A stretch of DNA of 64,000 bases from the NCBI RefSeq assembly GCF_009451885.1, contig NZ_WIAO01000022.1:1-64000 (forward strand). Reading direction: 5' to 3'. The notes beneath the pieces were generated by a model that saw nothing but the letters and a program-made list of their open reading frames with translations, ran no database searches and was not told where the DNA came from. Position 1 is the first letter of the stretch, and every line of letters begins with the position of its first letter. Origin of the DNA: Glycomyces albidus (GTDB lineage: Bacteria > Actinomycetota > Actinomycetes > Mycobacteriales > Micromonosporaceae). Positions 1-64,000 of the stretch are shown here, in pieces. The position numbers were made by a program, and so were the translations under genes.

Positions 1-2
1 GT

Positions 3-542
3 CCCGGCGGCGAGCCCGCCGAAACGACGCCCGCGGATTTCGCGAGGCCCGGCGAGCGGTCGCCGCACGGCCCGCCCGGGGAGCCGCCGAGCGGCGTCCC
101 CCGGCCGCCGGGGACCCACATTCCCGGAGGCGGACCGGGGCACGTCCCGCCCGTGCCGCCACCGCCGCCCGGATCGGGCTACAGCCCGTATGCGACCGGG
201 CCGGTCCCGCCGCCGCCCATGCCCCCGCCGCCGCACGGCCGCGAAGGCGCGCCGCCCCCGGCCCGGCAGGAGCGCAACGGACTCGGGAAGGCCGCGTTGA
301 TCCTCGGGATCATCGCGGTCGCGCTGTCGTTCGTGCCCGGACTCAACGTGTTCACCTGGCCGCTGGGCGTGCTCGCGATCGTGTTCGGCGCCATCGGATG
401 GGCGCGCGCGAACAAGGGCCAGGCGACGAACAAGCCGATCGCGATCGCCGGGCTCGTGCTCGGCATCGCCTCGTTCTTCACGTTCTGCCTGATCTACCTC
501 CTCATCGGAGCGACCAGCACGACGTACGACTACAACATGTAG
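3..542 (+). CDS. DUF4190-type membrane protein, 5' end outside window
   Basis: The reading frame is open from the first bases of the window, so the gene starts upstream; a GTG at 153 is only an internal candidate. The visible N-terminal part (about 90 residues) is very rich in proline and glycine, and a basic linker follows. The C-terminal half holds two hydrophobic hairpin segments separated by a short basic loop containing ARANKG, the layout of DUF4190 proteins. A proline-rich cytoplasmic tail on a small two-helix membrane protein is common in actinobacteria, but the function is unknown. A perfect 16-bp hairpin follows the stop. Confidence 0.75.
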   Translation, partial: PGGEPAETTPADFARPGERSPHGPPGEPPSGVPRPPGTHIPGGGPGHVPPVPPPPPGSGYSPYATGPVPPPPMPPPPHGREGAPPPARQERNGLGKAALILGIIAVALSFVPGLNVFTWPLGVLAIVFGAIGWARANKGQATNKPIAIAGLVLGIASFFTFCLIYLLIGATSTTYDYNM

Positions 543-544
543 GA

Positions 545-589
545 ACGCGGACGGGGCCGGGGGCGCGACGCCTCCGGCCCCGTCCGCGT
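545..589. terminator. Bidirectional hairpin terminator
   Basis: Arms 545-560 and 574-589 are perfect 16-nt inverted complements around a 13-nt loop. The hairpin lies between the convergent DUF4190 and nagA genes. Confidence 0.8.
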
Positions 590-591
590 GC

Positions 592-1722
592 TCAGACCTG
601 GATCCAGGCCCCGCGGCGCATGACCGAGACCAGGTTCAGGTCGTCGTCCAGGACGACGACGTCGGCGTACTTCCCCGCTTCGATGGCGCCCACGTCGCGC
701 AGCCCCAGGAGTTCGGCCGGCGTCGCGGAGGCCATCTGGGAGGCGGCCTGGACGGACTGGCCGGCCAGCCGCACCGCGTTGCGGAAGGCGTCGAGGAGGG
801 TGATCGTGGAACCGGCGATGACGTCGGTCCCGGCGACGGTCGCGGTGCCGTCCTTGACCTCCACCTCGTGGCGGCCGAGGACGTAGTGCCCGTCCGCGAG
901 GCCCGCGGCGTCCATCGCGTCCGAGACGAGCAGGGTCCAGGCGGGCAGCGAAAGGTCGAACGCGAACCGCATGGTCCCCGGGTGCAGGTGGACCGGGTCG
1001 GCGATGACCTCGGAGAAGATCCGCTCGTCGTTCATGAGCGCGGGGATCGGGCCGGGGTCGCGGTGGTTGAAGGCCCGCATCGCGTTGAACAGGTGCGTGG
1101 CGGCCTGCGCGCCCGCGTCGATCCCGGCGAGCGTCTCCTCGTAGGAGGCGTCGGTGTGCCCGATCGAGGGCACCACGCCCTGCCCGTCGAGGAACTCGAT
1201 GGCCTCCAGGGCCCCGGTCAGCTCGGGGGCGATGGTGACCATCTTGACGGCGCCGGACCCGTCATCGAGCCGCCCGGCCTCGATCAGCTCGGTCAGCTCG
1301 CCGAGGTCCGGGTCCCGGAGCACCTCGAGGGCGTGCGCGCCGCACTTGGCGGCGGAGATGTACGGGCCCTCGAAGTGGACCCCGGCCAGGACGCCCTCGG
1401 CGACGAGCGGGCTGAGCGACTCGGTCGCGTCCAGCAGGAACCGGTGGGAGGAGGAGACCAGCGAGGCGACGACGGTCGTGGTGCCGCGCGAGGCGTGGAA
1501 GCCGGCCGCGGCGCGGGCCGAGTCCGGGTCGCCGTTCGCGAGCGAGAACCCGCCGCCGCCGTGGCAGTGGGCGTCGACGAAGCCCGGGAGGACCCACCCG
1601 GCGGGCTCGCCGTCGCGTTCCAGGACGCCGTCGAAGCGGTCCCCGTCCACGACCAGCGTCCCGTTGACGACACCGTCGGGGGTGACGATCCGGCCCACGG
1701 CCGGCAGCATGACGCCGTCCAC
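592..1722 (-). CDS. nagA: N-acetylglucosamine-6-phosphate deacetylase
   Basis: This cytoplasmic enzyme deacetylates GlcNAc-6-phosphate to glucosamine-6-phosphate in amino-sugar and wall recycling. The 376-residue protein shows the amidohydrolase metal motif DAHCHGG (His52, His54), HFEGPY with a metal-binding Glu, IGHTDA, the substrate-binding ATHLFNAM and the catalytic-Asp motif VSDAMDA. I chose the GTG at 1722 because GGAAGGAG lies 5 nt upstream; the frame stays open to 1797, but that extension is arginine-rich and unlike the family. It is divergent from a DeoR-family regulator, which may control it. Confidence 0.93.
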   Translation of the reverse strand: MDGVMLPAVGRIVTPDGVVNGTLVVDGDRFDGVLERDGEPAGWVLPGFVDAHCHGGGGFSLANGDPDSARAAAGFHASRGTTTVVASLVSSSHRFLLDATESLSPLVAEGVLAGVHFEGPYISAAKCGAHALEVLRDPDLGELTELIEAGRLDDGSGAVKMVTIAPELTGALEAIEFLDGQGVVPSIGHTDASYEETLAGIDAGAQAATHLFNAMRAFNHRDPGPIPALMNDERIFSEVIADPVHLHPGTMRFAFDLSLPAWTLLVSDAMDAAGLADGHYVLGRHEVEVKDGTATVAGTDVIAGSTITLLDAFRNAVRLAGQSVQAASQMASATPAELLGLRDVGAIEAGKYADVVVLDDDLNLVSVMRRGAWIQV

Positions 1723-1905
1723 CGGCGCTCCTTCCAATCGATCCGGCGTGCGCCCCCGCACTCCGGTGCGGCACAATGACCGTGAGCGCACGAGCACCGC
1801 TTGAGCACGGCCCGAGCGCCACAGAGCATACTTCGAACACTATCGTGCAGACAGCGGCGGCCCGCCGCTGTCCCGACCCAGTACTTCTGAACGACGAGGA
1901 GCGAC

Positions 1906-2691
1906 GTGGACCGCTATGCCCGGTGGAACACCCTGCTGGAGATCCTCGCAGAGACCGGACGCATCACCGTGGAGGAGGCGGCCGAGCGCCTCGGCGTCTC
2001 GCAGGCGACCATCCGGCGCGATTTCGACCAGCTCTCGCAGCAGCAGATGATCACCCGCACCCGGGGCGGCGCCGTCGCGGGCGGCATCTCCTACGACCTC
2101 CCCCTGCGTTACAAGACCGCCCGCCACGTCGAGGAGAAGCACCGCATCGGCACCGCCGCGGCGGGCCTGGTCAGCCCCGGCCAGGTCATCGCGCTCAACG
2201 GCGGCACCACGATCACCGAGGTGGCCCGGGCCCTCGCCACGCGGACGGACCTCGTCGCGACCCCAGGCTCGACGGGCCTGACGATCGTCACCAACGCGCT
2301 CAACATCGCCAACGAGCTCATCGTCCGGCCCCACCTCAAAGTCGTGGTCGTGGGCGGCGTCGTCCGCCCGCAGTCCTACGAGCTGATCGGCCCCCTCGCG
2401 GCGCCGATCCTGCGCGAGATCACCCTCGACATCGCCTTCCTCGGCGTCGACGCCATCGACATGAAGCTCGGCGCGACCAGCCACCACGAAGGCGAGGCGG
2501 CCATCAACGCCCTCATGGCGGCCCGCGCCCGCAAGGTCGTGGTCATCGCAGACGGCTCCAAGATCGGCGGCCACGCCTTCGCCCGGATCTGCCCCACCGA
2601 CCGCGTCCACACGCTCGTCACCGACGCCAACGCCCCGGCCGACCAGCTCCGCGGCTTCGAAGAGGCCGGCATCCGGGTCATCGTCGTCTAG
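1906..2691 (+). CDS. DeoR/GlpR-family transcriptional regulator
   Basis: The 261-residue protein has an N-terminal winged HTH (residues about 6-60, with the family signature SQATIRRDFDQL) and a C-terminal DeoR sugar-phosphate-sensing domain containing ALNGGTT and the FLGVDAID motif. Such repressors bind phosphorylated sugars. Divergence from nagA suggests it senses an amino-sugar phosphate and controls nagA, which is inference. The GTG start at 1906 has AGGAG about 6 nt upstream. No classical NagC or GntR-type NagR/DasR gene is visible nearby. Confidence 0.9.
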   Translation: MDRYARWNTLLEILAETGRITVEEAAERLGVSQATIRRDFDQLSQQQMITRTRGGAVAGGISYDLPLRYKTARHVEEKHRIGTAAAGLVSPGQVIALNGGTTITEVARALATRTDLVATPGSTGLTIVTNALNIANELIVRPHLKVVVVGGVVRPQSYELIGPLAAPILREITLDIAFLGVDAIDMKLGATSHHEGEAAINALMAARARKVVVIADGSKIGGHAFARICPTDRVHTLVTDANAPADQLRGFEEAGIRVIVV

Positions 2692-2772
2692 CCGCCGCTC
2701 TCGCCCGGACACCTGCCCGCTTCGCCCGTCGGGGCGCGATCGGGGTGTTCACAGCCTCCCAGGACAGAACAG

Positions 2773-3147
2773 CTAGGTCGAGGCGATGGGCCGGGTGGCC
2801 TGGACGGCACGGCGCAGCCGGCCGTCGGGAGCCAGTTCCCCGAACATGTAGACCTCCGTGGTGATGATGTCGCCCTTGCTCATCTCGGCGATGAGCCGGT
2901 ACCGCGCGGCGACCTGATCACCGTCGACCAGGGCCTGCTCCACTTCGACGCGGAGGCCGGCGGCCCGTTTGCGCACGGGCCGGATGTGGTCGAGCAGGCG
3001 CGTGCGGTCCAGGAGCACGCCGTCGTTGACCAGCTCGTAGTCCTCGGTGTGGTATCGGTCGAGGACCGCGGCCGGGTCCTCCTCGCTCAGGCCGGCCTCC
3101 TGCGGGTACCGGGTCAGATAGCCGGTCAGGTCGGTTCCGGGTGTCAT
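2773..3147 (-). CDS. SnoaL/NTF2-like domain protein
   Basis: This 124-residue protein has the alpha-plus-beta cone pattern of the NTF2/SnoaL superfamily: N-terminal helices with LDRYHTEDYELVNDG, then strands ending in the ITTEVYMFGEL segment. The superfamily includes small-molecule isomerases, hydrolases and binding proteins, so the ligand cannot be assigned. The ATG at 3147 has AGGAGG 5 nt upstream. It is divergent from a TetR regulator across a low-GC 69-bp gap and is probably a target of it. Confidence 0.75.
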   Translation of the reverse strand: MTPGTDLTGYLTRYPQEAGLSEEDPAAVLDRYHTEDYELVNDGVLLDRTRLLDHIRPVRKRAAGLRVEVEQALVDGDQVAARYRLIAEMSKGDIITTEVYMFGELAPDGRLRRAVQATRPIAST

Positions 3148-3171
3148 GCGGCCTCCTGGTGTCGATTTATT

Positions 3172-3224
3172 TTTGACATGATGTAAAGATTAAACCTTCG
3201 CGGTAAATTGGACAACGTGTCAAA
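3172..3224. promoter_or_regulatory. Candidate TetR operator between divergent genes
   Basis: TTTGACA (3172-3178) and its inverted complement TGTCAAA (3218-3224) flank the AT-rich gap between the NTF2-like gene and the TetR gene. The half-sites are widely spaced, so one dimer per arm or looping would be needed. The TAAATT at 3204-3209 is a plausible -10 box for the regulator gene. Confidence 0.35.
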
Positions 3225-3813
3225 GACAACACGCCCTCGTCCTCGCAAGCGGCGTTCGGACGCCGAGCACAGCGCCGCGGCAGTGCTCGACGCCGCCGTC
3301 GAGGTGCTCGGGCGCCAACCCGACGCGAAGCTGGAGCAGGTCGCCGAGGCCGCGGGCGTCACCCGCCAGACTGTGTACGCGCACTACCCGTCCCGGCCGC
3401 TGCTGGTCGCCGCGGTCGTCGACCGCATCACCGCCGAAGCCGTCACCGCGCTCGACGCCGCCGCTCTCGACAGCGGCACCAGTACCGGCGCGCTGCTGGC
3501 CTGGCTGGAGGTCACCTGGCGCCTGTTCGACCGCTACCCGCTGCTGCAGCACCCGTCGGTGACCGGCATGGACCGGTCGGATTCCGATCAGCACCACGCC
3601 CCGGTCGCCGAGCGCCTGGAACGGCTGATCGTCAACGGCCAGACCGCGGGCGAGTTCGACCGCGACCTCAGCCCGGCATGGCTGGTATCCGCGACCGTCG
3701 CGCTCGGACATGCAGCGGGCGTGGAGGTCGCCGCCGGCCGCATGACCGCTGAGGAGGCGTCGGAGTCACTGCGCCACAGCGTCCTCCGCGTCTACGGAGC
3801 AGGTCGCGCTTGA
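3217..3813 (+). CDS. TetR-family transcriptional regulator
   Basis: The 198-residue protein has a basic N terminus and a TetR HTH (residues about 18-62, with LEQVAEAAGVTRQTVYAHYPSR), followed by an all-helical ligand-binding domain of normal length. It probably autoregulates and controls the divergent NTF2-like gene. I chose the GTG at 3217: TAAATT at 3204-3209 sits 7 nt before it and there is no Shine-Dalgarno, as expected for a leaderless mRNA. A TTG at 3208 is a less likely alternative start. Confidence 0.85.
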   Translation: MSKTTRPRPRKRRSDAEHSAAAVLDAAVEVLGRQPDAKLEQVAEAAGVTRQTVYAHYPSRPLLVAAVVDRITAEAVTALDAAALDSGTSTGALLAWLEVTWRLFDRYPLLQHPSVTGMDRSDSDQHHAPVAERLERLIVNGQTAGEFDRDLSPAWLVSATVALGHAAGVEVAAGRMTAEEASESLRHSVLRVYGAGRA

Positions 3814-3869
3814 AGCCGGTTCGCCGTCGGTTCGGGCTTGCCGGCGGTCAGCGCCCGGCCCGAACCACA

Positions 3870-3897
3870 GCGGTGGCCTCCGCATGGAGGCCACCGC
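3870..3897. terminator. Bidirectional hairpin terminator
   Basis: Arms 3870-3881 and 3886-3897 form a perfect 12-bp stem with a GCAT loop between the convergent TetR gene and the membrane protein gene. Confidence 0.8.
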
Positions 3898-3921
3898 GAT
3901 ACTCCTGGATGCGGGCGTCTG

Positions 3922-5175
3922 CTACCGGTTCGCGGCTGCCGCGTCGGGGAGGGTCGGTTCGAAGAGCCCGGTGCCGGGGTCGGCGGTGTCGTATGCGGTC
4001 ATCTCGGCGGTGGACTCGTCGGGTTCGGTCGGTTCCTTGGGTCGGCCGAGGCGGTCGAGTCCGAAGGAGACGAAGAGGCCGAGGAGGAGCAGGCCGGCGT
4101 AGACCGCGCCGGTCCAGTCGCGGTAGCGATCCGGGTCGGAGGCCGGGCCTTCGAGGGTCTGCCAGAAGAGGCCGAGGGCCCAGACCGCGATGAGCGCCAG
4201 GACCGTGCCGAAGGCGCCGCCGCGGCGGCCCCACGGGCTGGTTCCGGCGAGGAACACCACGATGAACACGTACGCGGTGAGCACGACGCCGGCGTCGGCG
4301 CCCACGGCGAACGCGCCGGGCAGGCCGAGGAGGTCCTCGCCTTGGCGGAACACGACGGCGAGGAACCCGCCGCCGGCGGCCAGGAGCAGCGCCAGGAAGT
4401 TCCCGCCCAGCAGCGCGACGACCGAGCCGGCCTCGCGGTCGCCGGTGCCGTCGGCAGCGCCCTTGACCTTGCTGAAGCGGTCCCGCACACCGGGGAGGAG
4501 CCCGAGGAGGCCGCCCGCGACCGAGAGCGCGGCCGCGCCGAGGAACAGCCACAGGCCGCCCGGGTCGGCCCAGGTGCCGGCCGCGCCCCCGCCGACCGCG
4601 CCGTCGAGCTCCCGCAGCGCCGGGAGCGAGCCGGCCAGGACCACGAGGGACGCGAGGCCCGCGAGCCAGGGCGGGATGCGGAAGACGACCGTCAGCACCG
4701 TGAACACGATCGCCACCGCGGCCGCGAGCCCGGCCGTGAAGGCGAGGCCCACGAGCGGGTCCGGGCCGACGAACAGCGTCGATGCGGCGATGACCGGCAT
4801 CGGCATCGCCGGGACCGCGAGGTTCACCGCGCCGAGGCGCAGCGTGAGGCCGAAACCGGTGACCATCAGCAGGAGCGAGGCGAGGACCGTGAAGTCCGGC
4901 CCGAGCGCGTCGACGGAGAGGCCGCCGGAGAAGATCTCGTCCCGGCGCTGGTAGACCAGGAACAGCGCGTTCAGGGTCAGCAGCAGGAGGATGGCCTCCC
5001 AGATGAACTGGAAGCCCACGCGGTCCTTCGGCGCCGGTTCGGTCTCGGCGTACCCGACCGTGACCGCGGGCCGCCCCGCGAACGGGTCGACGGGCTCGGC
5101 CGGCGCGGCCGCGAACTCGAGCCGCTGGGTCTGGTCCATGGGCTGTTCGTCTCGCTCTGGCGGTACGTACGTCAT
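3922..5175 (-). CDS. Polytopic membrane protein, permease-like (paralogue of next gene)
   Basis: This 417-residue protein has a cytoplasmic N terminus of about 55 residues, roughly ten hydrophobic segments and an acidic C-terminal tail. Near residues 105-125 it carries LRLGAVNLAVPAM, which resembles the GIDLSVGS region of sugar/branched-chain ABC permeases (BPD_transp_2). The gene 31 bp upstream encodes a clear paralogue with LRVGAVNLAVGPV at the same place. No ATPase or binding-protein gene lies next to it, so a transport role is uncertain. The ATG at 5175 has AGAGGA 7-8 nt upstream. Confidence 0.6.
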   Translation of the reverse strand: MTYVPPERDEQPMDQTQRLEFAAAPAEPVDPFAGRPAVTVGYAETEPAPKDRVGFQFIWEAILLLLTLNALFLVYQRRDEIFSGGLSVDALGPDFTVLASLLLMVTGFGLTLRLGAVNLAVPAMPMPVIAASTLFVGPDPLVGLAFTAGLAAAVAIVFTVLTVVFRIPPWLAGLASLVVLAGSLPALRELDGAVGGGAAGTWADPGGLWLFLGAAALSVAGGLLGLLPGVRDRFSKVKGAADGTGDREAGSVVALLGGNFLALLLAAGGGFLAVVFRQGEDLLGLPGAFAVGADAGVVLTAYVFIVVFLAGTSPWGRRGGAFGTVLALIAVWALGLFWQTLEGPASDPDRYRDWTGAVYAGLLLLGLFVSFGLDRLGRPKEPTEPDESTAEMTAYDTADPGTGLFEPTLPDAAAANR

Positions 5176-5206
5176 GATGTCTGTCCTCTATGGGGGATGG
5201 AGGCGG

Positions 5207-6499
5207 TCAGCGCCCGAAGCGGCGGTCGGTGTCGAAGCGGGTCCCGGGGGTGTCGCGCAGGTCGTCGAAGACCCCGGAGGCCCCGAACGGGTCCGCGGGG
5301 GCCTTCGGGATGCCGCCGGTGGTCCGGATGCCTCCCGTGTTGGCGACCCACGGGTCGCCCCCGGCGCCCAGGTCGGCGAGGTCGTCGTCGTAGCGCTCGT
5401 ACTGGCCGGTGTCGGCGGAGGCGCGGGGGTCCTCCTCGCGGAGGTCCTCGACGGATCCGGCGCGGCTCGTTGAGGCGGCCTCGACCTCGTCGACCTGGTT
5501 CATGGCCTCGACGAGGCGGGTCACGAGGAACCCCGCGACGATGGCGCTCAAAGCGATCCAGCTGGGATCGAAGCTCCAGCCCCGCGACTGGGCCAGCCAC
5601 ATCAGGGCCAGTACCAGGAGCGAGGCGAACACGGTGCCGCACACGCCGCCGCGGCGGCCCATGAGGCTCGTCCCGCCCAGAAGCGCCGCGCCGAGCGCGA
5701 GCACCGTCAGCAGGATCGGGTCCGGGAGCCCGGCCGCGCCCGCGTCGGGGACCGAGGTCCACGCGGCGACGACGCCCGCGGCGCCGGCCAGGGAGCAGGA
5801 GAGCAGGATGCCGAGGAACACCAGAGCGCCGCGGCCGTGCGGCTCGCCGACCGGGGTGCGGCGGATCGGGGCGAGCCGCGAGCGGACTCCGGCGAACGCG
5901 CCGACCAGGCCCAGGAACAGCGAGAGGCCGATCGCGCCCGCGAGCGCGGCGAGGACGGCGGTGCCGGGGAGTTCGGCGAGCGAGAAGGCGCCCGGGTCGC
6001 CGGCGGATCCGGCCCACAGGCCGATCGCGCCGCCGACGGCGCCGCTCGCGGCCCAGCCGGGGGCGCGCAGCCACGCGGTGAGGGTCGCGAGGACGACGCC
6101 GGTGAACACGGCGGCGCCGAGGCCGACCGCGAGCGCCATGGCCGAGCCGGAGCCGGAGGCGTCGACGAACATCCACGCGGCGAGGAGCGCGACGGGCCCG
6201 ACGGCGAGGTTGACGGCGCCGACGCGCAGGGAGACGGCCATCGCGCAGGCCAGCATGATGAGGGGTGCGAGCGCGGAGGCGAACGCGGTCCAGGAGCCGT
6301 CGGCGAACGGTCCGGCGTCGGACTGGGTGAGGGCGAACAGGACGCCGCCGCCGAGGAGCAGCAGGCCGATCTCCCAGACCACGTGCACCGCCATGCGGTC
6401 CGCGGGGGTCTCGTCGTCGCCCACAGGGTCGGCGTTCACGGCCTTCAGACTCGAGGTCGAATCGCGGTCGCCGCTTCGGGATGGGGATTCGAATTTCAT
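5207..6499 (-). CDS. Polytopic membrane protein, permease-like
   Basis: The 430-residue paralogue of the downstream gene shares the same layout: a short charged N terminus, about ten hydrophobic segments, an LRVGAVNLAVGPV motif, a conserved GRRGGV(C/A)GTV segment near the C-terminal third, and a long acidic cytoplasmic tail of about 100 residues. It is probably co-transcribed with the downstream gene (31-bp gap), and the two could form a heterodimer. The ATG at 6499 follows GAGGTG by 7 nt. The family resemblance to RbsC-like permeases is an inference from the motif and topology. Confidence 0.6.
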   Translation of the reverse strand: MKFESPSRSGDRDSTSSLKAVNADPVGDDETPADRMAVHVVWEIGLLLLGGGVLFALTQSDAGPFADGSWTAFASALAPLIMLACAMAVSLRVGAVNLAVGPVALLAAWMFVDASGSGSAMALAVGLGAAVFTGVVLATLTAWLRAPGWAASGAVGGAIGLWAGSAGDPGAFSLAELPGTAVLAALAGAIGLSLFLGLVGAFAGVRSRLAPIRRTPVGEPHGRGALVFLGILLSCSLAGAAGVVAAWTSVPDAGAAGLPDPILLTVLALGAALLGGTSLMGRRGGVCGTVFASLLVLALMWLAQSRGWSFDPSWIALSAIVAGFLVTRLVEAMNQVDEVEAASTSRAGSVEDLREEDPRASADTGQYERYDDDLADLGAGGDPWVANTGGIRTTGGIPKAPADPFGASGVFDDLRDTPGTRFDTDRRFGR

Positions 6500-6564
6500 G
6501 GGGCGCACCTCTAAACGCGCGGAATATTGGGGATATCGGGGGTGGGTCCGGCAGTGGGTAGGCG

Positions 6565-7122
6565 TCAGGGTCGGTCGGGGCGGTCGTCGTCGCGGTCCTG
6601 CGGGGGGATGCGGCAGGAGTGCTCGAGCCAGACCGCGGCCGCGGTGAGGGCGGCGCACGCGACGGTGCCGAGCACCGCCGCGGGCAGGTCGTCGGCGGCG
6701 GCGGTCAGGCGTCCTGCCTGGACCGCGAGCCAGATGGTGAAGCCCAGGTACGCGCCGAAGAACACGGCCCCGGCGATCGAGGCGGCCTTGGCGAGGACGG
6801 CGTAGCGGGCGATCTGGAGCGCGTGCTCCGGGCCCTCGAGCCGTCCGGGGGCGGGCGACGGGCCGGTCCCGTCGACCGCGGCCGCCTGGAGTCGCTTCTT
6901 GCTGGGGCGCAGGGCCTTCCGGGTGGTCCAGGCCATCCATGCGAGGAGCACGGCGAGGGCGAGGACGACCACGGAGTTGTACCAGGCGAGGTCGGGGGCC
7001 TGCTGGTAGTAGCGGGCGACGAGGAGCAGCGTCAGGGCGGCCCCGACCAGTGCCGCCACCGCGAGGGTGGACGGCGCGGTGGGTCGAAGGCTCGGTGTAG
7101 GACCGTGCTTCCCGTCACTCAT
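6565..7122 (-). CDS. DUF3180 membrane protein
   Basis: The 185-residue protein has four hydrophobic segments in two pairs (about residues 20-40 and 45-65, then 110-135 and 150-170) and a charged C terminus, matching DUF3180. In actinobacteria DUF3180 genes typically sit directly after folK, as here (12-bp gap), but no folate role has been shown. The ATG at 7122 has AGGGGG 4 nt upstream. Confidence 0.75.
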   Translation of the reverse strand: MSDGKHGPTPSLRPTAPSTLAVAALVGAALTLLLVARYYQQAPDLAWYNSVVVLALAVLLAWMAWTTRKALRPSKKRLQAAAVDGTGPSPAPGRLEGPEHALQIARYAVLAKAASIAGAVFFGAYLGFTIWLAVQAGRLTAAADDLPAAVLGTVACAALTAAAVWLEHSCRIPPQDRDDDRPDRP

Positions 7123-7134
7123 GCTGCCCCCTGT

Positions 7135-7668
7135 TCACGGCTCGCGAGCGTCGCCGTGTTCCGACCATATCTGGTGGAGGCGGCGCAGTGCGCGCGCGTC
7201 CGCCGCGACGGTCTCGTCGCGTAGCAGGTCCCTCACGCGGCCCTTCCCGGGCAGCTCGGCGTCGCGGTCGATCGCGAACCACGGGACCAGGACGAACGCC
7301 CGCAGGTGCGCGAGCGGGTGCGGCAGCCGGAGTTCGGGGTCGTCGGAGCGGACCGGGCCGTCCGCGTCCCACACGGCGATGAGGTCGACGTCGAGCGTCC
7401 GGGGCCCGTACGGGCGGGCGGGGTCGCGGACGCGGCCGGACTCGGCTTCGAGCCGCTGTCCGAGCGCGAGCCAGTCCCGCGCGGTCCGCGCGGGGTCGTC
7501 GGCGATGACGGCGATGTTGTAGTAGGCGGGCTGCTCGTCGTCGCCGCCCCACGGCGGCGTCTCGTACACGTCGGACACCGCCTCGGGCGCGACGGCCTCG
7601 ATGGCGGACCGGAGGGCGGCCTCGCGGTCGCCGAGGTTCGATCCCATGCTGAAGACGACCCTGCTCAT
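7135..7668 (-). CDS. folK: 2-amino-4-hydroxy-6-hydroxymethyldihydropteridine pyrophosphokinase (HPPK)
   Basis: HPPK transfers pyrophosphate from ATP to 6-hydroxymethyl-dihydropterin in folate synthesis. The 177-residue protein begins with the signature FSMGSNLGDRE, continues with the TPPWG loop and the YYNIAV strand, and has the catalytic RPYGPRTLDVDLI followed by LPHPLAHLRAFVLVP. Its ATG (7668) overlaps the folB stop as ATGA, so the two are translationally coupled; AAGGAAG lies upstream. Confidence 0.95.
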   Translation of the reverse strand: MSRVVFSMGSNLGDREAALRSAIEAVAPEAVSDVYETPPWGGDDEQPAYYNIAVIADDPARTARDWLALGQRLEAESGRVRDPARPYGPRTLDVDLIAVWDADGPVRSDDPELRLPHPLAHLRAFVLVPWFAIDRDAELPGKGRVRDLLRDETVAADARALRRLHQIWSEHGDAREP

Positions 7669-8063
7669 GGGGCTTCCTTTCCGCGAAGCCGGCGAGCGGT
7701 CGACCGGTCCCGTTCGATCGTGACGGCGACGTCGGTGAACCGCTGGGCGATCGGCGCCTGCGGCTTGTGGACGGTCACCGTCGCCGAGCCGACGCCGTCG
7801 ATGGCGAGGCACGCGTCGGCGAGGCGTTCGGCGAGGGTCTCGATGAGGTTGACCGGCTCGCCGGCGACGATCGCGGCGAGCGCGTCGGCGAGCGCGCCGT
7901 AGTCGACGGTGTCCCGGAGGTCGTCGCTGGCGGCGGCCTCGGCGGTGGAGGTGCGGAGGGCGACGTCGACGATGAAGTCCTGCCCGGTGTCCCGCTCGAA
8001 GTCGAAGACGCCGTGGCGTCCGTGGACGCGCAGTCCGGTCAGGGTGATCACGTCGGTATCCAC
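7665..8063 (-). CDS. folB: Dihydroneopterin aldolase
   Basis: This 132-residue enzyme converts dihydroneopterin to 6-hydroxymethyl-dihydropterin. It shows GLRVHGRHGVFDFER with the conserved His-Gly, the D..DTVDYGAL segment, the active-site NLIETLAERLAD and the C-terminal VTVHKPQAPI lysine motif. The GTG at 8063 is preceded by TAGGCT (8071-8076) with a 7-nt gap, so the folB-folK-DUF3180 operon probably starts leaderless here. folE and folP, usually upstream in actinobacteria, are absent from this position. Confidence 0.94.
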   Translation of the reverse strand: MDTDVITLTGLRVHGRHGVFDFERDTGQDFIVDVALRTSTAEAAASDDLRDTVDYGALADALAAIVAGEPVNLIETLAERLADACLAIDGVGSATVTVHKPQAPIAQRFTDVAVTIERDRSTARRLRGKEAP

Positions 8064-8131
8064 GCGCCTGAGCCTACTCGAACGGGCGCGGCCGGTCAGG
8101 GGGCTCGGGTGGCGGGCCGGCCGCGGTCCCG

Positions 8132-8815
8132 TCAGGGCGTCTCGGCGGCCTCGACGGTCTCGGCGCGCGGCTCGGGCACGGCGGCCGCGCGGCGCCGCGA
8201 GTCCCCGCGGGTGCGCACGAAGTACCACGTCGCGGCGGCGAGGACCGCCCCGGCCAGGAGGATCGGCAGCAGCCGCAGGTTCGCGTCGAACCAGTCCAGG
8301 AGTTCGCGGTACTCGGCGTCGGGGTCGAACAGGAGGACCGCGGCGATCCCGGCGGCGACCACGCCGGCGCCCGTGAACAGGCCGGACTTCCACCACAGGC
8401 CGAGGCTCAGCCGCCGGGCGAGGATCTGCGCGACGTCGAGGATCCGCTTGGCGCGCAGCACCCTGATCGTCCCGATGAGGTAGGCGAGCCGCAGGATCTG
8501 GGCGCCGCCGGCGGCGAGCACGAGGCTCGCGAGGGTCAGCAGGCACACCAGCAGCATCCACTTGTGCCGCCACAGCCATTCGCGCTTGTGCTCGGCCGCG
8601 AGCAGGAGCACGACCGATTCGAACCAGAGGACGGCCCCGGCCGCCCAGCCGATCGCCTTGCCCGCCAAGGCGAGGTCGCCGTCGGTCCAGACCGTGAGGA
8701 ACACGGCGGGGATGGAGGCGCACACCGCGACGATGACCGGGACCCGCAGTTTGAACTGGAGGAACCGGGCGAAGACGGTGAGCTTGTCAGGGCGCGCAGG
8801 GGGGTGGTCGCTCAC
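8132..8815 (-). CDS. Voltage-sensor-like membrane protein
   Basis: This 227-residue protein has about four N-terminal hydrophobic helices, one of which (around residues 108-130) carries regularly spaced arginines (RLAYLIGTIRVLRAKRI) like an S4 voltage-sensor helix. An acidic FESVVLLLAAEHKREW stretch sits in the preceding helix pair. Two further hydrophobic segments follow, then a charged tail. No K+ selectivity filter is visible. It may be a stand-alone voltage-sensing domain or a degenerate channel. The GTG at 8815 has both GGAGGA directly upstream and TAAATT (8822-8827) 6 nt upstream. Divergent from glpD. Confidence 0.5.
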   Translation of the reverse strand: MSDHPPARPDKLTVFARFLQFKLRVPVIVAVCASIPAVFLTVWTDGDLALAGKAIGWAAGAVLWFESVVLLLAAEHKREWLWRHKWMLLVCLLTLASLVLAAGGAQILRLAYLIGTIRVLRAKRILDVAQILARRLSLGLWWKSGLFTGAGVVAAGIAAVLLFDPDAEYRELLDWFDANLRLLPILLAGAVLAAATWYFVRTRGDSRRRAAAVPEPRAETVEAAETP

Positions 8816-8884
8816 TCCTCCAATTTACGCGGCGAGTGCGCGCAGACGCATGTCAGCCCAGCTCGGTGCACGTATCGTGAACGC

Positions 8885-10657
8885 ATGCGCACGCCCGTGT
8901 CCTGGACCCGATCGCAGGCCGGCCGCCTCTCTCCGGAGCGGCGGCGGGCGGACCTGCGGCGGCTCGGCGCGGAGGAGTTCGACGTGGTCGTCGTCGGCGG
9001 CGGCGCCACCGGCGCGGGCGCGGCCCTCGACGCGGCCTCGCGCGGACTCCGGACGGCCCTCGTCGAGGCCCGCGACCTGGCCTCGGGCACGTCGTCGCGG
9101 TCGAGCAAGCTCGTCCACGGCGGCCTGCGGTACCTCGAGCAGCTCGAGCTCGGCCTCGTCCACGAGGCGCTGACCGAGCGCGGCCTGCTCGCCGGCAGCC
9201 TCGCCCCGCACCTGGTGCGGCCGGTGCCGTTCCTGTTGCCGCTCAAAGGGATCTGGGAACGCGCCTACTACGGCGCGGGCGTCGCGGCCTACGACGTCCT
9301 CGCGACCGCGCTGCGCTCCCGGAGCGCGGGCGCCGGCCGCGACCGCGGCGGCCTCCCGTGGCACCGGCACCTGTCCCGGACGGCGGCGCTGCGGGCGTTC
9401 CCCGACCTGGACCCGCGGGTGCGCGGAGCGATCCGGTACTTCGACGCGCAGGTCGACGACGCCCGCCTGGTCGTCGCGCTCGCGCGGACCGCGGCGTCGC
9501 TCGGCGCGGCGGTCGTGACGTCGGCGCAGGCGGTCGGGTTCACCCGCGAGGGCGGTCGCCTGTCCGGCGTGGAGGTCCTCGACGTCGAGTCGGGCACCCG
9601 CCGGACCGTCAAGGCGCGCACCGTGGTCTGCGCGGCCGGGGTGTGGAGCGACGACCTGGCGGGGATGCTCCCGAAGCGGCCCGGGATGGCGGTGAAGGCG
9701 TCCAAGGGCGTGCACCTGGTGCTGCCCGGTTCGGCGATCCGGGGTTCGGCGGGGATCATCTCGCGGACGAAGTGGAGCGTCCTGTTCATCATCCCGTGGG
9801 ACCGGCACTGGCTGATCGGGACCACGGACACCGAGTGGGACCTGGACCTGGCGCACCCGGCCGCGTCCGCGAGCGATGTCGCCTACCTGCTCCAGCAGGC
9901 GAGCGACGTGCTCCGCCACCGCCTCGACGTGTCCCAAGTAGAGGGCGTGTACGCGGGCCTGCGGCCGCTGCTGCGCGGAGAGACCGAGGCGACCTCGAAG
10001 CTCAGCCGCGAGCACGCCGTCACCGAGCCCGAGCCGGGCCTGTTCTTCGTGGCGGGCGGGAAGCTCACCACTTACCGGGTCATGGCGCGGGACGCGGTCG
10101 ACGCCGCCGCGGCCCGCCTCGGCCCCGGCGTCCCCGCGAGCGGCACGCACCTGCTGCCGCTCCTGGGCGCGGACGGGTACGGCGTGTACTGGGAGGCGCG
10201 GGACCGGATCGCCAAGCGCTTCGACGTGCCGGTCGAGACCGTCGAGCACCTGCTGCGCCGCTACGGGAACCTCGCGCCGCAGCTCCTGCGGATGGTCGCC
10301 GAGCTGCCGCAGCTCGGCCGCCCGCTGGCCGGCGGCGACGACTACCTGCGCGCCGAGGTCGTCTACGCGGCCCGGTACGAGGGCGCGCTGCACCTGGACG
10401 ACATCCTGACGCGGCGGCTCCGCCTGTCCATCGAGTCGTTCGACCGCGGCACCGAGGCCGCGAGCGACGCGGCCGCGCTCGCGGGCGCGGTCCTCGACTG
10501 GCAGGAGTCCCGCCGGACCCTCGAAGTCGAGACCTACCTGCACCGCGTCGACGCCGAGCGCCGCTCCCAGCAGCAGCCCGACGACGACGCCGCCGAGGCC
10601 GCCAGGCTCGCCGCGGTCGACCTGCGCCGCCTCGCCCGCTTCCGACAGATCGGCTAG
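8885..10657 (+). CDS. glpD: Aerobic glycerol-3-phosphate dehydrogenase
   Basis: This membrane-associated FAD enzyme oxidises glycerol-3-phosphate to dihydroxyacetone phosphate and feeds electrons to quinone. The 590-residue protein has the dinucleotide motif VVGGGATGAGAALDAASRG (about residues 33-52), the GlpD signature SSRSSKLVHGGLRYLE, the WLIGTTDTEWD segment and VAGGKLTTYR, then the C-terminal DAO_C domain. The ATG at 8885 lies 6 nt after TATCGT (8873-8878) without a Shine-Dalgarno, so a leaderless start is likely. tRNA-Arg follows 14 bp downstream. Confidence 0.94.
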   Translation: MRTPVSWTRSQAGRLSPERRRADLRRLGAEEFDVVVVGGGATGAGAALDAASRGLRTALVEARDLASGTSSRSSKLVHGGLRYLEQLELGLVHEALTERGLLAGSLAPHLVRPVPFLLPLKGIWERAYYGAGVAAYDVLATALRSRSAGAGRDRGGLPWHRHLSRTAALRAFPDLDPRVRGAIRYFDAQVDDARLVVALARTAASLGAAVVTSAQAVGFTREGGRLSGVEVLDVESGTRRTVKARTVVCAAGVWSDDLAGMLPKRPGMAVKASKGVHLVLPGSAIRGSAGIISRTKWSVLFIIPWDRHWLIGTTDTEWDLDLAHPAASASDVAYLLQQASDVLRHRLDVSQVEGVYAGLRPLLRGETEATSKLSREHAVTEPEPGLFFVAGGKLTTYRVMARDAVDAAAARLGPGVPASGTHLLPLLGADGYGVYWEARDRIAKRFDVPVETVEHLLRRYGNLAPQLLRMVAELPQLGRPLAGGDDYLRAEVVYAARYEGALHLDDILTRRLRLSIESFDRGTEAASDAAALAGAVLDWQESRRTLEVETYLHRVDAERRSQQQPDDDAAEAARLAAVDLRRLARFRQIG

Positions 10658-10671
10658 ACTCGGCTTCCGTC

Positions 10672-10747
10672 GCCCCAGTAGCTCAGGGGATAGAGCGTCG
10701 GTTTCCTAAACCGTGCGTCGCAGGTTCGAATCCTGCCTGGGGCACCA
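10672..10747 (+). tRNA. tRNA-Arg (anticodon CCT), CCA encoded
   Basis: The acceptor arms GCCCCAG and CTGGGGC pair perfectly. The D-stem GCTC/GAGC, the anticodon loop TTCCTAA and the T-arm GCAGG-TTCGAAT-CCTGC are all canonical. The anticodon CCT reads AGG (Arg). The discriminator A and CCA are encoded at 10744-10747. Confidence 0.96.
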
Positions 10748-10875
10748 AAACTGTAATATGTGAACCTCTCGGTCGTTTCCCCGGCGACCTGACGTTCGAT
10801 TCGCGCGGCGTCGCTGCCAGCCTGGTGGTCGAGTCGCCCGGCCGAGCGCAGCCCCGGAGCAGCACGGAACGGAGT

Positions 10876-11598
10876 TCAATCCCCGAACTCGCCGGCCGGC
10901 CTTCCCCGCATTCCCCTCGCGTAGTCATTGGTGATCCGTGGGTCGTTCTCGGGAGGGGTGTAGATGCGAGTCTTGATGGGACCCGTGGTCCTACGCCCCG
11001 AGCGTGGCGGCTTCCGCGGGGCGGGGACCACCTGGACCGCAATGGCACGAGCTCCGGAGCGGAGCAGGTCGGTACATCTTTCGCAGTACCGCCGTCCGGT
11101 CTTGGCGTTGAATCCGCAGCATTCGCACAGACCCAGCGCCCGGATCTCACGCTTCGTCTTGGCTTGCTGGGTGGTCTTCCGCGCTTTCGCACGCTGCTTC
11201 CGGTTCGCCGGTTGAGCAACAACATTGGACCGGGACCGCTTAGCCGCCCCCGGCTCGCCTTCGCAGGGCCGACAGCGCGCACTGTTCTTCTTCGCGCGTT
11301 TCCCGCAGAGCTCGCAGAACGGCGAGGCCGAGCCACTCGGCGCCCGACGAGCCACGGCAGTGGCCCGATTGCGCGACTGGGTCCGGACCGTCTTTGCTCC
11401 GCTGCCCGGGTTCCGTTCGCGCGCGGCGCGCTGCTTCCGCTCAAGCGTGCCTGCCCGGGACAGCGCTCCACGCAGCGGTCGGTTCGCGGTCAGTCTGCCG
11501 CCGCAGTATCTGCAGGCAGTCCAGTCGGGGAACAGCACCAGCGCCTCACACTGCACGCAGTAGCGGTCGACCGGTCGCGACGAAGGTGTCTTTGCCAT
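10876..11598 (-). CDS. Unknown protein with three zinc-ribbon-like modules
   Basis: I do not recognise this 240-residue protein. It has three CxxC pairs-of-pairs: CVQC...CRYCG (residues about 14-33), CELCG...CRPC (about 94-111) and CECCG...CERC (about 158-175), separated by very basic linkers rich in Lys, Arg and Gln, and it ends in a proline-rich acidic tail. Codon choice (AGA, CGT, GCA, ACA) is less GC3-biased than in neighbouring genes, and it lies downstream of tRNA-Arg, so transfer is plausible. Nucleic-acid binding is inference. The ATG at 11598 has only weak ribosome-binding sequence. Confidence 0.55.
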   Translation of the reverse strand: MAKTPSSRPVDRYCVQCEALVLFPDWTACRYCGGRLTANRPLRGALSRAGTLERKQRAARERNPGSGAKTVRTQSRNRATAVARRAPSGSASPFCELCGKRAKKNSARCRPCEGEPGAAKRSRSNVVAQPANRKQRAKARKTTQQAKTKREIRALGLCECCGFNAKTGRRYCERCTDLLRSGARAIAVQVVPAPRKPPRSGRRTTGPIKTRIYTPPENDPRITNDYARGMRGRPAGEFGD

Positions 11599-12008
11599 GG
11601 AGGGGTTCCCATCGAAAGCAGTCCGGGAATGTTACCACGGTCACATAATTCTGTGAAGCTCCATTGTCGACGAGCTTGCCAAGAGATGACCGCAAGCGTT
11701 TAAAGGCCCGGTTTCACCGCAGTTGTCCACGCCGAGGCACCAGGCACGACCTCATCGATCCGTCCCTTGCGCCACTCGGCGATCGGGGCGAGGCCGAGAC
11801 CCTCGACGGCGAGCAAACGGATAAGGCTCCTGGCTGGCGCCCTCACGCGATTCTGTGCTGAACCGGGAGACAGAGGGCCGCCATCGCGGTCGCCTCGGTC
11901 TGTTCCCATCTGCGTCACCGCCTATGGAGTTGCACGGGCACCAGCGCTAACGTGGTTGCCTCACTGCGCGGGCCGGCCCGCGCGGACCCCTCGACGGAAG
12001 GTCACGCA
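11599..12008. other. Gene-poor stretch, less GC-rich
   Basis: No convincing gene is seen. A minus-strand frame (11700-11918, 72 codons) could encode a short peptide ending in a stretch with EGLGLAPIAEWRKGRIDEVVPG, which reads like a fragment of a larger protein, but it has no ribosome-binding site or recognisable family. The right end carries the GGAAGG ribosome-binding site of the next gene. Confidence 0.4.
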
Positions 12009-12404
12009 ATGCCCAAGTTCGGGCGAGACGATGAGGACTGGTCCAGGCTCCTCGAAGCCGGGCGAGAGTTCCTGATCGAGCGCGCCAAGCTCGCCAACTT
12101 CACCAGCTACACCGAACTCAACGCCGTCCTCGAGCGCCGAATCGGGCTCGGGTTCGACTTCGACCAAGACGCCGACCGGTTCGCGATGGGTCAGCTCCTC
12201 GGCGAGATTTCGAAGGAGCACATGGCGGAGACCGGCCAGCCGTTCATGATCTCCTCGCTCGTCTATTACCTCAACCACAACGACGTCGGCCCCGGCTTCT
12301 ACAAGGAGGCGATCGGTTTGGGCCTGCTCAAACAGAAGCAGGACCGGCTCAAGTTCTGGATCGACCAGCACAAGGCCGTCTTCGACTACTACTCCGAGAA
12401 GTAA
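12009..12404 (+). CDS. Hypothetical cytoplasmic protein, 131 aa
   Basis: I cannot assign a function. The protein is highly charged and helical, with no signal peptide or membrane segment: an N-terminal helical part (about 1-60) containing FTSYTELNAVLERR, then a compact segment with MGQLLGEISKEHM and PFMISSLVYYLN. The DVGPGFYKEA motif resembles the GPGF segment of small actinobacterial proteins often found near accessory loci, which is only a weak resemblance. The ATG at 12009 has GGAAGG 7 nt upstream; the longer in-frame extension lacks one. Confidence 0.6.
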   Translation: MPKFGRDDEDWSRLLEAGREFLIERAKLANFTSYTELNAVLERRIGLGFDFDQDADRFAMGQLLGEISKEHMAETGQPFMISSLVYYLNHNDVGPGFYKEAIGLGLLKQKQDRLKFWIDQHKAVFDYYSEK

Positions 12405-12526
12405 CCGTCTTCGCTCCGCCCCTGCGAGGCGGCGCGAATCGGCTTCTTGCCGCTGGTCAGTTCGATCCCGTACCGCTCGGCCGGTACCGGCTGTCGCACG
12501 CCGGCGCGATAGACCTCGGCGGCGTC

Positions 12527-13597
12527 TCACCCGTGGTCCGCGGTGGGCAGGCGCACCCGGACGGTCAGGCCCTTCGGGGTGTCGGGGATCTCGGCGGTGC
12601 CGCCGTGGGCTTCGGCGACGGCGCGGACGATGGCGAGGCCGAGGCCGGCGCCGGTCCGGGCCTGCGGGTCGGCCCGGGTGAAGCGGGCGAACGGGTCGGC
12701 CAGCGCCGAGGACGGGCCGGGGCCGTCGTCGGCGACTTCGATGAGGGCCGCGCCGTGCTCGGCGGCGATGCGAACGGTGACGGTGGTCGCGGGCGGAGTG
12801 TGGGCGGTGCCGTTGGCGAGGAGGTTGTCCAGAAGCCGACGGAGGCCCGACGGGTCGCCGGTGACGGTGAGGTCCGGGCCGTCCTCGACGAGCCAGCGGC
12901 GTTCGGTGTCGCGCACGCGGGCGGCGTCGACGGCCTCCGCGGCGATGTCGCGGAGCACGACGGGCTCGGGGCGGTGGGCGGCGGCCTGGGCGGAGCCGGC
13001 GAGGGCGAGCATGCCTTCGACGAGTTCGCCGACGCGGGCGGACTCGGATTCGATGCGGGCCATGGCGGTCGCGAGCGTGCCGGGGTCGTCGGCGGCGCCG
13101 CGGCGGAACAGTTCGGCGTAGCCGCGGACGGTTGCGACGGGGGTGCGCAGCTCATGGGACGCGTCGGCGAGGAACCGGCGCAGGTCCGCTTCGGCGCGGC
13201 GGCGGCGCTCGAGCTCGGTGCGCAGATCGTCCGCCATGGTGTTGAACGCCTCCGCGAGGGCGCCGGCCTCGGTGCCGGGGCGCACCGGCATCCGCGCGTC
13301 GAGATCGCCGCCGCCGAACCGCCGAGCGAGCGGGACCAGACCGGTGACGCCCCGCAGCTGGCGCCCGATGGTGATCCAGGCGAGCACCCCCGTGAGCAGG
13401 AGCGCCGCGGCGGCGGAGCTGCCCGAGGCCGCCGCCACGCGCTGCAGGAGCTGGCGTTCGGCCGCGGCGGCGTCGAGGCCGTCGCGCACGAGGTCCTGGC
13501 GCCAGTCCTGCACCGCGCCGACGGTCGCGCCGACGGTGAGGACGAGGGCCGCGAGCAGCAGGGCCAGGACCGTGATCGTGAGTCTGCGCCGGAGCAT
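12527..13597 (-). CDS. Sensor histidine kinase, HAMP/HisKA type
   Basis: The 356-residue kinase has TM1 (about 7-29), a short extracytoplasmic loop of about 30 residues, TM2 (about 59-77), a HAMP domain (about 78-130), the phospho-acceptor ASHELRTP (His148) and a HATPase domain with LLDNLLANG, DDGPG and GAGLGLAIV. The N-box has Leu-Ala-Asn rather than the usual Leu-x-Asn-Ala arrangement, but the key Asn residues are present. Its ATG overlaps the response-regulator stop as TGATG, so the pair is co-translated. The likely target is the divergent MmpL-type exporter. Confidence 0.92.
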   Translation of the reverse strand: MLRRRLTITVLALLLAALVLTVGATVGAVQDWRQDLVRDGLDAAAAERQLLQRVAAASGSSAAAALLLTGVLAWITIGRQLRGVTGLVPLARRFGGGDLDARMPVRPGTEAGALAEAFNTMADDLRTELERRRRAEADLRRFLADASHELRTPVATVRGYAELFRRGAADDPGTLATAMARIESESARVGELVEGMLALAGSAQAAAHRPEPVVLRDIAAEAVDAARVRDTERRWLVEDGPDLTVTGDPSGLRRLLDNLLANGTAHTPPATTVTVRIAAEHGAALIEVADDGPGPSSALADPFARFTRADPQARTGAGLGLAIVRAVAEAHGGTAEIPDTPKGLTVRVRLPTADHG

Positions 13598-14301
13598 CAG
13601 CGGGGCTCCGCGCGCATCATGTAGCCGACGCGGTTCACCGTGTGGATCAACGGGACCGGATCGGGCCCATCGGGCACGCGGTCTACTTTGGCCCGCAGGT
13701 AGGAGACGTAGGTCTGGACCACGGAGGCGTTCCCTCCGAAGTCGTACTGCCAGACGCGGTCGAGGATCTGGGCCTTGGTCAGGACCTGCCCGGGGTGGGC
13801 CATCAGCAGGCGCAGGAGCGCGAACTCGGTGGGGGTGAGCTGGATGCGGCGTCCGGCGCGGCGGACCTCGTGCGCCGCCTCGTCCAGGACCAGGTCGGCG
13901 ACGCGCAGGACGTGCGGGCGGCCGGGCCCCTTGAGCCGGCGGGTGACGGCCAGGACCCGCAGCACCAGCTCTTCGATGCTGAACGGCTTGGTCACGTAGT
14001 CGTCCCCGCCCGCCACGAAACCCGAGATCCGGTCGCCGGGCGCGTCACGGGCGGTGAGGAAGACGACCGGGGCGTCGATCCCGGCATCGCGCATCTGGCG
14101 GCACAGGTCGAATCCGGAGGTCTCGCCGAGCATGACGTCCAGGACCAGGAGGTCGGGGCGGTCGTCGCGCAGGCTTCGCCACGCGACGGGCCCGGAGTGG
14201 GCGACCGCGGTCGCGAAACCCTCGAAGCGCAGCGCGGTCGCCACGAGCTCGGCGAGGTAGACCTCGTCGTCCACCACCAGGACCTTCGCGCGTGCTGCCA
14301 T
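13597..14301 (-). CDS. OmpR-family response regulator
   Basis: The 234-residue regulator has a receiver domain with the acidic pair Asp11-Asp12, the phospho-acceptor Asp55 in LLVLDVMLG, Thr in FLTARD and Lys in VTKPFS. A winged-helix output domain follows (residues about 130-230, with LTPTEFALLRLLM and VVQTYVSYLRAKVD). It is the cognate partner of the overlapping histidine kinase. The ATG at 14301 lacks a strong ribosome-binding site. Confidence 0.94.
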   Translation of the reverse strand: MAARAKVLVVDDEVYLAELVATALRFEGFATAVAHSGPVAWRSLRDDRPDLLVLDVMLGETSGFDLCRQMRDAGIDAPVVFLTARDAPGDRISGFVAGGDDYVTKPFSIEELVLRVLAVTRRLKGPGRPHVLRVADLVLDEAAHEVRRAGRRIQLTPTEFALLRLLMAHPGQVLTKAQILDRVWQYDFGGNASVVQTYVSYLRAKVDRVPDGPDPVPLIHTVNRVGYMMRAEPR

Positions 14302-14350
14302 GCCGCGATTCTCTCAACCGGAGACGGCGGTCTCCAGTTCGCGGGACGGT

Positions 14351-14371
14351 TTCTGATCGTTCTCACAGAAC
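14351..14371. promoter_or_regulatory. Candidate response-regulator binding site
   Basis: Between the divergent regulator and exporter genes lie two direct TTCTGATCG / TTCTCACAG steps (14351 and 14360). These include the small inverted repeat GTTCT-CAC-AGAAC (14359-14371). Closely spaced direct repeats are typical of OmpR-family operators; the assignment is inference. Confidence 0.3.
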
Positions 14372-14413
14372 TTCCGATGAGCGCCGGAAGACCGCCGGGA
14401 TGGACTGGGGCGC

Positions 14414-16552
14414 ATGACGACACTCCAATCACCCCCGGCCGGGACCCGCGGTGTCACCGCCGCCGTCCTCAAGCGGTCGCGACTCGTCGCGGCCGCACTG
14501 CTCGCCCTCGTCGCCCTCGGCGGCCTGGCGGCGTTCGACCTCGCCGGCCGCGTCACCGAGTCCAACCGGTACCCCGGCCTCGCGGCCTGGGAGGCCAACG
14601 ACGCGATCCACACCGAGTTCGGGACCGGCGGGTACGAGCGCCCGCGGATCGCCGTGGTCGACCTGCCCGACGGGTCGGCCGTGGACGACCCGGCCGTCCT
14701 CGAAGGACTCGCGGAGGCCTCGGCGGACATCGCCGCCGCGACCGGCGCGCGGGTCGTCGGATACGCCGACGAGGCCGACCCGGCGTTCCGCACCGACCGA
14801 GCGGACCTGACCTACCTCCTGGTGTTCCCGCCCTACGCGCCCGCAGGCGGCATGCCCGGGAGCGCCCTCGGCGAGGTCGCCGACCTGGGGCCGGCGATCC
14901 ATGCGTCCCTGACCGACGCGCTGCCGCCGGGGACGGCCGTGCGCGAGACGGGCCTGGACGCGCTCACGCCGAACCGCGACGAGGGCGGCCTGAACGTCGG
15001 ACTGAAGATCGGCGTCGCCGCCGCGCTCGCGCTGGTGGTGCTGCTGTGGTTCTTCCGCTCCGCCCTCGCGGCCCTGCCGCTGCTGATCTCGCTGCTGGCC
15101 ATGCCCATCGCCGCGCTCGGCATCTGGGCCCTGAGCCTGTTCACCACCGTGCACGAGACGACCCTGATGATGGCGCCGGTACTCGCGATCGGCATCGCGG
15201 TCGACTACGCGCTCATCGTCACCAGCCGGTGGCGCGAGGCCCGCGCCGCCGGGCTCGACGCCGAGGCGGCCGTCCGCGAAGCGATGCGCACCTCCGGACG
15301 GGCGATCGCGGTCAGCGCCCTGGCCGTCGCCGCGGGCCTGGCGACGATGATCGTGCTGCCGATCCCGATCCTCACCAGCCTCGGCCTGGGCGGCACGGTC
15401 ACCACCGCCGCCGGCGCCCTGGTGACGCTGACGGCGCTGCCGCTCCTGCTGCGTGCGATCGGCAGGCGCCGCGCGGCGCCGCGTCCGGTCGGGGACGGCC
15501 GCGGCTGGGAGCGCCTGGCCCGCTGGAGCATGCGACGCCGGGTTCCCGTGATCGCCGTCGCCGGCGGCCTCCTCCTCGCGCTCGCGGGCGTCGCCACGAC
15601 CATCAACCTGTCGACCCCGGTGACCGACCGGCTCGCGCAAGAGGGTTCCGCGCACGACGCGCTGGCCGACCTGGAGGGCGCCGGAGTGGCGACCGGGGTC
15701 GTCAGCGCCTTCGACGTGCTGGCCCCGGCGGGCGCCGAGGACGAGGCGCGGGACGCGATCCTCGGAGTGGACGGCGTGTCCGCGGTCGTCTCGGTGCGGG
15801 CTCCGCAGTGGCGGTCGCAGGAGTACGTGCTGCTCACCGTGATCCCGGTGGCGGAGAGCGGCGGCCCCGAAGGGACCGAGACGGTGCGGCGGGTCCGCGA
15901 GGCGGTCCCCGCGGGCGTGTCGGTGGGCGGCAACGCGGCCCAGCAGCTCGACTACGTCTCGGCGACGTACGGCGCCTTCCCGTGGATGCTGGCCCTGGTG
16001 TGCCTCGCGACGTTCACCGTGGTGGCGCTCGCGTTCCGCTCGGTCCTGCTGGCGCTCAAGGCGATCGTGCTCAACCTGCTCTCGCTCGGCGCCGTGCTGG
16101 GGGCACTGGTGATCGTCTGGCAGTGGGGCTGGGGCACCGAAGCGGTGCTCGGGGTCGTCCCGGACGGGTCGGTGGGGACCTTCGTCCCGGTGACCGTGTT
16201 CGCGTTCCTGTTCGGCCTGACCATGGACTACGAGGTGTTCCTCCTGTCCCGCATCGCGGAGGAGCACGACCGGACCGGGGACACCGAGGCCGCCGTGGCC
16301 CGCGCCCTCGGCCGCACCGGGCGGCTCATCAGCGCCGCCGCGGTGATCCTGTTCTGCTCGTTCGCATCGATGGCGATGACCCGCGAACTCGACGTCGCGG
16401 TCTTCGCCAGCGGGGTCGCCCTCGGCATCCTCCTCGACGTCACCCTCGTCCGCGGCCTCCTGGTCCCCGCCCTGATCGCGGCGTTCGGGCGCTGGAACTG
16501 GTGGTTCCCGCCGCTGGGGCGCCGCACGGCGTCGGCGGCGACCGGCCGCTGA
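14414..16552 (+). CDS. MMPL/RND-family membrane transporter
   Basis: The 712-residue protein has the two-fold MmpL layout: TM1 near the N terminus, a large extracytoplasmic loop (about 45-190), five clustered TMs (about 195-350) with GIAVDYALIVTSR, then TM7 with a second loop (about 395-510) and five more TMs containing FGLTMDYEVFLLSRIAEE. The Asp-Tyr pairs in these two segments are the proton-relay positions of the family. Substrates are typically lipids or drugs. It lies divergent from, and is probably regulated by, the adjacent two-component system. A strong terminator follows at 16662. Confidence 0.9.
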   Translation: MTTLQSPPAGTRGVTAAVLKRSRLVAAALLALVALGGLAAFDLAGRVTESNRYPGLAAWEANDAIHTEFGTGGYERPRIAVVDLPDGSAVDDPAVLEGLAEASADIAAATGARVVGYADEADPAFRTDRADLTYLLVFPPYAPAGGMPGSALGEVADLGPAIHASLTDALPPGTAVRETGLDALTPNRDEGGLNVGLKIGVAAALALVVLLWFFRSALAALPLLISLLAMPIAALGIWALSLFTTVHETTLMMAPVLAIGIAVDYALIVTSRWREARAAGLDAEAAVREAMRTSGRAIAVSALAVAAGLATMIVLPIPILTSLGLGGTVTTAAGALVTLTALPLLLRAIGRRRAAPRPVGDGRGWERLARWSMRRRVPVIAVAGGLLLALAGVATTINLSTPVTDRLAQEGSAHDALADLEGAGVATGVVSAFDVLAPAGAEDEARDAILGVDGVSAVVSVRAPQWRSQEYVLLTVIPVAESGGPEGTETVRRVREAVPAGVSVGGNAAQQLDYVSATYGAFPWMLALVCLATFTVVALAFRSVLLALKAIVLNLLSLGAVLGALVIVWQWGWGTEAVLGVVPDGSVGTFVPVTVFAFLFGLTMDYEVFLLSRIAEEHDRTGDTEAAVARALGRTGRLISAAAVILFCSFASMAMTRELDVAVFASGVALGILLDVTLVRGLLVPALIAAFGRWNWWFPPLGRRTASAATGR

Positions 16553-16661
16553 GCGACCAGGAGGTCCCCCGGTCAAGGGCCGTTGTCGTCGCCCGGGTCG
16601 CGGTCCGTCGCGTGCGGCCGGGGGCGGCCGGCGCCTCCGTATGAGCGACCGGGAACGAAAC

Positions 16662-16694
16662 GAGCGGGTCCCCGAGACCAACGGGGACCCGCTC
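16662..16694. terminator. Hairpin terminator after the exporter gene
   Basis: Arms 16662-16673 and 16683-16694 form a perfect 12-bp stem with a 9-nt loop, 110 bp after the exporter stop. Confidence 0.75.
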
Positions 16695-17109
16695 AACCGA
16701 GTTTGTACCGCTTACCAGGACGCTCTCGGTGTTCTTCACCAATACTAGGAGTCACCCTGGTGCGCTTACGAAGATCGTGACCGATACCGGTCGCTTCGTG
16801 AGGTGAATCACCAAGCCCGAACTCCGCGAAACTCTTGCGCAATACCAGGGGAATCGCTATGGCTCCAAACCAGGATGCACGTCCTATCAACGGTGCCCGG
16901 ACCCGCTCTCGAAACCAACGAAATAGATACAACCCGTACGGTTTATCGCACGGTCCGGACCTGCTGAAACACAGTGGATAGTGCAATTCAATACGAAACA
17001 GCAAGCTGATGGGATCGCTTCCAATTGGGGCGCAACGCGGACCAGGTGTCAGGCGAGGCCCAGACCCCTACTTTTCGGCGGAGGCGCCGCCTACTCTTGT
17101 GCGTATCTC

Positions 17110-17151
17110 GCGCGGTGGAGACCACCCGGGACTCGTCCCGGGCCGCCGCGC
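17110..17151. promoter_or_regulatory. Nested hairpin in leader region
   Basis: The inner stem CCCGGGAC/GTCCCGGG (17125-17132 with 17135-17142) is nested inside the outer arms GCGCGG (17110-17115) and CCGCGC (17146-17151). It lies 26 nt before a second hairpin and about 95 nt before the next start codon, so it could be part of a folded 5' leader. Confidence 0.4.
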
Positions 17152-17176
17152 AAGGTGATGTTTTGACCGCTTACCA

Positions 17177-17214
17177 CCCCGTGCCCTGACGTGTCCGCAC
17201 GTCAGGGCACGGGG
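17177..17214. terminator. Perfect 17-bp hairpin upstream of the two-TM gene
   Basis: Arms 17177-17193 and 17198-17214 pair perfectly around a TCCG loop. The hairpin stands 31 nt before the start codon at 17245, either as a terminator isolating the following pair of genes or as an attenuator in their leader. No clear T-run follows. Confidence 0.6.
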
Positions 17215-17244
17215 GCTACGAGAAGTAGAGGACGAACGCACACC

Positions 17245-17553
17245 ATGGCCTCCATGCCGTCTGCGCACCGACGCGCCCGCACCTCCCCGGTCGCCGAGAC
17301 CGGACCCGTCACGCTCCGGATGCCGAAGCTCCCGGTCCCGGCGGCCGGGGCGACGCCCCCTCCCCCGCCGCCTTCGCCGGCCGCGGCCGCGGGGCTGCCG
17401 CCGCTGCCCGGCAACTACGTCTGGGCGCTCGTGGCGATGCTGGCCGGCGTCATCGGGCTCCACCTGCTCGGAGCCACGGTCCACGAGGCGATCGCCGTCG
17501 TCGAGGCCCTGGTCGTGCCGCTCGGCATCCTGGTCTGGCGCCGGAGGAAGTAG
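17245..17553 (+). CDS. Small two-TM protein, 102 aa
   Basis: The N-terminal half (about 55 residues) is basic, then proline/alanine-rich. Two hydrophobic helices follow (about 57-75 and 78-96), ending in WRRRK, which predicts both termini in the cytoplasm. No known family is recognised. It is separated by 5 bp from the double-HTH gene, so the two are co-transcribed and probably work together, perhaps as a membrane partner of that regulator. GAGGA lies about 12 nt before the ATG at 17245; an ATG at 17254 is an alternative start. Confidence 0.6.
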   Translation: MASMPSAHRRARTSPVAETGPVTLRMPKLPVPAAGATPPPPPPSPAAAAGLPPLPGNYVWALVAMLAGVIGLHLLGATVHEAIAVVEALVVPLGILVWRRRK

Positions 17554-17558
17554 CACCG

Positions 17559-18824
17559 ATGGCCGCCCCGGGGCGCTTCTACCCGCGGCTGGCCCAGCAC
17601 CTGCTCGCGGAGTTCACGGGCGCACTCCGTGAACTCCGCGAGCGGGCGGGCCTGCCGACCTTCCGCGCGATGAGCCGCCGCACCGGCGTCAGCGCGGCCA
17701 CGCTGTGGCGCGCCGAGTCCGGCGACAGCTACCCGACCCTGCTCGCCACGATCGCCTATGTCGAGGCCTGCGACGGGGACCAGCAGTTGTGGGAGGAGCA
17801 GCACCACGACCTCATGCTGGGCCTGAACGGGAGCGACACCGCCGAACCGGTGGTCTTCGTGCCGTGGCGCGACTACTTCGACCAGGCGAAGCCCGCGCCG
17901 CCGCCGACGGTCAAGACGCTCCGCAAGGAGATGCGGCGCCTGTGGGTCGCGTCCGGTCTGACCCTCCGGGAGATCTCCGAACGCACCAAGATGTTCCGGT
18001 CGATCTCCGGGGAGTACGGGATCGGCGTCTCGACGATCAGCGAGCTGTGCAATCCCGACCAGGTCCGCGTACCGCGGCGGCGGACCCTCCACGGGTTCCT
18101 GCAGGCGGTCGAGGCCGAACCGAGGTCGATCGAGCGGTGGCTCGCCGCCCGGAACCAGTTGGCGGCGAAGCAGGACCCGCACCTGGAAGAGCCGCAGCGC
18201 TTGCCCCTGGGCGTCTCGTCGGCGAAGCCGGTGGTGGTGCCGACGGCCGCCGGCGAGAGCGTCGTGGACCCCGGTCAGCAGCTCCTGGCGCGGTTCCGCC
18301 GGCTGCGCAAGGACCTGGCCAGCCCGGGGAAGGCGTCCTCACCGCCCCGGGTCGCGCGTGTCCTGCAAGGACTCGGCGTGGACGAGCGGACCGCGAACCA
18401 GTTGGCGCAGAGCCCGACCTACTCCTCGACGTTCGTCATGCAGGTCGACCAGACGATGCACAAGGTCATGACGGAGGGGCGCCTGTCCAGCAGCGGAGCG
18501 CCGCTGGCGCTGGAGTTGGCGATCCACCGGGTGGTGGCCTCGTTCCAGCAGCACCTCGAACGGTCGCAGTCGGCGCGGGACCGCGAGCGCGATCAGTACC
18601 GCGGACGCGAACTCCGCGCCGCCCGCACGGACGCCCCGGCCCGGGAGGCGCAGGCCCAGGAGCAGCGCGCCGGCCGGACGGGCGGCGCCGACGCCGCGAA
18701 GCGGGAAGCGCCCGTGTACCGCGGGCGCGAGCAGGAACTGCAGCGGTGGCATGAACGCAACCGGGCCCGGGCGGAACAGCTCCGAAGGGAGCGCGCCGAC
18801 GTGACGGTGTCGCGCCTTCCCTGA
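17559..18824 (+). CDS. Double helix-turn-helix regulator-like protein
   Basis: The 421-residue protein contains two XRE-like HTH segments: residues about 20-65 (with FRAMSRRTGVSAATLWRAE) and about 118-175 (with TLREISERTKM and IGVSTISELC). A middle helical domain (about 225-325) and a long Arg/Glu/Gln-rich, probably coiled C-terminal region (about 330-415) follow. It is likely a DNA-binding protein acting with the small membrane protein encoded 5 bp upstream. GGAGG precedes the ATG by 11 nt. Targets are unknown. Confidence 0.65.
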   Translation: MAAPGRFYPRLAQHLLAEFTGALRELRERAGLPTFRAMSRRTGVSAATLWRAESGDSYPTLLATIAYVEACDGDQQLWEEQHHDLMLGLNGSDTAEPVVFVPWRDYFDQAKPAPPPTVKTLRKEMRRLWVASGLTLREISERTKMFRSISGEYGIGVSTISELCNPDQVRVPRRRTLHGFLQAVEAEPRSIERWLAARNQLAAKQDPHLEEPQRLPLGVSSAKPVVVPTAAGESVVDPGQQLLARFRRLRKDLASPGKASSPPRVARVLQGLGVDERTANQLAQSPTYSSTFVMQVDQTMHKVMTEGRLSSSGAPLALELAIHRVVASFQQHLERSQSARDRERDQYRGRELRAARTDAPAREAQAQEQRAGRTGGADAAKREAPVYRGREQELQRWHERNRARAEQLRRERADVTVSRLP

Positions 18825-18938
18825 GGCCGGGCCGGTTCGCGGGCGGGTGCGACCGCGCCGCGCCGATGTCTGCGCCCGCCGCACCCGGGTCCGCCGGCCG
18901 TCGCGGGCGAGGCGGTCCGGCGTCCGGACGGCGCCGAG

Positions 18939-18969
18939 AACGGGCGGGGCCTACGCGGTCCCGCCCGTT
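18939..18969. terminator. Hairpin terminator
   Basis: AACGGGCGGG (18939-18948) pairs with CCCGCCCGTT (18960-18969), followed by a short T-run, downstream of the double-HTH gene. Confidence 0.7.
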
Positions 18970-19024
18970 TCAGTGTGTCAGCACTGTTCGCGTTGTTCTC
19001 GGTCTCGGTGTCTGGTGAAGAGCT

Positions 19025-19050
19025 CGGGGAGGCCCCCACCGGCCTCCCCG
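19025..19050. terminator. Hairpin terminator for the minus-strand gene
   Basis: CGGGGAGGCC (19025-19034) pairs with GGCCTCCCCG (19041-19050) just beyond the stop codon of the minus-strand 121-residue protein. Confidence 0.7.
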
Positions 19051-19055
19051 AAGCT

Positions 19056-19421
19056 CTATCCCACCAATGGAGCAAGGTCTTCGGGAGCGCGTGCTCCTAA
19101 GCGGAACCGCGCCGTGTAGATGTTGCCGTCGCGGATCCAGGCGAGCTGGAGCGAGGCGAACATGTCGTCCAGGATGTCCTCGTCGGGGAGCCCGTAGTGC
19201 TCGCCGAGGCTGCGTCCGCGGTAGTGCCACAGGAGTCCTGCCTGGACCTGGGCGGCGTCCGCGGTGTGCTTCCCGCAGGAGCGGGCGCAGCGGTACAGCA
19301 CCTGGCCGCTGCGGTCGTACTCGATCGCCATCACCTGTTGGCACATAGAGCTCCGCAGCTTCCCGGCCGCGGCCGCCTGCAGCAACGTCTGCGCCTCGAG
19401 ACGTTCCATATGGAACCCCAC
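19056..19421 (-). CDS. Hypothetical protein, 121 aa
   Basis: No family is recognised. The sequence looks like a compact soluble protein with alternating strands and helices: an N-terminal helix (EAQTLLQAAAAG), strands around IEYDRSGQVLYRC, and a C-terminal helix-strand part ending in IYTARFRLG. Two Cys residues (CARSC) sit four apart. It lies in the XRE/DUF397 regulatory neighbourhood. GGAG lies 4 nt before the GTG at 19421; an ATG at 19409 is the alternative start. Confidence 0.55.
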   Translation of the reverse strand: MGFHMERLEAQTLLQAAAAGKLRSSMCQQVMAIEYDRSGQVLYRCARSCGKHTADAAQVQAGLLWHYRGRSLGEHYGLPDEDILDDMFASLQLAWIRDGNIYTARFRLGARAPEDLAPLVG

Positions 19422-19879
19422 CCCTCTCCGGGCGACGATGGGGCCTCACCGCAGCGGGCCCATGACGATGACTGGATCTTCAGTTGTGCGATGCGCGACG
19501 CGCCTTCGCGAAGGCGATTGCCCGCCGCCCCGGAGGTTTCGGCCGGTTCCGCCTGTCGCTGCCCGAAGCGTCGGTTAGCGGCATTTGAGTCCGTGACTAC
19601 GGTCGCACACCTTGCACGGCCATGTCTATGTGCATTGTCACATTCATCGTAACATGCATCGACACCGGGCGGATGCACGTGCATCTGCGCGTCCATCCTC
19701 ATGTGCAGTCACTGTCTGTAATGTGCAACACTGAACCCGATCGACGGCAGGGATGTCGGAAACGTCCGCCGCAAGCACCGTCTGATAGGCCCGCGGCAAC
19801 CGATTCCAGCTCCTCCGGCGTCGGTCTTGGAACAGGAGAGTCCGGCCGGACGTACCGGCCACTGGTGGAAGGAATCTCT
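19422..19879. other. Gene-free regulatory stretch upstream of the DUF397 gene
   Basis: No gene is seen. The central part (19615-19740) is AT-richer and holds the ATGTGCA repeat cluster listed separately. The right end contains the leader and GGAAGGA ribosome-binding site of the DUF397 gene. Confidence 0.6.
19628..19727. promoter_or_regulatory. ATGTGCA repeat cluster, candidate operator
   Basis: ATGTGCA occurs at 19628-19634, 19701-19707 and 19721-19727 (the last two 20 bp apart, about two helical turns), with the perfect palindrome GATGCACGTGCATC at 19672-19685 between them. TGTAAT at 19717-19722 could be a -10 box. The cluster lies between the minus-strand 121-residue gene and the plus-strand DUF397/XRE genes, where a WhiJ-like regulator would be expected to bind. 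Confidence 0.4.
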
Positions 19880-20125
19880 ATGGACAAGGCACGCAACGGA
19901 ATCCCGGCAGGGGAACTCCCTTCGTCGCTGGCATGGCGCAAGAGCAGCCGCAGTGGACCCAACGGCGGCAACTGCGTCGAGCTGGCCGCGCTGCCCGGCG
20001 GGGACGAGATCGCGGTGCGCAACTCCCGCTTCCCCGAGGGCCCGGCCCTCATCTACACGGTCGGTGAGATCCGCGCGCTCGTCGAGGGCGCGAAGGACGG
20101 CGAGTTCGACGACCTGATCGTCTAG
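19880..20125 (+). CDS. DUF397 protein (WhiJ-system partner)
   Basis: The 81-residue protein carries the full DUF397 signature: LAWRKSSRSGPNGGNCVELA, then the VRNSRFPEGPAL strand region and a C-terminal helix. DUF397 proteins are small partners of XRE/DUF5753 regulators in actinomycete development and antibiotic control (WhiJ-like systems). The partner regulator lies 114 bp downstream on the same strand; the more usual order is regulator first. GGAAGGA precedes the ATG at 19880 by 6 nt. Confidence 0.9.
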   Translation: MDKARNGIPAGELPSSLAWRKSSRSGPNGGNCVELAALPGGDEIAVRNSRFPEGPALIYTVGEIRALVEGAKDGEFDDLIV

Positions 20126-20239
20126 GACGCACGGCGGAAGCCCAAGGGCCGCACTCTCACCCTGGCAGGAACGGCCGCACCGGCTACCCTGTCAGGGTGA
20201 GTTCGTTACCGGCGGATCATCGGAGAGGAGGCGGCCGGA

Positions 20240-21116
20240 ATGGCGAAAGAGGACAATCCCACCGGGGCCACGGCCCTGCGGATGATGATCGGCGGGCAGC
20301 TCCGCCGGCTCCGCGAGGCCGCGAAGATCACGCGCGGTGAGGCCGCCTACGAGATCCGCGGGTCCGAATCCAAGATCAGCCGCATGGAGCTGGGCCGGGT
20401 CTCCTTCCGGCTCAGGGACGTCGAAGACCTCATGGTCATGTACGGCGTCACCGACGAGGCCGAGATCGAGCGCGTCGTGTCGCTGTGCCGCGAAGCCAAC
20501 CGGCCGAGCTGGTGGCACCGGTACGGCGACGCCCTGCCCGACTGGTTCAGCGCCTACCTCGACATGGAGACCGCCGCCTCCACGATCCGCACCTACGAGG
20601 TCCAGCTCGTCCCCGGCCTGCTCCAGTCCCGCGACTACGCCCGCGCCCTGCTCATGCTCGGCTACGGGCACACCCCACTCCAGGAGATCGACCACCGCAT
20701 CGACGTGCGGATGGCGCGGCAGAAGATCCTCGACCGCGAGCGCGAGCCCGCGACACTGTGGTCGGTCATCGACGAGGCCGCGCTGCACCGGCCCTTCGGC
20801 GGGCGGGGCGTCATGCGCGACCAGCTCAACTCGCTCATCGAGGCGTGCGACCGGCCCAACGTCCGCATCCAGATCGTGCCCTTCACGAGCGGCGCCCACT
20901 CCGGGGCCGGCACGCCGTTCACCTGGCTGCGCTTCGCCTACCCGGAGCTGAAGGACGGTCATCTACATGGAGCACCTCACCGGCGGCCTGTACCTCGACC
21001 GCGACGCCGATGTGGACGCCTACCAGGCGGCGATGGAGCACCTGTGCGTCCAGGCCGCCCAGCCGCGCGAGACGCCCGACATCATTCGCCGGATCATCCG
21101 GGACCACTACTCCTAG
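20240..21116 (+). CDS. XRE-family regulator with DUF5753, apparent frameshift at about 20957
   Basis: The N-terminal XRE HTH (residues about 15-70, with ITRGEAAYEIRGSESKISRME) is followed by a DUF5753 domain with YEVQLVPGLLQSRDYARALL and the IQIVPF strand. Up to residue about 239 (FAYPELKD) the frame is normal. The family C terminus then continues one base later: from 20958 the shifted frame reads VIYMEHLTGGLYLDRDADVD and ends at TAG 21114-21116, while the original frame runs to 21154 with arginine-rich nonsense. One extra G near 20957 explains this. AGGAGG precedes the ATG by 8 nt. Confidence 0.8.
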
Positions 21117-21203
21117 TGACCGGCGCCGGCGCCTGGACGCTCTCGCCCAGGTGAAACAAGTTCACTCGATCGAGTGATCCCTATCGTTGACCCGAACACG
21201 ACG

Positions 21204-21233
21204 AAGGCGCGCATCCGGCCCGGTGCGCGCCTT
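21204..21233. terminator. Bidirectional hairpin terminator
   Basis: AAGGCGCGCA (21204-21213) pairs with TGCGCGCCTT (21224-21233) around a 10-nt loop between convergent genes. Confidence 0.75.
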
Positions 21234-21248
21234 TCGTGCGTGTGGGAG

Positions 21249-22067
21249 CTACTCCTTGTACCCGACGCCCATCATGATGATGCGCTGGTAGTCCTCGAGA
21301 TCCTCCACGGCCGGGACGTCCGGGTTCTCGACGCCGCCGACCCATCGGGCGGGGAACTCGATCCCCGGAGGCACCAGGGGCAGCCCCTGGAAGTGCGCCT
21401 CGATCTCCTCGGGCGTGCGGGCCCACCCGTTGCCGAGGACCTCGACGCAGGACTTCTCCATCGCCTTCTGCTCCGGCCAGCCGGTGTCGGCGAAGTCGGT
21501 GATGTGCAGGTACGACCCGCTCGGGCAGGCGTCCAGCAGCGTCCGGATCCACGACCCCGGGTCCTCGCTGGGGTGGAAGTGCATCATCAGGCCGACGATC
21601 ATCAGCCCGACCGGGCGGGAGAAGTCGATCATCTCGTTGACCTCGGCGTCGCCCAGGATCGACTCGGGCTCGCGCAGGTCGGCGGTCACGATGGTCGTGC
21701 TCTTGTTGTCCGCCAGCAGGGCCCGGCCGTGCGCCAGCACGATCGGGTCGTTGTCGACGTACACGACCTTCGCGTCCGGGTTGATGCGCTGGGCCACCTG
21801 GTGCGTGTTCTCCATCGTCGGCAGGCCGGCGCCGATGTCGAGGAACTGGTCGATGCCCTGCCGGGCGACGTACTCCACGCCCTTCTTGAGGCCGAGGCGG
21901 TTGTCCTGGCTCGCCTCCTTGATCCGCGGAACGTGCTGCGCGATGACGGCCGCCCCTTCACGGTCGACCGCGAAGTTGTCTTTGCCACCGAGGGTCGCGT
22001 CGTAGACGCGGGCGATGGTGGGCTTGGAGATGTCGAAATCGGGCACGTATTCGTCGTTGTCTGCCAT
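21249..22067 (-). CDS. DUF574 (PF04672) SAM-dependent methyltransferase
   Basis: The 272-residue protein matches the actinomycete DUF574 methyltransferases: N-terminal PTIARVYDATLGGKDNFAVDR, a Rossmann motif QFLDIGAGLP, the second motif VVYVDNDPIVLAHGR, and VGLMIVGLMMHF. The substrate is unknown. These genes are abundant in actinomycetes, often near XRE/DUF397 loci as here. I chose the ATG at 22067 (MADNDEYV), which follows GAGGCGGAG; the longer 305-residue frame has a non-family N-terminal extension. Confidence 0.87.
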   Translation of the reverse strand: MADNDEYVPDFDISKPTIARVYDATLGGKDNFAVDREGAAVIAQHVPRIKEASQDNRLGLKKGVEYVARQGIDQFLDIGAGLPTMENTHQVAQRINPDAKVVYVDNDPIVLAHGRALLADNKSTTIVTADLREPESILGDAEVNEMIDFSRPVGLMIVGLMMHFHPSEDPGSWIRTLLDACPSGSYLHITDFADTGWPEQKAMEKSCVEVLGNGWARTPEEIEAHFQGLPLVPPGIEFPARWVGGVENPDVPAVEDLEDYQRIIMMGVGYKE

Positions 22068-22230
22068 CGGCTCCGCCTCGTCGTCGAAGGTACGTTGAGC
22101 ACATGGTACGACCTTGATCACAATGCCGCACTGCGGGATGGACTCCTCCAGCCACAGAAGAACCATTGCAGCGCAAAAGAACCAACCGGCTCATCAACCA
22201 CTGTCGACGGCTGCGGGCGCAGAGGCAACA

Positions 22231-22265
22231 GCGCAGGGCCCGGCCGAAAGGCCAGGCCCCTGCGC
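22231..22265. terminator. Hairpin terminator for the LCP gene
   Basis: On the minus strand GCGCAGGG-GCCTGGCC and GGCCGGGC-CCTGCGC form a long, nearly perfect stem with a TTTC loop, 10 bp after the LCP stop. Confidence 0.75.
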
Positions 22266-22275
22266 TCGACGACGC

Positions 22276-23436
22276 CTACTCCTCCGCGGCCTCGCCGCCG
22301 ACGAGGTCGGGGTGCTCGGTGATCCACGCGCTCACGGTGTCCTCCCGGATCGCGTCCCAGAGGGTCGTCGCCTCCGGGTTGTCGTTCTCGGGGTTCTCGA
22401 GGTCGTACGTGTAGACGACGACGGACTCGCCGTCCATCGTGTCGGTGCCGAGGTTCGGCGTGGTCATGAAGACCAGGTCGTCGCTGCGCAGGTCCATGAG
22501 GCTGATCGCGGTCGACACGACGTTGAACTCGGTGTCCACTTTGACCGCGTCCGAGGTGGACTCGATGAAGCTCGTGAGCCTGCTGCGGCTGGTGAGGACG
22601 CCCGCGCTCAGCGCGGAGTCCATGATGGCCTTGATGAGCTGCTGCTGGTGCTGCATGCGGGCGAAGTCGCCGCGGTTCCACTGGTAGCGCTGGCGCACGT
22701 AGTCGAGCGCGGCCTCGCCGTCGAGCTCGGTCGGGCCCGCCGGGAAGAACCGGTGGTCGCCGTGGATCGAGGTGACGCCGGTCTCGTCGTAGTAGTCGGG
22801 GGCGTCGGCCGGCTCGATGTCCAGGGTGACGCCGCCGAGGGCGTCGACGACCTGGACGAGGCCGGCGAAGTCGATCTCGACCACGTGGTCGATGCGGACG
22901 CCGGTGAAGCCCTCGACGGTGAGCACGGTGAGCGGGATGCCGCCCCAGTGGTACGCGGCGTTGAACTTCGCGTTCGAGCCGGTGTACTCGGGGTAGTTGC
23001 TGGCCGCGGCGTACTCGGGGATGTGCACGTACAGGTCGCGCGGGATCGAGACGCCGTACGCCTCCGTGCCGTCCTCGTTGACGTGCATGAGGATGACCGT
23101 GTCGGAGCGGGCGTCCTCCTCGGAGTTGCCCTCGCGGTGGTCGGAGCCGATGACGAGGATGTTCAGGGCCTCGTTGAGCCGGTCGGGGCGGTCGTCCTCG
23201 GGGATCGCCTCGAGGTCGAACGGGCGCTCGAGGTCCGCGTCGGTGGTCCTGGCGGTCGACCAGATCGCGAAACCGCCGCCGGTGGCCGCGATGGAGGCCA
23301 CGAGGCCGATCCCGGAGCCGATGAGGCCCCGCCGGGTCGGTCCGCCGGCCGCCGCTGCGGCGACGCGCGCGCCTCCGCCGCCACCGGCGGGCGGCACCGA
23401 GGCGCTGCCGCGGTAGTTGGAACCGGAATACGTCAT
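22276..23436 (-). CDS. LytR-CpsA-Psr (LCP) family glycopolymer ligase
   Basis: LCP enzymes move undecaprenyl-linked glycopolymers onto peptidoglycan outside the membrane. The 386-residue protein has a glycine-rich cytoplasmic N terminus, one TM (about 38-60) and the LCP domain: ILVIGSDHRE, the ARSDTVILMHV core, the SIPRDLYV motif, FAGLVQVVDALGGV and ALDYVRQRY. It sits with sugar-nucleotide and glycosyltransferase genes and probably attaches their product. TAAGCT (23443-23448) lies 6 nt before the ATG at 23436, suggesting a leaderless start. Confidence 0.9.
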   Translation of the reverse strand: MTYSGSNYRGSASVPPAGGGGGARVAAAAAGGPTRRGLIGSGIGLVASIAATGGGFAIWSTARTTDADLERPFDLEAIPEDDRPDRLNEALNILVIGSDHREGNSEEDARSDTVILMHVNEDGTEAYGVSIPRDLYVHIPEYAAASNYPEYTGSNAKFNAAYHWGGIPLTVLTVEGFTGVRIDHVVEIDFAGLVQVVDALGGVTLDIEPADAPDYYDETGVTSIHGDHRFFPAGPTELDGEAALDYVRQRYQWNRGDFARMQHQQQLIKAIMDSALSAGVLTSRSRLTSFIESTSDAVKVDTEFNVVSTAISLMDLRSDDLVFMTTPNLGTDTMDGESVVVYTYDLENPENDNPEATTLWDAIREDTVSAWITEHPDLVGGEAAEE

Positions 23437-23505
23437 GGGGCCAGCTTACGTGGTGTCCGCCCGCGCAACGGGACCGCGCACGCGGGGTCGGACATCGGAG
23501 AACGC

Positions 23506-24474
23506 TCAGATGGCAGTGAGCCGGCCCGCGTCGCGCCGCGCCGCGAAGTAGTCGATGGTGGCCTTGAGGCCCGACTCGTAGTGGACCTGCGGCTCGTATC
23601 CGAGCAGCTCGCGGGCCGCGGTGAGGTCGGGGCGGCGCCGCTCGGGGTCGTCGGAGGGCCGGTCGGTGTACTCGATCGTCGAGGACGAGCCGGTCAGGCG
23701 CAGGACGACCTCGGCCATCTCGCGGACGGTGAGCTCGTACTCGGTGCCGAGGTTCACCGGGCCGTACTCGCCGGACTCGAGCAGCAGGACCAGGCCGGCG
23801 ACCAGGTCGTCGACGTAGCACAGCGAGCGGGTCTGGGAGCCGTCGCCGTGGATGGTCAGGGGCTCGCCGGCGAGCGCCTGGGTGATGAAGCTGGGGACGA
23901 CGCGGCCGTCGTCGGGGCGCATCCGCGGGCCGTACGTGTTGAAGATCCGCACGATCGCCGCGTCGAGGCCCTTGTGGCGGTGGTAGGCCGCGACCGCGGC
24001 CTCCGAGAAGCGCTTGGCCTCGTCGTAGCAGGAGCGGACCCCGATCGGGTTCACGTTGCCCCAGTAGGACTCCGGCTGCGGGTGGACGAGCGGGTCGCCG
24101 TAGACCTCGGAGGTCGAGGCCATGAGGAAGCGGGCGCCGTCGGCGAGCGCGCGGTCGAGCGCGTGCAGGGTGCCGATCGAGTCGACGCGGAGGATCTCCA
24201 CCGGGAGGGTCGCGAAGTCGACCGGGCTGGCCGGGCACGCGAAGTGCAGGACGGCGTCGAAGGGCGCGTCGCCGACGGGGAGGCCCTCGGTGACGTCGGC
24301 CTCGACGACGGTGAGCCGCTCGTGGGGCTCGAGGTTGTCGCGGGAGCCGGTGGAGAAGTTGTCGACAGCGGTCACGTCGCAGCCCTTCGCCAGGAGCGCG
24401 TCGACCAGGTGGCTCCCCACCAGGCCCGCGCCGCCCGTGACGAGGATGCGGCTGCCGGTTCCGTAAGTAGTCAT
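23506..24474 (-). CDS. NAD-dependent epimerase/dehydratase, UDP-glucuronate decarboxylase-like
   Basis: This extended SDR enzyme (322 residues) has the NAD motif GGAGLVGSH, the [11 protein letters not shown] segment typical of UDP-glucuronate decarboxylases (UXS), the [10 protein letters not shown] strand, the catalytic SCYDEAKR (Tyr-x-x-x-Lys) and [14 protein letters not shown] enzymes make UDP-xylose; a related UDP-sugar epimerase is possible. The ATG at 24474 is adopted; TAATCT (24484-24489) lies 9 nt upstream, so the 5' leader is very short. It is the second gene of the minus-strand envelope set. Confidence 0.85.
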
Positions 24475-24556
24475 CAAGATCCAAGATTATCAGGGTTGGC
24501 CTGGCGTTCACCTGGGCGCAGGCTGTGGATTCGCTCGATACACGCCCTTGTGCGCG

Positions 24557-26128
24557 TCAGTACGCGCCCTTTCGGCGCAATACTACGGCGACGGTGCGGA
24601 AAAGGATCTGGAGGTCGGTCGTGAGGGACCAGTTGTCGACGTAGTACAGGTCGAGCCGGACCGCGTCGTCCCAGGACAGGTCGGACCGGCCCGAGACCTG
24701 CCACAGGCCGGTGATGCCGGGGCGCACGAGGAGGCGGCGGCGCACGTCGCCGAGGAAGTCGCCGTTCTCGGCCGGGAGCGGCCGGGGGCCCACCAGGCTC
24801 ATCTCGCCGCGGACGACATTGATGAGCTGCGGGAACTCGTCGATGGAGGTCCGGCGCAGCCATTTGCCGACCTTGGTGATGCGCGGGTCGTCCTTCATCT
24901 TGAACAGGAGGCCGTCGGTCTCGTTGTGCATCATGAGCGCGGCCTGGCGCTCCTCGGCGTCGATGTACATGGTGCGGAACTTCCAGCACGAGAACGTCTC
25001 GCCGTCGCGGCCGACGCGGTTCTGGCGGAAGAACACCGGGCCGGGGCTGTCGGACTTGATCGCGATGGCCACGGCCAGGAACAGCGGCGACAGCAGGATC
25101 AGGCCGAACACGGAGGAGGAGATGTCGAGGATGTTCTTGATCAGCCAGCCGATGCCGGAGATCTTGGGCTCTTCGACGTGGAGGAGCGGGAGCCCCTCGA
25201 CGGGGCGGATGTGGACGCGGGGGCCGGCGATGTCGGTGAGGGCGGGGGCGACGACGAGGTCGCGTCCGGTGCCCTCGAGCTGCCAGGCGAGGCGGCGCAG
25301 GTCGGCGGCGTCGGCGGAGGCGGAGCCGCAGACGGCGAGGGTGTCCGCTTCGAGCTTCTCGGCGCAGGTGACGACGTCGGTCCCGGCGAAGACCGGGACC
25401 GGGGTGTCGAGGTTGCGGACCGAGGAGGCGCCCTCGGTCACGTATATGCCGACGGGGACGAGCCCGGCGGCGGGGGCGCGGCGCACGGTCCGGTACACCT
25501 CGAGCGCCTCGGGGTAGGCGCCGATGAGGAGGACCCGCTGGACGCCCTTCCCGGCGAGGCGCATCTTGTGCAGGCCGTACCGGGCGGCGTACCGGAAGCC
25601 CATGACGAGGACGGCGGCGGCGAGGAGGATGACGGCGACCGCGACGCGCGAGACGTCGGCCTTGAAGGTGAGCGCGGCGAAGGAGACCAGGGCGAGCATG
25701 AACATGGAGGCGCGGATGACGCGCTTGAACTCCTCGTTGCCCATGCCGAAGTAGCGGCGGTCGTACGAGCCGGTGCCCCACAGCGCGAGCAGCCACGCGA
25801 GGGGCAGCAGCAGCCAGACGGTGAGGTAGAAGAAGTGCAGTTGGTCGTCGGTGTCGAAGCCGGCGCTCGGGGAGTGGGTGAGGTTGACGGCGATGACGCT
25901 GGCGAGGAGGGCGGCGAGGACGTCGGCGCCGACGAGGGCGGCCTGGTAGTAGCGGTGCCAGTTGGAGGCGCGGACGAGCCGGCGCCATGTGCGGCGGGTG
26001 GCGCCGTTCGTGACCAGTTGAGGGTCACCGCCCACGCGAGCACCGGCCACCTGCGTCCCCGTCCGTCCGTACGGAACACTTCCACGTCCGTGGAGATTAT
26101 TTGCTGGACGTTCCAGGCTCGTAGCCAC
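24557..26128 (-). CDS. Polyprenyl glycosylphosphotransferase (initiating sugar transferase)
   Basis: The 523-residue protein starts glycopolymer synthesis by placing a sugar-phosphate on undecaprenyl phosphate. Four to five N-terminal TMs (about 65-185) precede a CoA-binding-like middle domain (about 200-325). A re-entrant TM (about 345-370) and the bacterial sugar transferase domain follow, with SPGPVFFRQNRVGRDG, FSCWKFRTM, RRTSIDEFPQLINV, MSLVGPRP and VRPGITGLWQVSGRS. The GTG at 26128 has AGGGA 6 nt upstream. Divergent from the GT4 gene, with which it likely shares a pathway. Confidence 0.93.
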   Translation of the reverse strand: MATSLERPANNLHGRGSVPYGRTGTQVAGARVGGDPQLVTNGATRRTWRRLVRASNWHRYYQAALVGADVLAALLASVIAVNLTHSPSAGFDTDDQLHFFYLTVWLLLPLAWLLALWGTGSYDRRYFGMGNEEFKRVIRASMFMLALVSFAALTFKADVSRVAVAVILLAAAVLVMGFRYAARYGLHKMRLAGKGVQRVLLIGAYPEALEVYRTVRRAPAAGLVPVGIYVTEGASSVRNLDTPVPVFAGTDVVTCAEKLEADTLAVCGSASADAADLRRLAWQLEGTGRDLVVAPALTDIAGPRVHIRPVEGLPLLHVEEPKISGIGWLIKNILDISSSVFGLILLSPLFLAVAIAIKSDSPGPVFFRQNRVGRDGETFSCWKFRTMYIDAEERQAALMMHNETDGLLFKMKDDPRITKVGKWLRRTSIDEFPQLINVVRGEMSLVGPRPLPAENGDFLGDVRRRLLVRPGITGLWQVSGRSDLSWDDAVRLDLYYVDNWSLTTDLQILFRTVAVVLRRKGAY

Positions 26129-26357
26129 TGCACATCCCTGCGGTCGTCAGCTTACGGTGGAGGTGAGTGTCCGCGGGCGGAGATCGACGCTGCGTCGCTG
26201 AGCTGCGTCGCTCATCACCGGGCGGCCCGCCGACACGGTACCCGACAACCTACACCTATTCGGCTCCTGCGGTATCTTCGGCCGAGCTGAAAGCCGTTCC
26301 CGCCACCCCGTGTGAGGAAGACCCCAGTGAGGAAAGCAGCGCTGTGAGGACCACCCA

Positions 26358-27518
26358 GTGAAGATCGTCGTCGCCCACAACCGGTACTCCTCGGCGCAGC
26401 CCTCGGGCGAGAACGTCATCGTGGACTACGAGATCGGCGCGCTCCGCGAGGCCGGAGTGGAGGTCGTCCCGTTCCTGCGCTCCTCCGACGAGATCGCTTC
26501 CCTTCCGCCGCAGAAGAAGGCGCTGCTCGCGGCCTCGCCGGTGCACGCCGCCGGGACGCAGCGGCGCCTCGCCGAGCTCCTCGAGCGCGAGCGCCCGGAC
26601 CTGCTGCACCTGCACAACCCGTACCCGCTGCTGTCGCCGTCGGTGGTCCACACCGCACACCGCGCCGGGGTCAAAGTGGTCCAGACGATCCACAACTACC
26701 GGCACGACTGCATGAACGGGCTCTACTTCAGGGACGGGCACGACTGCCGCGACTGCCACGGGAGGCGCTGGAACGCGCCGGGCGTGCAGCACGCCTGCTA
26801 CCGGGGCTCGCGCCCGCAGAGCGCGGTCATGGCCGTCGCGCTCGGGGTGCACCGCGACACGTGGCGGTCGGTGGACCGGTTCATCGCGCTCACCGACGCC
26901 ATGGCCGGGTACCTCAAGAGCATCGGCATGAAGGACTCGCAGATCCGGGTGAAGCCGAACGCGGTCGCCGACCCGGGCGTGTCGCCGCTCGGCGAGGGGT
27001 TCCTGTTCAGCGCCCGGCTCGTCCCCGAGAAAGGGGTCGAACTGCTGCTGGAGGCGTGGCGGCGGGCCCGGCCCGCGGTGCCGCTGCGCATCGCCGGCGA
27101 CGGGCCGCTGCGCGGCGTCGTCGAGGACGCGGCCGCCGCGAACCCCGAGGTCCACTACCTCGGCCAGCTCGACCCGGTGGCGCGCGACGCCGCCGTCGCC
27201 GCGTCCGCGGCGGTGATCGTGCCGTCGATCTGGCAGGACATCCTCCCGACCTCCGGCATCGAGGCCCTCGCCGCTGGCCGCGCGGTCGTGGCCACCCGCA
27301 TGGGCGGCGCCCCGTTCATCGCCGGCGAGGGCACCCCCGCCCCGGCCGGCGTCGTGGCCCCGCCGGAGGCCGGCGCCCTGGCGGCCGCGATCAACGAGGT
27401 CGCGAAGGACCCGTCCTACGCCGCGAACGCGAGGGCCCGCTACGAGTCGGTCTTCGCCCCCGAGGTGACCCTCCGCCGCCAGATCGAGATCTACGAGGAG
27501 CTCCTCGCCGAACGCTGA
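26358..27518 (+). CDS. GT4-family glycosyltransferase
   Basis: This 386-residue GT-B enzyme has the N-terminal acceptor domain with LLHLHNPYPLLSPSV and a cysteine-containing insert (CMNGLYFRDG, CRDC, HACYRGS) found in a GT4 subgroup. The C-terminal nucleotide-sugar domain has FSARLVPEKGVELLLEAW, RIAGDGPL and VPSIWQDILPTSGIEALAAG with the catalytic Glu. It probably extends the lipid-linked glycan started by the divergent sugar transferase. GAGG lies about 9 nt before the GTG at 26358. Confidence 0.9.
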   Translation: MKIVVAHNRYSSAQPSGENVIVDYEIGALREAGVEVVPFLRSSDEIASLPPQKKALLAASPVHAAGTQRRLAELLERERPDLLHLHNPYPLLSPSVVHTAHRAGVKVVQTIHNYRHDCMNGLYFRDGHDCRDCHGRRWNAPGVQHACYRGSRPQSAVMAVALGVHRDTWRSVDRFIALTDAMAGYLKSIGMKDSQIRVKPNAVADPGVSPLGEGFLFSARLVPEKGVELLLEAWRRARPAVPLRIAGDGPLRGVVEDAAAANPEVHYLGQLDPVARDAAVAASAAVIVPSIWQDILPTSGIEALAAGRAVVATRMGGAPFIAGEGTPAPAGVVAPPEAGALAAAINEVAKDPSYAANARARYESVFAPEVTLRRQIEIYEELLAER

Positions 27519-27625
27519 CCGGGCCGGGTGCGGGCCGCATGCCGGATGCCGTGCGGGCGAAGGAGAGCGGACGCGGAGACCCCGCACACCGGACCGGTGC
27601 CAACGGAACTCGTCGCCCGGGCGGT

Positions 27626-28327
27626 TCAGCGCAGGGTCGCGCGGGCGTTGACCGCGATGCTCGCCAGGAGGAAGAGGGCGTTGACGGCGCCGAAGAACAG
27701 CATCACGGCGGCCATCGACTCGGGGACGGCGAGGGCGATCGCGATGACGGTGACGATGAAGCCGTAGTCGCGGACGAGTTTGACCACGCGCACGGCGAGG
27801 CCGGTGCTCGTCACCATCGACACCGACGCGTCCTCTTTGGCCATGACCGCGGTGACGAGGTTGGTCATCCACAGGGCGGCGAAGGCGGCGCCGGACCAGG
27901 CGGGGAGCCACGGGGTGTAGGCGTGCGCGACGGCGGCGACGACCGCGACGACCGACGCCTGGATGGCGATGTCGCAGAGGATGTCGACGCGGGCGCCCGC
28001 GTCGGAGCCGGTGCGGGTGACGCGCGCGAGCTGGCCGTCGGCGCAGTCGAGCATGTACGCCACGTGCCACAGGACGAGCGCGCCGAGGGCGACCGGCCAC
28101 CAGGGCGCGCCGTCCCGCGCCACCGGGATGTAGGCGATGACGGCGGCGCCGGCCGCGAGGCCGATCACCAGGTTGAGCAGCGTCAGGTGGGTCGGTTTCA
28201 GGCCGAGTCGCCATGCGGCGTAAGCGAAGACGGCGCCGCCGCGCTGGTCGAGGAGGGTGGCGAGGCCGCCGCCGCGGTTGGCGGCGAGGAAGTCGGCGGG
28301 CCGGTGGCGCGGGCGCGGTGAGGACAC
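27626..28327 (-). CDS. CDP-alcohol phosphatidyltransferase
   Basis: The 233-residue membrane protein has about six TMs and the complete catalytic motif of the family (D-x2-DG-x2-AR-x8-G-x3-D-x3-D) at about residues 93-118, seen as DCADGQLAR and then GARVDILCD. These enzymes join a CDP-linked lipid or polyol to an alcohol; with the surrounding envelope genes, synthesis of a phospholipid or polyol-phosphate polymer unit is likely. The GTG at 28327 lies 6 nt after TAGGAT (28334-28339), a leaderless arrangement. Confidence 0.88.
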   Translation of the reverse strand: MSSPRPRHRPADFLAANRGGGLATLLDQRGGAVFAYAAWRLGLKPTHLTLLNLVIGLAAGAAVIAYIPVARDGAPWWPVALGALVLWHVAYMLDCADGQLARVTRTGSDAGARVDILCDIAIQASVVAVVAAVAHAYTPWLPAWSGAAFAALWMTNLVTAVMAKEDASVSMVTSTGLAVRVVKLVRDYGFIVTVIAIALAVPESMAAVMLFFGAVNALFLLASIAVNARATLR

Positions 28328-28581
28328 GCGGCGATCCTATCGGGGCGGGCTCGGGCGGCTCCCGCGGCGACCGGTCCGGCAACGCATTTCGACCCGCTCC
28401 GCGACGGTGCGTCGCGGGACGGGACCCCGTTGTGTCAAGATCCCGACACCACCGACCAGGGCGGCTCCCTAATATGAGCGCGACCTACACCAATCGGGAC
28501 GAAACAACTGCTCCTTTGGTAGCCGGCGCATGACCAAGAGTCCTAGAGTTGATAAACGTTCGATTCCTGGGGAGGGAACAC

Positions 28582-30078
28582 ATGGGCGACGAGGTGACCG
28601 GCTCCGCCTTGAAGCACTGGGATCACCCCGCGTACGCGGCGCGGCTCCAGGCGGGTCGAGCGGCCCTCGCGCAGTTGCTGGCGGACGAGCGGCTCGACCG
28701 CGGCAGACCGATGACGGGACTCGAACTGGAGCTGGACCTCGTTGAACCGGACGGGGATCCGGCGTTCGCGAACGACGCGGTGCTGGAGCACCTGCACACC
28801 TCCGGCGAGGAGGACGCGCTCTACGGCGCCCAGCACGAACTGGGCGCGTTCAACCTGGAGCTGAACCTGCCGCCGCGGCTCCTGGACGGCGCCGGGCTGT
28901 CCTGGTACGAGAGCGACCTCGCGGCGGTGCTCGCCGAGGTGCGGGAGGCGGCCGGGAAGGCCGGCGTCCAGATCTGTCCTATCGGGACGATGCCGACGCT
29001 GTTCACCGACCACATGGGCGTGGACGCCCTGTCGCGGGCGCGGCGGTACCGGATCCTCAACGACGAGATCATGTCCCAGCGCGGCGAGGACCTGCGCATC
29101 GAGATCGAGGGCGCGGAGTCGGTGGACTTCACGTCCTCGACGATCGCCCCCGAGTCGGCGAACACCTCGGTCCAGTTCCACCTCCAGGTGTCGCCCGAGG
29201 ACTTCGCGCGGTACTGGAACGCGGCGCAGGCCGTCGCCGGCGTGCAGGTCGCGACCGCCGCGAACTCGCCCTACCTGTTCGGGCGGCAGCTCTGGGCGGA
29301 GACGCGGGTGATCCTGTTCGAGCAGGGCACCGACACGCGCCGGCCCCAGCAGCGGGCGGCGGGCGCGAAGCCGCGCGCCTGGTTCGGGGACCGGTGGATC
29401 ACCGGCGTCCTCGACCTGTTCGACGAGAACTACCGGCACTTCGCGCCCCTTTTACCGCTGTGCGACGAGGAGGACCCCGAGGCGGTCATGGCCGTCGGCG
29501 GCGTCCCGACCCTCCAGGAACTGCGGTACCACAACGGGACCGTCTACCGCTGGAACCGGCCGGTGTACGACGTGCACCGGGGGCGCCCGCATGTGCGGGT
29601 GGAGAACCGCGTGGTCGCGGCGGGCCCGACGGCGGTCGACATCTGCGCGAACATGGCCCTGTTCTACGGCCTGGTCGCGTACTTCGCGGAGGCGCGGGTG
29701 CCGCTGAGCGAGCGGTTCCCGTTCGCGACGGCGGCGGCGAACTTCCGCGCGGCGGCCCGGCACGGGATCAACGCCGACCAGGAGTGGCCCGGGCTCGGCC
29801 TGGTGCCGGTGCGCCGGCTCGTGCTCGAAGCGCTCCTGCCGAAGGCCGCCGAGGGGCTGGCGTCGCTCGGGGTCGGCGGCCGGGACGTGGACCGCTACCT
29901 CGGGGTCGTGGAGGCGCGGTGCCGCCGGGGCGTGAACGGCGCGACCTGGCAGGTCGCGCGGGTCCAGGTCGGCGAGCACCGGCAGCGGCTGGAGCGGCGG
30001 GACGCCCTGCGGGCGATGGTCCTCGACTACGCGGCCCGCTCGGCCGACGGCCGGCCCGTCCACGAATGGGACGTCTGA
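28582..30078 (+). CDS. Glutamate-cysteine ligase family protein
   Basis: This 498-residue soluble protein resembles the actinobacterial GCS2-type ligases: GLELELDLVEPDG near the N terminus, HELGAFNLELNLPPR with acidic metal-binding residues, PIGTMPTL, SVQFHLQV and VRVENRVVAAGPTAVDICAN. Members form gamma-glutamyl bonds, but many actinobacterial homologues are uncharacterised. Glutathione synthesis is not expected in mycothiol-producing actinobacteria, so the amine substrate is open. GGAGGG precedes the ATG at 28582; a TTG at 28549 is the alternative. Confidence 0.75.
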   Translation: MGDEVTGSALKHWDHPAYAARLQAGRAALAQLLADERLDRGRPMTGLELELDLVEPDGDPAFANDAVLEHLHTSGEEDALYGAQHELGAFNLELNLPPRLLDGAGLSWYESDLAAVLAEVREAAGKAGVQICPIGTMPTLFTDHMGVDALSRARRYRILNDEIMSQRGEDLRIEIEGAESVDFTSSTIAPESANTSVQFHLQVSPEDFARYWNAAQAVAGVQVATAANSPYLFGRQLWAETRVILFEQGTDTRRPQQRAAGAKPRAWFGDRWITGVLDLFDENYRHFAPLLPLCDEEDPEAVMAVGGVPTLQELRYHNGTVYRWNRPVYDVHRGRPHVRVENRVVAAGPTAVDICANMALFYGLVAYFAEARVPLSERFPFATAAANFRAAARHGINADQEWPGLGLVPVRRLVLEALLPKAAEGLASLGVGGRDVDRYLGVVEARCRRGVNGATWQVARVQVGEHRQRLERRDALRAMVLDYAARSADGRPVHEWDV

Positions 30079-30086
30079 ACGCGTGA

Positions 30087-30115
30087 GCGGCCGGGCCCGT
30101 CCGGGGCCCGGCCGC
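30087..30115. terminator. Bidirectional hairpin terminator
   Basis: GCGGCCGGGCCC (30087-30098) pairs with GGGCCCGGCCGC (30104-30115) between convergent genes. Confidence 0.8.
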
Positions 30116-30126
30116 CTCCGTTCGGT

Positions 30127-31416
30127 CTAGGACGGCGTCCCGTCCTGGCCGCCGGTGAGCTTGCGGCGGCTCGCCGCGGTCTTGCGCCGCGGCTTCGCGG
30201 CCGGCTTCGGGTCCGGCTTCGGCTCCTCCGGCTGCTCGGCCGCGTCGACGGCCTTGAGCTCCTGCACCCAGTCGACGTCCGGGTTCGGCGCGTCGTCGCC
30301 GGCCTGCGGCTCCCATTCGGCGCGCTTCTGCGCCTCCTGCTTGGCGGCGCGCTCGCTGTCCTTCGCGATCTGCCGCTCGCGGCGCGTCGGCCGCTTCGGC
30401 TTCGCGGGCGCGGCCGGGAGGTCGCGGGTCTCGTCGTCGTCGAACGCGGAGGCCGGGGCGGGCACCGTCCAGCCGGGGGCGGACTCGACGAGGCCCTCCG
30501 GGGGCTCCCGGTGCTCGGGCACGTCGGCGCGGTCGTCGACCTGGCCCCCGGCCTTCGGGAGCGCGCAGACCACGAGGGAGCCGAGGAGCCCCGCGATCGC
30601 GGCATACGGGCCGACGAGGATGATCGCGAGCGATTCGGCGTTGTCGACGCGGGAGGGCCCGGCGACCAGGTGGGCGACGGTGACGATGAGCGGCCCGGCG
30701 ATCCCCGAGGCCGCGGCGATCCGGTACCCCGAGCTGGAGATGTGGCTGCGGCGGGCGCACGCGGCCACGACGGCCCCGATGAGCAGGGATCCGGTCACGA
30801 ACGGGACGGCGATGGAGAGCCCCCTCGTGCCCAGGAACGTGTCCGCGCCGGCCCACGAGCCCCAGACGGCGAGTTCGGTGACGGGGGTGACGCGCTCGCC
30901 GACGTCCCAGAACACGGCGAGGACCGCCAGGAGCCACACGAGCGCGGCGGAGGCGCCCACGTTGACGGCGACCGACCGGGACGACAGCCCGATGAGGGCG
31001 AGCGCGAACCCGACGGCCGCGCCGAGCCCGGCCGCGACGAGCGGCCCGGCGGGCAGTCCGGAGGACACGGCGCCCTGCTCGGCGGAGAGGGCGACGAGCG
31101 GGCCGACGGCGAAGGCGCCGGCGGCGCTCGCGACGACCGCGGCGACGCGGGTCGCGGGGGTGGCGTTCGCGGCGGCGCGGGAGCCGATCGCGCCGGAGGC
31201 GAGGCCCCCGACGATGCAGGACACGGCCGAGAACCACGCGACCCAGGCGCGGTTGGCGTTCCAGCGGTAGTCGAGGACGGGGTCGGCGGCACCCGGGGCC
31301 GCGTCGGCCCAGGAGAGGAGCCCGAAGCCGTAGGCCAGGCCGAGCTGGGCGAGCGCGGCGAGCGCCGCGACCGCGAACCCGGCGCCGACGGTCTTCGCGG
31401 CGGATCTAGGTGACAT
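30127..31416 (-). CDS. Multi-pass membrane protein with long charged cytoplasmic tail
   Basis: The 429-residue protein has eight or more hydrophobic segments (residues about 8-315) followed by a cytoplasmic tail of about 110 residues rich in Lys, Glu, Arg and Pro (KPKRPTRRERQIAKDSER, later KPAAKPRRK). No transporter motif is visible. Similar membrane-plus-tail proteins occur upstream of glyA in other actinobacteria, but I know no function. I chose the ATG at 31416, which stands 7 nt after TACGGT (31424-31429); the longer frame to 31608 would overlap the glyA start region. Confidence 0.65.
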   Translation of the reverse strand: MSPRSAAKTVGAGFAVAALAALAQLGLAYGFGLLSWADAAPGAADPVLDYRWNANRAWVAWFSAVSCIVGGLASGAIGSRAAANATPATRVAAVVASAAGAFAVGPLVALSAEQGAVSSGLPAGPLVAAGLGAAVGFALALIGLSSRSVAVNVGASAALVWLLAVLAVFWDVGERVTPVTELAVWGSWAGADTFLGTRGLSIAVPFVTGSLLIGAVVAACARRSHISSSGYRIAAASGIAGPLIVTVAHLVAGPSRVDNAESLAIILVGPYAAIAGLLGSLVVCALPKAGGQVDDRADVPEHREPPEGLVESAPGWTVPAPASAFDDDETRDLPAAPAKPKRPTRRERQIAKDSERAAKQEAQKRAEWEPQAGDDAPNPDVDWVQELKAVDAAEQPEEPKPDPKPAAKPRRKTAASRRKLTGGQDGTPS

Positions 31417-31606
31417 ACGTCGCACCGTACTGCGTGTACGCAATGGAGTCTCGAACGGCCGATCCGGTGAGCGCGGAGGGCCTCGGGCCGTCTCACACGC
31501 AGGGAAACGTCCCGGCCCCCGGCCGGTCCCCCGGGCTATGCTCGCATCACCAAGGCCACCTGCCCGGTCGCCGTGCGAGATCATGCCGATCAGCGAGGAG
31601 CATTGC

Positions 31607-32881
31607 ATGTCCGACGCCTACGAGGCCCTCACCGCGAAACTCGCGGCCGCCGACCCCGAGATCGAACGGCTCATCGAGGCCGAGGGTCGCCGCGAGTCCG
31701 AGAAGATCCGCCTCATCGCGTCCGAGAACTACGTGTCCCAGGCGGTCATGGAGGCGACGGGCTCGATCCTGACCAACAAGTACTCCGAGGGGTACGCCGG
31801 GAAGCGCTACTACGAGGGCCAGCAGTTCATCGACCCGATCGAGCAGCTCGCCGTCGACCGGGCCAAGGAGCTGTTCGGGGCCGACCACGCGAACGTCCAG
31901 CCGTACTCGGGGAGCCCCGCCAATCTGGCCGTCTACCTGGCGTTCCTGAACCCGGGCGACACCGTCCTGGGCATGGCCCTGGACATGGGCGGGCACCTGA
32001 CCCACGGGCACGCCGTGTCCGCGACGGGCAAGTGGTTCAACAACCCGCGGTACGGGGTCCGCAAGGACACCGGGCTGATCGACCTCGACGAGGTCGCCGA
32101 GATCGCCCGCCGGGAGCGCCCGAAGCTCATCATCTGCGGCGGGACCGCGATCCCCCGCACCATCGACTTCGCGGGCTTCAAGGCCATCGCGGACGAGGTC
32201 GGGGCGGTCCTCATGGCCGACATCGCGCACATCGCCGGGCTCGTCGCCGGCGGGGCGCACCCGACGCCGGTCGGGCACGCCGACGTCGTCACCACCACCA
32301 CGCACAAGACCCTGCGCGGCCCGCGCGGCGCGATGATCCTCGCGAACGAGGAGCACGCGAAGGCGATCGACAAGGCCGTGTTCCCCGGCCTCCAGGGCGG
32401 CCCGCACAACCACACGACCGCGGCGATCGCGGTCGCGCTGCGCGAGGCCGCGAAGGAGTCGTTCAAGGACTACGCGGCGCAGATCGTGAAGAACGCGAAG
32501 GCGCTCGCGTCGGCGCTCACCGACCGCGGCTTCGACCTCGTCTCGGGCGGCACCGACAACCACCTGATCCTCGCGGACCTGACGAGCAAGGGCATCGGCG
32601 GCAAGCCGGCGGCGAAGGCCCTGGACATCGCGGGCATCGAGTTGAACTTCAACACGGTCCCGTTCGACACCCGCAAGCCGTTCGACCCGTCGGGTCTGCG
32701 CATCGGCACCGCCGCGGTGACGACCCGCGGCATGGCCGAGGGCGACATGGACGCGATCGCGGGCTGGATCGACCGGGCCGTGTCGGCCGCGAAGGACGGC
32801 AAGGACGCCGAGCTGGACCAGATCGCGGGCGAGATCCGCGAGTACACGAAGGCGTTCCCCATCCCGGGGTGGCACGCCTAA
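31607..32881 (+). CDS. glyA: Serine hydroxymethyltransferase
   Basis: This PLP enzyme interconverts serine and glycine and charges tetrahydrofolate with a one-carbon unit. The 424-residue protein shows ERIRLIASENYVS-like IRLIASENYVS, the NKYSEGYAGKRYYEG substrate region, the PLP-lysine motif VTTTTHKTLRGPRG and GIELNFNTVPFD. GAGGAG lies 6-7 nt before the ATG at 31607. TATGCT near 31536 could be its -10 box. Confidence 0.96.
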   Translation: MSDAYEALTAKLAAADPEIERLIEAEGRRESEKIRLIASENYVSQAVMEATGSILTNKYSEGYAGKRYYEGQQFIDPIEQLAVDRAKELFGADHANVQPYSGSPANLAVYLAFLNPGDTVLGMALDMGGHLTHGHAVSATGKWFNNPRYGVRKDTGLIDLDEVAEIARRERPKLIICGGTAIPRTIDFAGFKAIADEVGAVLMADIAHIAGLVAGGAHPTPVGHADVVTTTTHKTLRGPRGAMILANEEHAKAIDKAVFPGLQGGPHNHTTAAIAVALREAAKESFKDYAAQIVKNAKALASALTDRGFDLVSGGTDNHLILADLTSKGIGGKPAAKALDIAGIELNFNTVPFDTRKPFDPSGLRIGTAAVTTRGMAEGDMDAIAGWIDRAVSAAKDGKDAELDQIAGEIREYTKAFPIPGWHA

Positions 32882-32903
32882 AGCGGTACGAGCACGGACG
32901 AAC

Positions 32904-32934
32904 AGGGGCGTCTCTCCACCGGAGGGGCGCCCCT
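32904..32934. terminator. Hairpin terminator after glyA
   Basis: AGGGGCG (32904-32910) pairs with CGCCCCT (32928-32934), with a partly paired inner section (CTCTCC and GGAG), followed by a short T-containing run. Confidence 0.65.
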
Positions 32935-33075
32935 TCCGTGTGCGCTGCGCTACATAGAGAAAAAATCTTCGGATCGGGTGCATCAGGTGCGGACCGAGGT
33001 GCGTCTAGTAGTCATCGGGTCCCGAGAGTGAAAACCACAAGGGACTGTCTACTCACACCATTCAAGGAAACCGCC

Positions 33076-34647
33076 ATGCCTGCACCCAAGTCCCTGGTCG
33101 AGCGCGTCCCGACGCGCTTGGCCGCCCTCATCGGCGCCGCCGCCGTCGGCGCCGGGGCGTTCGCGCTCCCCGCCCAGGCCCAGACGCCCGAACCCGAGGC
33201 GACCGTCGTGTTCGGCGAGCCCGTCGAAGCCGGCGCCGACTTCGCGACCGGCTCGATCGTGCTCGAGTTCGGCGACGACTTCACCCCCGGCGAGCACGAG
33301 GTCTTCGCGCAGCTCAGCGTCTACGGGAACGGCTGGGAGCTCGCCGACGGCGAGACCGGCGACGGCGCCTGCCTGATGGAGATGGTCCCGCCCCAGGCGG
33401 TCAACTGCACCGCCGAGGCCGCCGACGCCGAGATCGAGTTCGCGTTCGACTACACCACCGCCGACGTGGCCCCGGGCGAGTACGACTGGTCCCTGCTGGT
33501 CGCCGTCGACGACGCCGTGCTCGACCCGGTCAGCGGCACCGTCGAGGTCGTCTCCCCCGACGCCGGCGACTCGCCGTTCCGCTACGCCCCCTTGTCGCTC
33601 GAGATCGAGTCCGGCAGCACCGTCGACGCCGGCCCGATGTACCTCCAGGACGGCGATCTCCCGGCCGACACGGCCGCGCTGGTCTACGGGGTCTCCGCCC
33701 CCGACTACATCCTCAGCGGCACGGCCGAGGTGACCGCGCCGTACGACAACTGCTTCGACGGGTTCGCCGGCGGCCCCGGCGTCACGTGCGTCGTCACCGA
33801 CTTCCCGGACCAGGCCGGCGCCGCGATGGTGACCACCCAGCCGATCTCGTTCACCGTGTTCAAGGAGGTCCCCGGACCGGTCGAGCTCTGCGGCTGCTTC
33901 TTCGAGGTCCGCGCGGTGAACGCCGAGGAGCTCGAAGCCGAGTTCGGCGACGTGCCCTCCACCGGCGACCTGTTCGGTCTGGGCATCGCCGACGGGTCCC
34001 ACGACCCGGACGACTTCGACGAGTACGGCTCGATCGAGATCACGACCTCCCCGAACCACCCGTACGACCTCGCCGTCGATGACGCGAACATCAAGGGCGA
34101 CAACGGCGACCAGGTCACCGTGACCATCCCGGTCGAGAACGCCGGCCCGGCCGACGCCTGGAGCTTCTTCGACGGCCCCGGCTCGTACGCACTCGTCGGC
34201 GAGCTGCCGAAGGGCACCGAGTTCGTGTCGGTCGCCTCCGACGACTCGGCGTACTGCCGGGAGTTCACCGGTGAATTCGTCGGCGAGACCCTCCCCGCGA
34301 TCGAGGACCGCGACGCGGCCGACTTCGTCTGCATCTTCACCAGTATCCCGAAGGACGCCTCGTACGAGGTCGAGCTGAAGGTCAAGGTCACCGACGAGAA
34401 CGCGAACGCCAAGGGCGTCCTCCAGATCGTCGCGTTCCAGAACGAGGGCTACCCCGGCGCGATCGAGGTCGAGCTCGACGACAACCGGGCCGACCTGGTC
34501 CTCAACGGCACCGGCTCCGGTTCCGGGAAACTCCCGACGACCGGTTCGTCGATGACGTGGATCCTCGCCGGCGCGGCCGCCGCCCTGGTCCTGGGCGTCG
34601 TCCTCTTCATCGCCACCCGCCGCCGCAAGGCCGCCCCGGCCGAGTAG
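33076..34647 (+). CDS. LPXTG-anchored surface protein
   Basis: The 523-residue exported protein has a Sec signal peptide (basic start, hydrophobic core about 15-30, AQA cleavage region) and an acidic ectodomain built of beta-rich segments. A CARDB-like segment (about 340-470, with VTVTIPVENAGPADAW) is followed by the sorting signal KLPTTG, a hydrophobic helix and RRRK. Six or more Cys in the ectodomain suggest disulfides. It should be linked to peptidoglycan by a sortase, which is not in this window. AAGGAA precedes the ATG at 33076 by 6 nt. Confidence 0.88.
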   Translation: MPAPKSLVERVPTRLAALIGAAAVGAGAFALPAQAQTPEPEATVVFGEPVEAGADFATGSIVLEFGDDFTPGEHEVFAQLSVYGNGWELADGETGDGACLMEMVPPQAVNCTAEAADAEIEFAFDYTTADVAPGEYDWSLLVAVDDAVLDPVSGTVEVVSPDAGDSPFRYAPLSLEIESGSTVDAGPMYLQDGDLPADTAALVYGVSAPDYILSGTAEVTAPYDNCFDGFAGGPGVTCVVTDFPDQAGAAMVTTQPISFTVFKEVPGPVELCGCFFEVRAVNAEELEAEFGDVPSTGDLFGLGIADGSHDPDDFDEYGSIEITTSPNHPYDLAVDDANIKGDNGDQVTVTIPVENAGPADAWSFFDGPGSYALVGELPKGTEFVSVASDDSAYCREFTGEFVGETLPAIEDRDAADFVCIFTSIPKDASYEVELKVKVTDENANAKGVLQIVAFQNEGYPGAIEVELDDNRADLVLNGTGSGSGKLPTTGSSMTWILAGAAAALVLGVVLFIATRRRKAAPAE

Positions 34648-34679
34648 CCGCACGAACCACCCTCACCAGGAAACACCCG

Positions 34680-34709
34680 CGAGCGCCCGTCCTGCCGGAC
34701 GGGCGCTCG
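34680..34709 (+). terminator. Hairpin terminator after the LPXTG gene
   Basis: CGAGCGCCCGTCC (34680-34692) and GGACGGGCGCTCG (34697-34709) form a perfect 13-bp stem with a TGCC loop. Confidence 0.85.
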
Positions 34710-34935
34710 TCGCATACCGCGGCCCCGGAAACGCCGGCGGACTCCCGGCTTCGCCGGACGGTCGAACGCCGTCAGGGACGACGAAGCGGGCCCCGGCCGC
34801 GGGGCGGCCAGGGCCCTTGCCCGTGTCCGGGCGGACGAAACGCGCCGGGCCCGGAGGCCGCGACGCGTCGCCGTCAGTGTGTTGGAATTGTGCAGTCTCG
34901 GCTCGGCGCCTTGTGGGCGCGCTCGCCGCTCGGAC

Positions 34936-35154
34936 CTAGCGGGCCAGGCCGGCGAGGGCGCGGCCCTCGACGCGGTCGGCCACGCGGCGCAGGACGCCGG
35001 CGGTCGAGAGGCGGACCTTCTCGGGACGGGTGACGCCGAAGGCATACGGCTTGTCAGCCCGACCGTCGTCAACGACCGGGGCGTTCGGCAGGGCCGAGGT
35101 GGCAACGGTGTTGGCGGCGTCGACTGCGAGGTAAGCACCTACGAATTCGTGCAT
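34936..35154 (-). CDS. Small hypothetical protein, 72 aa
   Basis: I chose this frame because GGAAGGA lies 6 nt before its ATG at 35154. The peptide begins MHEFVGAYLAVDAANTVA, then is charged (DDGRADKPYAFGV, RPEKVRLST) and ends in LAGLAR. There is no TM segment or known domain. It is isolated between a terminator and a 324-bp gap, so it is probably a single-gene unit. Confidence 0.45.
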   Translation of the reverse strand: MHEFVGAYLAVDAANTVATSALPNAPVVDDGRADKPYAFGVTRPEKVRLSTAGVLRRVADRVEGRALAGLAR

Positions 35155-35478
35155 GATGATTCCTTCCCGGCGGGGTGCGCCGGATCGTGGATTCTGAAGG
35201 GGGAACCGCTCGTCGATGACGCCATTGTCGACGGCGGGGAACCGTTGCGATCGCCTTGGACCGCTTCGGGAGGCCGCTCGCGGAATCGGTTCGGGTTCGC
35301 CGTTCCGGCTCCGCCTCTCTGGGCCTCTGCATCAATGTTAAGCCCGCCTGACGAGGGAAATCCAGCGATTTCGCGTGGGTCACAGGTGGCCCGCGACACT
35401 GTCTACAAAGCACTTAGTTACCGTTCGGTTATCGAATTCGACGAGCAGGTTTCGGGCCCGTGGCGGTACGCTGTCCTG
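35155..35478. other. Gene-free stretch upstream of the P1 peptidase
   Basis: No gene is seen. It contains two direct GGGGAACCG copies (35200-35208 and 35238-35246) with GTCGA/TCGAC inverted elements between them, and a less GC-rich right third (35330-35450). These could be promoters or operators for the divergent 72-residue gene and the P1 peptidase gene. Confidence 0.4.
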
Positions 35479-36303
35479 ATGCGGGACTTGGGAGTTCGCG
35501 TCGGTCACTGGACCGGCGAGCACACCGGCTGCACGGTGCTGCTGTTCGAGGAGGCGGTGCTCGCCTCCGGCGAAGTCCGCGGCGGCGCCCCCGCCAGCCG
35601 CGAGATCGAGCTCCTCGACCCCCTCCGCTCCAACACCGGCATCGACGCCGTCCTCCTCACCGGCGGCTCCGCCTTCGGCCTGGCCGCCGCCGACGGCGTC
35701 ATGCAGTGGCTCGCCGAACGCGGCCGCGGCGTCCCCACCTCCGGCGGGACCGTCCCGATCGTCCCGGCCCTCGGCCTCTACGACCTCGACGGATCCGGGA
35801 ACGTCCCCGCCGCCGCCCACGGCTACGAAGCCTGCGACGCCGCCATGGCCCCGTTCGAGCCCGCCCTCGACGGCCCGATCGGCGCCGGCCGCGGCGCCAC
35901 CGTCGGCCAGTGGCGCGGGGCCACCCTCCCGTCAGGGCTGCGGACCGCCACCGTGAACGCCGGACCGGTCGTGGTCACCGCGCTCGCCGCGGTCAACGCC
36001 TTCGGCGAGCCCGGGCCGCTCGACCGGGACCTGCTCCAGCCCGAGGGCTTCGCCGCCGGCGCGTTCGGCCGCAACACCACCATCGGCGTCGTCGCCACGA
36101 ACGCCAGGCTCGACAAGGTCGAATGCGCGCTCGTCTCGCAGGGCGCGCACGACGGGCTGGCGAAGGCGATCAGCCCCGTCCACACCCGGATGGACGGCGA
36201 CGCGTTCATCGCCGCCTCCTGCGGCACGGTCCCCGCCTCGGTCGACGTCGTGCGCGCCCTCGCCGTCGAGGCCGTCGCCGAGGCGATCGCCGACTACGAC
36301 TGA
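35479..36303 (+). CDS. P1 (S58/DmpA-like) family peptidase
   Basis: The 274-residue protein belongs to the N-terminal-nucleophile P1 family of aminopeptidases and beta-peptidyl peptidases that cleave themselves into two subunits. It has VGHWTGEHTGCTV, the VLLTGGSAFGLAAADGVM core and GRNTTIGVVATNA, in which the Asn-Thr bond is the expected autocleavage site and Thr the nucleophile. The ATG at 35479 stands 6 nt after TACGCT (35467-35472), suggesting a leaderless mRNA. Confidence 0.87.
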   Translation: MRDLGVRVGHWTGEHTGCTVLLFEEAVLASGEVRGGAPASREIELLDPLRSNTGIDAVLLTGGSAFGLAAADGVMQWLAERGRGVPTSGGTVPIVPALGLYDLDGSGNVPAAAHGYEACDAAMAPFEPALDGPIGAGRGATVGQWRGATLPSGLRTATVNAGPVVVTALAAVNAFGEPGPLDRDLLQPEGFAAGAFGRNTTIGVVATNARLDKVECALVSQGAHDGLAKAISPVHTRMDGDAFIAASCGTVPASVDVVRALAVEAVAEAIADYD

Positions 36304-36347
36304 GCGGCCGCCCCGACCGGTGGCGCCGCGGCCCTAAGCTGCCGGAC

Positions 36348-37289
36348 ATGAGACGTTCCCGGGCCGCGATGCTCGCACTGCCGCTCCTCCTCGCCGCCGG
36401 CGCCCTCGCCGCGTGCACGCAGGAGTCCGACGCCGGCGAACCCGCCGCCGAGGACACCGCCGGGCCCGGCACCGAGGATACGGCCGCGGCCGAAGCGCCC
36501 GAAAGCTGGCTCTACCAGCTCACCGGCTACGAGAACGACGCGCTCGACGCCGTCGCCGCCGCGCCCCAGCCCACCGTCGTCATCGACCTCGCCCGCGACG
36601 GCGGCGAGGACTACTTCACCGCCGACGAGATCGCCGCCCTCCACGACGCCGGCAAGACCGTCTACGCCTACTTCTCCATGGGCTCCATCGAGACCTACCG
36701 GCCCGAGTACGGCGCCGTCGCCGGCACCGACCTCGTCCTCAACCAGTGGGGCGACTGGCCCGACGAGTACTTCGTGCGGTACTGGGACCAGCGCTGGTGG
36801 GACCTCGTCATGCAGCCCCGCCTCGACCAGGCCCTCGCCGCCGGATTCGACGGCGTCTACCTCGACGTCACCAACGCCTACGAGGAGATCGACCTCGCCC
36901 TCGTCCCCGGCGAGACCCGCGAGACCCTCGCCCGCAAGATGGCCGACCTCGTCATCGCCGCCGACGCCTACACCGCCGACCGGCTCGCGATCCTCCCCCA
37001 GAACTCCCCCGAGCTCATCGAGCAGACCGGGTACCTCGACGCCATCGACGGCATCGGCATCGAAGACCTCTGGTTCCTCGACACCGACATCCCCTGCACC
37101 GAGGAGTGGTGCGCCGAGAACCTCGCGAACACCCGCGCCGTCCGCGACGCCGGAAAGACCGTCCTCGCCGTCGACTACGCCGCCGACCCCGCCAACCGGG
37201 CCGCCGCCTGCGCCCACTACGCCGAAGAGGGCTTCGCGGGCGCCGTCGCCGGCGTCGACCTCGACGCCGTCCACGAGCCCTGCCAGTAG
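36348..37289 (+). CDS. GH114-like glycoside hydrolase lipoprotein
   Basis: The 313-residue protein has a lipoprotein signal (hydrophobic core then LAAC, Cys about 22), an acidic linker, and a TIM-barrel domain like endo-alpha-1,4-polygalactosaminidase (GH114): VVIDLARDGGEDYF, KTVYAYFSMGSIETYRPEY, FDGVYLDVTNAYEE and ILPQNSPEL, with Asp/Glu at barrel strand ends. It may trim a galactosamine-type exopolysaccharide at the cell surface. TAAGCT (36335-36340) precedes the ATG at 36348 by 7 nt. Its last 73 bp overlap the converging GGDEF gene. Confidence 0.82.
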   Translation: MRRSRAAMLALPLLLAAGALAACTQESDAGEPAAEDTAGPGTEDTAAAEAPESWLYQLTGYENDALDAVAAAPQPTVVIDLARDGGEDYFTADEIAALHDAGKTVYAYFSMGSIETYRPEYGAVAGTDLVLNQWGDWPDEYFVRYWDQRWWDLVMQPRLDQALAAGFDGVYLDVTNAYEEIDLALVPGETRETLARKMADLVIAADAYTADRLAILPQNSPELIEQTGYLDAIDGIGIEDLWFLDTDIPCTEEWCAENLANTRAVRDAGKTVLAVDYAADPANRAAACAHYAEEGFAGAVAGVDLDAVHEPCQ

Positions 37290-38839
37290 ACCCCGCCGAC
37301 CGACCGCGCCTTGAGGGGACCCGGCGTTAAAAGGCCCTTCCGCGACCGCTTCATCTGGTACATCGCCTGGTCCGCGGCCCACAGCGTCTGCGCCGGGTTC
37401 CCGCCCGCCGCCAGCCGGGCCCACCCGATCGACACGTCCACCGGCGTCCCCGGCACCGAGTACTCCCAGTTCTCCGCCGCCACCGCCACCCGGATCCGCT
37501 GCGACACCGCGTCCGCGTCGTACTCCGTCGCGCCCGGCAGCACCATGATGAACTCGTCGCCGCCCGTGCGCGCCAACAGGTCCCCCGACCGCACCACACT
37601 CGACAGCAGCGCCGCCAGCCGCTGCAGGATCGCGTCCCCGGCCTGGTGGCCGTGCGTGTCGTTCACCGCCTTGAACCCGTCCAGATCGAGCACCGCGATC
37701 ATCCCGTCCCCGTCGACCTCCGCCAGGAACGCGTCGAGGCGGCGCCGGTTCGGCAGCCCCGTCAGCTCGTCCGTGTTCGCCCGGTCCGCCCAGCCCGCGG
37801 CCGCCCGCCGCAACTGGTCGTGGTCCACCAGCGCCGCCGCCGACGCCAGGTAGATCGTGTGGAACTCGTTGATCTGCTTGTACAGCGCGTACGTCGTCGC
37901 GTGCGCCGCCAGGATCGACGCCGCGTGGTCGCCCTTCGCCACGAGCGCAAGCGACCGCAGGTGCTGCGGCTCCATCACCCCGAGCGTCTCGTCCCCGATC
38001 TCCCGCGCCTCCAGCACCTCCAGGGCCTCCAGGCCCCGCGCCTGCGCGATCAGCCGCGACGCCCGCGCCATCGTCCGCAGGTCCATCGCCTCCACCGACG
38101 ACGTCTCCTCCGGCAGCAGGTGCTCCACCGACCACTGCTCGCTGAAACCCAGCAGCGAGAGCCGCGCCAGCGCGTAGTGCACCCACTCCAGCTCCCGCGT
38201 GTCCAGGTCGTGCAGGTTCGGCTTCACGCGCCGCAGCTCCTGCCGCAGCTGTCCCGTGCACGCCCGCGGATCGCCCGTGTAGTACCGCAGCAGCGCGTCC
38301 CGCACCCGGATCTCCACGCCCTCCACAGAGGACCGCATCACCCCGGCCCGCTCGGCCAGCGTGTGGCACTGGTCCAGCGCCCCCGCCGCCTGCTGCTGGT
38401 ACCCGCAGTTCGAGAGGATCACCGCCAGGTCGTACCACGCGTCCACCGCCGCCTGGCTCGACTCGGTCATCGACCGCAGCGCGCGCGAGGACAGCACCAG
38501 CCGCTGCGCCGTGAAGTCGAGCGACTTGATGTGGTGGTGGTAGTACCAGGCCGCCAGGGCGTGGTACTTCCCGTCCAGCCGCGGGTCCCGGCAGCGCGCC
38601 ACCGCCGTCCCGGCCTGGTCGATCGTGTTCGGGATCTTGTCGATCGCCCGCTGGTTGATCTGGCCCTGGAGGATGAACAGCCACGCCTGCGCCCGCTGCT
38701 GCGCGGTCTCGGAGTTGTAGACGATCCAGGTCGCCTCGCTGACGGCCTCGGCCACCTGGCCGGACCGCATGAGTCCGCGCAGACGCCGGTACTGGTCGGC
38801 ATAATCACGCGCTGACGTGAGCTCCCTCCGTGGCGTCAC
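37217..38839 (-). CDS. Diguanylate cyclase with helical-repeat sensor region
   Basis: The 540-residue soluble protein has an N-terminal TPR-like helical region (about 1-330, repeated Ala/Leu-rich helix pairs) and a C-terminal GGDEF domain (about 335-510). The GGDEF domain has LTGLPNRRRLDAFL, DLDGFKAVNDTHGH, the inhibitory I-site RSGD exactly five residues before GGDEF, and the active motif RTGGDEFIMVLP. It should make c-di-GMP with product inhibition. The GTG at 38839 has AGGA 8 nt upstream. The last 24 residues are read opposite the GH114 gene and look non-native. Confidence 0.85.
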   Translation of the reverse strand: MTPRRELTSARDYADQYRRLRGLMRSGQVAEAVSEATWIVYNSETAQQRAQAWLFILQGQINQRAIDKIPNTIDQAGTAVARCRDPRLDGKYHALAAWYYHHHIKSLDFTAQRLVLSSRALRSMTESSQAAVDAWYDLAVILSNCGYQQQAAGALDQCHTLAERAGVMRSSVEGVEIRVRDALLRYYTGDPRACTGQLRQELRRVKPNLHDLDTRELEWVHYALARLSLLGFSEQWSVEHLLPEETSSVEAMDLRTMARASRLIAQARGLEALEVLEAREIGDETLGVMEPQHLRSLALVAKGDHAASILAAHATTYALYKQINEFHTIYLASAAALVDHDQLRRAAAGWADRANTDELTGLPNRRRLDAFLAEVDGDGMIAVLDLDGFKAVNDTHGHQAGDAILQRLAALLSSVVRSGDLLARTGGDEFIMVLPGATEYDADAVSQRIRVAVAAENWEYSVPGTPVDVSIGWARLAAGGNPAQTLWAADQAMYQMKRSRKGLLTPGPLKARSVGGVYWQGSWTASRSTPATAPAKPSSA

Positions 38840-38983
38840 GCGCTCTATCCTGCCACCGCCGCGGCGATATATCCAGTGCCGCAGGTGCCGGCCCCGGACC
38901 GCCCGTCCCCCGGATGCGCATGGGCCCGAACCGTTTTCCTCCGCCGCGCGGCTTCGGCCCTTACAGTTGGGGCATTGCCCGAA

Positions 38984-39934
38984 ATGGAAGGATGGTGCGC
39001 TTTGGTCCCAGCGTGTCCATGCACCGCCTGCGGCGAGCCGCTGCCCGACGCCCCCGGCGCGACCGTGCTCGCCTGCGACGCGTGCGGCACCGCCCACCAC
39101 GGCCGCCCCGCCGCGCGGCGCCTCGTGGACCCCGACTGGGCCGCCCTGCCGCCCAAGGCCACGGCCCGCTACGCCGACGACACCCCCGACGCCGTCATCG
39201 TCCCCGACGCCGTGGTCCCCTTCAACGTCGAACGGCGCGAAGCCCGGCGCCTCCTGCGCGAACGCGCCCGCCGCCGCTGGTTCGCCCCCGCCGCGTTCCG
39301 CCGCGTCGACCAATCGCCCTCGTTCCGGGCCGCCTACCTGCCGTACTGGGTGTGGAGCGCCTGGACGCACTCGCGGTACCGCGCGGCCCGCGGCGACGTC
39401 CACTGGACCCAGACCGCCCAGGGCGCCCGCGTGCGCGCCATGCTCTGGCGCCCCGCCGCGGGCGCCGTCGACCGCGCCTTCGCCGACATCGCCGTCCCGG
39501 CGACGGTCCTCCTCGAAGCGCGCATGCTCGCCGACCTCATGCGGGACTGGGACCTCGGCGCCGCCGTCCCGTTCGCGCCCGGCCGCCTCGAAGGCCGGTG
39601 GGTGCAGCGGTACGACCTCGAACCTGAGGTCGGGCTGGCGCTCGCGAAGGCGCGGATGGCGGCCGAGGTGGAGCGGGAGGTGCGGGAGCGGATCGGCGGG
39701 GACGCGCAGCACGTGCCGGTGATCGACACCGCGTACACGGGCCTGTCCTACCGGCTGGTGCTGCTGCCGGTGTGGCTGGCGTCGTACCCGCACCGGGGCC
39801 GGCGGCGGATGGTCGCGGTGCACGGCGAGACCGGCCGGGTGGTGGCCGGGCGCCCGTGGAGCGGGCCGAAGCTCGCGGCCGCGCTCGCGATCGCCGCGAT
39901 TGTGGCGAGCATCATGTTCTTTTCGCTCGGCTGA
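38984..39934 (+). CDS. Zinc-ribbon membrane-anchored protein
   Basis: The 316-residue protein begins with a zinc ribbon (CPCTACGEPL...CDACG, residues about 11-36). A conserved actinobacterial domain follows with VPFNVERREARRLLRE, AYLPYWVWSAWTHSRYRAARG and GLSYRLVLLPVWLASY, and one C-terminal TM (about 295-313) ends the protein. Relatives are often labelled TFIIB-type zinc ribbon or helicase-like, with no experimental support; there are no helicase motifs here. The ATG at 38984 is tentative because no strong ribosome-binding site is visible. Confidence 0.7.
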   Translation: MEGWCALVPACPCTACGEPLPDAPGATVLACDACGTAHHGRPAARRLVDPDWAALPPKATARYADDTPDAVIVPDAVVPFNVERREARRLLRERARRRWFAPAAFRRVDQSPSFRAAYLPYWVWSAWTHSRYRAARGDVHWTQTAQGARVRAMLWRPAAGAVDRAFADIAVPATVLLEARMLADLMRDWDLGAAVPFAPGRLEGRWVQRYDLEPEVGLALAKARMAAEVEREVRERIGGDAQHVPVIDTAYTGLSYRLVLLPVWLASYPHRGRRRMVAVHGETGRVVAGRPWSGPKLAAALAIAAIVASIMFFSLG

Positions 39935-40117
39935 TTCGCGTACTTCCTCACCGACGGCCGGGCGGGATGGTATGCGAGGCGGCTACCCGGTGAACATGAA
40001 CTACTGTCTGGTGAACGCAACCGCGCCGGTGGACCACGCGTGTTCACCGCAGAGCGGGCCAGCCTCCCCCGGCTGCGCCGCGACACCCCACCTGACGTTG
40101 TTCCCGGGAGAAGACTC

Positions 40118-41269
40118 ATGGGCAACCCGCGCAAGCATGCCGCCAAGGCGACCTCGCCTTGGTGGGCGAAGGCGATGGTCATCAGCGGTTCGATGGTCAT
40201 GGTGGTCGCCGGCGGCGGCGCCGTCGCCGCACAGGTCAGCCTGAACCTGGTGAACAACTCGGTGAACCAGGAGGACCTCCTCGGCGACCAGCGCGTCGAG
40301 ACCGAGGAGGGCGCCGCGATCGAGGGGCCGATGAACTTCCTCGTCCTCGGCACCGACGAGCGGGTGGACGCGGGCGGCGAGGCCCGCACCGACGCGAACA
40401 TCATCGTGCACGTCAACGCGGACCTGACGCAGGTGTCGATGATCTCGCTGCCGCGCGACCTGCTGGTCGACGTCCCCTCGGGCGTCCCGGCGGAGCAGAC
40501 GAAGCTGACCGAGGCGTTCGCGTACTCCGAGGACTGGGGCGAGTCGTTCCAGAACACGGCCGAGACGATCACCGAGCTCACCGGCATCCAGTTCGACGGC
40601 GGCGCGATCGCGAACTTCGAGGGCTTCCTCGACATGGTCGACGAGCTCGGCAGCATCGAGCTGTGCCCCTGGCACGAGATCACCTCGATCCACACGGACA
40701 AGACGTTCCCGGCCGGCTGCGCCGAGTACGACAAGAAGGACGCGCTCGACCTGGTGCGCCAGCGGTACGGCTGGGACTGGGACGAGGACTACGCGAACGG
40801 CACATGGGGGGACTTCGGGCGCCAGAAGATGCAGCAGCAGGCGATCAAGAAGATCCTCGAGCGGGCCAAGGAGAACGGCTACGCGACGAACCCGGCGAAG
40901 GCCGTGGAGCTGCTCGGCTCGTTCGGCGACGCGCTTACGGTCGACGTCGGCGGGTACAACCTGGTGGACATGATCACGCAGATGCGCGACATCGACCCGA
41001 ACGAGATCCTGTCGATCGGCACGCCGTCCTCGGAGGGCAGCATCAACGGCACCTCGTACGTCCTCATCCACGAGGGCACGGACGAGGAGGTCGCGTCCGA
41101 GGCCCTGTGGGAGGCGATCGCCACCGACACGGTCGAGCAGTGGGCGTGCGAGCACCCCGACTGGCTGAGCGGGGACTCCGCGCCGGACTGCACGGCGGTC
41201 ACGGGCGGCGCCACCGCGGACGCCACTGCGGAGACCCCTACCGACGGATCCTCGGAGACCGCCGATTAG
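40118..41269 (+). CDS. LCP family protein, first of three tandem copies
   Basis: The 383-residue protein has a short basic cytoplasmic end, one TM (about 18-40) and an LCP domain: NFLVLGTDERVDAGG, ARTDANIIVHV, ISLPRDLLVDV, FLDMVDELGSIELC and ALDLVRQRY, plus a Thr/Asp-rich tail. It should attach a glycopolymer to peptidoglycan. Cys residues in IELCPWHEI and PAGCAEY are shared with the next copy, probably as a disulfide. GGGAG lies 8 nt before the ATG at 40118. Confidence 0.9.
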   Translation: MGNPRKHAAKATSPWWAKAMVISGSMVMVVAGGGAVAAQVSLNLVNNSVNQEDLLGDQRVETEEGAAIEGPMNFLVLGTDERVDAGGEARTDANIIVHVNADLTQVSMISLPRDLLVDVPSGVPAEQTKLTEAFAYSEDWGESFQNTAETITELTGIQFDGGAIANFEGFLDMVDELGSIELCPWHEITSIHTDKTFPAGCAEYDKKDALDLVRQRYGWDWDEDYANGTWGDFGRQKMQQQAIKKILERAKENGYATNPAKAVELLGSFGDALTVDVGGYNLVDMITQMRDIDPNEILSIGTPSSEGSINGTSYVLIHEGTDEEVASEALWEAIATDTVEQWACEHPDWLSGDSAPDCTAVTGGATADATAETPTDGSSETAD

Positions 41270-41344
41270 CCTGGATCGGGGCGCTCGGGGGCGTTGCCGA
41301 AGCGTTATCAGACGGGATAATGCCGACCTGACGCTGGGAGAAGC

Positions 41345-42466
41345 ATGGCAGTGAAGAGCGGCGCACCCTGGTGGGCCCACCTCATGATGTACGCAGGCGG
41401 CGTGACCATGGTCGTCGCCGGCGCGACCGCGGGGATCGCCCAGTACGCCCTCCACACGGCGAACAACACGATCGAGCAAGAGGACATCATCAACAACCGG
41501 GGCGAGATGGACGTCGAGAACATCGAGGGCCCCCTGAACATCCTCGTGCTCGGCATCGACAAGCAGGGCGACTCCACCCGCTCCGACACCATGATCATGG
41601 TGCACATCAACAAGGAGCTCACCGAGGTCTCGATGGTGTCGCTCCCCCGCGACCTGTACGTGGAGATCCCCGACTGCGGCCCCGACTGGGGCAACAACAC
41701 CTGCATGCAGAAGCTGAACCACGCCGCGTCGATCTCCGACGACTGGGACGTCACCCGCGCGAACGTCGTCGACACGATCTACAACCTCACCGGCGTCGAG
41801 TTCCACATCGGCGCGACCGTCGACTTCAACGGGTTCATGGACCTGGTCGACCTCGTCGGCGAGATCGAGCTGTGCCCCTGGCACGAGATCACCTCGATCC
41901 ACGGCGACAACCGCGTCTTCCCCGAGGGCTGCAACTACTACAACAAGGAGGAGGCCCTCGACCTCATCCGGCAGCGCTACCCGTGGGACGAGCCCGAGGA
42001 CTACGAGCGCGGCCTGTGGGGCGACTACGGCCGCCAGGCGATGCAGCAGCAGGCGATCAAGGCCCTCATCAAGGAACTCAAGGCCGACGGCTACGCCTCG
42101 GACCCGACGCGCCTCAACGACGTCCTCGAGGGCCTGGAGGGCAAGCTGACCCTCGACCTGCCCGAAGGCCTGAGCGCGATCGACCTGGCGCTGAACCTGC
42201 GCGACCTCAACCCGGAGGACATCACGTCGATCCGCGTCCCCGCGACCTCGCAGGAGACCGAGGTCGGATCCTCGGAGGTCATCGCCGAGGGCGAGCAGCA
42301 GATCGCGGCCGACGCGCTGTGGGCCGCGCTCCAGAACGACACCATGACCGAGTGGATCGCCCAGTACCCCGAGTGGGTCAAGCAGACCGGCGGCGACACG
42401 ACCGCCGAGGAGCCGGCCGGCGAGGAGCCGGCCGGCGAAGGGGCCTCCGAGCCCACCACCGACTGA
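41345..42466 (+). CDS. LCP family protein, second tandem copy
   Basis: The 373-residue paralogue has TM about 14-36, NILVLGIDKQGDSTRSDTM, VSLPRDLYVEIPDCG, LNHAASISDDW, the ELCPWHEITSIHGD cysteine segment, ALDLIRQRY and an AEEPAGEEPAGE direct repeat in the tail. It is most like the third copy over the TM and DKQG(D/G)STRSD region, so the pair looks like a recent duplication. GGGAG precedes the ATG at 41345; the gap to the first copy is 75 bp. Confidence 0.9.
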   Translation: MAVKSGAPWWAHLMMYAGGVTMVVAGATAGIAQYALHTANNTIEQEDIINNRGEMDVENIEGPLNILVLGIDKQGDSTRSDTMIMVHINKELTEVSMVSLPRDLYVEIPDCGPDWGNNTCMQKLNHAASISDDWDVTRANVVDTIYNLTGVEFHIGATVDFNGFMDLVDLVGEIELCPWHEITSIHGDNRVFPEGCNYYNKEEALDLIRQRYPWDEPEDYERGLWGDYGRQAMQQQAIKALIKELKADGYASDPTRLNDVLEGLEGKLTLDLPEGLSAIDLALNLRDLNPEDITSIRVPATSQETEVGSSEVIAEGEQQIAADALWAALQNDTMTEWIAQYPEWVKQTGGDTTAEEPAGEEPAGEGASEPTTD

Positions 42467-42482
42467 CGCCCGAACCGTGCAG

Positions 42483-42509
42483 CGGGGCCGCCCTTTCCGG
42501 GCGGCCCCG
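42483..42509 (+). terminator. Hairpin terminator between LCP copies 2 and 3
   Basis: CGGGGCCGCCC (42483-42493) pairs perfectly with GGGCGGCCCCG (42499-42509), 16 bp after the second LCP stop, so copy 3 probably has its own promoter. Confidence 0.8.
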
Positions 42510-42580
42510 TCTCCGTGCAACCGGACCGGCTTCCCGGGGCGCCCTTACTCGGACGAACCCGAACCGACCCTTGGAGCTGC

Positions 42581-43690
42581 ATGGCCGGCAAGAGCGGCGG
42601 CGCGCCCTGGTGGGCGCACGTCATGACGTACGCGGGCGGTGTGACCCTGGTGGTCGCCGGCGCGACCGCGGCGGTGGCGCAGTACGCGGTCCACACGGCG
42701 GACAACACGATCGCCGAGGAGGACATCCTCGGCGACCACCAGGCCGAGCTCGACGTCGACAACATCGAAGGGCCCCTGAACATCCTGGTCCTGGGGACCG
42801 ACAAGCAGGGCGGCTCGACCCGGTCGGACACGATGATCGTCGTCCACATCAACGGCGACCTCACCGAGGCCACGATGGTCTCGCTGCCGCGCGACCTCCT
42901 GGTCGAGATCCCCGACTGCGGGCCGGGGTACTCGAACAACCCGTGCCAGAACAAGCTCAACCACGCGGCGTCGATCTCCGACGACTGGGAGGTGACGCGC
43001 GTGAACGTCGTGGACACCGTCCACAACCTGACCGGCCTCGACTTCCACCTGGGCGCCACGGCCGACTTCAACGGGTTCGTCGAGATGGTGGACCTGGTCG
43101 GCACGGTCGAGATCTGCACGTGGAAGGAGTTCCAGTCCCACCACACCGAGCGGGTCTTCGAGGAGGGCTGCCACGAGTACGACAAGGAGGCGGCCCTCGA
43201 CCTGGTGCGCCAGCGCTACCAGTTCTACGACGAGATCGACTACGACCTGGGCCTGTATGGCGACTACGCGCGGCAGAACTTCCAGCAGCAGGCCATCAAG
43301 TCGCTGCTGAAGAAGGCGAAGGAGCAGGGGTTCCTCGAGGACCCGACGAAGCTCAGCGAGCTCCTGGAGGGCTTCGGCGACAAGGTGACCCTGCACCGCC
43401 CCGAGGACCTGTCGATCGCGGACCTGGTGGTGAACCTGCGCGACATCGACCCGGAATCGATGACCACGGTGCGGGTCCCGGCCAGCTCCGAGCCGGAGAC
43501 CGAATGGGGCGACATCGAACTGATCCACGAGGGCGCCGAGGCCGAAGCGGCCGCGTCCTTGTGGGAGGCGCTGCAGAACGACACGATGGCGGCGTGGATG
43601 GCCGCGAACCCCCAGTGGGTCAAGAGCGACGCCGCGAACCCGGATGCCGTGGCCGACCCCGCGGAGACGGCGTCGACCGCGGCCGACTGA
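42581..43690 (+). CDS. LCP family protein, third tandem copy
   Basis: The 369-residue paralogue of the previous gene has TM about 15-37, NILVLGTDKQGGSTRSDTM, VSLPRDLLVEIPDCG, LNHAASISDDW, FVEMVDLVGTVEIC and ALDLVRQRYQF. The first Cys region reads TVEICTWKEFQSHHTER, differing from the PWHEITS of the other two copies, so substrate choice may differ. GGAG lies 5 nt before the ATG at 42581. Confidence 0.9.
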   Translation: MAGKSGGAPWWAHVMTYAGGVTLVVAGATAAVAQYAVHTADNTIAEEDILGDHQAELDVDNIEGPLNILVLGTDKQGGSTRSDTMIVVHINGDLTEATMVSLPRDLLVEIPDCGPGYSNNPCQNKLNHAASISDDWEVTRVNVVDTVHNLTGLDFHLGATADFNGFVEMVDLVGTVEICTWKEFQSHHTERVFEEGCHEYDKEAALDLVRQRYQFYDEIDYDLGLYGDYARQNFQQQAIKSLLKKAKEQGFLEDPTKLSELLEGFGDKVTLHRPEDLSIADLVVNLRDIDPESMTTVRVPASSEPETEWGDIELIHEGAEAEAAASLWEALQNDTMAAWMAANPQWVKSDAANPDAVADPAETASTAAD

Positions 43691-43897
43691 AGGTGGAACG
43701 GAGCGGGGGCGGCCCTGAAGGACCGGCCCCGCGAAGTCGCCTGATCAGGTCGGCGACCGGCACGACCGGTCGGGTGCGCCGCGGGTGTCCCGAGGTAGGA
43801 GACTCGGGGTGCGTCGCGGATGTCCGCGGCCGGAAGGGCCGAAGCGCGTCGCGCAACAGGTCCGTAGCGCCCGGGGTAGGCCCGGGCGCGCGCCGCG

Positions 43898-44155
43898 CTA
43901 CGAGTGCTTGGCGGCTTCGGCGGAGTTGCGGGCCTCTTCGAGCTTGGTGACGAGGGCGGCGGCCATGGCGCTGGACTCCTCGAGCTGCTCCTTGCCGACG
44001 TTGAGGGCGTTCGCGGCCGCCTCGATCCCGAGGGACTGGAGCTGGCCGAGGACTTCGTCGACCTGGGCCTTGCTGGCCTCGATCTGACCCTGGAGTTCGT
44101 TCACCGCATCGACGTTCGCGCTGATCGAGGTGAGGACTTCATCGATGCTCGCCAC
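43898..44155 (-). CDS. Small all-helical protein, 85 aa
   Basis: The peptide is predicted to be two long helices with heptad-like hydrophobic spacing (VLTSISANVDAVNELQGQIE; then VDEVLGQLQSLGIEAA and LVTKLEEARNSAEAA). Its size and helix pairing recall WXG100-like or DUF6244-like small actinobacterial proteins, but no WXG motif is present. AAAGG lies about 8 nt before the GTG at 44155. It is a single-gene unit. Confidence 0.65.
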   Translation of the reverse strand: MASIDEVLTSISANVDAVNELQGQIEASKAQVDEVLGQLQSLGIEAAANALNVGKEQLEESSAMAAALVTKLEEARNSAEAAKHS

Positions 44156-44373
44156 TGTCGGGGCCTTTCTCTCAGGGTCGCGGGCGCCGCCCGCGTTGCG
44201 CACGTTCAGCACCGGCGACACTACCCGAATCCGGCCGAGGGCGCAGCCCCCAACGCGCGCGCCCAAGATGGACGGACGGGACGCCCGCCGCGGGCACCCG
44301 CGTTCCGCCGACCGCGAGTTCGGCGGTCTCACCCGCCGACGCCGACTGCTCTCCTTTGGAGGCTGCGCTCCGC

Positions 44374-45222
44374 CTACTCGCGGCCCGCCCGGGCCTCTTC
44401 GGCCTCGTCGACGGCGTTCCACTCGCGTTTGGCGGACTGCCAGCCGTCCTCGTTGTGCCCGACCCGCCAGTATCCGGAGATCGAGAGCCGCTCGCGCGGG
44501 ACCTCCCGCTCGAAGCGCAGGTAGCGGCGGATCTCGCGGACGGACCCTGCCTCGCCGTGAACGAACGCCTGCACGTCCCCCGGCTGGAACTCGAAGCCGC
44601 GCACGGCGTCCACCAGCTTCGAGCCGACCGGCCCGCCGCCCCGGTGGAGCCAGGTCACGGTGACGTCCCCGACCGACTTGAGCTGCTGCTCCTCTTCGGG
44701 CCCTTCGACTTCCAGGAACACGTGGGCGCGGGCGCCGGGCGAGAGCCGCTCGACGGCCGACGCGATCGCGGGCAGTGCGCTCTCGTCCCCGGCGAGCAGG
44801 TGCCAGTCGGCGCTCGACGCGGGCGCGTACCCGCCGCCGGGCCCGGCGAACCGCAGCAGGTCCCCCGGCTCGGCGTTCGCGGCCCACGGGCCGGCGACGC
44901 CCTCGTCGCCGTGGTAGACGAAGTCGATCCACAGCTCCCGGGCCGCGGCGTCCCAGCGGCGCACGGTGTAGGTGCGGGTGACCGGCCACTGCTCGCGCGG
45001 GTACTCCTCGCGAATCCTCCCGAGGTCGAACGGCTCGGGGTACTCGACGCCCTCGACGGGGAACTGGAGCTTCAGATAGTGGTCGGTGAACTCGCCGCAC
45101 GCGAAGTCCGCCAACCCCGCCCCGCCGAGGACCACCCGGATCATGTGCGGCGTGACCCGCTCGGTCCGCACCACCTCGGCGGTCGTCAGGTTCGGGCTCC
45201 TGCGTCCACGGCGTTCAGCCAT
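44374..45222 (-). CDS. Siderophore-interacting protein (FAD ferric-siderophore reductase)
   Basis: The 282-residue cytoplasmic flavoprotein reduces ferric siderophores to release iron. It has the FAD-binding segment with RTYTVRRWD and the following DFVYHGDEGVAGPWA, GGGYAP, LLAGDESALPAIASAVE, and the C-terminal half with VQAFVHGEAGSVREIRRYL and ISGYWRVGHNEDGW. The ATG at 45222 has AAGGAG 6 nt upstream; an in-frame start at 45249 is less likely. An iron box at 45305-45322 predicts repression by IdeR/DmdR when iron is sufficient. Confidence 0.93.
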   Translation of the reverse strand: MAERRGRRSPNLTTAEVVRTERVTPHMIRVVLGGAGLADFACGEFTDHYLKLQFPVEGVEYPEPFDLGRIREEYPREQWPVTRTYTVRRWDAAARELWIDFVYHGDEGVAGPWAANAEPGDLLRFAGPGGGYAPASSADWHLLAGDESALPAIASAVERLSPGARAHVFLEVEGPEEEQQLKSVGDVTVTWLHRGGGPVGSKLVDAVRGFEFQPGDVQAFVHGEAGSVREIRRYLRFEREVPRERLSISGYWRVGHNEDGWQSAKREWNAVDEAEEARAGRE

Positions 45223-45304
45223 ACCGGCTCCTTCGATCAAGCGGCTCACACGTCCCCTCGGCGAAGCCCTCGAGCCGCGAGGTCGGCCTCGTCAAGACGG
45301 GAAC

Positions 45305-45322
45305 GGTTAGGTTCCCCTAACC
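45305..45322. promoter_or_regulatory. IdeR/DtxR-type iron box
   Basis: GGTTAGG-TTCC-CCTAACC is a perfect 7-bp inverted repeat closely matching the DtxR/IdeR consensus (TTAGGTTAGSCTAACCTAA). It lies 83 bp upstream of the siderophore-interacting protein start, in promoter position. Confidence 0.75.
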
Positions 45323-45450
45323 ATCACACCCTCAGTTGTACCTTGTCACCTCACTACTCCGCCTACCCCGACCCGCTCGAATCCAACCGGTCCGCCCCGC
45401 CTTTAATCGGACCTCACGCCCGAAAACGCCCGTCACCAGCCGCAATGAAA

Positions 45451-45710
45451 GTTATCCACAGGCGCGGAATCGCTCCTGTACAGGGGTTGCCTGATCTGTG
45501 ATCGTTAGTAGCAAAAACACCTTCCTCCTGGTGGTGGTTGGAGGAGGAGGGAGGTGGTGCCGGTTCTGGCAGGACTGGCGGCGAATGTGGGATACCCCGG
45601 GGGCCGCCCCCGAAGACCGCGCGGGAGTGCACTCCCGCGCGGCTCCTGCCAGAACACCTCGCGAGGAACAAGACGCGGGCGCGTCGGCGACCAGCCGACG
45701 CGCCCGCACC
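45451..45710 (+). repeat. Long inverted repeat, copy A (structured, non-coding)
   Basis: The sequence from 45451 to 45667 matches the reverse complement of copy B (62260-62522) with only two substitutions. A variable segment of about 10-12 nt follows, and then the same terminal hairpin. Features from left to right are a DnaA-box sequence TTATCCACA (45452-45460); a purine-rich GGAGGAGGAGGGAGG run; a 12-bp outer stem (45563-45574 with 45644-45655); a 26-nt perfect palindrome (45617-45642); and a perfect 14-bp hairpin (45675-45688 with 45694-45707). Frames across it are not credible genes. Confidence 0.9.
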
Positions 45711-45788
45711 AACAAACCGAGGCCACCGACCGGCCGGACCACGAAGCGCCGGCAGAACCGAGAGGACCGCCGACGCCCCGACAGCGCA

Positions 45789-47756
45789 TCAGTCGGGCCG
45801 AGGGCTCACATCCCGCATCACCGACCGAAGCAGCGGCCGCGACAGGGCCCCTGCGGCGATCACCGAAGCGGTCCCGACCGCCAGGGTCGCCGCCAGGATC
45901 AAAGCCCCGCTGACGTCGAAGCCCATGCCGCCGATCACCGGGGCGGTCAAGAGCATCCCGGTCAGCACCGACGCCCCGCCGAGGAACGCCAACGGCAGCA
46001 GGGTCTCCTGCCGCCGGGCCTGGTCGAGGACCCGCTGCGGGGTGCCGGCGAGGTGCAGGAGCCGGTACGTCTGGCGGCGGTCGAGCACCGAGCCGACCGC
46101 GCTGATCGCGGCCGAGACGGCCGCGGTCACGAAGACCACCGCGAGGACCACGGTCACCCCGGTGCGGACCGAGCCCACGAGGCGGTTCGACAGGATGCTC
46201 GAGTCGATCTCCCGCTCGGGCGGGTCGCCGGGGAGGAGCGCGGTCATGGTGCTGCGCACCGACTCGAGTTCCGCGCCCGAAGTGGTCGCCTCGATGACGG
46301 CCGCGCCCTCGTCCGCGGTGAGGAACCCGCTGCTGTCGACCACCGCGACTTCGGCCCTGCCGCCGAGTTCGGTGGACAGTGTCGCCGCGAGGGCCTCGGC
46401 GTCCGCTTCGGGCACGACCGCGGCGATGGTCTCAGTGGACTGGATGCTCGTGTCGGCCACGATCATCGGGAAGAGCGCGACCGAGCCGGCGACGAACCCC
46501 GCGATCGCGACGCCCGACACGGTGCGCCAGGCGGCCTTCGGGTCTTCGGCGAGGCGGCGGGCGGCGAGGAGCCGGGCAGGGCCCTTCGCGGTGCGCGCCA
46601 GGATCCGGCCGAGGCGCTGCACCGTCCAGGGACCGATGAGGTTCACCGCGGCGAGGGTCGCGGCGAAGAGCACGACGAGGATCGCGACCGCGATCATGCT
46701 GCCGCCGGCGAGCTGGGTCGCGATCAGGAACGCGACCGAGAGGCCCGCGAAGACGAGAGCGCGGATCGCTTTGAGGCCCTTGGGTTTGACTCGCCGGGCC
46801 ACACCCAGGGGGCTGATCACGACGCCGCGGAGACCGATGAGGGCCGAGGCGGCGACGAGGACCGGCACCGCGAGGGCGACCGCGAGCATCCAAGGGGCGC
46901 CGGCCCACAGGTCGGCGACGTACCAGCGCCCGCCGTCGATGGGGATGAGCGCGACCAGCGGGGTCGCGAGCATCCACGCGACGGTGCCGACCGCCGACCC
47001 GGCGGCCGCCGCGAGCACCGTCTCGATGAGCGTCAACCGCATCACCTGCCCGGGGGTCGCGCCGATGAGCCGCAGGGTCGCGAGCCGCTCGTCGCGGCGC
47101 GACACCGTGAGCCGGGCCGCCGCGGCGCCGAAGACCGCCGCAGGCACCGCCATGAGGATCGCCGCCAGGATCATGAGGATCATGTAGAAGCCGTAGACCG
47201 CGTCCGCCTGGCCCCCGTCGAAGCCGTCGATCTCGCGCGGCGAGACCGCGTCCGCGTTGAACCGCTCGGCGCTCAGCGCCGGGTCGTCCGCGGCGCGGCC
47301 CACGACCGCGACCATCTCGTTCGGGTGCGCGAGCGCCTCCTCGCCGAGCTCGCCGGCGACCTTCACATCGCCGTAGCGGGAGAGGAATTCGGACTCGGGC
47401 ACGCCCTCGAGCAGGTCGGCCGCGGCCGGTGACAGCCACACCTCACCGGGCGCGGGGAACGCGTCCATGCCGGGCGGCGCGGGCGCGCCGCCGTCGAGCG
47501 CCGCGAGGTCGATGCGGGTGATCGACTCCCCGCCGAGGTGGTCGACGGCCGTCGCGAGGACCGCCGTACCGCTGCCGTCGGCGGCGGGCGCGTCGCGCCA
47601 CGACGTCCGGTCGGCGCGGGTGTCGAACGCGAAGTTCCCGGCGACCGCGAACTGGAGCAGCAGCGTCGCGACCGCGACGGCGAGCGCGGTCAGACCGGTG
47701 CTGAGCAGGGCGCTGCGTCCGCCCAGCCGGGTCAGGCGCCAGGCGAGCTCGGTCAT
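45789..47756 (-). CDS. FtsX-like ABC transporter permease
   Basis: The 655-residue permease has an N-terminal TM, a large extracytoplasmic domain (about 45-185), an FtsX-type three-TM block (about 190-310, with TLRLIGATPGQVMRLTLIET), a middle pair of TMs, a second extracytoplasmic domain and a C-terminal three-TM block (with YRLLHLAGTPQRVLDQARRQE). This is a MacB-like exporter or mechanotransmission architecture. Its ATG overlaps the ATPase stop as ATGA. The gene ends next to inverted repeat copy A. Confidence 0.9.
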   Translation of the reverse strand: MTELAWRLTRLGGRSALLSTGLTALAVAVATLLLQFAVAGNFAFDTRADRTSWRDAPAADGSGTAVLATAVDHLGGESITRIDLAALDGGAPAPPGMDAFPAPGEVWLSPAAADLLEGVPESEFLSRYGDVKVAGELGEEALAHPNEMVAVVGRAADDPALSAERFNADAVSPREIDGFDGGQADAVYGFYMILMILAAILMAVPAAVFGAAAARLTVSRRDERLATLRLIGATPGQVMRLTLIETVLAAAAGSAVGTVAWMLATPLVALIPIDGGRWYVADLWAGAPWMLAVALAVPVLVAASALIGLRGVVISPLGVARRVKPKGLKAIRALVFAGLSVAFLIATQLAGGSMIAVAILVVLFAATLAAVNLIGPWTVQRLGRILARTAKGPARLLAARRLAEDPKAAWRTVSGVAIAGFVAGSVALFPMIVADTSIQSTETIAAVVPEADAEALAATLSTELGGRAEVAVVDSSGFLTADEGAAVIEATTSGAELESVRSTMTALLPGDPPEREIDSSILSNRLVGSVRTGVTVVLAVVFVTAAVSAAISAVGSVLDRRQTYRLLHLAGTPQRVLDQARRQETLLPLAFLGGASVLTGMLLTAPVIGGMGFDVSGALILAATLAVGTASVIAAGALSRPLLRSVMRDVSPRPD

Positions 47757-48556
47757 CGCCGCACCTCCGCGGCCGGCTCGGGACCGAACCGGCCGTCACC
47801 GGAGACCGCGGGACGCTGCCCGGCCGGTTGGCTCCCGGCGGGCGCGAACCCGTCGAAGCCGGCGCGCGGGGCGGCGGAGAGGCGGTCGTCGCCGCGCGGC
47901 ACGCGCCCGTCGCGCAGCTCGATCGTGCGCGTGCACCGGGCCGCGATGCGCGGGTCGTGCGTGACGACGACGAGCGCCGCATCGAGCGCGGCGACCGTGT
48001 CGAGCAGGACGCCCATCACCTGGTCGCCCGTGGCCTGGTCGAGCGCCCCGGTCGGCTCGTCCGCGAACACCACCGCCGGCGAGATGACCAGGGCCCGCGC
48101 CAGCGCGACCCGCTGGGCCTCACCGCCCGACAGCTCGCCGGGTCGCCGCCCTTCCTTGCCTTCGAGGCCGAGCCGCCGCAGCTGCGCGCGGGCCGGTTCG
48201 AGCGCGGCCCGCCGCGGGGTGCCGTCGAGCATGAGCGGCAGCGCCACGTTCTCCTCGGCGGGCAGCTCGGGCAGGAGCTGCCCGAACTGGAACAGGAACG
48301 CGAACCGGGTGCGCCGCAGGTGGCTGCGCGCCCGCTCGGAGAGGGTGTCGATGCGCTCGTCGAACAGGCGCACCTCCCCCGAGTCGGGGCGCATGATCCC
48401 GGCGAGGCAGTGCAGGAGCGTCGATTTGCCGGAGCCGCTGGGCCCGGTGACGGCGACCGATTCGCCCGGTGCGACGGCGAAGTCGACACCGTCGAGCGCG
48501 GGGGCGGTCCCGAAGTGCTTGACGAGGGCGCGGGCGCTGAGCATGGGGGGCCTCAT
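47753..48556 (-). CDS. ABC transporter ATP-binding protein (MacB/LolD type)
   Basis: The 267-residue ATPase has Walker A GPSGSGKST, Q-loop FLFQFGQLLPEL, signature LSGGEAQRVALARAL, Walker B VVFADEPTGALD and the switch VVVTHD. After about residue 215 there is a disordered proline/alanine-rich extension. The ATG at 48556 overlaps the stop of the 37-residue membrane protein gene as ATGA, with AAAGG upstream; an ATG at 48544 is an alternative. Confidence 0.93.
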   Translation of the reverse strand: MRPPMLSARALVKHFGTAPALDGVDFAVAPGESVAVTGPSGSGKSTLLHCLAGIMRPDSGEVRLFDERIDTLSERARSHLRRTRFAFLFQFGQLLPELPAEENVALPLMLDGTPRRAALEPARAQLRRLGLEGKEGRRPGELSGGEAQRVALARALVISPAVVFADEPTGALDQATGDQVMGVLLDTVAALDAALVVVTHDPRIAARCTRTIELRDGRVPRGDDRLSAAPRAGFDGFAPAGSQPAGQRPAVSGDGRFGPEPAAEVRR

Positions 48557-48666
48557 CGGCGTACCTTTCGGTGGTCGGGAAGGAAGGGCAGGGCCACGCC
48601 CGCAATGAGGAACACCGCCGTGAGCACCACGCCCAGGGCGGTGCCGATCTCCAAGAATCCGTTCAT
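48553..48666 (-). CDS. 37-aa single-TM small protein, first gene of ABC operon
   Basis: A 37-residue protein beginning MNGFLEIGT has one hydrophobic helix (about 7-29) and the basic end DHRKVRR. Its stop overlaps the ATPase start in an ATGA, the same coupling seen between the ATPase and permease genes, which strongly supports it as a real small gene. It may be an accessory subunit stabilising or regulating the transporter. No strong ribosome-binding site is visible before the ATG at 48666. Confidence 0.65.
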   Translation of the reverse strand: MNGFLEIGTALGVVLTAVFLIAGVALPFLPDHRKVRR

Positions 48667-48780
48667 GACGCCAGCTTCGCCCGCGCAGGCACTGTCCTGC
48701 TTCGGCTCGGCGACGGGTTCGGGCCGCCGCGGGTCGGCCGTTCGACCGAGGGCGCCCGAATCCGGGCTACCTTCGAGCTC

Positions 48781-49989
48781 ATGAACGCACCCAAGGCGGC
48801 GATGAGCGGCCGCTTCAACCGGCTCCTGATGCGCCTGCTCAAGTTCGGCCTGGTGTCGGTGCTCTTGGTGATCCTCCTCGCCGAGATGCTGTCGCACAAC
48901 AGCGGCGAGAAGCCCCCGATGTTCTCGTGGCTGGCCTGGGTGCAATGGGCGACTTCGATGCTCGCGATCGCCGTGTACGCCTGGTACCGGCCGGGCCGCA
49001 AGCGGTGGATCGCCGCGGTCGCGGTCGCGTCGCTGGTCGTGACCGGGATCGACGCGGTGTACGACCAGGTCGTGCGCGGGGTGGGCACGGCGGAGCTGCT
49101 GGCGATGGGGCTGCTGCTGCTGTTCGCGATCCGCCACTGGGACGCGGCGCCGGGCAGGTGGGTGGCGTTCGTGCTCGGCGCGGCGATCCTGCTGATCGGC
49201 GGCGTCAGGCTGTTCACATACGAGGGCTCGGACGTCGGCGGCACCGCGATGGTCGTGATGGCGATGCTCAGCGTCATCGGTTTCGGCGCCTACCTGCGGA
49301 GCATGGACAAGCTGCGCCGCGAGACGCAGGAGGAGGTCCGCCGGGCCGAGCGCCTCGAACTGGCCCGGGAGATGCACGACTTCGTGGCGCACCACGTGAC
49401 GGGCATGGTCGTGCTCGCGCAGGCGGGCCAGGTGACGGACACGGATCCGCGGAAGGCGTTCGCGGACATCGAGGAGGCGGGTCTGGCGGCGCTGGCGTCG
49501 ATGCGGCGGATGGTGCGGATGCTCCGCGCCGACGACACGGGCGGCGGGGTGAACCCGCTCGGGGACCTGTCGCAGATCGAGGACCTGGTGGACCGGTTCA
49601 GCCGGGAGGGGACGGACGCGACGTGCTTCATCTCGCCGGAGCTCGCCGGCGGCGCCGTGGCGCCGGAGATCGCGGCGACGGCGCACCGGGTGGTGCGGGA
49701 GGCGTTGACGAACGTGCGCAAGCACGCGCGCGGCGCGACCCGGGTGCGGGTGGTGGTCGCGGCGGCGAGCGGTCAGGGCCTGGAGGTGTCGGTGCGCGAC
49801 GACGGGAGGGCGCCGCGCGGCCGGTTCGGCCGCGAGTCGCTGGCCCAGTCGGGTGCGGGCCTGGGCCTGGTGGGCCTGCGCGAGCGGATCGAGGCGGTCG
49901 GGGGCCAGTTGCGGGCGCAGGAGCGCCCGGAGGGCGGCTGGGAGACCGCGGCGTGGCTGCCGCGGGAGGCGGCGCCGGTCGAGGTCTGA
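48781..49989 (+). CDS. NarL-type (HisKA_3) sensor histidine kinase, orphan
   Basis: The 402-residue kinase has five to six N-terminal TMs (about 18-175), a short coiled linker, the HisKA_3 phospho-acceptor AREMHDFVAHHVTGMVV, and a HATPase domain with VREALTNVRKHA and SGAGLGLVGLRERIEAVGG. Such kinases normally have a LuxR-type response regulator next door, but none follows. It is divergent from the ABC exporter operon and may regulate it. TACCTT (48768-48773) is 7 nt before the ATG at 48781, suggesting a leaderless start. Confidence 0.88.
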   Translation: MNAPKAAMSGRFNRLLMRLLKFGLVSVLLVILLAEMLSHNSGEKPPMFSWLAWVQWATSMLAIAVYAWYRPGRKRWIAAVAVASLVVTGIDAVYDQVVRGVGTAELLAMGLLLLFAIRHWDAAPGRWVAFVLGAAILLIGGVRLFTYEGSDVGGTAMVVMAMLSVIGFGAYLRSMDKLRRETQEEVRRAERLELAREMHDFVAHHVTGMVVLAQAGQVTDTDPRKAFADIEEAGLAALASMRRMVRMLRADDTGGGVNPLGDLSQIEDLVDRFSREGTDATCFISPELAGGAVAPEIAATAHRVVREALTNVRKHARGATRVRVVVAAASGQGLEVSVRDDGRAPRGRFGRESLAQSGAGLGLVGLRERIEAVGGQLRAQERPEGGWETAAWLPREAAPVEV

Positions 49990-50034
49990 GCGGCGGCGCG
50001 GTGAGCGCGACGCGGTGAGCGCGACGCGCGAGCA

Positions 50035-50070
50035 GAGCGGCCCTCGTCCGGATCCGGACGAGGGCCGCTC
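50035..50070. terminator. Perfect 36-nt palindromic terminator
   Basis: The sequence is fully self-complementary around GGATCC (centre 50052/50053). It lies between the kinase gene and the converging tRNA-Tyr and can terminate both. Confidence 0.8.
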
Positions 50071-50075
50071 GCTAC

Positions 50076-50160
50076 TGGTGGCAGGTGCAGGATTCGAACC
50101 TGCGAAGTCGATGACGGCTGATTTACAGTCAGCTCCCTTTGGCCACTTGGGTAACCTGCC
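50076..50160 (-). tRNA. tRNA-Tyr (anticodon GTA), CCA encoded
   Basis: Read on the minus strand, acceptor arms GGCAGGT and ACCTGCC pair, the anticodon loop is CTGTAAA (GTA), a long class II variable arm follows, and the T-arm is GCAGG-TTCGAAT-CCTGC. The discriminator A and encoded CCA end at 50076. Confidence 0.96.
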
Positions 50161-50426
50161 GTGGCGTGTAGCGAGAGCAAGGATAGCGTCCCCTCCCAGG
50201 GGGTCCGCAAGCGGGTTCTCCCCCGTTGAGACCGCGTTCACTGCCGCGCCCGCCGCCCCGGCGGCGGCCGTGGTCCCGGGCGCGGTCGAGCGCGTCGGCG
50301 GGTCCGGACTAAGCTTGGCGGTCGCGCCCCTTGCATTGTGCTCCGTCACAGTGCCCCTCGACCGCAGCGCCCTCGACGCCGCGCGCCGACGCTGAGCCGC
50401 AACCGACACTGGAAGGACCGGACGCC

Positions 50427-50918
50427 ATGGCCGACGCCTCGTTCGACATCGTCTCCGAGATCGATCTCGCGGAGCTCGACAACGCGATCAACCAGGCCCA
50501 GCGGGAGCTGGGGACCAGGTTCGACTTCCGCGGCACCGGCGCGAAGGTGGACCGCAGCGGCGACGAGGCGGCCGTGATCTCCGCCGAGACTGAGGACCGC
50601 GCGAAGGCGGCCCTGGAGGTCCTCAAGGAGAAGCTCATCAAGCGCGGGATCTCCTTGAAGGCCCTCGACGCGTCCGAGCCGCGCCAGTCCGGCAAGGAGA
50701 CGAAGATCGACGTCGCGTTCAAGCAGGGGATCTCCACCGAGGACGCGAAGAAGATCGGGAAGATCATCCGCGACGAGGGCCCCAAGGGCGTCAAGCCGCA
50801 GGTGCAGGGCGACAAGCTGCGGGTCACCGGCAAGAAGCGCGACGACCTGCAGGAGGTCATCGCGCTCCTCAAGGGCAAGGACCTCGACGTCGCCCTCCAG
50901 TTCACGAACTACCGCTAG
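50427..50918 (+). CDS. YajQ family cyclic-di-GMP-binding protein
   Basis: The 163-residue protein has the YajQ double ferredoxin-like fold: [20 protein letters not shown] at the N terminus, TRFDFRGTG, the [20 protein letters not shown] segment and the C terminus ALQFTNYR. YajQ proteins bind nucleotides, and c-di-GMP in some species, and may act as transcription co-regulators. That fits the GGDEF protein elsewhere in this window, but no direct link is shown. GGAAGGA precedes the ATG by 9 nt. Confidence 0.93.
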
Positions 50919-51107
50919 GTGGACGTCTCGGACCAGGTCGCGCTCGCCCTGTTCGTCGTGGGCGGGCTCCTGGTCGCGCTCATGGTCGTCGTCACGCAGC
51001 GCTCGTACAAGAAGGACGAGCGCTCCGAGTACTGGGTCGTGTACCCGACCGCGAAGGGCGAGAAGGCGGTCGCCCCCCGACCGCCCGAAGCGCTCGAGGA
51101 GGACTAG
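50919..51107 (+). CDS. Small single-TM protein coupled to yajQ, 62 aa
   Basis: The GTG at 50919 directly follows the YajQ stop TAG. The protein has one TM (about 7-26, ALALFVVGGLLVALMVVV) and a charged cytoplasmic tail with RSYKKDERSEYWVVYP. Translation probably depends on ribosomes finishing yajQ. The function is unknown. Confidence 0.55.
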   Translation: MDVSDQVALALFVVGGLLVALMVVVTQRSYKKDERSEYWVVYPTAKGEKAVAPRPPEALEED

Positions 51108-51121
51108 GGCGCCCCGGGCCG

Positions 51122-53338
51122 CTAGGCGTCGAGCCGGTGCGTGAGCCCGGTGTGGCGCTTCCCGGTCCCGGCGGTGCGGACGGCGACGCCGAGCGCCTGC
51201 TTCGAGCCGACGAGGACCACGAGCCGCTTCGCGCGCGTGATCGCCGTGTACACGAGGTTGCGCTGGAGCATCGTCCACGCGCTGGTGGTCACGGGGATGA
51301 CGACGGCGGGGTACTCGGAGCCCTGCGAGCGGTGGACGGTGACGGCGTACGCGTGCTGGAGCTCGTCGAGTTCGGCGAACTCGTACTCGACGTCCTCGTC
51401 CTCGTCGGTGCGGACCGTCACGGTCTGGGCGACCGCGTCGATCCCGTGGACGATGCCGCCGGTGCCGTTGAACACCCCGGCCTTCCCCTTCTGGTAGTCG
51501 TTGCGGATCTGCACGACCTTGTCGCCGACGCGGAAGACGCGGCCGCCGTGGCGGCGCTCGGGCAGGCCGTCGCGGGCGGGCGTGAGCGCCTCCTGGAGCC
51601 GCGCGTTGAGGTTCCCGGCGCCGGGCCCGCCCCGGTGCATGGGGGTGAGGACCTGGACGTCGCGCACCGGGTGCAGGCCGAAGCGGGCGGGGATGCGGCG
51701 GGCGACGATCTCCACGACCCGGTCGGCGACGAGGTCGTTGTCGTCGCACGCGAACCAGAAGAAGTCCTGGTAGCCCTCGAGGTCGGGGAATCGGCCCTGG
51801 TTGACCTTGTGGGCGTTGGCGACCACGCCCGACTCGGCGGCCTGCCGGAAGATCCGGGTGAGCCGGACGCGGGGGACGGCCTCGGCGGCGAGGAGGTCGC
51901 GGAGGACCTCGCCGGCGCCGACGCTGGGGAGCTGGTCGACGTCGCCGACGAGGAGCAGGTGGGCGCCGGGCGGGACGGCTTTGACGAGCTTGTTCGCGAG
52001 GATCGTGTCGAGCATCGACGACTCGTCGACGACGAGGAGGTCGACGTCGAGCGGGTTGTCGCGGTCGTAGGCGGCGTCGCCGCCGGGACGCAGTTCGAGC
52101 ATCCGGTGGAGGGTGCGCGCCTCGAACCCGGTGAGCTCGGCGAGGCGCTTCGCGGCGCGACCGGTGGGGGCCGCGAGCATGACCTTGGCGCCCTTGGCCC
52201 TCGCGAGCGCCACGATGGACGAGACGGTGAAGCTCTTGCCGCAGCCGGGCCCGCCGGTGAGGACCGCGACCCGTTCGGTGAGCGCGAGCCGCACGGCCTC
52301 GGCCTGCTCGGGCGCGAGCTCGGCGTCGCTGCGGCGCCGCAGCCACGCGAACGCCTTGTCCCAGTCGACGCCGCGGAAGGCCGCGAGGCGGTCCTCGTCG
52401 GCGCGCAGGAGGGCGAGGAGCCCGGCGGCGAGGCCGCGCTCGGCGTGGAAGAACGGCGCGAGGTACCGGGCGGGCACGGTGGAGCCGCCGACCGGGACGT
52501 CGTCGGCGATGACGCGCTCGCCCGCTTCGGCGAGCTCCGCGAGCGCCCTGGCGACGGGCCCGGCCGGGAGGCCGAGGAGCTCGACGGTGTCGGCGACGAG
52601 GTTCGGGGCGGGCAGGAAGCAGTGCCCGGAGTCGGAGGCCTGCGACAGCGTGTACTGGAGGGCCGCTTTGATCCGCTCGGGCGAGTCCTCGGGGATGCCG
52701 ACGGCGCGGGCGATCGCGTCGGCGGTCTTGAACCCGATGCCCCACACCTCGTTCGCGAGCCGGTACGGCTCGTTCTTGACCACGCCGATCGACGCGTCCC
52801 CGTACTGCTTGTAGACGCGGACCGCGAGCGAGGTGGAGACGTCGACGGACTGGAGGAACACCATGACCTCCTTGATCGCGCGCTGCTCCTCCCAGGCGGC
52901 CGCGATCGCCTTGGTGCGCTTGGGGCCGAGCCCGGGCACCTCGGCGAGCCGGGAGGCGTCGGCGTCGATCACGTCGAGGGTGTCGGTGCCGAAGTGCGCG
53001 ACGATCTTCGCGGCGGTCTTGGGCCCGATCCCCTTGACCAGGCCGGAGCCGAGGTACCGCTCGATGCCCTGGACGGTGGCGGGCAGGACGGTCCGGTACG
53101 ACCAGACCTCGAACTGGCGGCCGTACTTGGGGTGGCTCGACCAGCGCCCGGTCAGCGACAGCGACTCCCCGACCTGCGCGCCCAGGAGCGGCCCGACGAC
53201 CGTGACCAGGTCCTGGCCGCCGCGGGCGGGGCTGGCGCGGGCGATCGTGTACCCGGTCTCCTCGTTCGCGTACGTGACGCGTTCGAGCACCGCCTCCAGG
53301 ACGGTGCCCGCCGCCGCGGGGCCTCGGTTGTCCGCCAT
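51122..53338 (-). CDS. recD2: RecD2-type ATP-dependent DNA helicase
   Basis: The 738-residue SF1B helicase has an OB-like N terminus (about 10-75), tandem helix-hairpin-helix segments (VKGIGPKTAAKIVAHFG; LAEVPGLGPKRTKAI), a helical insert, then the RecA-like motor: Walker A LTGGPGCGKSF, motif II VVDESSMLD, motif III LLVGDVDQLPSVGAG, motif IV LTRIFRQA, and the C-terminal UvrD-like part with VTVHRSQGSEYPAVV and NLVYTAITRAKRL. RecD2 proteins act outside RecBCD in repair. TACCGT (53345-53350) is 6 nt before the ATG at 53338. Confidence 0.94.
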   Translation of the reverse strand: MADNRGPAAAGTVLEAVLERVTYANEETGYTIARASPARGGQDLVTVVGPLLGAQVGESLSLTGRWSSHPKYGRQFEVWSYRTVLPATVQGIERYLGSGLVKGIGPKTAAKIVAHFGTDTLDVIDADASRLAEVPGLGPKRTKAIAAAWEEQRAIKEVMVFLQSVDVSTSLAVRVYKQYGDASIGVVKNEPYRLANEVWGIGFKTADAIARAVGIPEDSPERIKAALQYTLSQASDSGHCFLPAPNLVADTVELLGLPAGPVARALAELAEAGERVIADDVPVGGSTVPARYLAPFFHAERGLAAGLLALLRADEDRLAAFRGVDWDKAFAWLRRRSDAELAPEQAEAVRLALTERVAVLTGGPGCGKSFTVSSIVALARAKGAKVMLAAPTGRAAKRLAELTGFEARTLHRMLELRPGGDAAYDRDNPLDVDLLVVDESSMLDTILANKLVKAVPPGAHLLLVGDVDQLPSVGAGEVLRDLLAAEAVPRVRLTRIFRQAAESGVVANAHKVNQGRFPDLEGYQDFFWFACDDNDLVADRVVEIVARRIPARFGLHPVRDVQVLTPMHRGGPGAGNLNARLQEALTPARDGLPERRHGGRVFRVGDKVVQIRNDYQKGKAGVFNGTGGIVHGIDAVAQTVTVRTDEDEDVEYEFAELDELQHAYAVTVHRSQGSEYPAVVIPVTTSAWTMLQRNLVYTAITRAKRLVVLVGSKQALGVAVRTAGTGKRHTGLTHRLDA

Positions 53339-53471
53339 GCGGCAACGGTAGACGGCGGGTCCGTCAACCGCCCTTTCGAACACCGGGTCGGGTATGCGTC
53401 GTTCGTGGCCGTTCATCGCGGGTGGAGGCGCATCGGCGTGAATGTCGGAGCCCGCCGGTACGGTGTGGACC

Positions 53472-54149
53472 ATGAGCGAGCGATGGTTTGAGGGGCCCCT
53501 GCTGGGGTTCGACACCGAGACGACCGGTGTCAGCGTCGAGCACGACCGGATCGTGCAGGCCGCGTTGGTGACCGGCACCGGCGACCTGGTGTGGCTGATC
53601 GATCCGGGGGTGCCGATCCCGCCGGGGGCGACCCGCGTCCACGGCATCACCGACGAGCGGGTCAAGGCCGAGGGGCGGCCCGCGGCGGAGGCGCTCGCGG
53701 AGGTCGCGGCGGCGCTGCGGGCGGCCGTCGACGTCGGCACCCCGGTGGTGGCGTTCCGCGCCGCGTTCGACTGCACGCTCCTGTCGCACGAGCTGGAGCG
53801 GCACGGCATCGAGCAGCCGGCGTGGGAGCGGATGTCCATCATCGACCCGTCGGTGCTCGACAAGCGCGTCGACCGGTACCGGCGCGGCAAGCGCACCCTG
53901 GGGGCGACGTCGCTGCATTACGGCGTGGTGCACGACGGGGCGCACTCGGCGGCGGGCGACGCGGCCGCGACGGTGGCGCTCGCGCGCGCGATCGGGGCGC
54001 TCTACCCGGAGGTCGGCGACCTCACCCCGCAGGAGCTGCACGTGTCGCAGATCCGGTGGCACGCCGAGGACGCGGCGAGCCTGGAGGCGTACTTCAAGCG
54101 GAAGGGGCGCGAGGAGACGGTGGACCGGCGCTGGCCGCTGTGCCGGTGA
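53472..54149 (+). CDS. DnaQ-like (DEDDh) 3'-5' exonuclease
   Basis: The 225-residue exonuclease of the Pol III epsilon superfamily has ExoI GFDTETTG (Asp14, Glu16), the HGITDERV segment, ExoII VAFRAAFD (Asp) and ExoIII HSAAGDA (His-x4-Asp). No BRCT or helicase domain is attached, so it is a stand-alone repair or processing nuclease. TACGGT (53459-53464) lies 7 nt before the ATG at 53472 with no Shine-Dalgarno. It is divergent from recD2. Confidence 0.9.
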   Translation: MSERWFEGPLLGFDTETTGVSVEHDRIVQAALVTGTGDLVWLIDPGVPIPPGATRVHGITDERVKAEGRPAAEALAEVAAALRAAVDVGTPVVAFRAAFDCTLLSHELERHGIEQPAWERMSIIDPSVLDKRVDRYRRGKRTLGATSLHYGVVHDGAHSAAGDAAATVALARAIGALYPEVGDLTPQELHVSQIRWHAEDAASLEAYFKRKGREETVDRRWPLCR

Positions 54150-54154
54150 ACGGG

Positions 54155-54187
54155 CGAGGCCCCGGTCCGAGCGGGACCGGGGCCTCG
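54155..54187. terminator. Bidirectional hairpin terminator
   Basis: CGAGGCCCCGGTCC (54155-54168) pairs perfectly with GGACCGGGGCCTCG (54174-54187) between converging genes. Confidence 0.8.
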
Positions 54188-54214
54188 ATGTGACTTGGGG
54201 CGGCGGAGTGCCGC

Positions 54215-54976
54215 TCAGTGCCCTTCGGCTTCTTCCTCGGGCTCGTAGTACTCGCGCTCTTCGTCGCCGGTGAGGTCCTGGCCGGTGGGCAGGGCCGCGA
54301 GGGCTTCGGTGCCGTCGGCGAAGACGAACTTCACCCAGAGCTGCGCGCCGACGGGGAGGTCGATCGCGAGGTCTTCGACGAGCAGGTAGGCGCCGTCCTC
54401 GACGCCCTGGTCGAGTCGCACGTACTCGGAGGGCGCGATCGGGACGTCGATGGCCGTGTCGCCCTCGAACGCGGGGACTTCGGCCGAGGGGGACTCGGAG
54501 GCGTCGCCGGAGGGCGTCTCGGCCGCGGTCCCGGTCTCGGCGGCGTCGCCGGACGGGGTCTCGGCGGCGCTCTCGGAGGGGGTCTCGGTGTCGGGGGCGG
54601 CGGGGTCCACGTAGGTGACGGTGCCGGCCCAGGTCTCGGCGAGGTTCTCGTCGGGGTCGGCGAGCGCGTCCTCTTCGGTGGCGTAGGCGAAGACGCCGGT
54701 GAGGCGGGCTTCGTCGGTGCCCTCGTTGGCGATCCACGCGCGCAGTGCGGCGTCGTCGCCGGCTTCGTAGCCCTCGGCGGAGTCGAACTCGACCTGGAGG
54801 TCGCGCAGCGCGAGGTCGCCCTCGTCGATGTTCACCCCGGCGATCGCCGACACCTTCATGTCGGTCTGGGTCTCCTGGCCCGCGCCGCACGCCGACAGCG
54901 CCGCGGCCGCGGCGCCCGCGATCGCGATGGCGGCCGCGCGGCGGGTCGTGGTCGCCGTCCTGATCCCCTTGGCCAC
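54215..54976 (-). CDS. Lipoprotein with acidic repeat region
   Basis: The 253-residue protein has a basic start, a hydrophobic core and the lipobox LSAC (Cys about 30). Strand-rich segments at about 40-120 and 170-235 flank a low-complexity region with repeated ETPSGDA units. The fold pattern resembles the small lipoproteins often found before carD in actinobacteria, of unknown function. GAGAGGA precedes the GTG at 54976 by 6 nt. Confidence 0.75.
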   Translation of the reverse strand: MAKGIRTATTTRRAAAIAIAGAAAAALSACGAGQETQTDMKVSAIAGVNIDEGDLALRDLQVEFDSAEGYEAGDDAALRAWIANEGTDEARLTGVFAYATEEDALADPDENLAETWAGTVTYVDPAAPDTETPSESAAETPSGDAAETGTAAETPSGDASESPSAEVPAFEGDTAIDVPIAPSEYVRLDQGVEDGAYLLVEDLAIDLPVGAQLWVKFVFADGTEALAALPTGQDLTGDEEREYYEPEEEAEGH

Positions 54977-55382
54977 TGCTGGTCCTCTCCGAGTTCCGAC
55001 AGGAATGCTGACGACAGCGTAGACGACTCGCTCTCACCTCTCGCCCGGGCCGGTGCGGCGGTGGAACCTGGGTCTCACGGCGCTGCGGGAGCCGTTGCGG
55101 GCGAACGGCATCCGGCCGGGCGGGCGGGGGCCGGCCGGGCGCGGAGCGGCGCGGCCCGGTCAGATGGTGCGGGTCCGGCCGCGCCCGCGGGCCCCGCGGA
55201 GTCGCCCCGCATCCGGGAGCGACCTGGGCCTCATTCGCCTCATCCGGAGGCCGCCCGAATCTCCAAGGTGCCGTAGAGTAATCAGTCACATACCAATTGA
55301 CCAGGGAATTCGTGGCGATCCGCTGTCGGGGAAAACCCCGATCCCGTGTTAGGCTAGACACAGCGAAAGGGGTTTCGATCCT
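54977..55382. other. carD upstream region
   Basis: No gene is seen in these 406 bp. The left part is very GC-rich; the right part is AT-richer and holds a small CGGGG-AAAA-CCCCG hairpin (55327-55340) and a candidate -10 box TAGGCT (55350-55355), 28 nt before the carD start, with AAAGGGG as its ribosome-binding site. Confidence 0.55.
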
Positions 55383-55880
55383 ATGGGTTTTAGTGTCGGC
55401 GAGACCGTTGTCTACCCCCACCACGGGGCCGCACTCGTTGAAGCTGTAGAGACTCGCGTCGTCGGCGGTATCGAACAGGAATACCTCGTACTGCGCGTCG
55501 AACAGGGTGACCTCACGGTCAAGGTTCCAGCCAAGAACGTCGAGCTCGTCGGCGTCCGGGAAGTCGTCGGCGCGGAGGGCCTCAGCGAGGTCTTCGACGT
55601 GCTGCGCGCCCCGCACACCGAGGAACCCACCAACTGGTCCCGGCGGTACAAGGCGAATGTCGAGAAGCTCGCGTCCGGTTCTCCGCTGAAAATAGCAGAG
55701 GTCGTCCGCGACCTGTGGCGCCGCGACCGCGAACGGGGCCTCTCGGCCGGGGAGAAGCGCATGCTCTCCAAGGCCCGCGAGATCCTCACCGGCGAGATCG
55801 CCCTCGCCGAGGACTGCGTGAAGGACGAGGCCGACAACATCCTCGACAAGGTCCTGCTCTCGGAGGCCCCGGTCAAGTAG
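55383..55880 (+). CDS. carD: CarD-family RNA polymerase-binding transcription factor
   Basis: CarD binds the RNA polymerase beta subunit and stabilises open complexes. The 165-residue protein has the RNAP-interaction domain ([21 protein letters not shown] to about residue 60, with [16 protein letters not shown]) and the C-terminal helical DNA-binding domain, with [24 protein letters not shown] (the promoter-contacting Trp) and [16 protein letters not shown]. Full length. It is followed 24 bp later by ispF. Confidence 0.96.
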
Positions 55881-55904
55881 CCGGCTCCGCCAGCGACCGC
55901 CAGC

Positions 55905-56387
55905 GTGCGTCCCAATACGCCCTACGTCATCGGGCACGGCACCGACGTGCACCGCTTCGACACCAGCCGGCCCTGTAGCCTCGCCTGCCTCGAATGGCCC
56001 GGCGAGGCGGGGCTGGCCGGGCACTCCGACGGCGACGCGGCCGCCCACGCGGCCTGCGACGCCCTGCTCTCCGCCGCCGGACTCGGCGACCTCGGCTCCA
56101 ACTACGGCACCGACCGGCCCGAATGGGCCGGCGCCTCCGGGGCCGCGCTCCTGGCCGAGACCGCCCGCCGCGTCCGCGACGCCGGCTGGGACATCGGCAA
56201 CGTCTCCGTGCAGGTCATCGGCAACCGCCCCAAGATCGGGCCCCGCCGCGCCGAGGCCGAGGCGGCCATGGCGGCCGTGATCGGCGCCCCCGTCAGGCTC
56301 TCCGCCACCACCACCGACGGCCTGGGCTTCACCGGACGCGGCGAAGGACTCGCCGCGACCGCGGTAGCGTTGCTGTACCAGCCCTGA
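55905..56387 (+). CDS. ispF: 2-C-methyl-D-erythritol 2,4-cyclodiphosphate synthase
   Basis: IspF closes the cyclodiphosphate in the MEP isoprenoid pathway. The 160-residue protein has the zinc site GHGTDVHRF (Asp14, His16) and [17 protein letters not shown] (His48), then the C-terminal [15 protein letters not shown] motif. ispD usually lies between carD and ispF in actinobacteria but is absent here. The GTG at 55905 has only weak ribosome-binding sequence. Confidence 0.93.
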
Positions 56388-56408
56388 GACCTGTCCGGGA
56401 GTAGACCC

Positions 56409-57230
56409 ATGGACGCTGACCCCAAGCGCACGGTAGCCGAACTCCTCCAGAGCGCCGAACTGCTCTACGACCTCGGCCAAGTGCCCGACGCGCGCGCCGA
56501 GGCCGACGCCGCGCTGCGCCTCGACCCCCTGGACCCGGACGCGAACGCCATGGCCGCGGCCTGCGCGCTCGCCGACAACGACCCCGACGAGGCCCTCGTC
56601 TACGCCGGCGCCGCCCTCGCCCGGACCCCCGGCCACCGCCGCGCCATGATCACCCGCGGGTACGCGCTCGCCGACGCCGGCCGCCGCGACGAGGCCATGC
56701 AGGCCGCCGCGAGCCTCCTGGAGCTCGACCGGACGTCCTGGCTCCACCACGTCCACTACGCGCTCATCACCCGCCGCGCCGGCGCCGCGCAGCCCGCGCT
56801 CGACGCCGCCTGGAACGCCGTGAACCTCGCGCCCGACCAGCCGCGCACGCACCGGGCGCTCGCCGCCATCGCCGAGGACCTCGGCATGGACGACCTCGCG
56901 AAGCGCTCGCGGCGGGCCGCCGCCGACCTCGACCCGGGCGGCGCCGCGGCCTTCGCCGAGGCGCTGCCGCCCGAGGCGCGCCGCGTCCACCGCCGGTGGG
57001 TCGACGCCGACCGCGACGACCCGCGCTGGCGCGAGAAGATCGGCAGCGGCGGCCTGTTCGGCGGCGCGCTCGGCCGGTCGATCCTCCTCGGCCTCGCCGT
57101 GGTCTTCGCCGTCCCCGCGCTCCTGGGCACCGGCATGGACGGCGGCGCCCGCCTGTTCTTCGCGGCCGTCGCCGCCGCCGCGTGGGTGGGATGGTTCACA
57201 GTTCTCCGCCGGCACCGCAACCCGGAGTGA
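56409..57230 (+). CDS. TPR-repeat membrane protein
   Basis: The 273-residue protein has four to five TPR-like helix pairs (about 8-190, for example LLYDLGQVPDARAEADAALRL and AMITRGYALADAGRRDEAMQ). Two C-terminal TMs follow (about 222-242 and 245-265), ending in LRRHRNPE. The repeats should lie in the cytoplasm as a scaffold. GGGAG lies 7 nt before the ATG at 56409; it follows ispF by 21 bp and may be co-transcribed with carD-ispF. Confidence 0.8.
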   Translation: MDADPKRTVAELLQSAELLYDLGQVPDARAEADAALRLDPLDPDANAMAAACALADNDPDEALVYAGAALARTPGHRRAMITRGYALADAGRRDEAMQAAASLLELDRTSWLHHVHYALITRRAGAAQPALDAAWNAVNLAPDQPRTHRALAAIAEDLGMDDLAKRSRRAAADLDPGGAAAFAEALPPEARRVHRRWVDADRDDPRWREKIGSGGLFGGALGRSILLGLAVVFAVPALLGTGMDGGARLFFAAVAAAAWVGWFTVLRRHRNPE

Positions 57231-57285
57231 CCTCACGCGTGCGGACTCGTTAATCCTTCACCACCGACCTGATGGAGGACGACGA

Positions 57286-58380
57286 GTGACCACGTGCTGG
57301 GTTCCCGGGGCCGACGCGAGCCCCTACAACATTCACAATCTCCCGTTCGGGGTCTTCTCGACCGCCGACCAGCCGCTGCCGCGCATCGGCATACGCATCG
57401 GCGACCAGATCCTCGACATGCACAAGGCGGTCCTCGCCGGGGACTGCCAGACCTGCGGCGCCTGCACCGCCCTGCGCGACCCGGCCCTCAACCGGCTGCT
57501 GTCGCTCGGCAAGGCCGTCTGGAAGGCGGTCCGCACCCAGGCCCAGCAGGCCCTGAGCGAACCGAGCCTCCAGGACGCCGCGTCCGAGTGGCTCACCCCG
57601 GTCGCCGACGCGATCATGCACGCCCCGCTCATGGTCACCGACTACGTCGACTTCACCATGCGCGCGCCCGGCTCCGACCGGGTCTACCCGCGCGCCTCCA
57701 ACGGCCGGCCCTCGACGCTCATCCCCTCCGGGATGGACCTCGTGCGGCCCGCCGGACACCGCCCCGGCGACGACGGCCGCCCCGTGTTCGGCCCCACCCG
57801 CGCCCTCGACATCGAGGCCGAGGTCGGGTTCATCGTCGGCAGCCAATCCGACCTGGGCCGCCCCGTCTCGCCGGACGCGTTCGAGGACTACGTGTTCGGC
57901 GCGGTCCTCCTCAACGACTGGACCGCCCGCGACTTCCAGGAGCTGGAGACCGACGGCCTCGGGCCGGTCGCCTCCAAGTCGTTCGCGACCTCCATGAGCG
58001 CCTGGGTCACGCCGATCGAGGCGCTCAGCGCCGCCCGCACCGTCGCGCCCCCGCCGCCCGCCGACATGGCCTCCTATCTGAAGGAGTCCGACCGGTACGG
58101 CTTCGACCTGCACCTGAACATCGAGGTGAACGGGGTGGCCGTCGCCGGCGCCGACTTCGCCGAGGCGTGCTGGACGCCCGCCCAGCAGCTCGCCCAGCTG
58201 ACGGCCGGCGGCGCGGTGGTCCGGCCGGGCCTCATGTACGGCTCCGGCGAGGCGGTCACCGGCCGGTGGGGCCTGCAGGACGGCGACGCCGTCACGGTCA
58301 CCGCCACCGCGCCCGGACCACGAGGCACCACCATCGCCCTCGGCGAGGTCGCGACCCGCATCCTCCCGTCCATCACCTGA
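57286..58380 (+). CDS. Fumarylacetoacetase-like protein lacking the catalytic His
   Basis: The 364-residue protein has the two-part FAH layout: a small N-terminal domain starting with NIHNLPFGVFS and the C-terminal hydrolase fold with FGPTRALDIEAEVGF (metal-binding Glu177, Glu179), LLNDWTARDFQ (Asp211) and GPVASKSFATSMSAWVTP. The segment that carries the metal Asp (DYVDF) is followed by MRAPGSDRVYP instead of the usual SREHATNVG, so the general-base His is missing. A CQTCGAC triplet of cysteines (54, 57, 60) is unusual. GGAG lies 8 nt before the GTG. Confidence 0.8.
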   Translation: MTTCWVPGADASPYNIHNLPFGVFSTADQPLPRIGIRIGDQILDMHKAVLAGDCQTCGACTALRDPALNRLLSLGKAVWKAVRTQAQQALSEPSLQDAASEWLTPVADAIMHAPLMVTDYVDFTMRAPGSDRVYPRASNGRPSTLIPSGMDLVRPAGHRPGDDGRPVFGPTRALDIEAEVGFIVGSQSDLGRPVSPDAFEDYVFGAVLLNDWTARDFQELETDGLGPVASKSFATSMSAWVTPIEALSAARTVAPPPPADMASYLKESDRYGFDLHLNIEVNGVAVAGADFAEACWTPAQQLAQLTAGGAVVRPGLMYGSGEAVTGRWGLQDGDAVTVTATAPGPRGTTIALGEVATRILPSIT

Positions 58381-58393
58381 CGGGCACGGCGAA

Positions 58394-58425
58394 CACCGGT
58401 CGGCCCGCTGCGGGGCCGACCGGTG
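58394..58425. terminator. Bidirectional hairpin terminator
   Basis: CACCGGTCGGCCC (58394-58406) pairs with GGGCCGACCGGTG (58413-58425) between converging genes. Confidence 0.8.
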
Positions 58426-58447
58426 GGAACCGAACAGGATGAAGCGC

Positions 58448-58942
58448 CTAGACCGGCACGGTCTTCACGCTCGGGGCGAGGCGAGCCACGAGCTCGACCT
58501 CGACCGGGGCGTCCAGCGGCAGCACGCTCACGCCGACCGCGCTGCGCGCGTGCGTCCCGGCCTCGCCGAAGACCTCGCCCAGCAGCTCGGAGGCGCCGTT
58601 GACGACCTTCGGCTGGCCGGTGAACTCCGGCGCCGACGCCACGAAGCCCACGACCTTCACGATCTGGACCACCCGGTCGAGCGGGGCGACCGAGGCGACC
58701 GCGGCGAGGGCGTTCAGCGCGCAGATCCGCGCCAGCTCGTACGCCCGGTCTGGGTCGACCTCCGCGCCGACCTTCCCGGTCGCGGCGAGCGCGCCGTCGA
58801 CCATCGGAAGCTGGCCCGAGGTGTACACGTACTCCCCCGACACGACGGCCGGGTGGTAGGCCGCCAGCGGCGGCACGACCGCCGGCAGCTCCAGTCCGAG
58901 GCGCGCGAGCGCTTCGGCAGCGGTCTCCGCGGAACCGGCCAC
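58448..58942 (-). CDS. RidA (YjgF/YER057c/UK114) family protein
   Basis: The 164-residue protein has the RidA trimer fold: VVSGEYVYTSGQLPMVDG near the N terminus, then ARICALNALAAVASVAPLDRVVQIVKVVGFV and HARSAVGVSVLPLDAPVEVELVA, longer than minimal RidA. RidA enzymes hydrolyse reactive imines; the usual substrate-binding Arg of the IPGL-type subgroup is not evident at the C terminus, so it may be a divergent subgroup. AGGAG precedes the GTG at 58942; the gap to the upstream DUF4177 stop is 2 bp. Confidence 0.87.
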   Translation of the reverse strand: MAGSAETAAEALARLGLELPAVVPPLAAYHPAVVSGEYVYTSGQLPMVDGALAATGKVGAEVDPDRAYELARICALNALAAVASVAPLDRVVQIVKVVGFVASAPEFTGQPKVVNGASELLGEVFGEAGTHARSAVGVSVLPLDAPVEVELVARLAPSVKTVPV

Positions 58943-58944
58943 GG

Positions 58945-59103
58945 CTACTGCTCCTTCTTTCGCTTGAAGTACGCCACCAGCTGCTCCGAGTTCTGGCCGG
59001 GCAGGACCGTGACCAGCTCCCACCCGTCGTCACCGAACGTATCGAGGATCATCTTGGTGTTGTGGATCAGCAGCGGCGCCGTGAGGTACTCCCATTTCTC
59101 CAT
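58945..59103 (-). CDS. DUF4177 small protein, 52 aa
   Basis: The sequence begins MEKWEYLTAPLL and contains the DUF4177 hallmark FGDDGWELVTVLPG, ending in VAYFKRKKEQ. It is co-transcribed with the RidA gene. TACTGT (59110-59115) stands 6 nt before the ATG at 59103, a leaderless arrangement. The function is unknown. Confidence 0.85.
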   Translation of the reverse strand: MEKWEYLTAPLLIHNTKMILDTFGDDGWELVTVLPGQNSEQLVAYFKRKKEQ

Positions 59104-59215
59104 GCGCCCACAGTACGGCGTCTTGATTCGCCCGCGGCGCACCGCTACGCTCAGAGTGCGTCGCCTCCCCGAAGAGTCCCGCGGCCCTGCCGCACCAGTG
59201 AACCAGGGAGTCCCC

Positions 59216-59806
59216 ATGTCGTCAGACACTGCGGCGCAGTCGTCGGACGCCGCCGAGCCCGTGCGCACCATCGAACCCGCTGCCCAGGTCCCGCGCCAGG
59301 AGCCCGCCCCGAGGCGGCCCGAACCGCTCGGCCTCCGCCCGTCCGACTTCGACCGCCCCGGCCGCCACGAGGACCAGACAGGTCTGCTGTGGACTGTCGT
59401 CACGGCGGTCGCGGCGGTCCTGTTCTGCGCTGCGCTCGTCTTCGGCGCGACCCGCCTCTTCATCGCCGACACCGCCGGCACCGTCACCGACACGCCCGAG
59501 CGGACCGTGTCCGCGTTCCTCGGGGCGCTCCTGGGCGAACGGGACGCCGAGGCCGCCGCGGCCTGGCTGTGCACCGACAAGGCCGACCGCGACCTGAGCG
59601 AAGCGGTCGCGGCGATGTCCGCCGCCGACGGCGACCGCGGCTTCGAATGGACCGACGTGACCGAGACCAACCGGTCCGTGGGTGCGGCCACCGTCACCGC
59701 AGAGATCGGCATCGACGGCGGCGCGTCCCCGGCGACCTGGGAATTCTCGCTCGTCGCCGAGGAAGGCGACCCGCAATGGCTCATCTGCGGTATCACCGCG
59801 GGGTGA
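59216..59806 (+). CDS. Single-TM protein with extracytoplasmic NTF2-like domain
   Basis: The 196-residue protein has a disordered proline-rich cytoplasmic N terminus (about 1-58), one TM (about 60-84) and an extracytoplasmic domain with ERTVSAFLGALLGERDAEAAAAWLC, then strands ending in WEFSLVAEEGDPQWLICGI, as in Rv-type DUF4878/NTF2-like anchored proteins. Two Cys may form a disulfide. AGGGAG lies 5 nt before the ATG; a TACGCT box stands near 59147. Confidence 0.7.
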   Translation: MSSDTAAQSSDAAEPVRTIEPAAQVPRQEPAPRRPEPLGLRPSDFDRPGRHEDQTGLLWTVVTAVAAVLFCAALVFGATRLFIADTAGTVTDTPERTVSAFLGALLGERDAEAAAAWLCTDKADRDLSEAVAAMSAADGDRGFEWTDVTETNRSVGAATVTAEIGIDGGASPATWEFSLVAEEGDPQWLICGITAG

Positions 59807-59820
59807 CTAGACTCCGTTGA

Positions 59821-60780
59821 ATGACTGCCTCTGCGCGCCCGGTGCCGCGCCTGCACGTCGTCACCGGGAAGGGCGGCACGGGAAAGACCTCGGTCGCCGC
59901 CGCGCTCGCCCTGGCGCTGGCAGGTCCCGGCAGACGTGTCCTGCTGGTGGAAGTCGAAGGACGCCAAGGGATCGCGTCGCTGTTCGGGACCGCGCCCCTC
60001 GGTTACGAGGAGCGTCATCTCGCGTCCGGCGCGGGCGGCGGGGAGGTCTTCGGGCAGTCGGTCGACGCCGACGAGGCGCTCCTGGACTACCTGGCGATGT
60101 TCTACCGGCTCGGCTCGGCCGGGCGGGTGCTGCAGAAGTTCGGGGCGATCGACTTCGCGACCACGATCGCGCCCGGACTGCGGGACATCCTGCTCACCGG
60201 GAAGCTCAAGGAGGCGGTGTCGCGGACCGAGTCGGGCCGGATGGCGTACGACGCGGTCGTGCTCGACGCGCCGCCGACGGGCCGGGTGGTGAAGTTCCTG
60301 AACGTCACGGTCGAGTCGGGCCGGCTCGCGAAGACGGGCCCGATCGGGAAGCACTCGCGGTCGGTGGCCCGGCTGCTGCATTCGTCGCAGACGGCGGTGC
60401 ATCTGGTGACGACGCCGGCGGCGATGCCGGTGCAGGAGACGATCGACGCGCACCGCGACCTGATGGCCGCGGACCTGCCCGTGGGCCGGATCATCATGAA
60501 CAAGGTGGCCGGTGCCAAGACCGGTGAGGTGACGTCGGAGGAACTCGAGGCCGGCCTCGCGAGGGCGGGCATCGCGCCGGACGAGTCCCTGGTGCGCGGG
60601 CTGGCCGCCGAGTACGAGTCGGCCCGGACCGAGATCCAGGCGGTCGACGCGTACCGGGACCGGCTCGAGCGGCTCGGCCGCCCGGTCGAGGAGCTGCCGC
60701 TCCTGCCCGAGGGGGTCGACCTGTCGGGGCTGTATCAGCTCGCCCGCGAGCTCAGGCCTGGAGGCCCGTATGAGGACTGA
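59821..60780 (+). CDS. ArsA/GET3-type ATPase, first of pair
   Basis: The 319-residue ATPase has the deviant Walker A VVTGKGGTGKTS near the N terminus, switch and Walker B-type VVLDAPPTGRVVKFLN, and a C-terminal helical part. It corresponds by position to M. tuberculosis Rv3679 of the Rv3679-Rv3680 pair. The arsenite-binding cysteines of true ArsA are absent, so protein sorting or another role is more likely. TAGACT (59808-59813) is 7 nt before the ATG at 59821, suggesting a leaderless mRNA. Confidence 0.9.
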   Translation: MTASARPVPRLHVVTGKGGTGKTSVAAALALALAGPGRRVLLVEVEGRQGIASLFGTAPLGYEERHLASGAGGGEVFGQSVDADEALLDYLAMFYRLGSAGRVLQKFGAIDFATTIAPGLRDILLTGKLKEAVSRTESGRMAYDAVVLDAPPTGRVVKFLNVTVESGRLAKTGPIGKHSRSVARLLHSSQTAVHLVTTPAAMPVQETIDAHRDLMAADLPVGRIIMNKVAGAKTGEVTSEELEAGLARAGIAPDESLVRGLAAEYESARTEIQAVDAYRDRLERLGRPVEELPLLPEGVDLSGLYQLARELRPGGPYED

Positions 60781-61894
60781 ACTCGACGTCGACGCGCTGC
60801 TCGGCAACGACGGCAAGCACGTCATCGCCTGCTGCGGCTCGGGCGGCGTGGGCAAGACCACGACCGCGGCGGCCCTGGCGCTGCGCGCGGCCGAGGTGCA
60901 CGGGCGCCGCACGGTGGTCCTCACGATCGACCCGGCCCGGCGGCTGGCGCAGTCGCTCGGCATGGAGGCCCTCGACAACACGCCCCGGCCGGTCGCCGGG
61001 GTGCGCGACGGGTCCCTCGACGCGATGATGCTCGACATGAAGCGCACCTTCGACGAGGTCGTGGCCTCGCACACCACGGAGGAGCGCGCGGCGGAGATCT
61101 TCGCGAACCCGTTCTACCAGGCGGTCTCCTCGACCTTCTCGGGCACGCAGGAGTACATGGCGATGGAGAAGCTGGGCCAGCTCCGCGCGACCGGCCGGTG
61201 GGACCTCATCGTCCTCGACACCCCGCCGTCGCGCTCGGCCCTGGACTTCCTGGACGCCCCCGCGAGACTGGCCCGGTTCCTCGACGGCCGCGTCATCCGC
61301 CTGCTCTCGGCCTCCACCCCGGGCGCCCGCCGTTCGATGCTGTCCCTCATGGGCGCCAGCGCGGCCGTGTTCACCCGGGTCTTCAACAAGGTCCTCGGCG
61401 GGCACCTGCTCACGGATGTCGCCGAATTCACTGCGAGTCTCGAGGACACGTTCGGCGGTTTCCGCAAGCGCGCGGAGGCAACCTTCCGGGCCCTCCAGGA
61501 CGACCAGACGTCGTTCCTGGTCATCGCCGCTCCCGAGCCGGCCGCGGTCGGCGAGGCCGTGTACTTCACCCGACGGCTCACGGAGGAGCGGATGCCGCTC
61601 GACGGCATGATCTTGAACCGCCTGACCCCGCTCGCCGCGGGTCTCTCTGCCGAACGCGCCCTGGGCGCGGCCGCGCAGCTCGAAGAGGCCGATGCGGACG
61701 ACCCGGTCGCTGCGGTGCTGCGCACCCATGCCGACCTGGCCCGCCGCCGCGCCGCCGAGGAGCGGGTGGCCGCCCGCTATGAGGCCGCATGCCCGGAGGT
61801 GCCGCAGCGGTGGCTTCCGTCGCTCGGGGTCGAGGTCGTCGATCTGGAGGACCTCCGCCGCTTCGGCGCCGCGGCAGCGGGCGTCGACCGCTGA
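60770..61894 (+). CDS. ArsA/GET3-type ATPase, second of pair
   Basis: The 374-residue partner overlaps the first by 11 bp. It has Walker A CCGSGGVGKTT, TIDPARRLAQSLG, VVASHTTEERAAEIFANPFYQ, the STFSGTQEYMAMEKL switch II region and LIVLDTPPSRSALDFLDAP. It corresponds to Rv3680. The two proteins likely form a heterodimeric ATPase, as inferred for the mycobacterial pair. No membrane partner gene is seen here. Confidence 0.9.
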   Translation: MRTELDVDALLGNDGKHVIACCGSGGVGKTTTAAALALRAAEVHGRRTVVLTIDPARRLAQSLGMEALDNTPRPVAGVRDGSLDAMMLDMKRTFDEVVASHTTEERAAEIFANPFYQAVSSTFSGTQEYMAMEKLGQLRATGRWDLIVLDTPPSRSALDFLDAPARLARFLDGRVIRLLSASTPGARRSMLSLMGASAAVFTRVFNKVLGGHLLTDVAEFTASLEDTFGGFRKRAEATFRALQDDQTSFLVIAAPEPAAVGEAVYFTRRLTEERMPLDGMILNRLTPLAAGLSAERALGAAAQLEEADADDPVAAVLRTHADLARRRAAEERVAARYEAACPEVPQRWLPSLGVEVVDLEDLRRFGAAAAGVDR

Positions 61895-62259
61895 ACACCC
61901 GGACCCGCTTGACCGCCTCCCGGCTGTTGCCGGTCTCGCCCGTTGCAGCCGAGGGCGATCGCTGACCCTGGGTAATCGGACGAGAGCACGGTCAGTAGTC
62001 GCTTGGCTCGGTATCGGTCGGCGAAGGCTGCTGGATTGAGCGATCCTTATCCGCGAACCGCTTGAATTTGGCGATCCCTGGTTTTTTCGGGAGCTCGGCT
62101 CTCAAGTTCTCTCGCGCACTTGTTCTATTTCGCGCGGGCAATCGGTTCTGTCGTTCGGTCGGATCTATTGTCGTTCTCTCGTCGTGCCGGTTGACGACTC
62201 CTTGGCCGTTGTTCATTTGGCGCCGCTGCGGTTGTCGCTTTCGGCGTCCTTGAATTTTT
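61895..62259. other. Gene-free, less GC-rich stretch before repeat copy B
   Basis: No gene is seen between the ArsA2 stop and the repeat. The stretch is AT-richer than the surrounding genes, has short T-runs near 62085 and 62256, and shows no terminator of note. Frames across it have no recognisable domains. Confidence 0.6.
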
Positions 62260-62522
62260 GGTGCGGGCGCGTCGGCTGGTCGCCGGCGCGCCCGCACGCA
62301 CGTTCTCCTCGCGAGGTGTTCTGGCAGGAGCCGCGCGGGAGTGCACTCCCGCGCGGTCTTCGGGGGCGGCCCCCGGGGTATCCCACATTCGCCGCCAGTC
62401 CTGCCAGAACCGGCACCACCTCCCTCCTCCTCCAACCACCACCAGGAGGAAGGTGTTTTTGCTACTAACGATCACAGATCAGGCAACCCGTGTACAGGAG
62501 CGATTCCACGCCTGTGGATAAC
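62260..62522 (-). repeat. Long inverted repeat, copy B
   Basis: This is the reverse complement of copy A (45451-45710), with two substitutions over the first 217 nt and a short variable stretch before the terminal hairpin. In copy B that hairpin has one mismatch. The DnaA-box sequence TTATCCACA is at 62513-62521 on the minus strand. The two copies point toward each other across about 16.5 kb. Confidence 0.9.
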
Positions 62523-62564
62523 TTCGCGAGTATCGCTTATTTTGCCTGGTGGTGAGCGTCAGAG

Positions 62565-62573
62565 TTATCCACA
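62565..62573 (+). other. DnaA-box sequence
   Basis: A consensus TTATCCACA lies 43 bp beyond the DnaA box of repeat copy B and in the opposite orientation. With the two boxes in the repeats it makes three such sites in the window. Confidence 0.45.
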
Positions 62574-62588
62574 GGGCGGGTACGTGAA

Positions 62589-62619
62589 CGGGCCCGGACG
62601 GTTGTGCCGTCCGGGCCCG
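62589..62619. terminator. Hairpin terminator after whiB
   Basis: CGGGCCCGGACGG (62589-62601) pairs perfectly with CCGTCCGGGCCCG (62607-62619) just beyond the whiB stop. Confidence 0.8.
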
Positions 62620-62655
62620 CAAGTATTCGTGACCGCCTGGCCGGCGGTCGGCCGG

Positions 62656-62982
62656 TCAGTAGTTGAGGTTCACCGGTATCCGGCGCCGGCTGCTCCTTCG
62701 GGCACTTCGCTGCTCTTCTTCGAGGGCGACTTCGAAGACCGCCCTCCATGAACGCACGTCGGCGTGCTTGCGCAGGAGCGCCCGCCGCTCCCGTTCGGTC
62801 ATGCCGCCCCAGACGCCGAACTCGATGCGATTGTCGAGTGCGTCCGCGAGGCATTCAAGCCGGACTGGACAACCCCGGCATACTTTCTTCGCATTGTTCT
62901 GCTCGGCCCCTTGAACGAACAAGGCGTCAGGATCCCCATCCTGGCAAAGTGCCTTGGTCGTCCAGTCGATCAGCAATCCCAT
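62656..62982 (-). CDS. wblA: WhiB-family Fe-S transcription factor (WblA/WhiB4 type)
   Basis: The 108-residue protein has the four [4Fe-4S] cysteines (13, 35, 38, 44) and the motif GVWGG (56-60), followed by MTERERRALLRK. The FVQGAEQNNAKK segment and the neighbours (two ArsA ATPases on one side, a class A PBP on the other) identify the WhiB4/WblA branch, which controls oxidative stress responses in mycobacteria and development and antibiotics in Streptomyces. I chose the ATG at 62982 because GGGGAGG lies 8 nt upstream; longer starts exist to 63015. Confidence 0.93.
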   Translation of the reverse strand: MGLLIDWTTKALCQDGDPDALFVQGAEQNNAKKVCRGCPVRLECLADALDNRIEFGVWGGMTERERRALLRKHADVRSWRAVFEVALEEEQRSARRSSRRRIPVNLNY

Positions 62983-63323
62983 CTGCATGACCTCCCCGTG
63001 AGATCTACCCTTCATACCCCCCGACGACTACAGTCGAGTGATCTCTCGATCACACAACGTCGCCATCAGAACGGACCCTACACCTCTTGTAAGTGTTTGA
63101 CTACTCTCCGAGACGAAAATCGGACTCCGTGGGACGGCTTCACCCCTACCGATCCTGATGCGAATGCGGCTCGCGATAATAACGATTCCAATACGGGGGC
63201 AGCTTCGAACCGCGTTCGCGGCGTACACCTTTCGGGCGCCGTTCCGGACGGATGCCGTGGCCGTGCTCAGTACATGTGCCCGGCGGTCCCCGCGCTTCCC
63301 GACGTCCGTTCTAATCTGAGGCG
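62983..63323. promoter_or_regulatory. Divergent promoter region between wblA and the PBP gene
   Basis: No gene is seen in these 341 bp. The stretch 63000-63200 is AT-richer than its surroundings. TAATCT (63312-63317) is the likely -10 box of the PBP gene, 6 nt before its GTG. Confidence 0.6.
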
Positions 63324-64000
63324 GTGGAGACCTTGAAACGCGACCGCAGTCCCCTCGGGGATGCCATAGCCCTGCTCGTCTGTGGCGTCCTGGCCGGGAT
63401 CCTCGCGGCCGCGGCCGCCTTCCCCCTGGCGGGGCTCTTCGGCATGGCCGCCGAGAACAGCATCCAGTCGTTCGAATCGCTGCCGACCGAGCTCACCCAA
63501 CCCACACTCCCGCAGACGTCCTATGTGTACGCATCGGATGGCGAAACCCTCATCACCTCCTTCTACGAGGAGAACCGCCGCGAGGTCTCACTCGACGAGG
63601 TCTCCCCTCTCATGGTCGACGCGCTGCTCGCCGCCGAGGACTCGAAGTTCTACGAGCACAACGGGGTCGACTGGGCCGGCATCGTCCGGGCCGCAGTGGC
63701 GAACCAAGGCGGGGATTCGCAGGGTGCATCGACCCTCACCATGCAGTTCGTTCGCAATACCCTGATCTACTCGGCCTCAACCATCGACGAGGTCATCGCC
63801 GCATCCGAGGACACCTACGAGCGCAAGCTTCGAGAAGCCCGGTTCGCCATGGCGGTCGAAGAAACGATGTCCAAAGAGGACATCCTCGAGGGTTATCTGA
63901 ACGTGATCTACCTCGGCAACCAGGCGTACGGCGTCCACGCCGGCTCGTACACCTACTTCAACAAGCCCCCCAGCGAACTCGAGCTGTGGGAGGCCGCCAC
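63324..64000 (+). CDS. Class A penicillin-binding protein (PonA2-like), 3' end outside window
   Basis: The first 225 residues are visible. A short basic cytoplasmic end and one TM (about 13-37) precede the GT51 glycosyltransferase domain with AAEDSKFYEHNGVDW (catalytic Glu105), GASTLTMQFVRN and RKLREARFAMAVEETMSKEDILEGYLNVIYLG. The transpeptidase domain lies beyond the window. By position it corresponds to ponA2 (Rv3682), downstream of whiB4. The GTG at 63324 stands 6 nt after TAATCT, a leaderless arrangement. Confidence 0.9.
   Translation, partial: METLKRDRSPLGDAIALLVCGVLAGILAAAAAFPLAGLFGMAAENSIQSFESLPTELTQPTLPQTSYVYASDGETLITSFYEENRREVSLDEVSPLMVDALLAAEDSKFYEHNGVDWAGIVRAAVANQGGDSQGASTLTMQFVRNTLIYSASTIDEVIAASEDTYERKLREARFAMAVEETMSKEDILEGYLNVIYLGNQAYGVHAGSYTYFNKPPSELELWEAA

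Follow-up and report, generated by a model that had tools for sequence, protein, structure and literature searches.

The 64-kb window, the whole stretch of 64,000 nucleotides that was analysed, comes from the soil bacterium Glycomyces albidus and contains two copies, A and B, of a repeat of about 260 bp in opposite orientations. Positions 45449-45716 of the plus strand align with positions 62524-62255 of the minus strand with 95.9% identity over 271 columns (E 1.2e-122), a likeness far beyond chance. As an earlier sequence-only reading of the window had described, the first 217 nt differ by two substitutions and are followed by a short variable part and a common terminal hairpin, and the repeat appears to lack a transposase: no coding gene was called inside it. 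Each copy looks like an RNA gene placed between coding genes, with the DnaA-box-like element GTTATCCACA at its head, then promoter-like hexamers whose spacing is constant, a predicted structured transcript of roughly 195 nt and, last, a GC-rich hairpin. The hexamers were picked out by eye, without a promoter scan, and the terminal hairpins have no T-run. The features are as follows:

44374..45174, minus strand: siderophore-interacting protein gene (Pfam PF04954, PF08021), divergent from copy A, site marker
45451-45710, plus strand: copy A, inverted-repeat partner of copy B
45451..45460, plus strand: copy A DnaA-box-like element GTTATCCACA (pattern count against shuffles)
45477..45505, plus strand: copy A putative promoter, -35 to -10 (letters checked, hexamers by eye)
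45477-45482, plus strand: copy A putative -35, TGTACA (by eye)
45497-45499, plus strand: copy A TGT of putative extended -10 (by eye)
45500-45505, plus strand: copy A putative -10, GATCGT (by eye)
near 45511-45513, plus strand: copy A inferred start site
45518..45556, plus strand: copy A 5' hairpin (fold prediction)
45565..45652, plus strand: copy A conserved RNA core of outer stem, apical hairpin and GC-rich hairpin (model R1, 105.3 bits; covariation)
45595..45602, plus strand: copy A apical-loop palindrome CCCCGGGG (palindrome analysis, letters checked)
45617..45642, plus strand: copy A core hairpin, perfectly palindromic, 26 nt (letters checked)
45657..45666, plus strand: copy A linker palindrome CCTCGCGAGG (linker palindrome analysis, letters checked)
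45675..45707, plus strand: copy A terminal GC-rich hairpin, terminator-like, without T-run (fold prediction, letters checked)
45789..47756, minus strand: FtsX-like permease gene (Pfam PF02687; synteny), convergent with copy A, site marker outside the RNA
60770..61894, plus strand: BagB-like ATPase gene (NCBIfam NF053621, 495 bits against a cut-off of 521), convergent with copy B, site marker
62260-62522, minus strand: copy B, inverted-repeat partner of copy A
62261..62297, minus strand: copy B terminal hairpin (letters checked)
62307..62316, minus strand: copy B linker palindrome CCTCGCGAGG (linker palindrome analysis, letters checked)
62321..62408, minus strand: copy B conserved RNA core (model R1, 105.3 bits)
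62371..62378, minus strand: copy B apical-loop palindrome CCCCGGGG (letters checked)
62468..62496, minus strand: copy B putative -35 (62491-62496) and putative -10 (62468-62473), by eye
62513..62522, minus strand: copy B DnaA-box-like element (letters checked)
62564..62573, plus strand: second box, inverted, upstream of copy B (pattern count, promoter table)
62659..62997, minus strand: whiB-family gene (Pfam PF02467), upstream of copy B, site marker

The copies are not the lone pair that the sequence-only reading had taken them for. They belong to a dispersed family of 138 copies, which a covariance model search located in 19 of 22 Glycomyces genomes. The genome of G. albidus has 14 copies, the copy number ranges from 4 to 14 among the genomes that have the family, and three of the 22 genomes lack it. 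Sampling of the order added 84 further genera, in which the model found no copies; this search, like that of the taxonomic family, covered more than 40 genomes and was run with stricter filters at which weak matches are lost. The family is thus seen here only in Glycomyces.

The repeat matches no known element, as the sequence-only reading had supposed. Rfam 15 identified only two tRNAs in the whole window, and at a permissive threshold the element scored 18.2 bits at best, with a family whose gathering score is 150; membership of a known Rfam family was therefore rejected. Among 16 loci of other types the only Rfam match was an unrelated cobalamin riboswitch, and five short loci gave nothing relevant. 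Phage or plasmid origin was rejected after searches of viral, phage and plasmid collections: exact matches to the type I or II patterns were not found in viral contigs, and blastn of copy A against the phage and plasmid collections returned no matches.

The family has a conserved fold, and the fold z-score is -7.3. In the alignment of the core, 97.8% of 925 cells are paired and double changes occur in 17 of 29 pairs (8.0 ± 1.4 after shuffling). The covariation score is 0.304, against 0.129 for shuffled alignments and at most 0.078 for slid ones. When all types are included, in an alignment that was fitted to the model, 94.4% of cells are paired, 18 of 29 pairs show double changes, and the score is 0.341 against 0.146. 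The compensatory changes in the proposed stems exceed the controls, as in a structured noncoding RNA. On the strand that begins with the box there are 31 G-U or U-G cells and seven A-C or C-A cells, and this wobble-pair asymmetry predicts that the box-first strand is the one transcribed. A GGG/CCC inner helix is present in type I but is not general, its middle pair being unpaired in 22 of 37 rows. A conserved small peptide in a tandem upstream promoter was rejected because the reading frames differ among copies, as judged by eye, and RNase P-like letters in a single copy (G009 C7:119k) were judged a coincidence. The promoter-like elements, the conserved fold and the self-complementary loops had been absent from the sequence-only reading.

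The apical loop of the core contains a perfect palindrome of at least 8 nt in 127 of the 138 copies, in ten different sequences. Ten of the remaining copies have only a 6-nt palindrome, and the site A copy of genome G007 has none of 4 nt or longer. Counted over distinct loops, palindromes of at least 8 nt occur in 73 of 82, where shuffling predicts 2.8. A second palindrome precedes the terminal hairpin: 92 of 120 distinct linkers, one of them an N-run artefact, contain a palindrome of at least 8 nt, with 11.6 expected. Because the copies are related, the shuffle expectations overstate independence. As internal controls, GC-rich core hairpins are palindromic through the loop in 18 of 78 cases and terminal hairpins in 14 of 109, and the 5' part of the same apical loops is palindromic in 0 of 82. 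The two central, adjacent letters of the loop are complementary in all 82 loops in the best of three registers (CG in 39, GC in 37, AT in 6). Letters next to each other in a chain are unable to form a pair there, which argues for pairing between molecules. Self-complementarity of the loop is kept through sequence change, as in RNAs of the OLE, GOLLD and ROOL kind, and this retention suggests that the RNAs of the family work in pairs. Together, the apical and linker palindromes argue for type-specific self-pairing of the RNA. The sorting of types would not be strict, since CCCCGGGG and UCCCGGGA, which are found in common genomes, would cross-pair well (-14.5 kcal/mol from duplex energies of the isolated loops).

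Copies A and B are probably Glycomyces-specific structured RNA genes whose products pair with themselves loop to loop according to type, and which are partly homogenised by conversion. Each copy would use its own predicted promoter, with the DnaA-box-like element upstream, to produce an RNA of about 195 nt; we infer transcription, promoter use and dimerisation for the family as a whole. The RNA is predicted to fold into a 5' hairpin, a core composed of an outer stem around two hairpins, and, at its end, the GC-rich hairpin. One self-complementary sequence of 8 nt would be exposed in the core's apical loop and another such sequence in the linker, so that molecules of the same type could pair loop to loop and form homodimers or chains. 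Several types with different palindromes are present per genome, and most types should prefer themselves. Recombination in the form of gene conversion would partly homogenise the copies within a genome and account for the near-identity of A and B.

The positions of the copies bear on this reading and on its strongest rival, a miniature mobile element of the MITE or REP kind, in which an enzyme acting in trans copies the unit from box to hairpin and the hairpins are its ends. Site A is occupied in 5 of 19 genomes, site B in 11 of 22, and site C in 12; such long-shared sites are not expected of a mobile element. The FtsX-like permease and siderophore-interacting protein genes flank all five occupied A sites, and BagB and whiB do so at all 11 occupied B sites for which the assembly covers both flanks. 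Since assemblies of other species have both sites occupied between the same flanking genes, the assembly duplication that the sequence-only reading had named as a refuting case is unlikely. That the repeat is mainly a substrate for the inversion described there is not supported: the flanking genes are constant, and no inverted junction of the A-B block was seen among the occupied A and B sites compared. Any inversion would be rare and inside a population.

The recent copying, gene conversion or selection that had been proposed between A and B is borne out by concerted evolution, which is partial. Of 20 within-genome pairs, eight are at least 90% identical and 12 are below 83%, same-site pairs from different genomes reach 88.1% at most, and five copies at site C group together by site in one clade (97/99). 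In most near-identical pairs the homology starts no more than 9 nt from the box and stops shortly past the terminal hairpin, with unrelated flanks. These sharp homology blocks, the variable copy number and the location of 41 of 64 copies between convergent genes (13 are opp/opp and six same/same, as counted with a simple gene caller) favour a mobile element. However, some blocks extend 54-173 nt upstream of the box, and the ends are not inverted repeats: GTTATCCACA is at the start and an unrelated hairpin at the end. No target-site duplication was seen by eye, the empty sites being too diverged, and stems that covary and show wobble pairs on a single strand are in keeping with an RNA. A mobile element is therefore unlikely.

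A function at the level of DNA, with the palindromes as sites for dimeric proteins or recombination and the RNA incidental, would suit the several perfect DNA palindromes per copy and the DnaA-box-like element at the start of most copies. It is improbable, because the sequence of a protein site would be expected to stay constant, whereas the ten palindromes of 8 nt or longer differ in sequence and yet remain symmetric, and because of the one-strand wobble asymmetry and the conserved promoter-like spacing. A third rival, in which the copies separate convergent genes as a barrier or as a terminator for both directions and conversion keeps them alike, would fit the prevalent convergent setting and the strong hairpins, including the terminal hairpin on the sense strand, but is very improbable since it leaves the fixed geometry of box and promoter, the covarying palindromic loops and the opp/opp and same/same settings unexplained.

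The box GTTATCCACA occurs three times in the window, against none in 100 shuffles, and 32 times in the genome, against none for the reversed pattern. An A-tract begins 60-63 nt past the start of the box in 55 of 59 copies, and in the promoter table the remaining rows for site B also have an inverted second box at equal distance, exact or as one-letter variants. The identical box TTATCCACA is found upstream and downstream of dnaA and also upstream of dnaB. In G. albidus the same box precedes comEA-comEC and the ssd/tad pilus operon, which provides a lead to DNA uptake. The box geometry is found at comEA-comEC in the G. albidus genome only and at the ssd promoter in G. albidus and G009; the comEA promoter was sought by synteny in a second genome, G013, where the anchor region had no comEA match. 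Co-regulation of the family with DNA uptake or replication initiation is a guess from the shared box. The fuller scheme is tentative: several self-sorting, homodimerising RNA types per cell, converted within type, might be co-induced with comEA-comEC and the Tad pilus through the DnaA-box promoter element. The family may give a handle on the control of competence in Actinomycetota; for Micrococcus luteus, the cited part of PMC12849477 states that upstream regulation is unidentified.

The family also shows predicted small RNA genes of a bacterium undergoing partial concerted evolution at sites that are syntenic. The 138 copies with their ten interchangeable palindromes constitute a natural mutational series, which makes intermolecular pairing directly testable.

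REP/BIME elements and MITEs are dispersed, intergenic, hairpin-rich repeats like the Glycomyces family, which differs from them in its promoter-like architecture, covarying fold and long-lived syntenic sites. Ms1 and 6S RNA are in the same size range as the Glycomyces RNA. According to the cited part of PMC9130861, the study concerned detected neither Ms1 nor its synteny in Glycomycetales. Ms1 and 6S RNA resemble the Glycomyces RNA as structured actinobacterial RNAs but differ from it in that the latter is multicopy and its predicted fold lacks a long bulged single hairpin; kinship with them is at most a lead from that paper. In the HIV-1 dimerisation initiation site (DIS), two RNAs pair with each other through a palindrome that both have in this apical loop (cited part of PMC7357161). 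The Glycomyces RNA also has an apical-loop palindrome, with pairing predicted, but is cellular and multicopy, and its palindrome is longer. According to section 8 of PMC12286853, natural RNA multimers were rarely observed and their relevance outside viruses had not been demonstrated; the argument from adjacent letters was applied there to OLE and GOLLD. In the cited parts of that paper, OLE, GOLLD and ROOL are homo-oligomeric structured bacterial noncoding RNAs. Unlike them, the Glycomyces RNA is about 195 nt long, is present in several copies and types per genome, has no Rfam match, and is known here from sequence. The likeness is in the symmetric loops, which covary as palindromes and are taken in that source as evidence of intermolecular pairing: the palindrome is a dinucleotide in GOLLD, a tetranucleotide with three sequences in OLE, and 8 nt with ten sequences in Glycomyces.

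The arms of the long inverted repeat described in the sequence-only reading align with 95.9% identity over 271 columns, and each is a candidate RNA gene:

45451-45710, forward strand: copy A
62260-62522, reverse strand: copy B

That reading had left the number of copies to a search. Blastn with copy A matched three further contigs of the same Glycomyces albidus genome (5.76 Mb in 88 contigs, the window being C15): C78 (98%), C43 (80%) and C72 (74%). Copy A was matched in about 17 of the 21 other genomes of the genus, and four gave no match. Altogether 19 of 61 genomes matched, its own genome counted; the total takes in a single weak match from another genus in each of two families. The window also contains tandem related LytR-CpsA-Psr genes (40175-43690), the neighbours being 75% identical in DNA; the two tested match PF03816.

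Most copies begin with a DnaA-box-like element, GTTATCCACA (hereafter the box), followed by promoter-like hexamers, a core, a linker and a terminal hairpin. The core consists of an outer stem, an apical hairpin and a GC-rich hairpin. An alignment of 30 copies folds with 42 pairs, 21 of them with double changes. In an alignment of 32 core sequences, 97.8% of 925 cells are paired, and 17 of 29 pairs have double changes, compared with 8.0 ± 1.4 in shuffled alignments. The covariation score of the core is 0.304; shuffled alignments give 0.129, and slid structures no more than 0.078. The box-first strand has 31 G-U/U-G cells and seven A-C/C-A cells, which marks it as the predicted RNA strand. The fold of copy A from 45514 lies 7.3 standard deviations under its shuffles. 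Over the full element, the opposite strand likewise folds far under its own shuffles (z -6.6), as palindromic stems would lead one to expect. No Rfam family fits the element. Computation gives good support to a family of RNA genes.

Within the genus, the core model R1 detects copies in 19 of 22 genomes; across the taxonomic family it does so in 14 of 150 genomes, all of the same genus (1 of 44 genera). The all-type model R2 finds 138 copies in 19 of the 22 genomes, with 4 to 14 per positive genome and none in the other three; across the order, under stricter filters, it matches 11 of 397 genomes and 1 of 85 genera. A core pattern scan of 84,980 species genomes, in which records of the own genome were possibly omitted, returned 30 stretches, every one titled Glycomyces. 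Some draft assemblies render the terminal hairpins as poly-G/C or N runs (genome stretches L131, L133, L035, L020, L012), and contigs end inside copies (G007 C2, C13 and C14; G006 C32), so that the copy counts are lower bounds in the affected drafts. Searches of the open-licence literature listed no report of this RNA; PMC9130861 describes Ms1 as not detected in Glycomycetales.

The 14 copies of G. albidus fall into four types.

Types of RNA copies in G. albidus (labels coined in this analysis)
Type I: A, B, C78, C43, C72
Type II: C7, C26, C36, C8 (45.0k), C56, C13 (50.3k)
Type III: C8 (17.5k), C13 (21.0k)
Type IV: C38

A cobalamin riboswitch (RF00174, 90 bits) at L123 1755-1964 lies near a type II copy. 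A copy on C7 of G009 (L048 3053-3148) contains AGAGGAAAGTCCGGGC; its likeness to the P4 strand conserved in RNase P RNA is probably due to chance.

Of 59 copies, 55 have an A-tract that begins 60-63 nt past the box's first base; the four with other spacing are all from G009. Between box and A-tract, a candidate TTGNCA-like hexamer at offset 26 is followed about 17-18 nt beyond by a candidate extended -10, TGTnAnnnT, both assigned by eye alone. The box occurs 32 times in the G. albidus genome, and the reversed control not at all. Two of the 14 RNA copies carry a variant box.

Box occurrences in G. albidus (classified by hand)
12: boxes of RNA copies
6: second boxes adjoining RNA copies
2: dnaA, upstream
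1: dnaB, upstream
4: other protein genes, upstream
5: C41, apparently repetitive coding stretch
2: elsewhere

More boxes lie downstream of dnaA, at the presumed origin. In many type II copies the RNA's own box is preceded by a second box and a promoter-like stretch (for example L123 2693-2840, L125, L126, L127, L134, L135, L248, L256, L278), with an ATG at +58 to +62 and reading frames that vary between copies.

The type I copies compared between genomes occupy four sites, A to D. The site A RNA adjoins an FtsX-like permease gene in 5 of 19 genomes with the locus read, and the site B RNA adjoins BagB in 11 of 22, plus one G007 copy cut at a contig end. The flanks are the same at all five occupied A sites and all 11 occupied B sites; therefore no inversion of the block between A and B, which in the sequence-only reading would follow from recombination between the copies, is seen at these sites. 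At site B of G019 (L212) both boxes persist after BagB, the RNA body is absent and an N run adjoins, which is likely a loss of the RNA body. An iron-box-like motif, TTAGGG-AACCTAA, precedes a siderophore-interacting protein gene upstream of copy A in the window, and is also present in L191, L195 and L196, where site A lacks the RNA. Convergent genes flank 41 of 64 copies; the remainder are 13 opposite/opposite, six same/same, one opposite/same and three without one neighbour, as called by a simple GC-based gene caller.

Among the 26 type I copies kept from the four sites after removal of three poor or truncated ones, mean identity is 81.7 within genomes versus 75.9 at the same site between genomes. 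Eight of 20 within-genome pairs reach at least 90%, whereas 88.1% is the highest value among 86 same-site pairs from different genomes. Tree clades of a single genome and mixed sites include A+B+D of G. albidus (100/99), A+D of G010 (100/99) and C+D of G008 (100/98). Against concerted evolution stand a clade of five site-C copies (97/99) and 12 within-genome pairs below 83%. The homology of near-identical pairs runs mostly from the box to just beyond the terminal hairpin, and in some pairs extends 54-173 nt upstream. The C14 copy of G013 matches A in its upstream flank and B at its 3' end. The C78 copy of G. albidus, B-like at its 5' end and A-like at its 3' end, is weaker evidence because the upstream part that it has in common with B also occurs in other species, at several of their B and D sites. 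We read this pattern of sequence identity as partial gene conversion.

The four other protein genes preceded by the box in G. albidus, with distances from the box start, are:

ATG at 60 nt: gene with ComEA helix-hairpin-helix and SLBB domains, then a ComEC-like gene
ATG at 97, -35-like hexamer at 26: Ssd gene (above cut-off), then a TadA-like ATPase (our own reading)
ATG at 62: M23 peptidase gene
ATG at 61: gene with a weak MTES_1575 nuclease match

The boxed DNA-uptake and Tad loci lie at L234 1931-2764 (G. albidus C31), L235 1632-2889 (G. albidus C54) and L313 13097-13337 (G009 C26). The ComEA-domain gene scores 109 bits for the comE subfamily, below the cut-off, and its ComEA repeat region is above the cut-off; its box is found in one genome alone and has no good -35/-10. 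The ssd operon of G009 (proteins 60% and 77% identical) retains the box and, at an unchanged offset, a -35-like hexamer; a further G009 gene, with no Pfam match, has a box 61 nt before its ATG. According to PMC4322843, transformation of Micrococcus luteus needs tad genes. Co-regulation of the RNA genes with the comEA-comEC and Tad-type pilus genes of DNA uptake may be a lead; a link of the box to replication would be as likely, because it is equally a DnaA box.

The apical loop, the stretch between the two strands of the apical helix, contains a perfect palindrome that is at least 8 nt long in 127 of 138 copies and 6 nt long in ten; one copy has none. At least 8 nt are reached in 73 of 82 distinct loops, compared with 2.8 expected from loop shuffling, although these counts are not independent events because the copies are related. 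There are ten distinct palindromes of this length: TTCGCGAA, CCCCGGGG, TCCCGGGA, CCGCGCGG, TCCGCGGA, TCCATGGA, GATCGATC, TCTGCAGA, TTCCGGAA and CCGCGCGCGG. A gap of 0-2 nt separates them from the 3' strand, GGGA-like purines mostly precede them, and at least two are present in 18 of 19 genomes. Of 120 distinct linkers, 92 have a palindrome of at least 8 nt, versus 11.6 expected; one of the 92 is an N-run artefact, and in a few rows the wrong hairpin was taken as terminal. Through-loop palindromes are less frequent elsewhere, with 18 among 78 GC-rich core hairpins and 14 among 109 terminal ones. Computed for isolated loops, self-duplexes have energies of -9.9 to -18.1 kcal/mol and cross-pairs among the four G. 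albidus types -1.6 to -6.9 kcal/mol, but CCCCGGGG paired with UCCCGGGA reaches -14.5 kcal/mol. Self-pairing of the RNA is predicted, and strongly suggested, by the loop sequences. The central neighbouring letters are complementary in all 82 distinct loops (CG 39, GC 37, AT 6; best of three registers). Adjacent letters are unable to pair within one chain. The adjacent-letter argument is also used for the OLE and GOLLD RNAs, in section 8 of PMC12286853.
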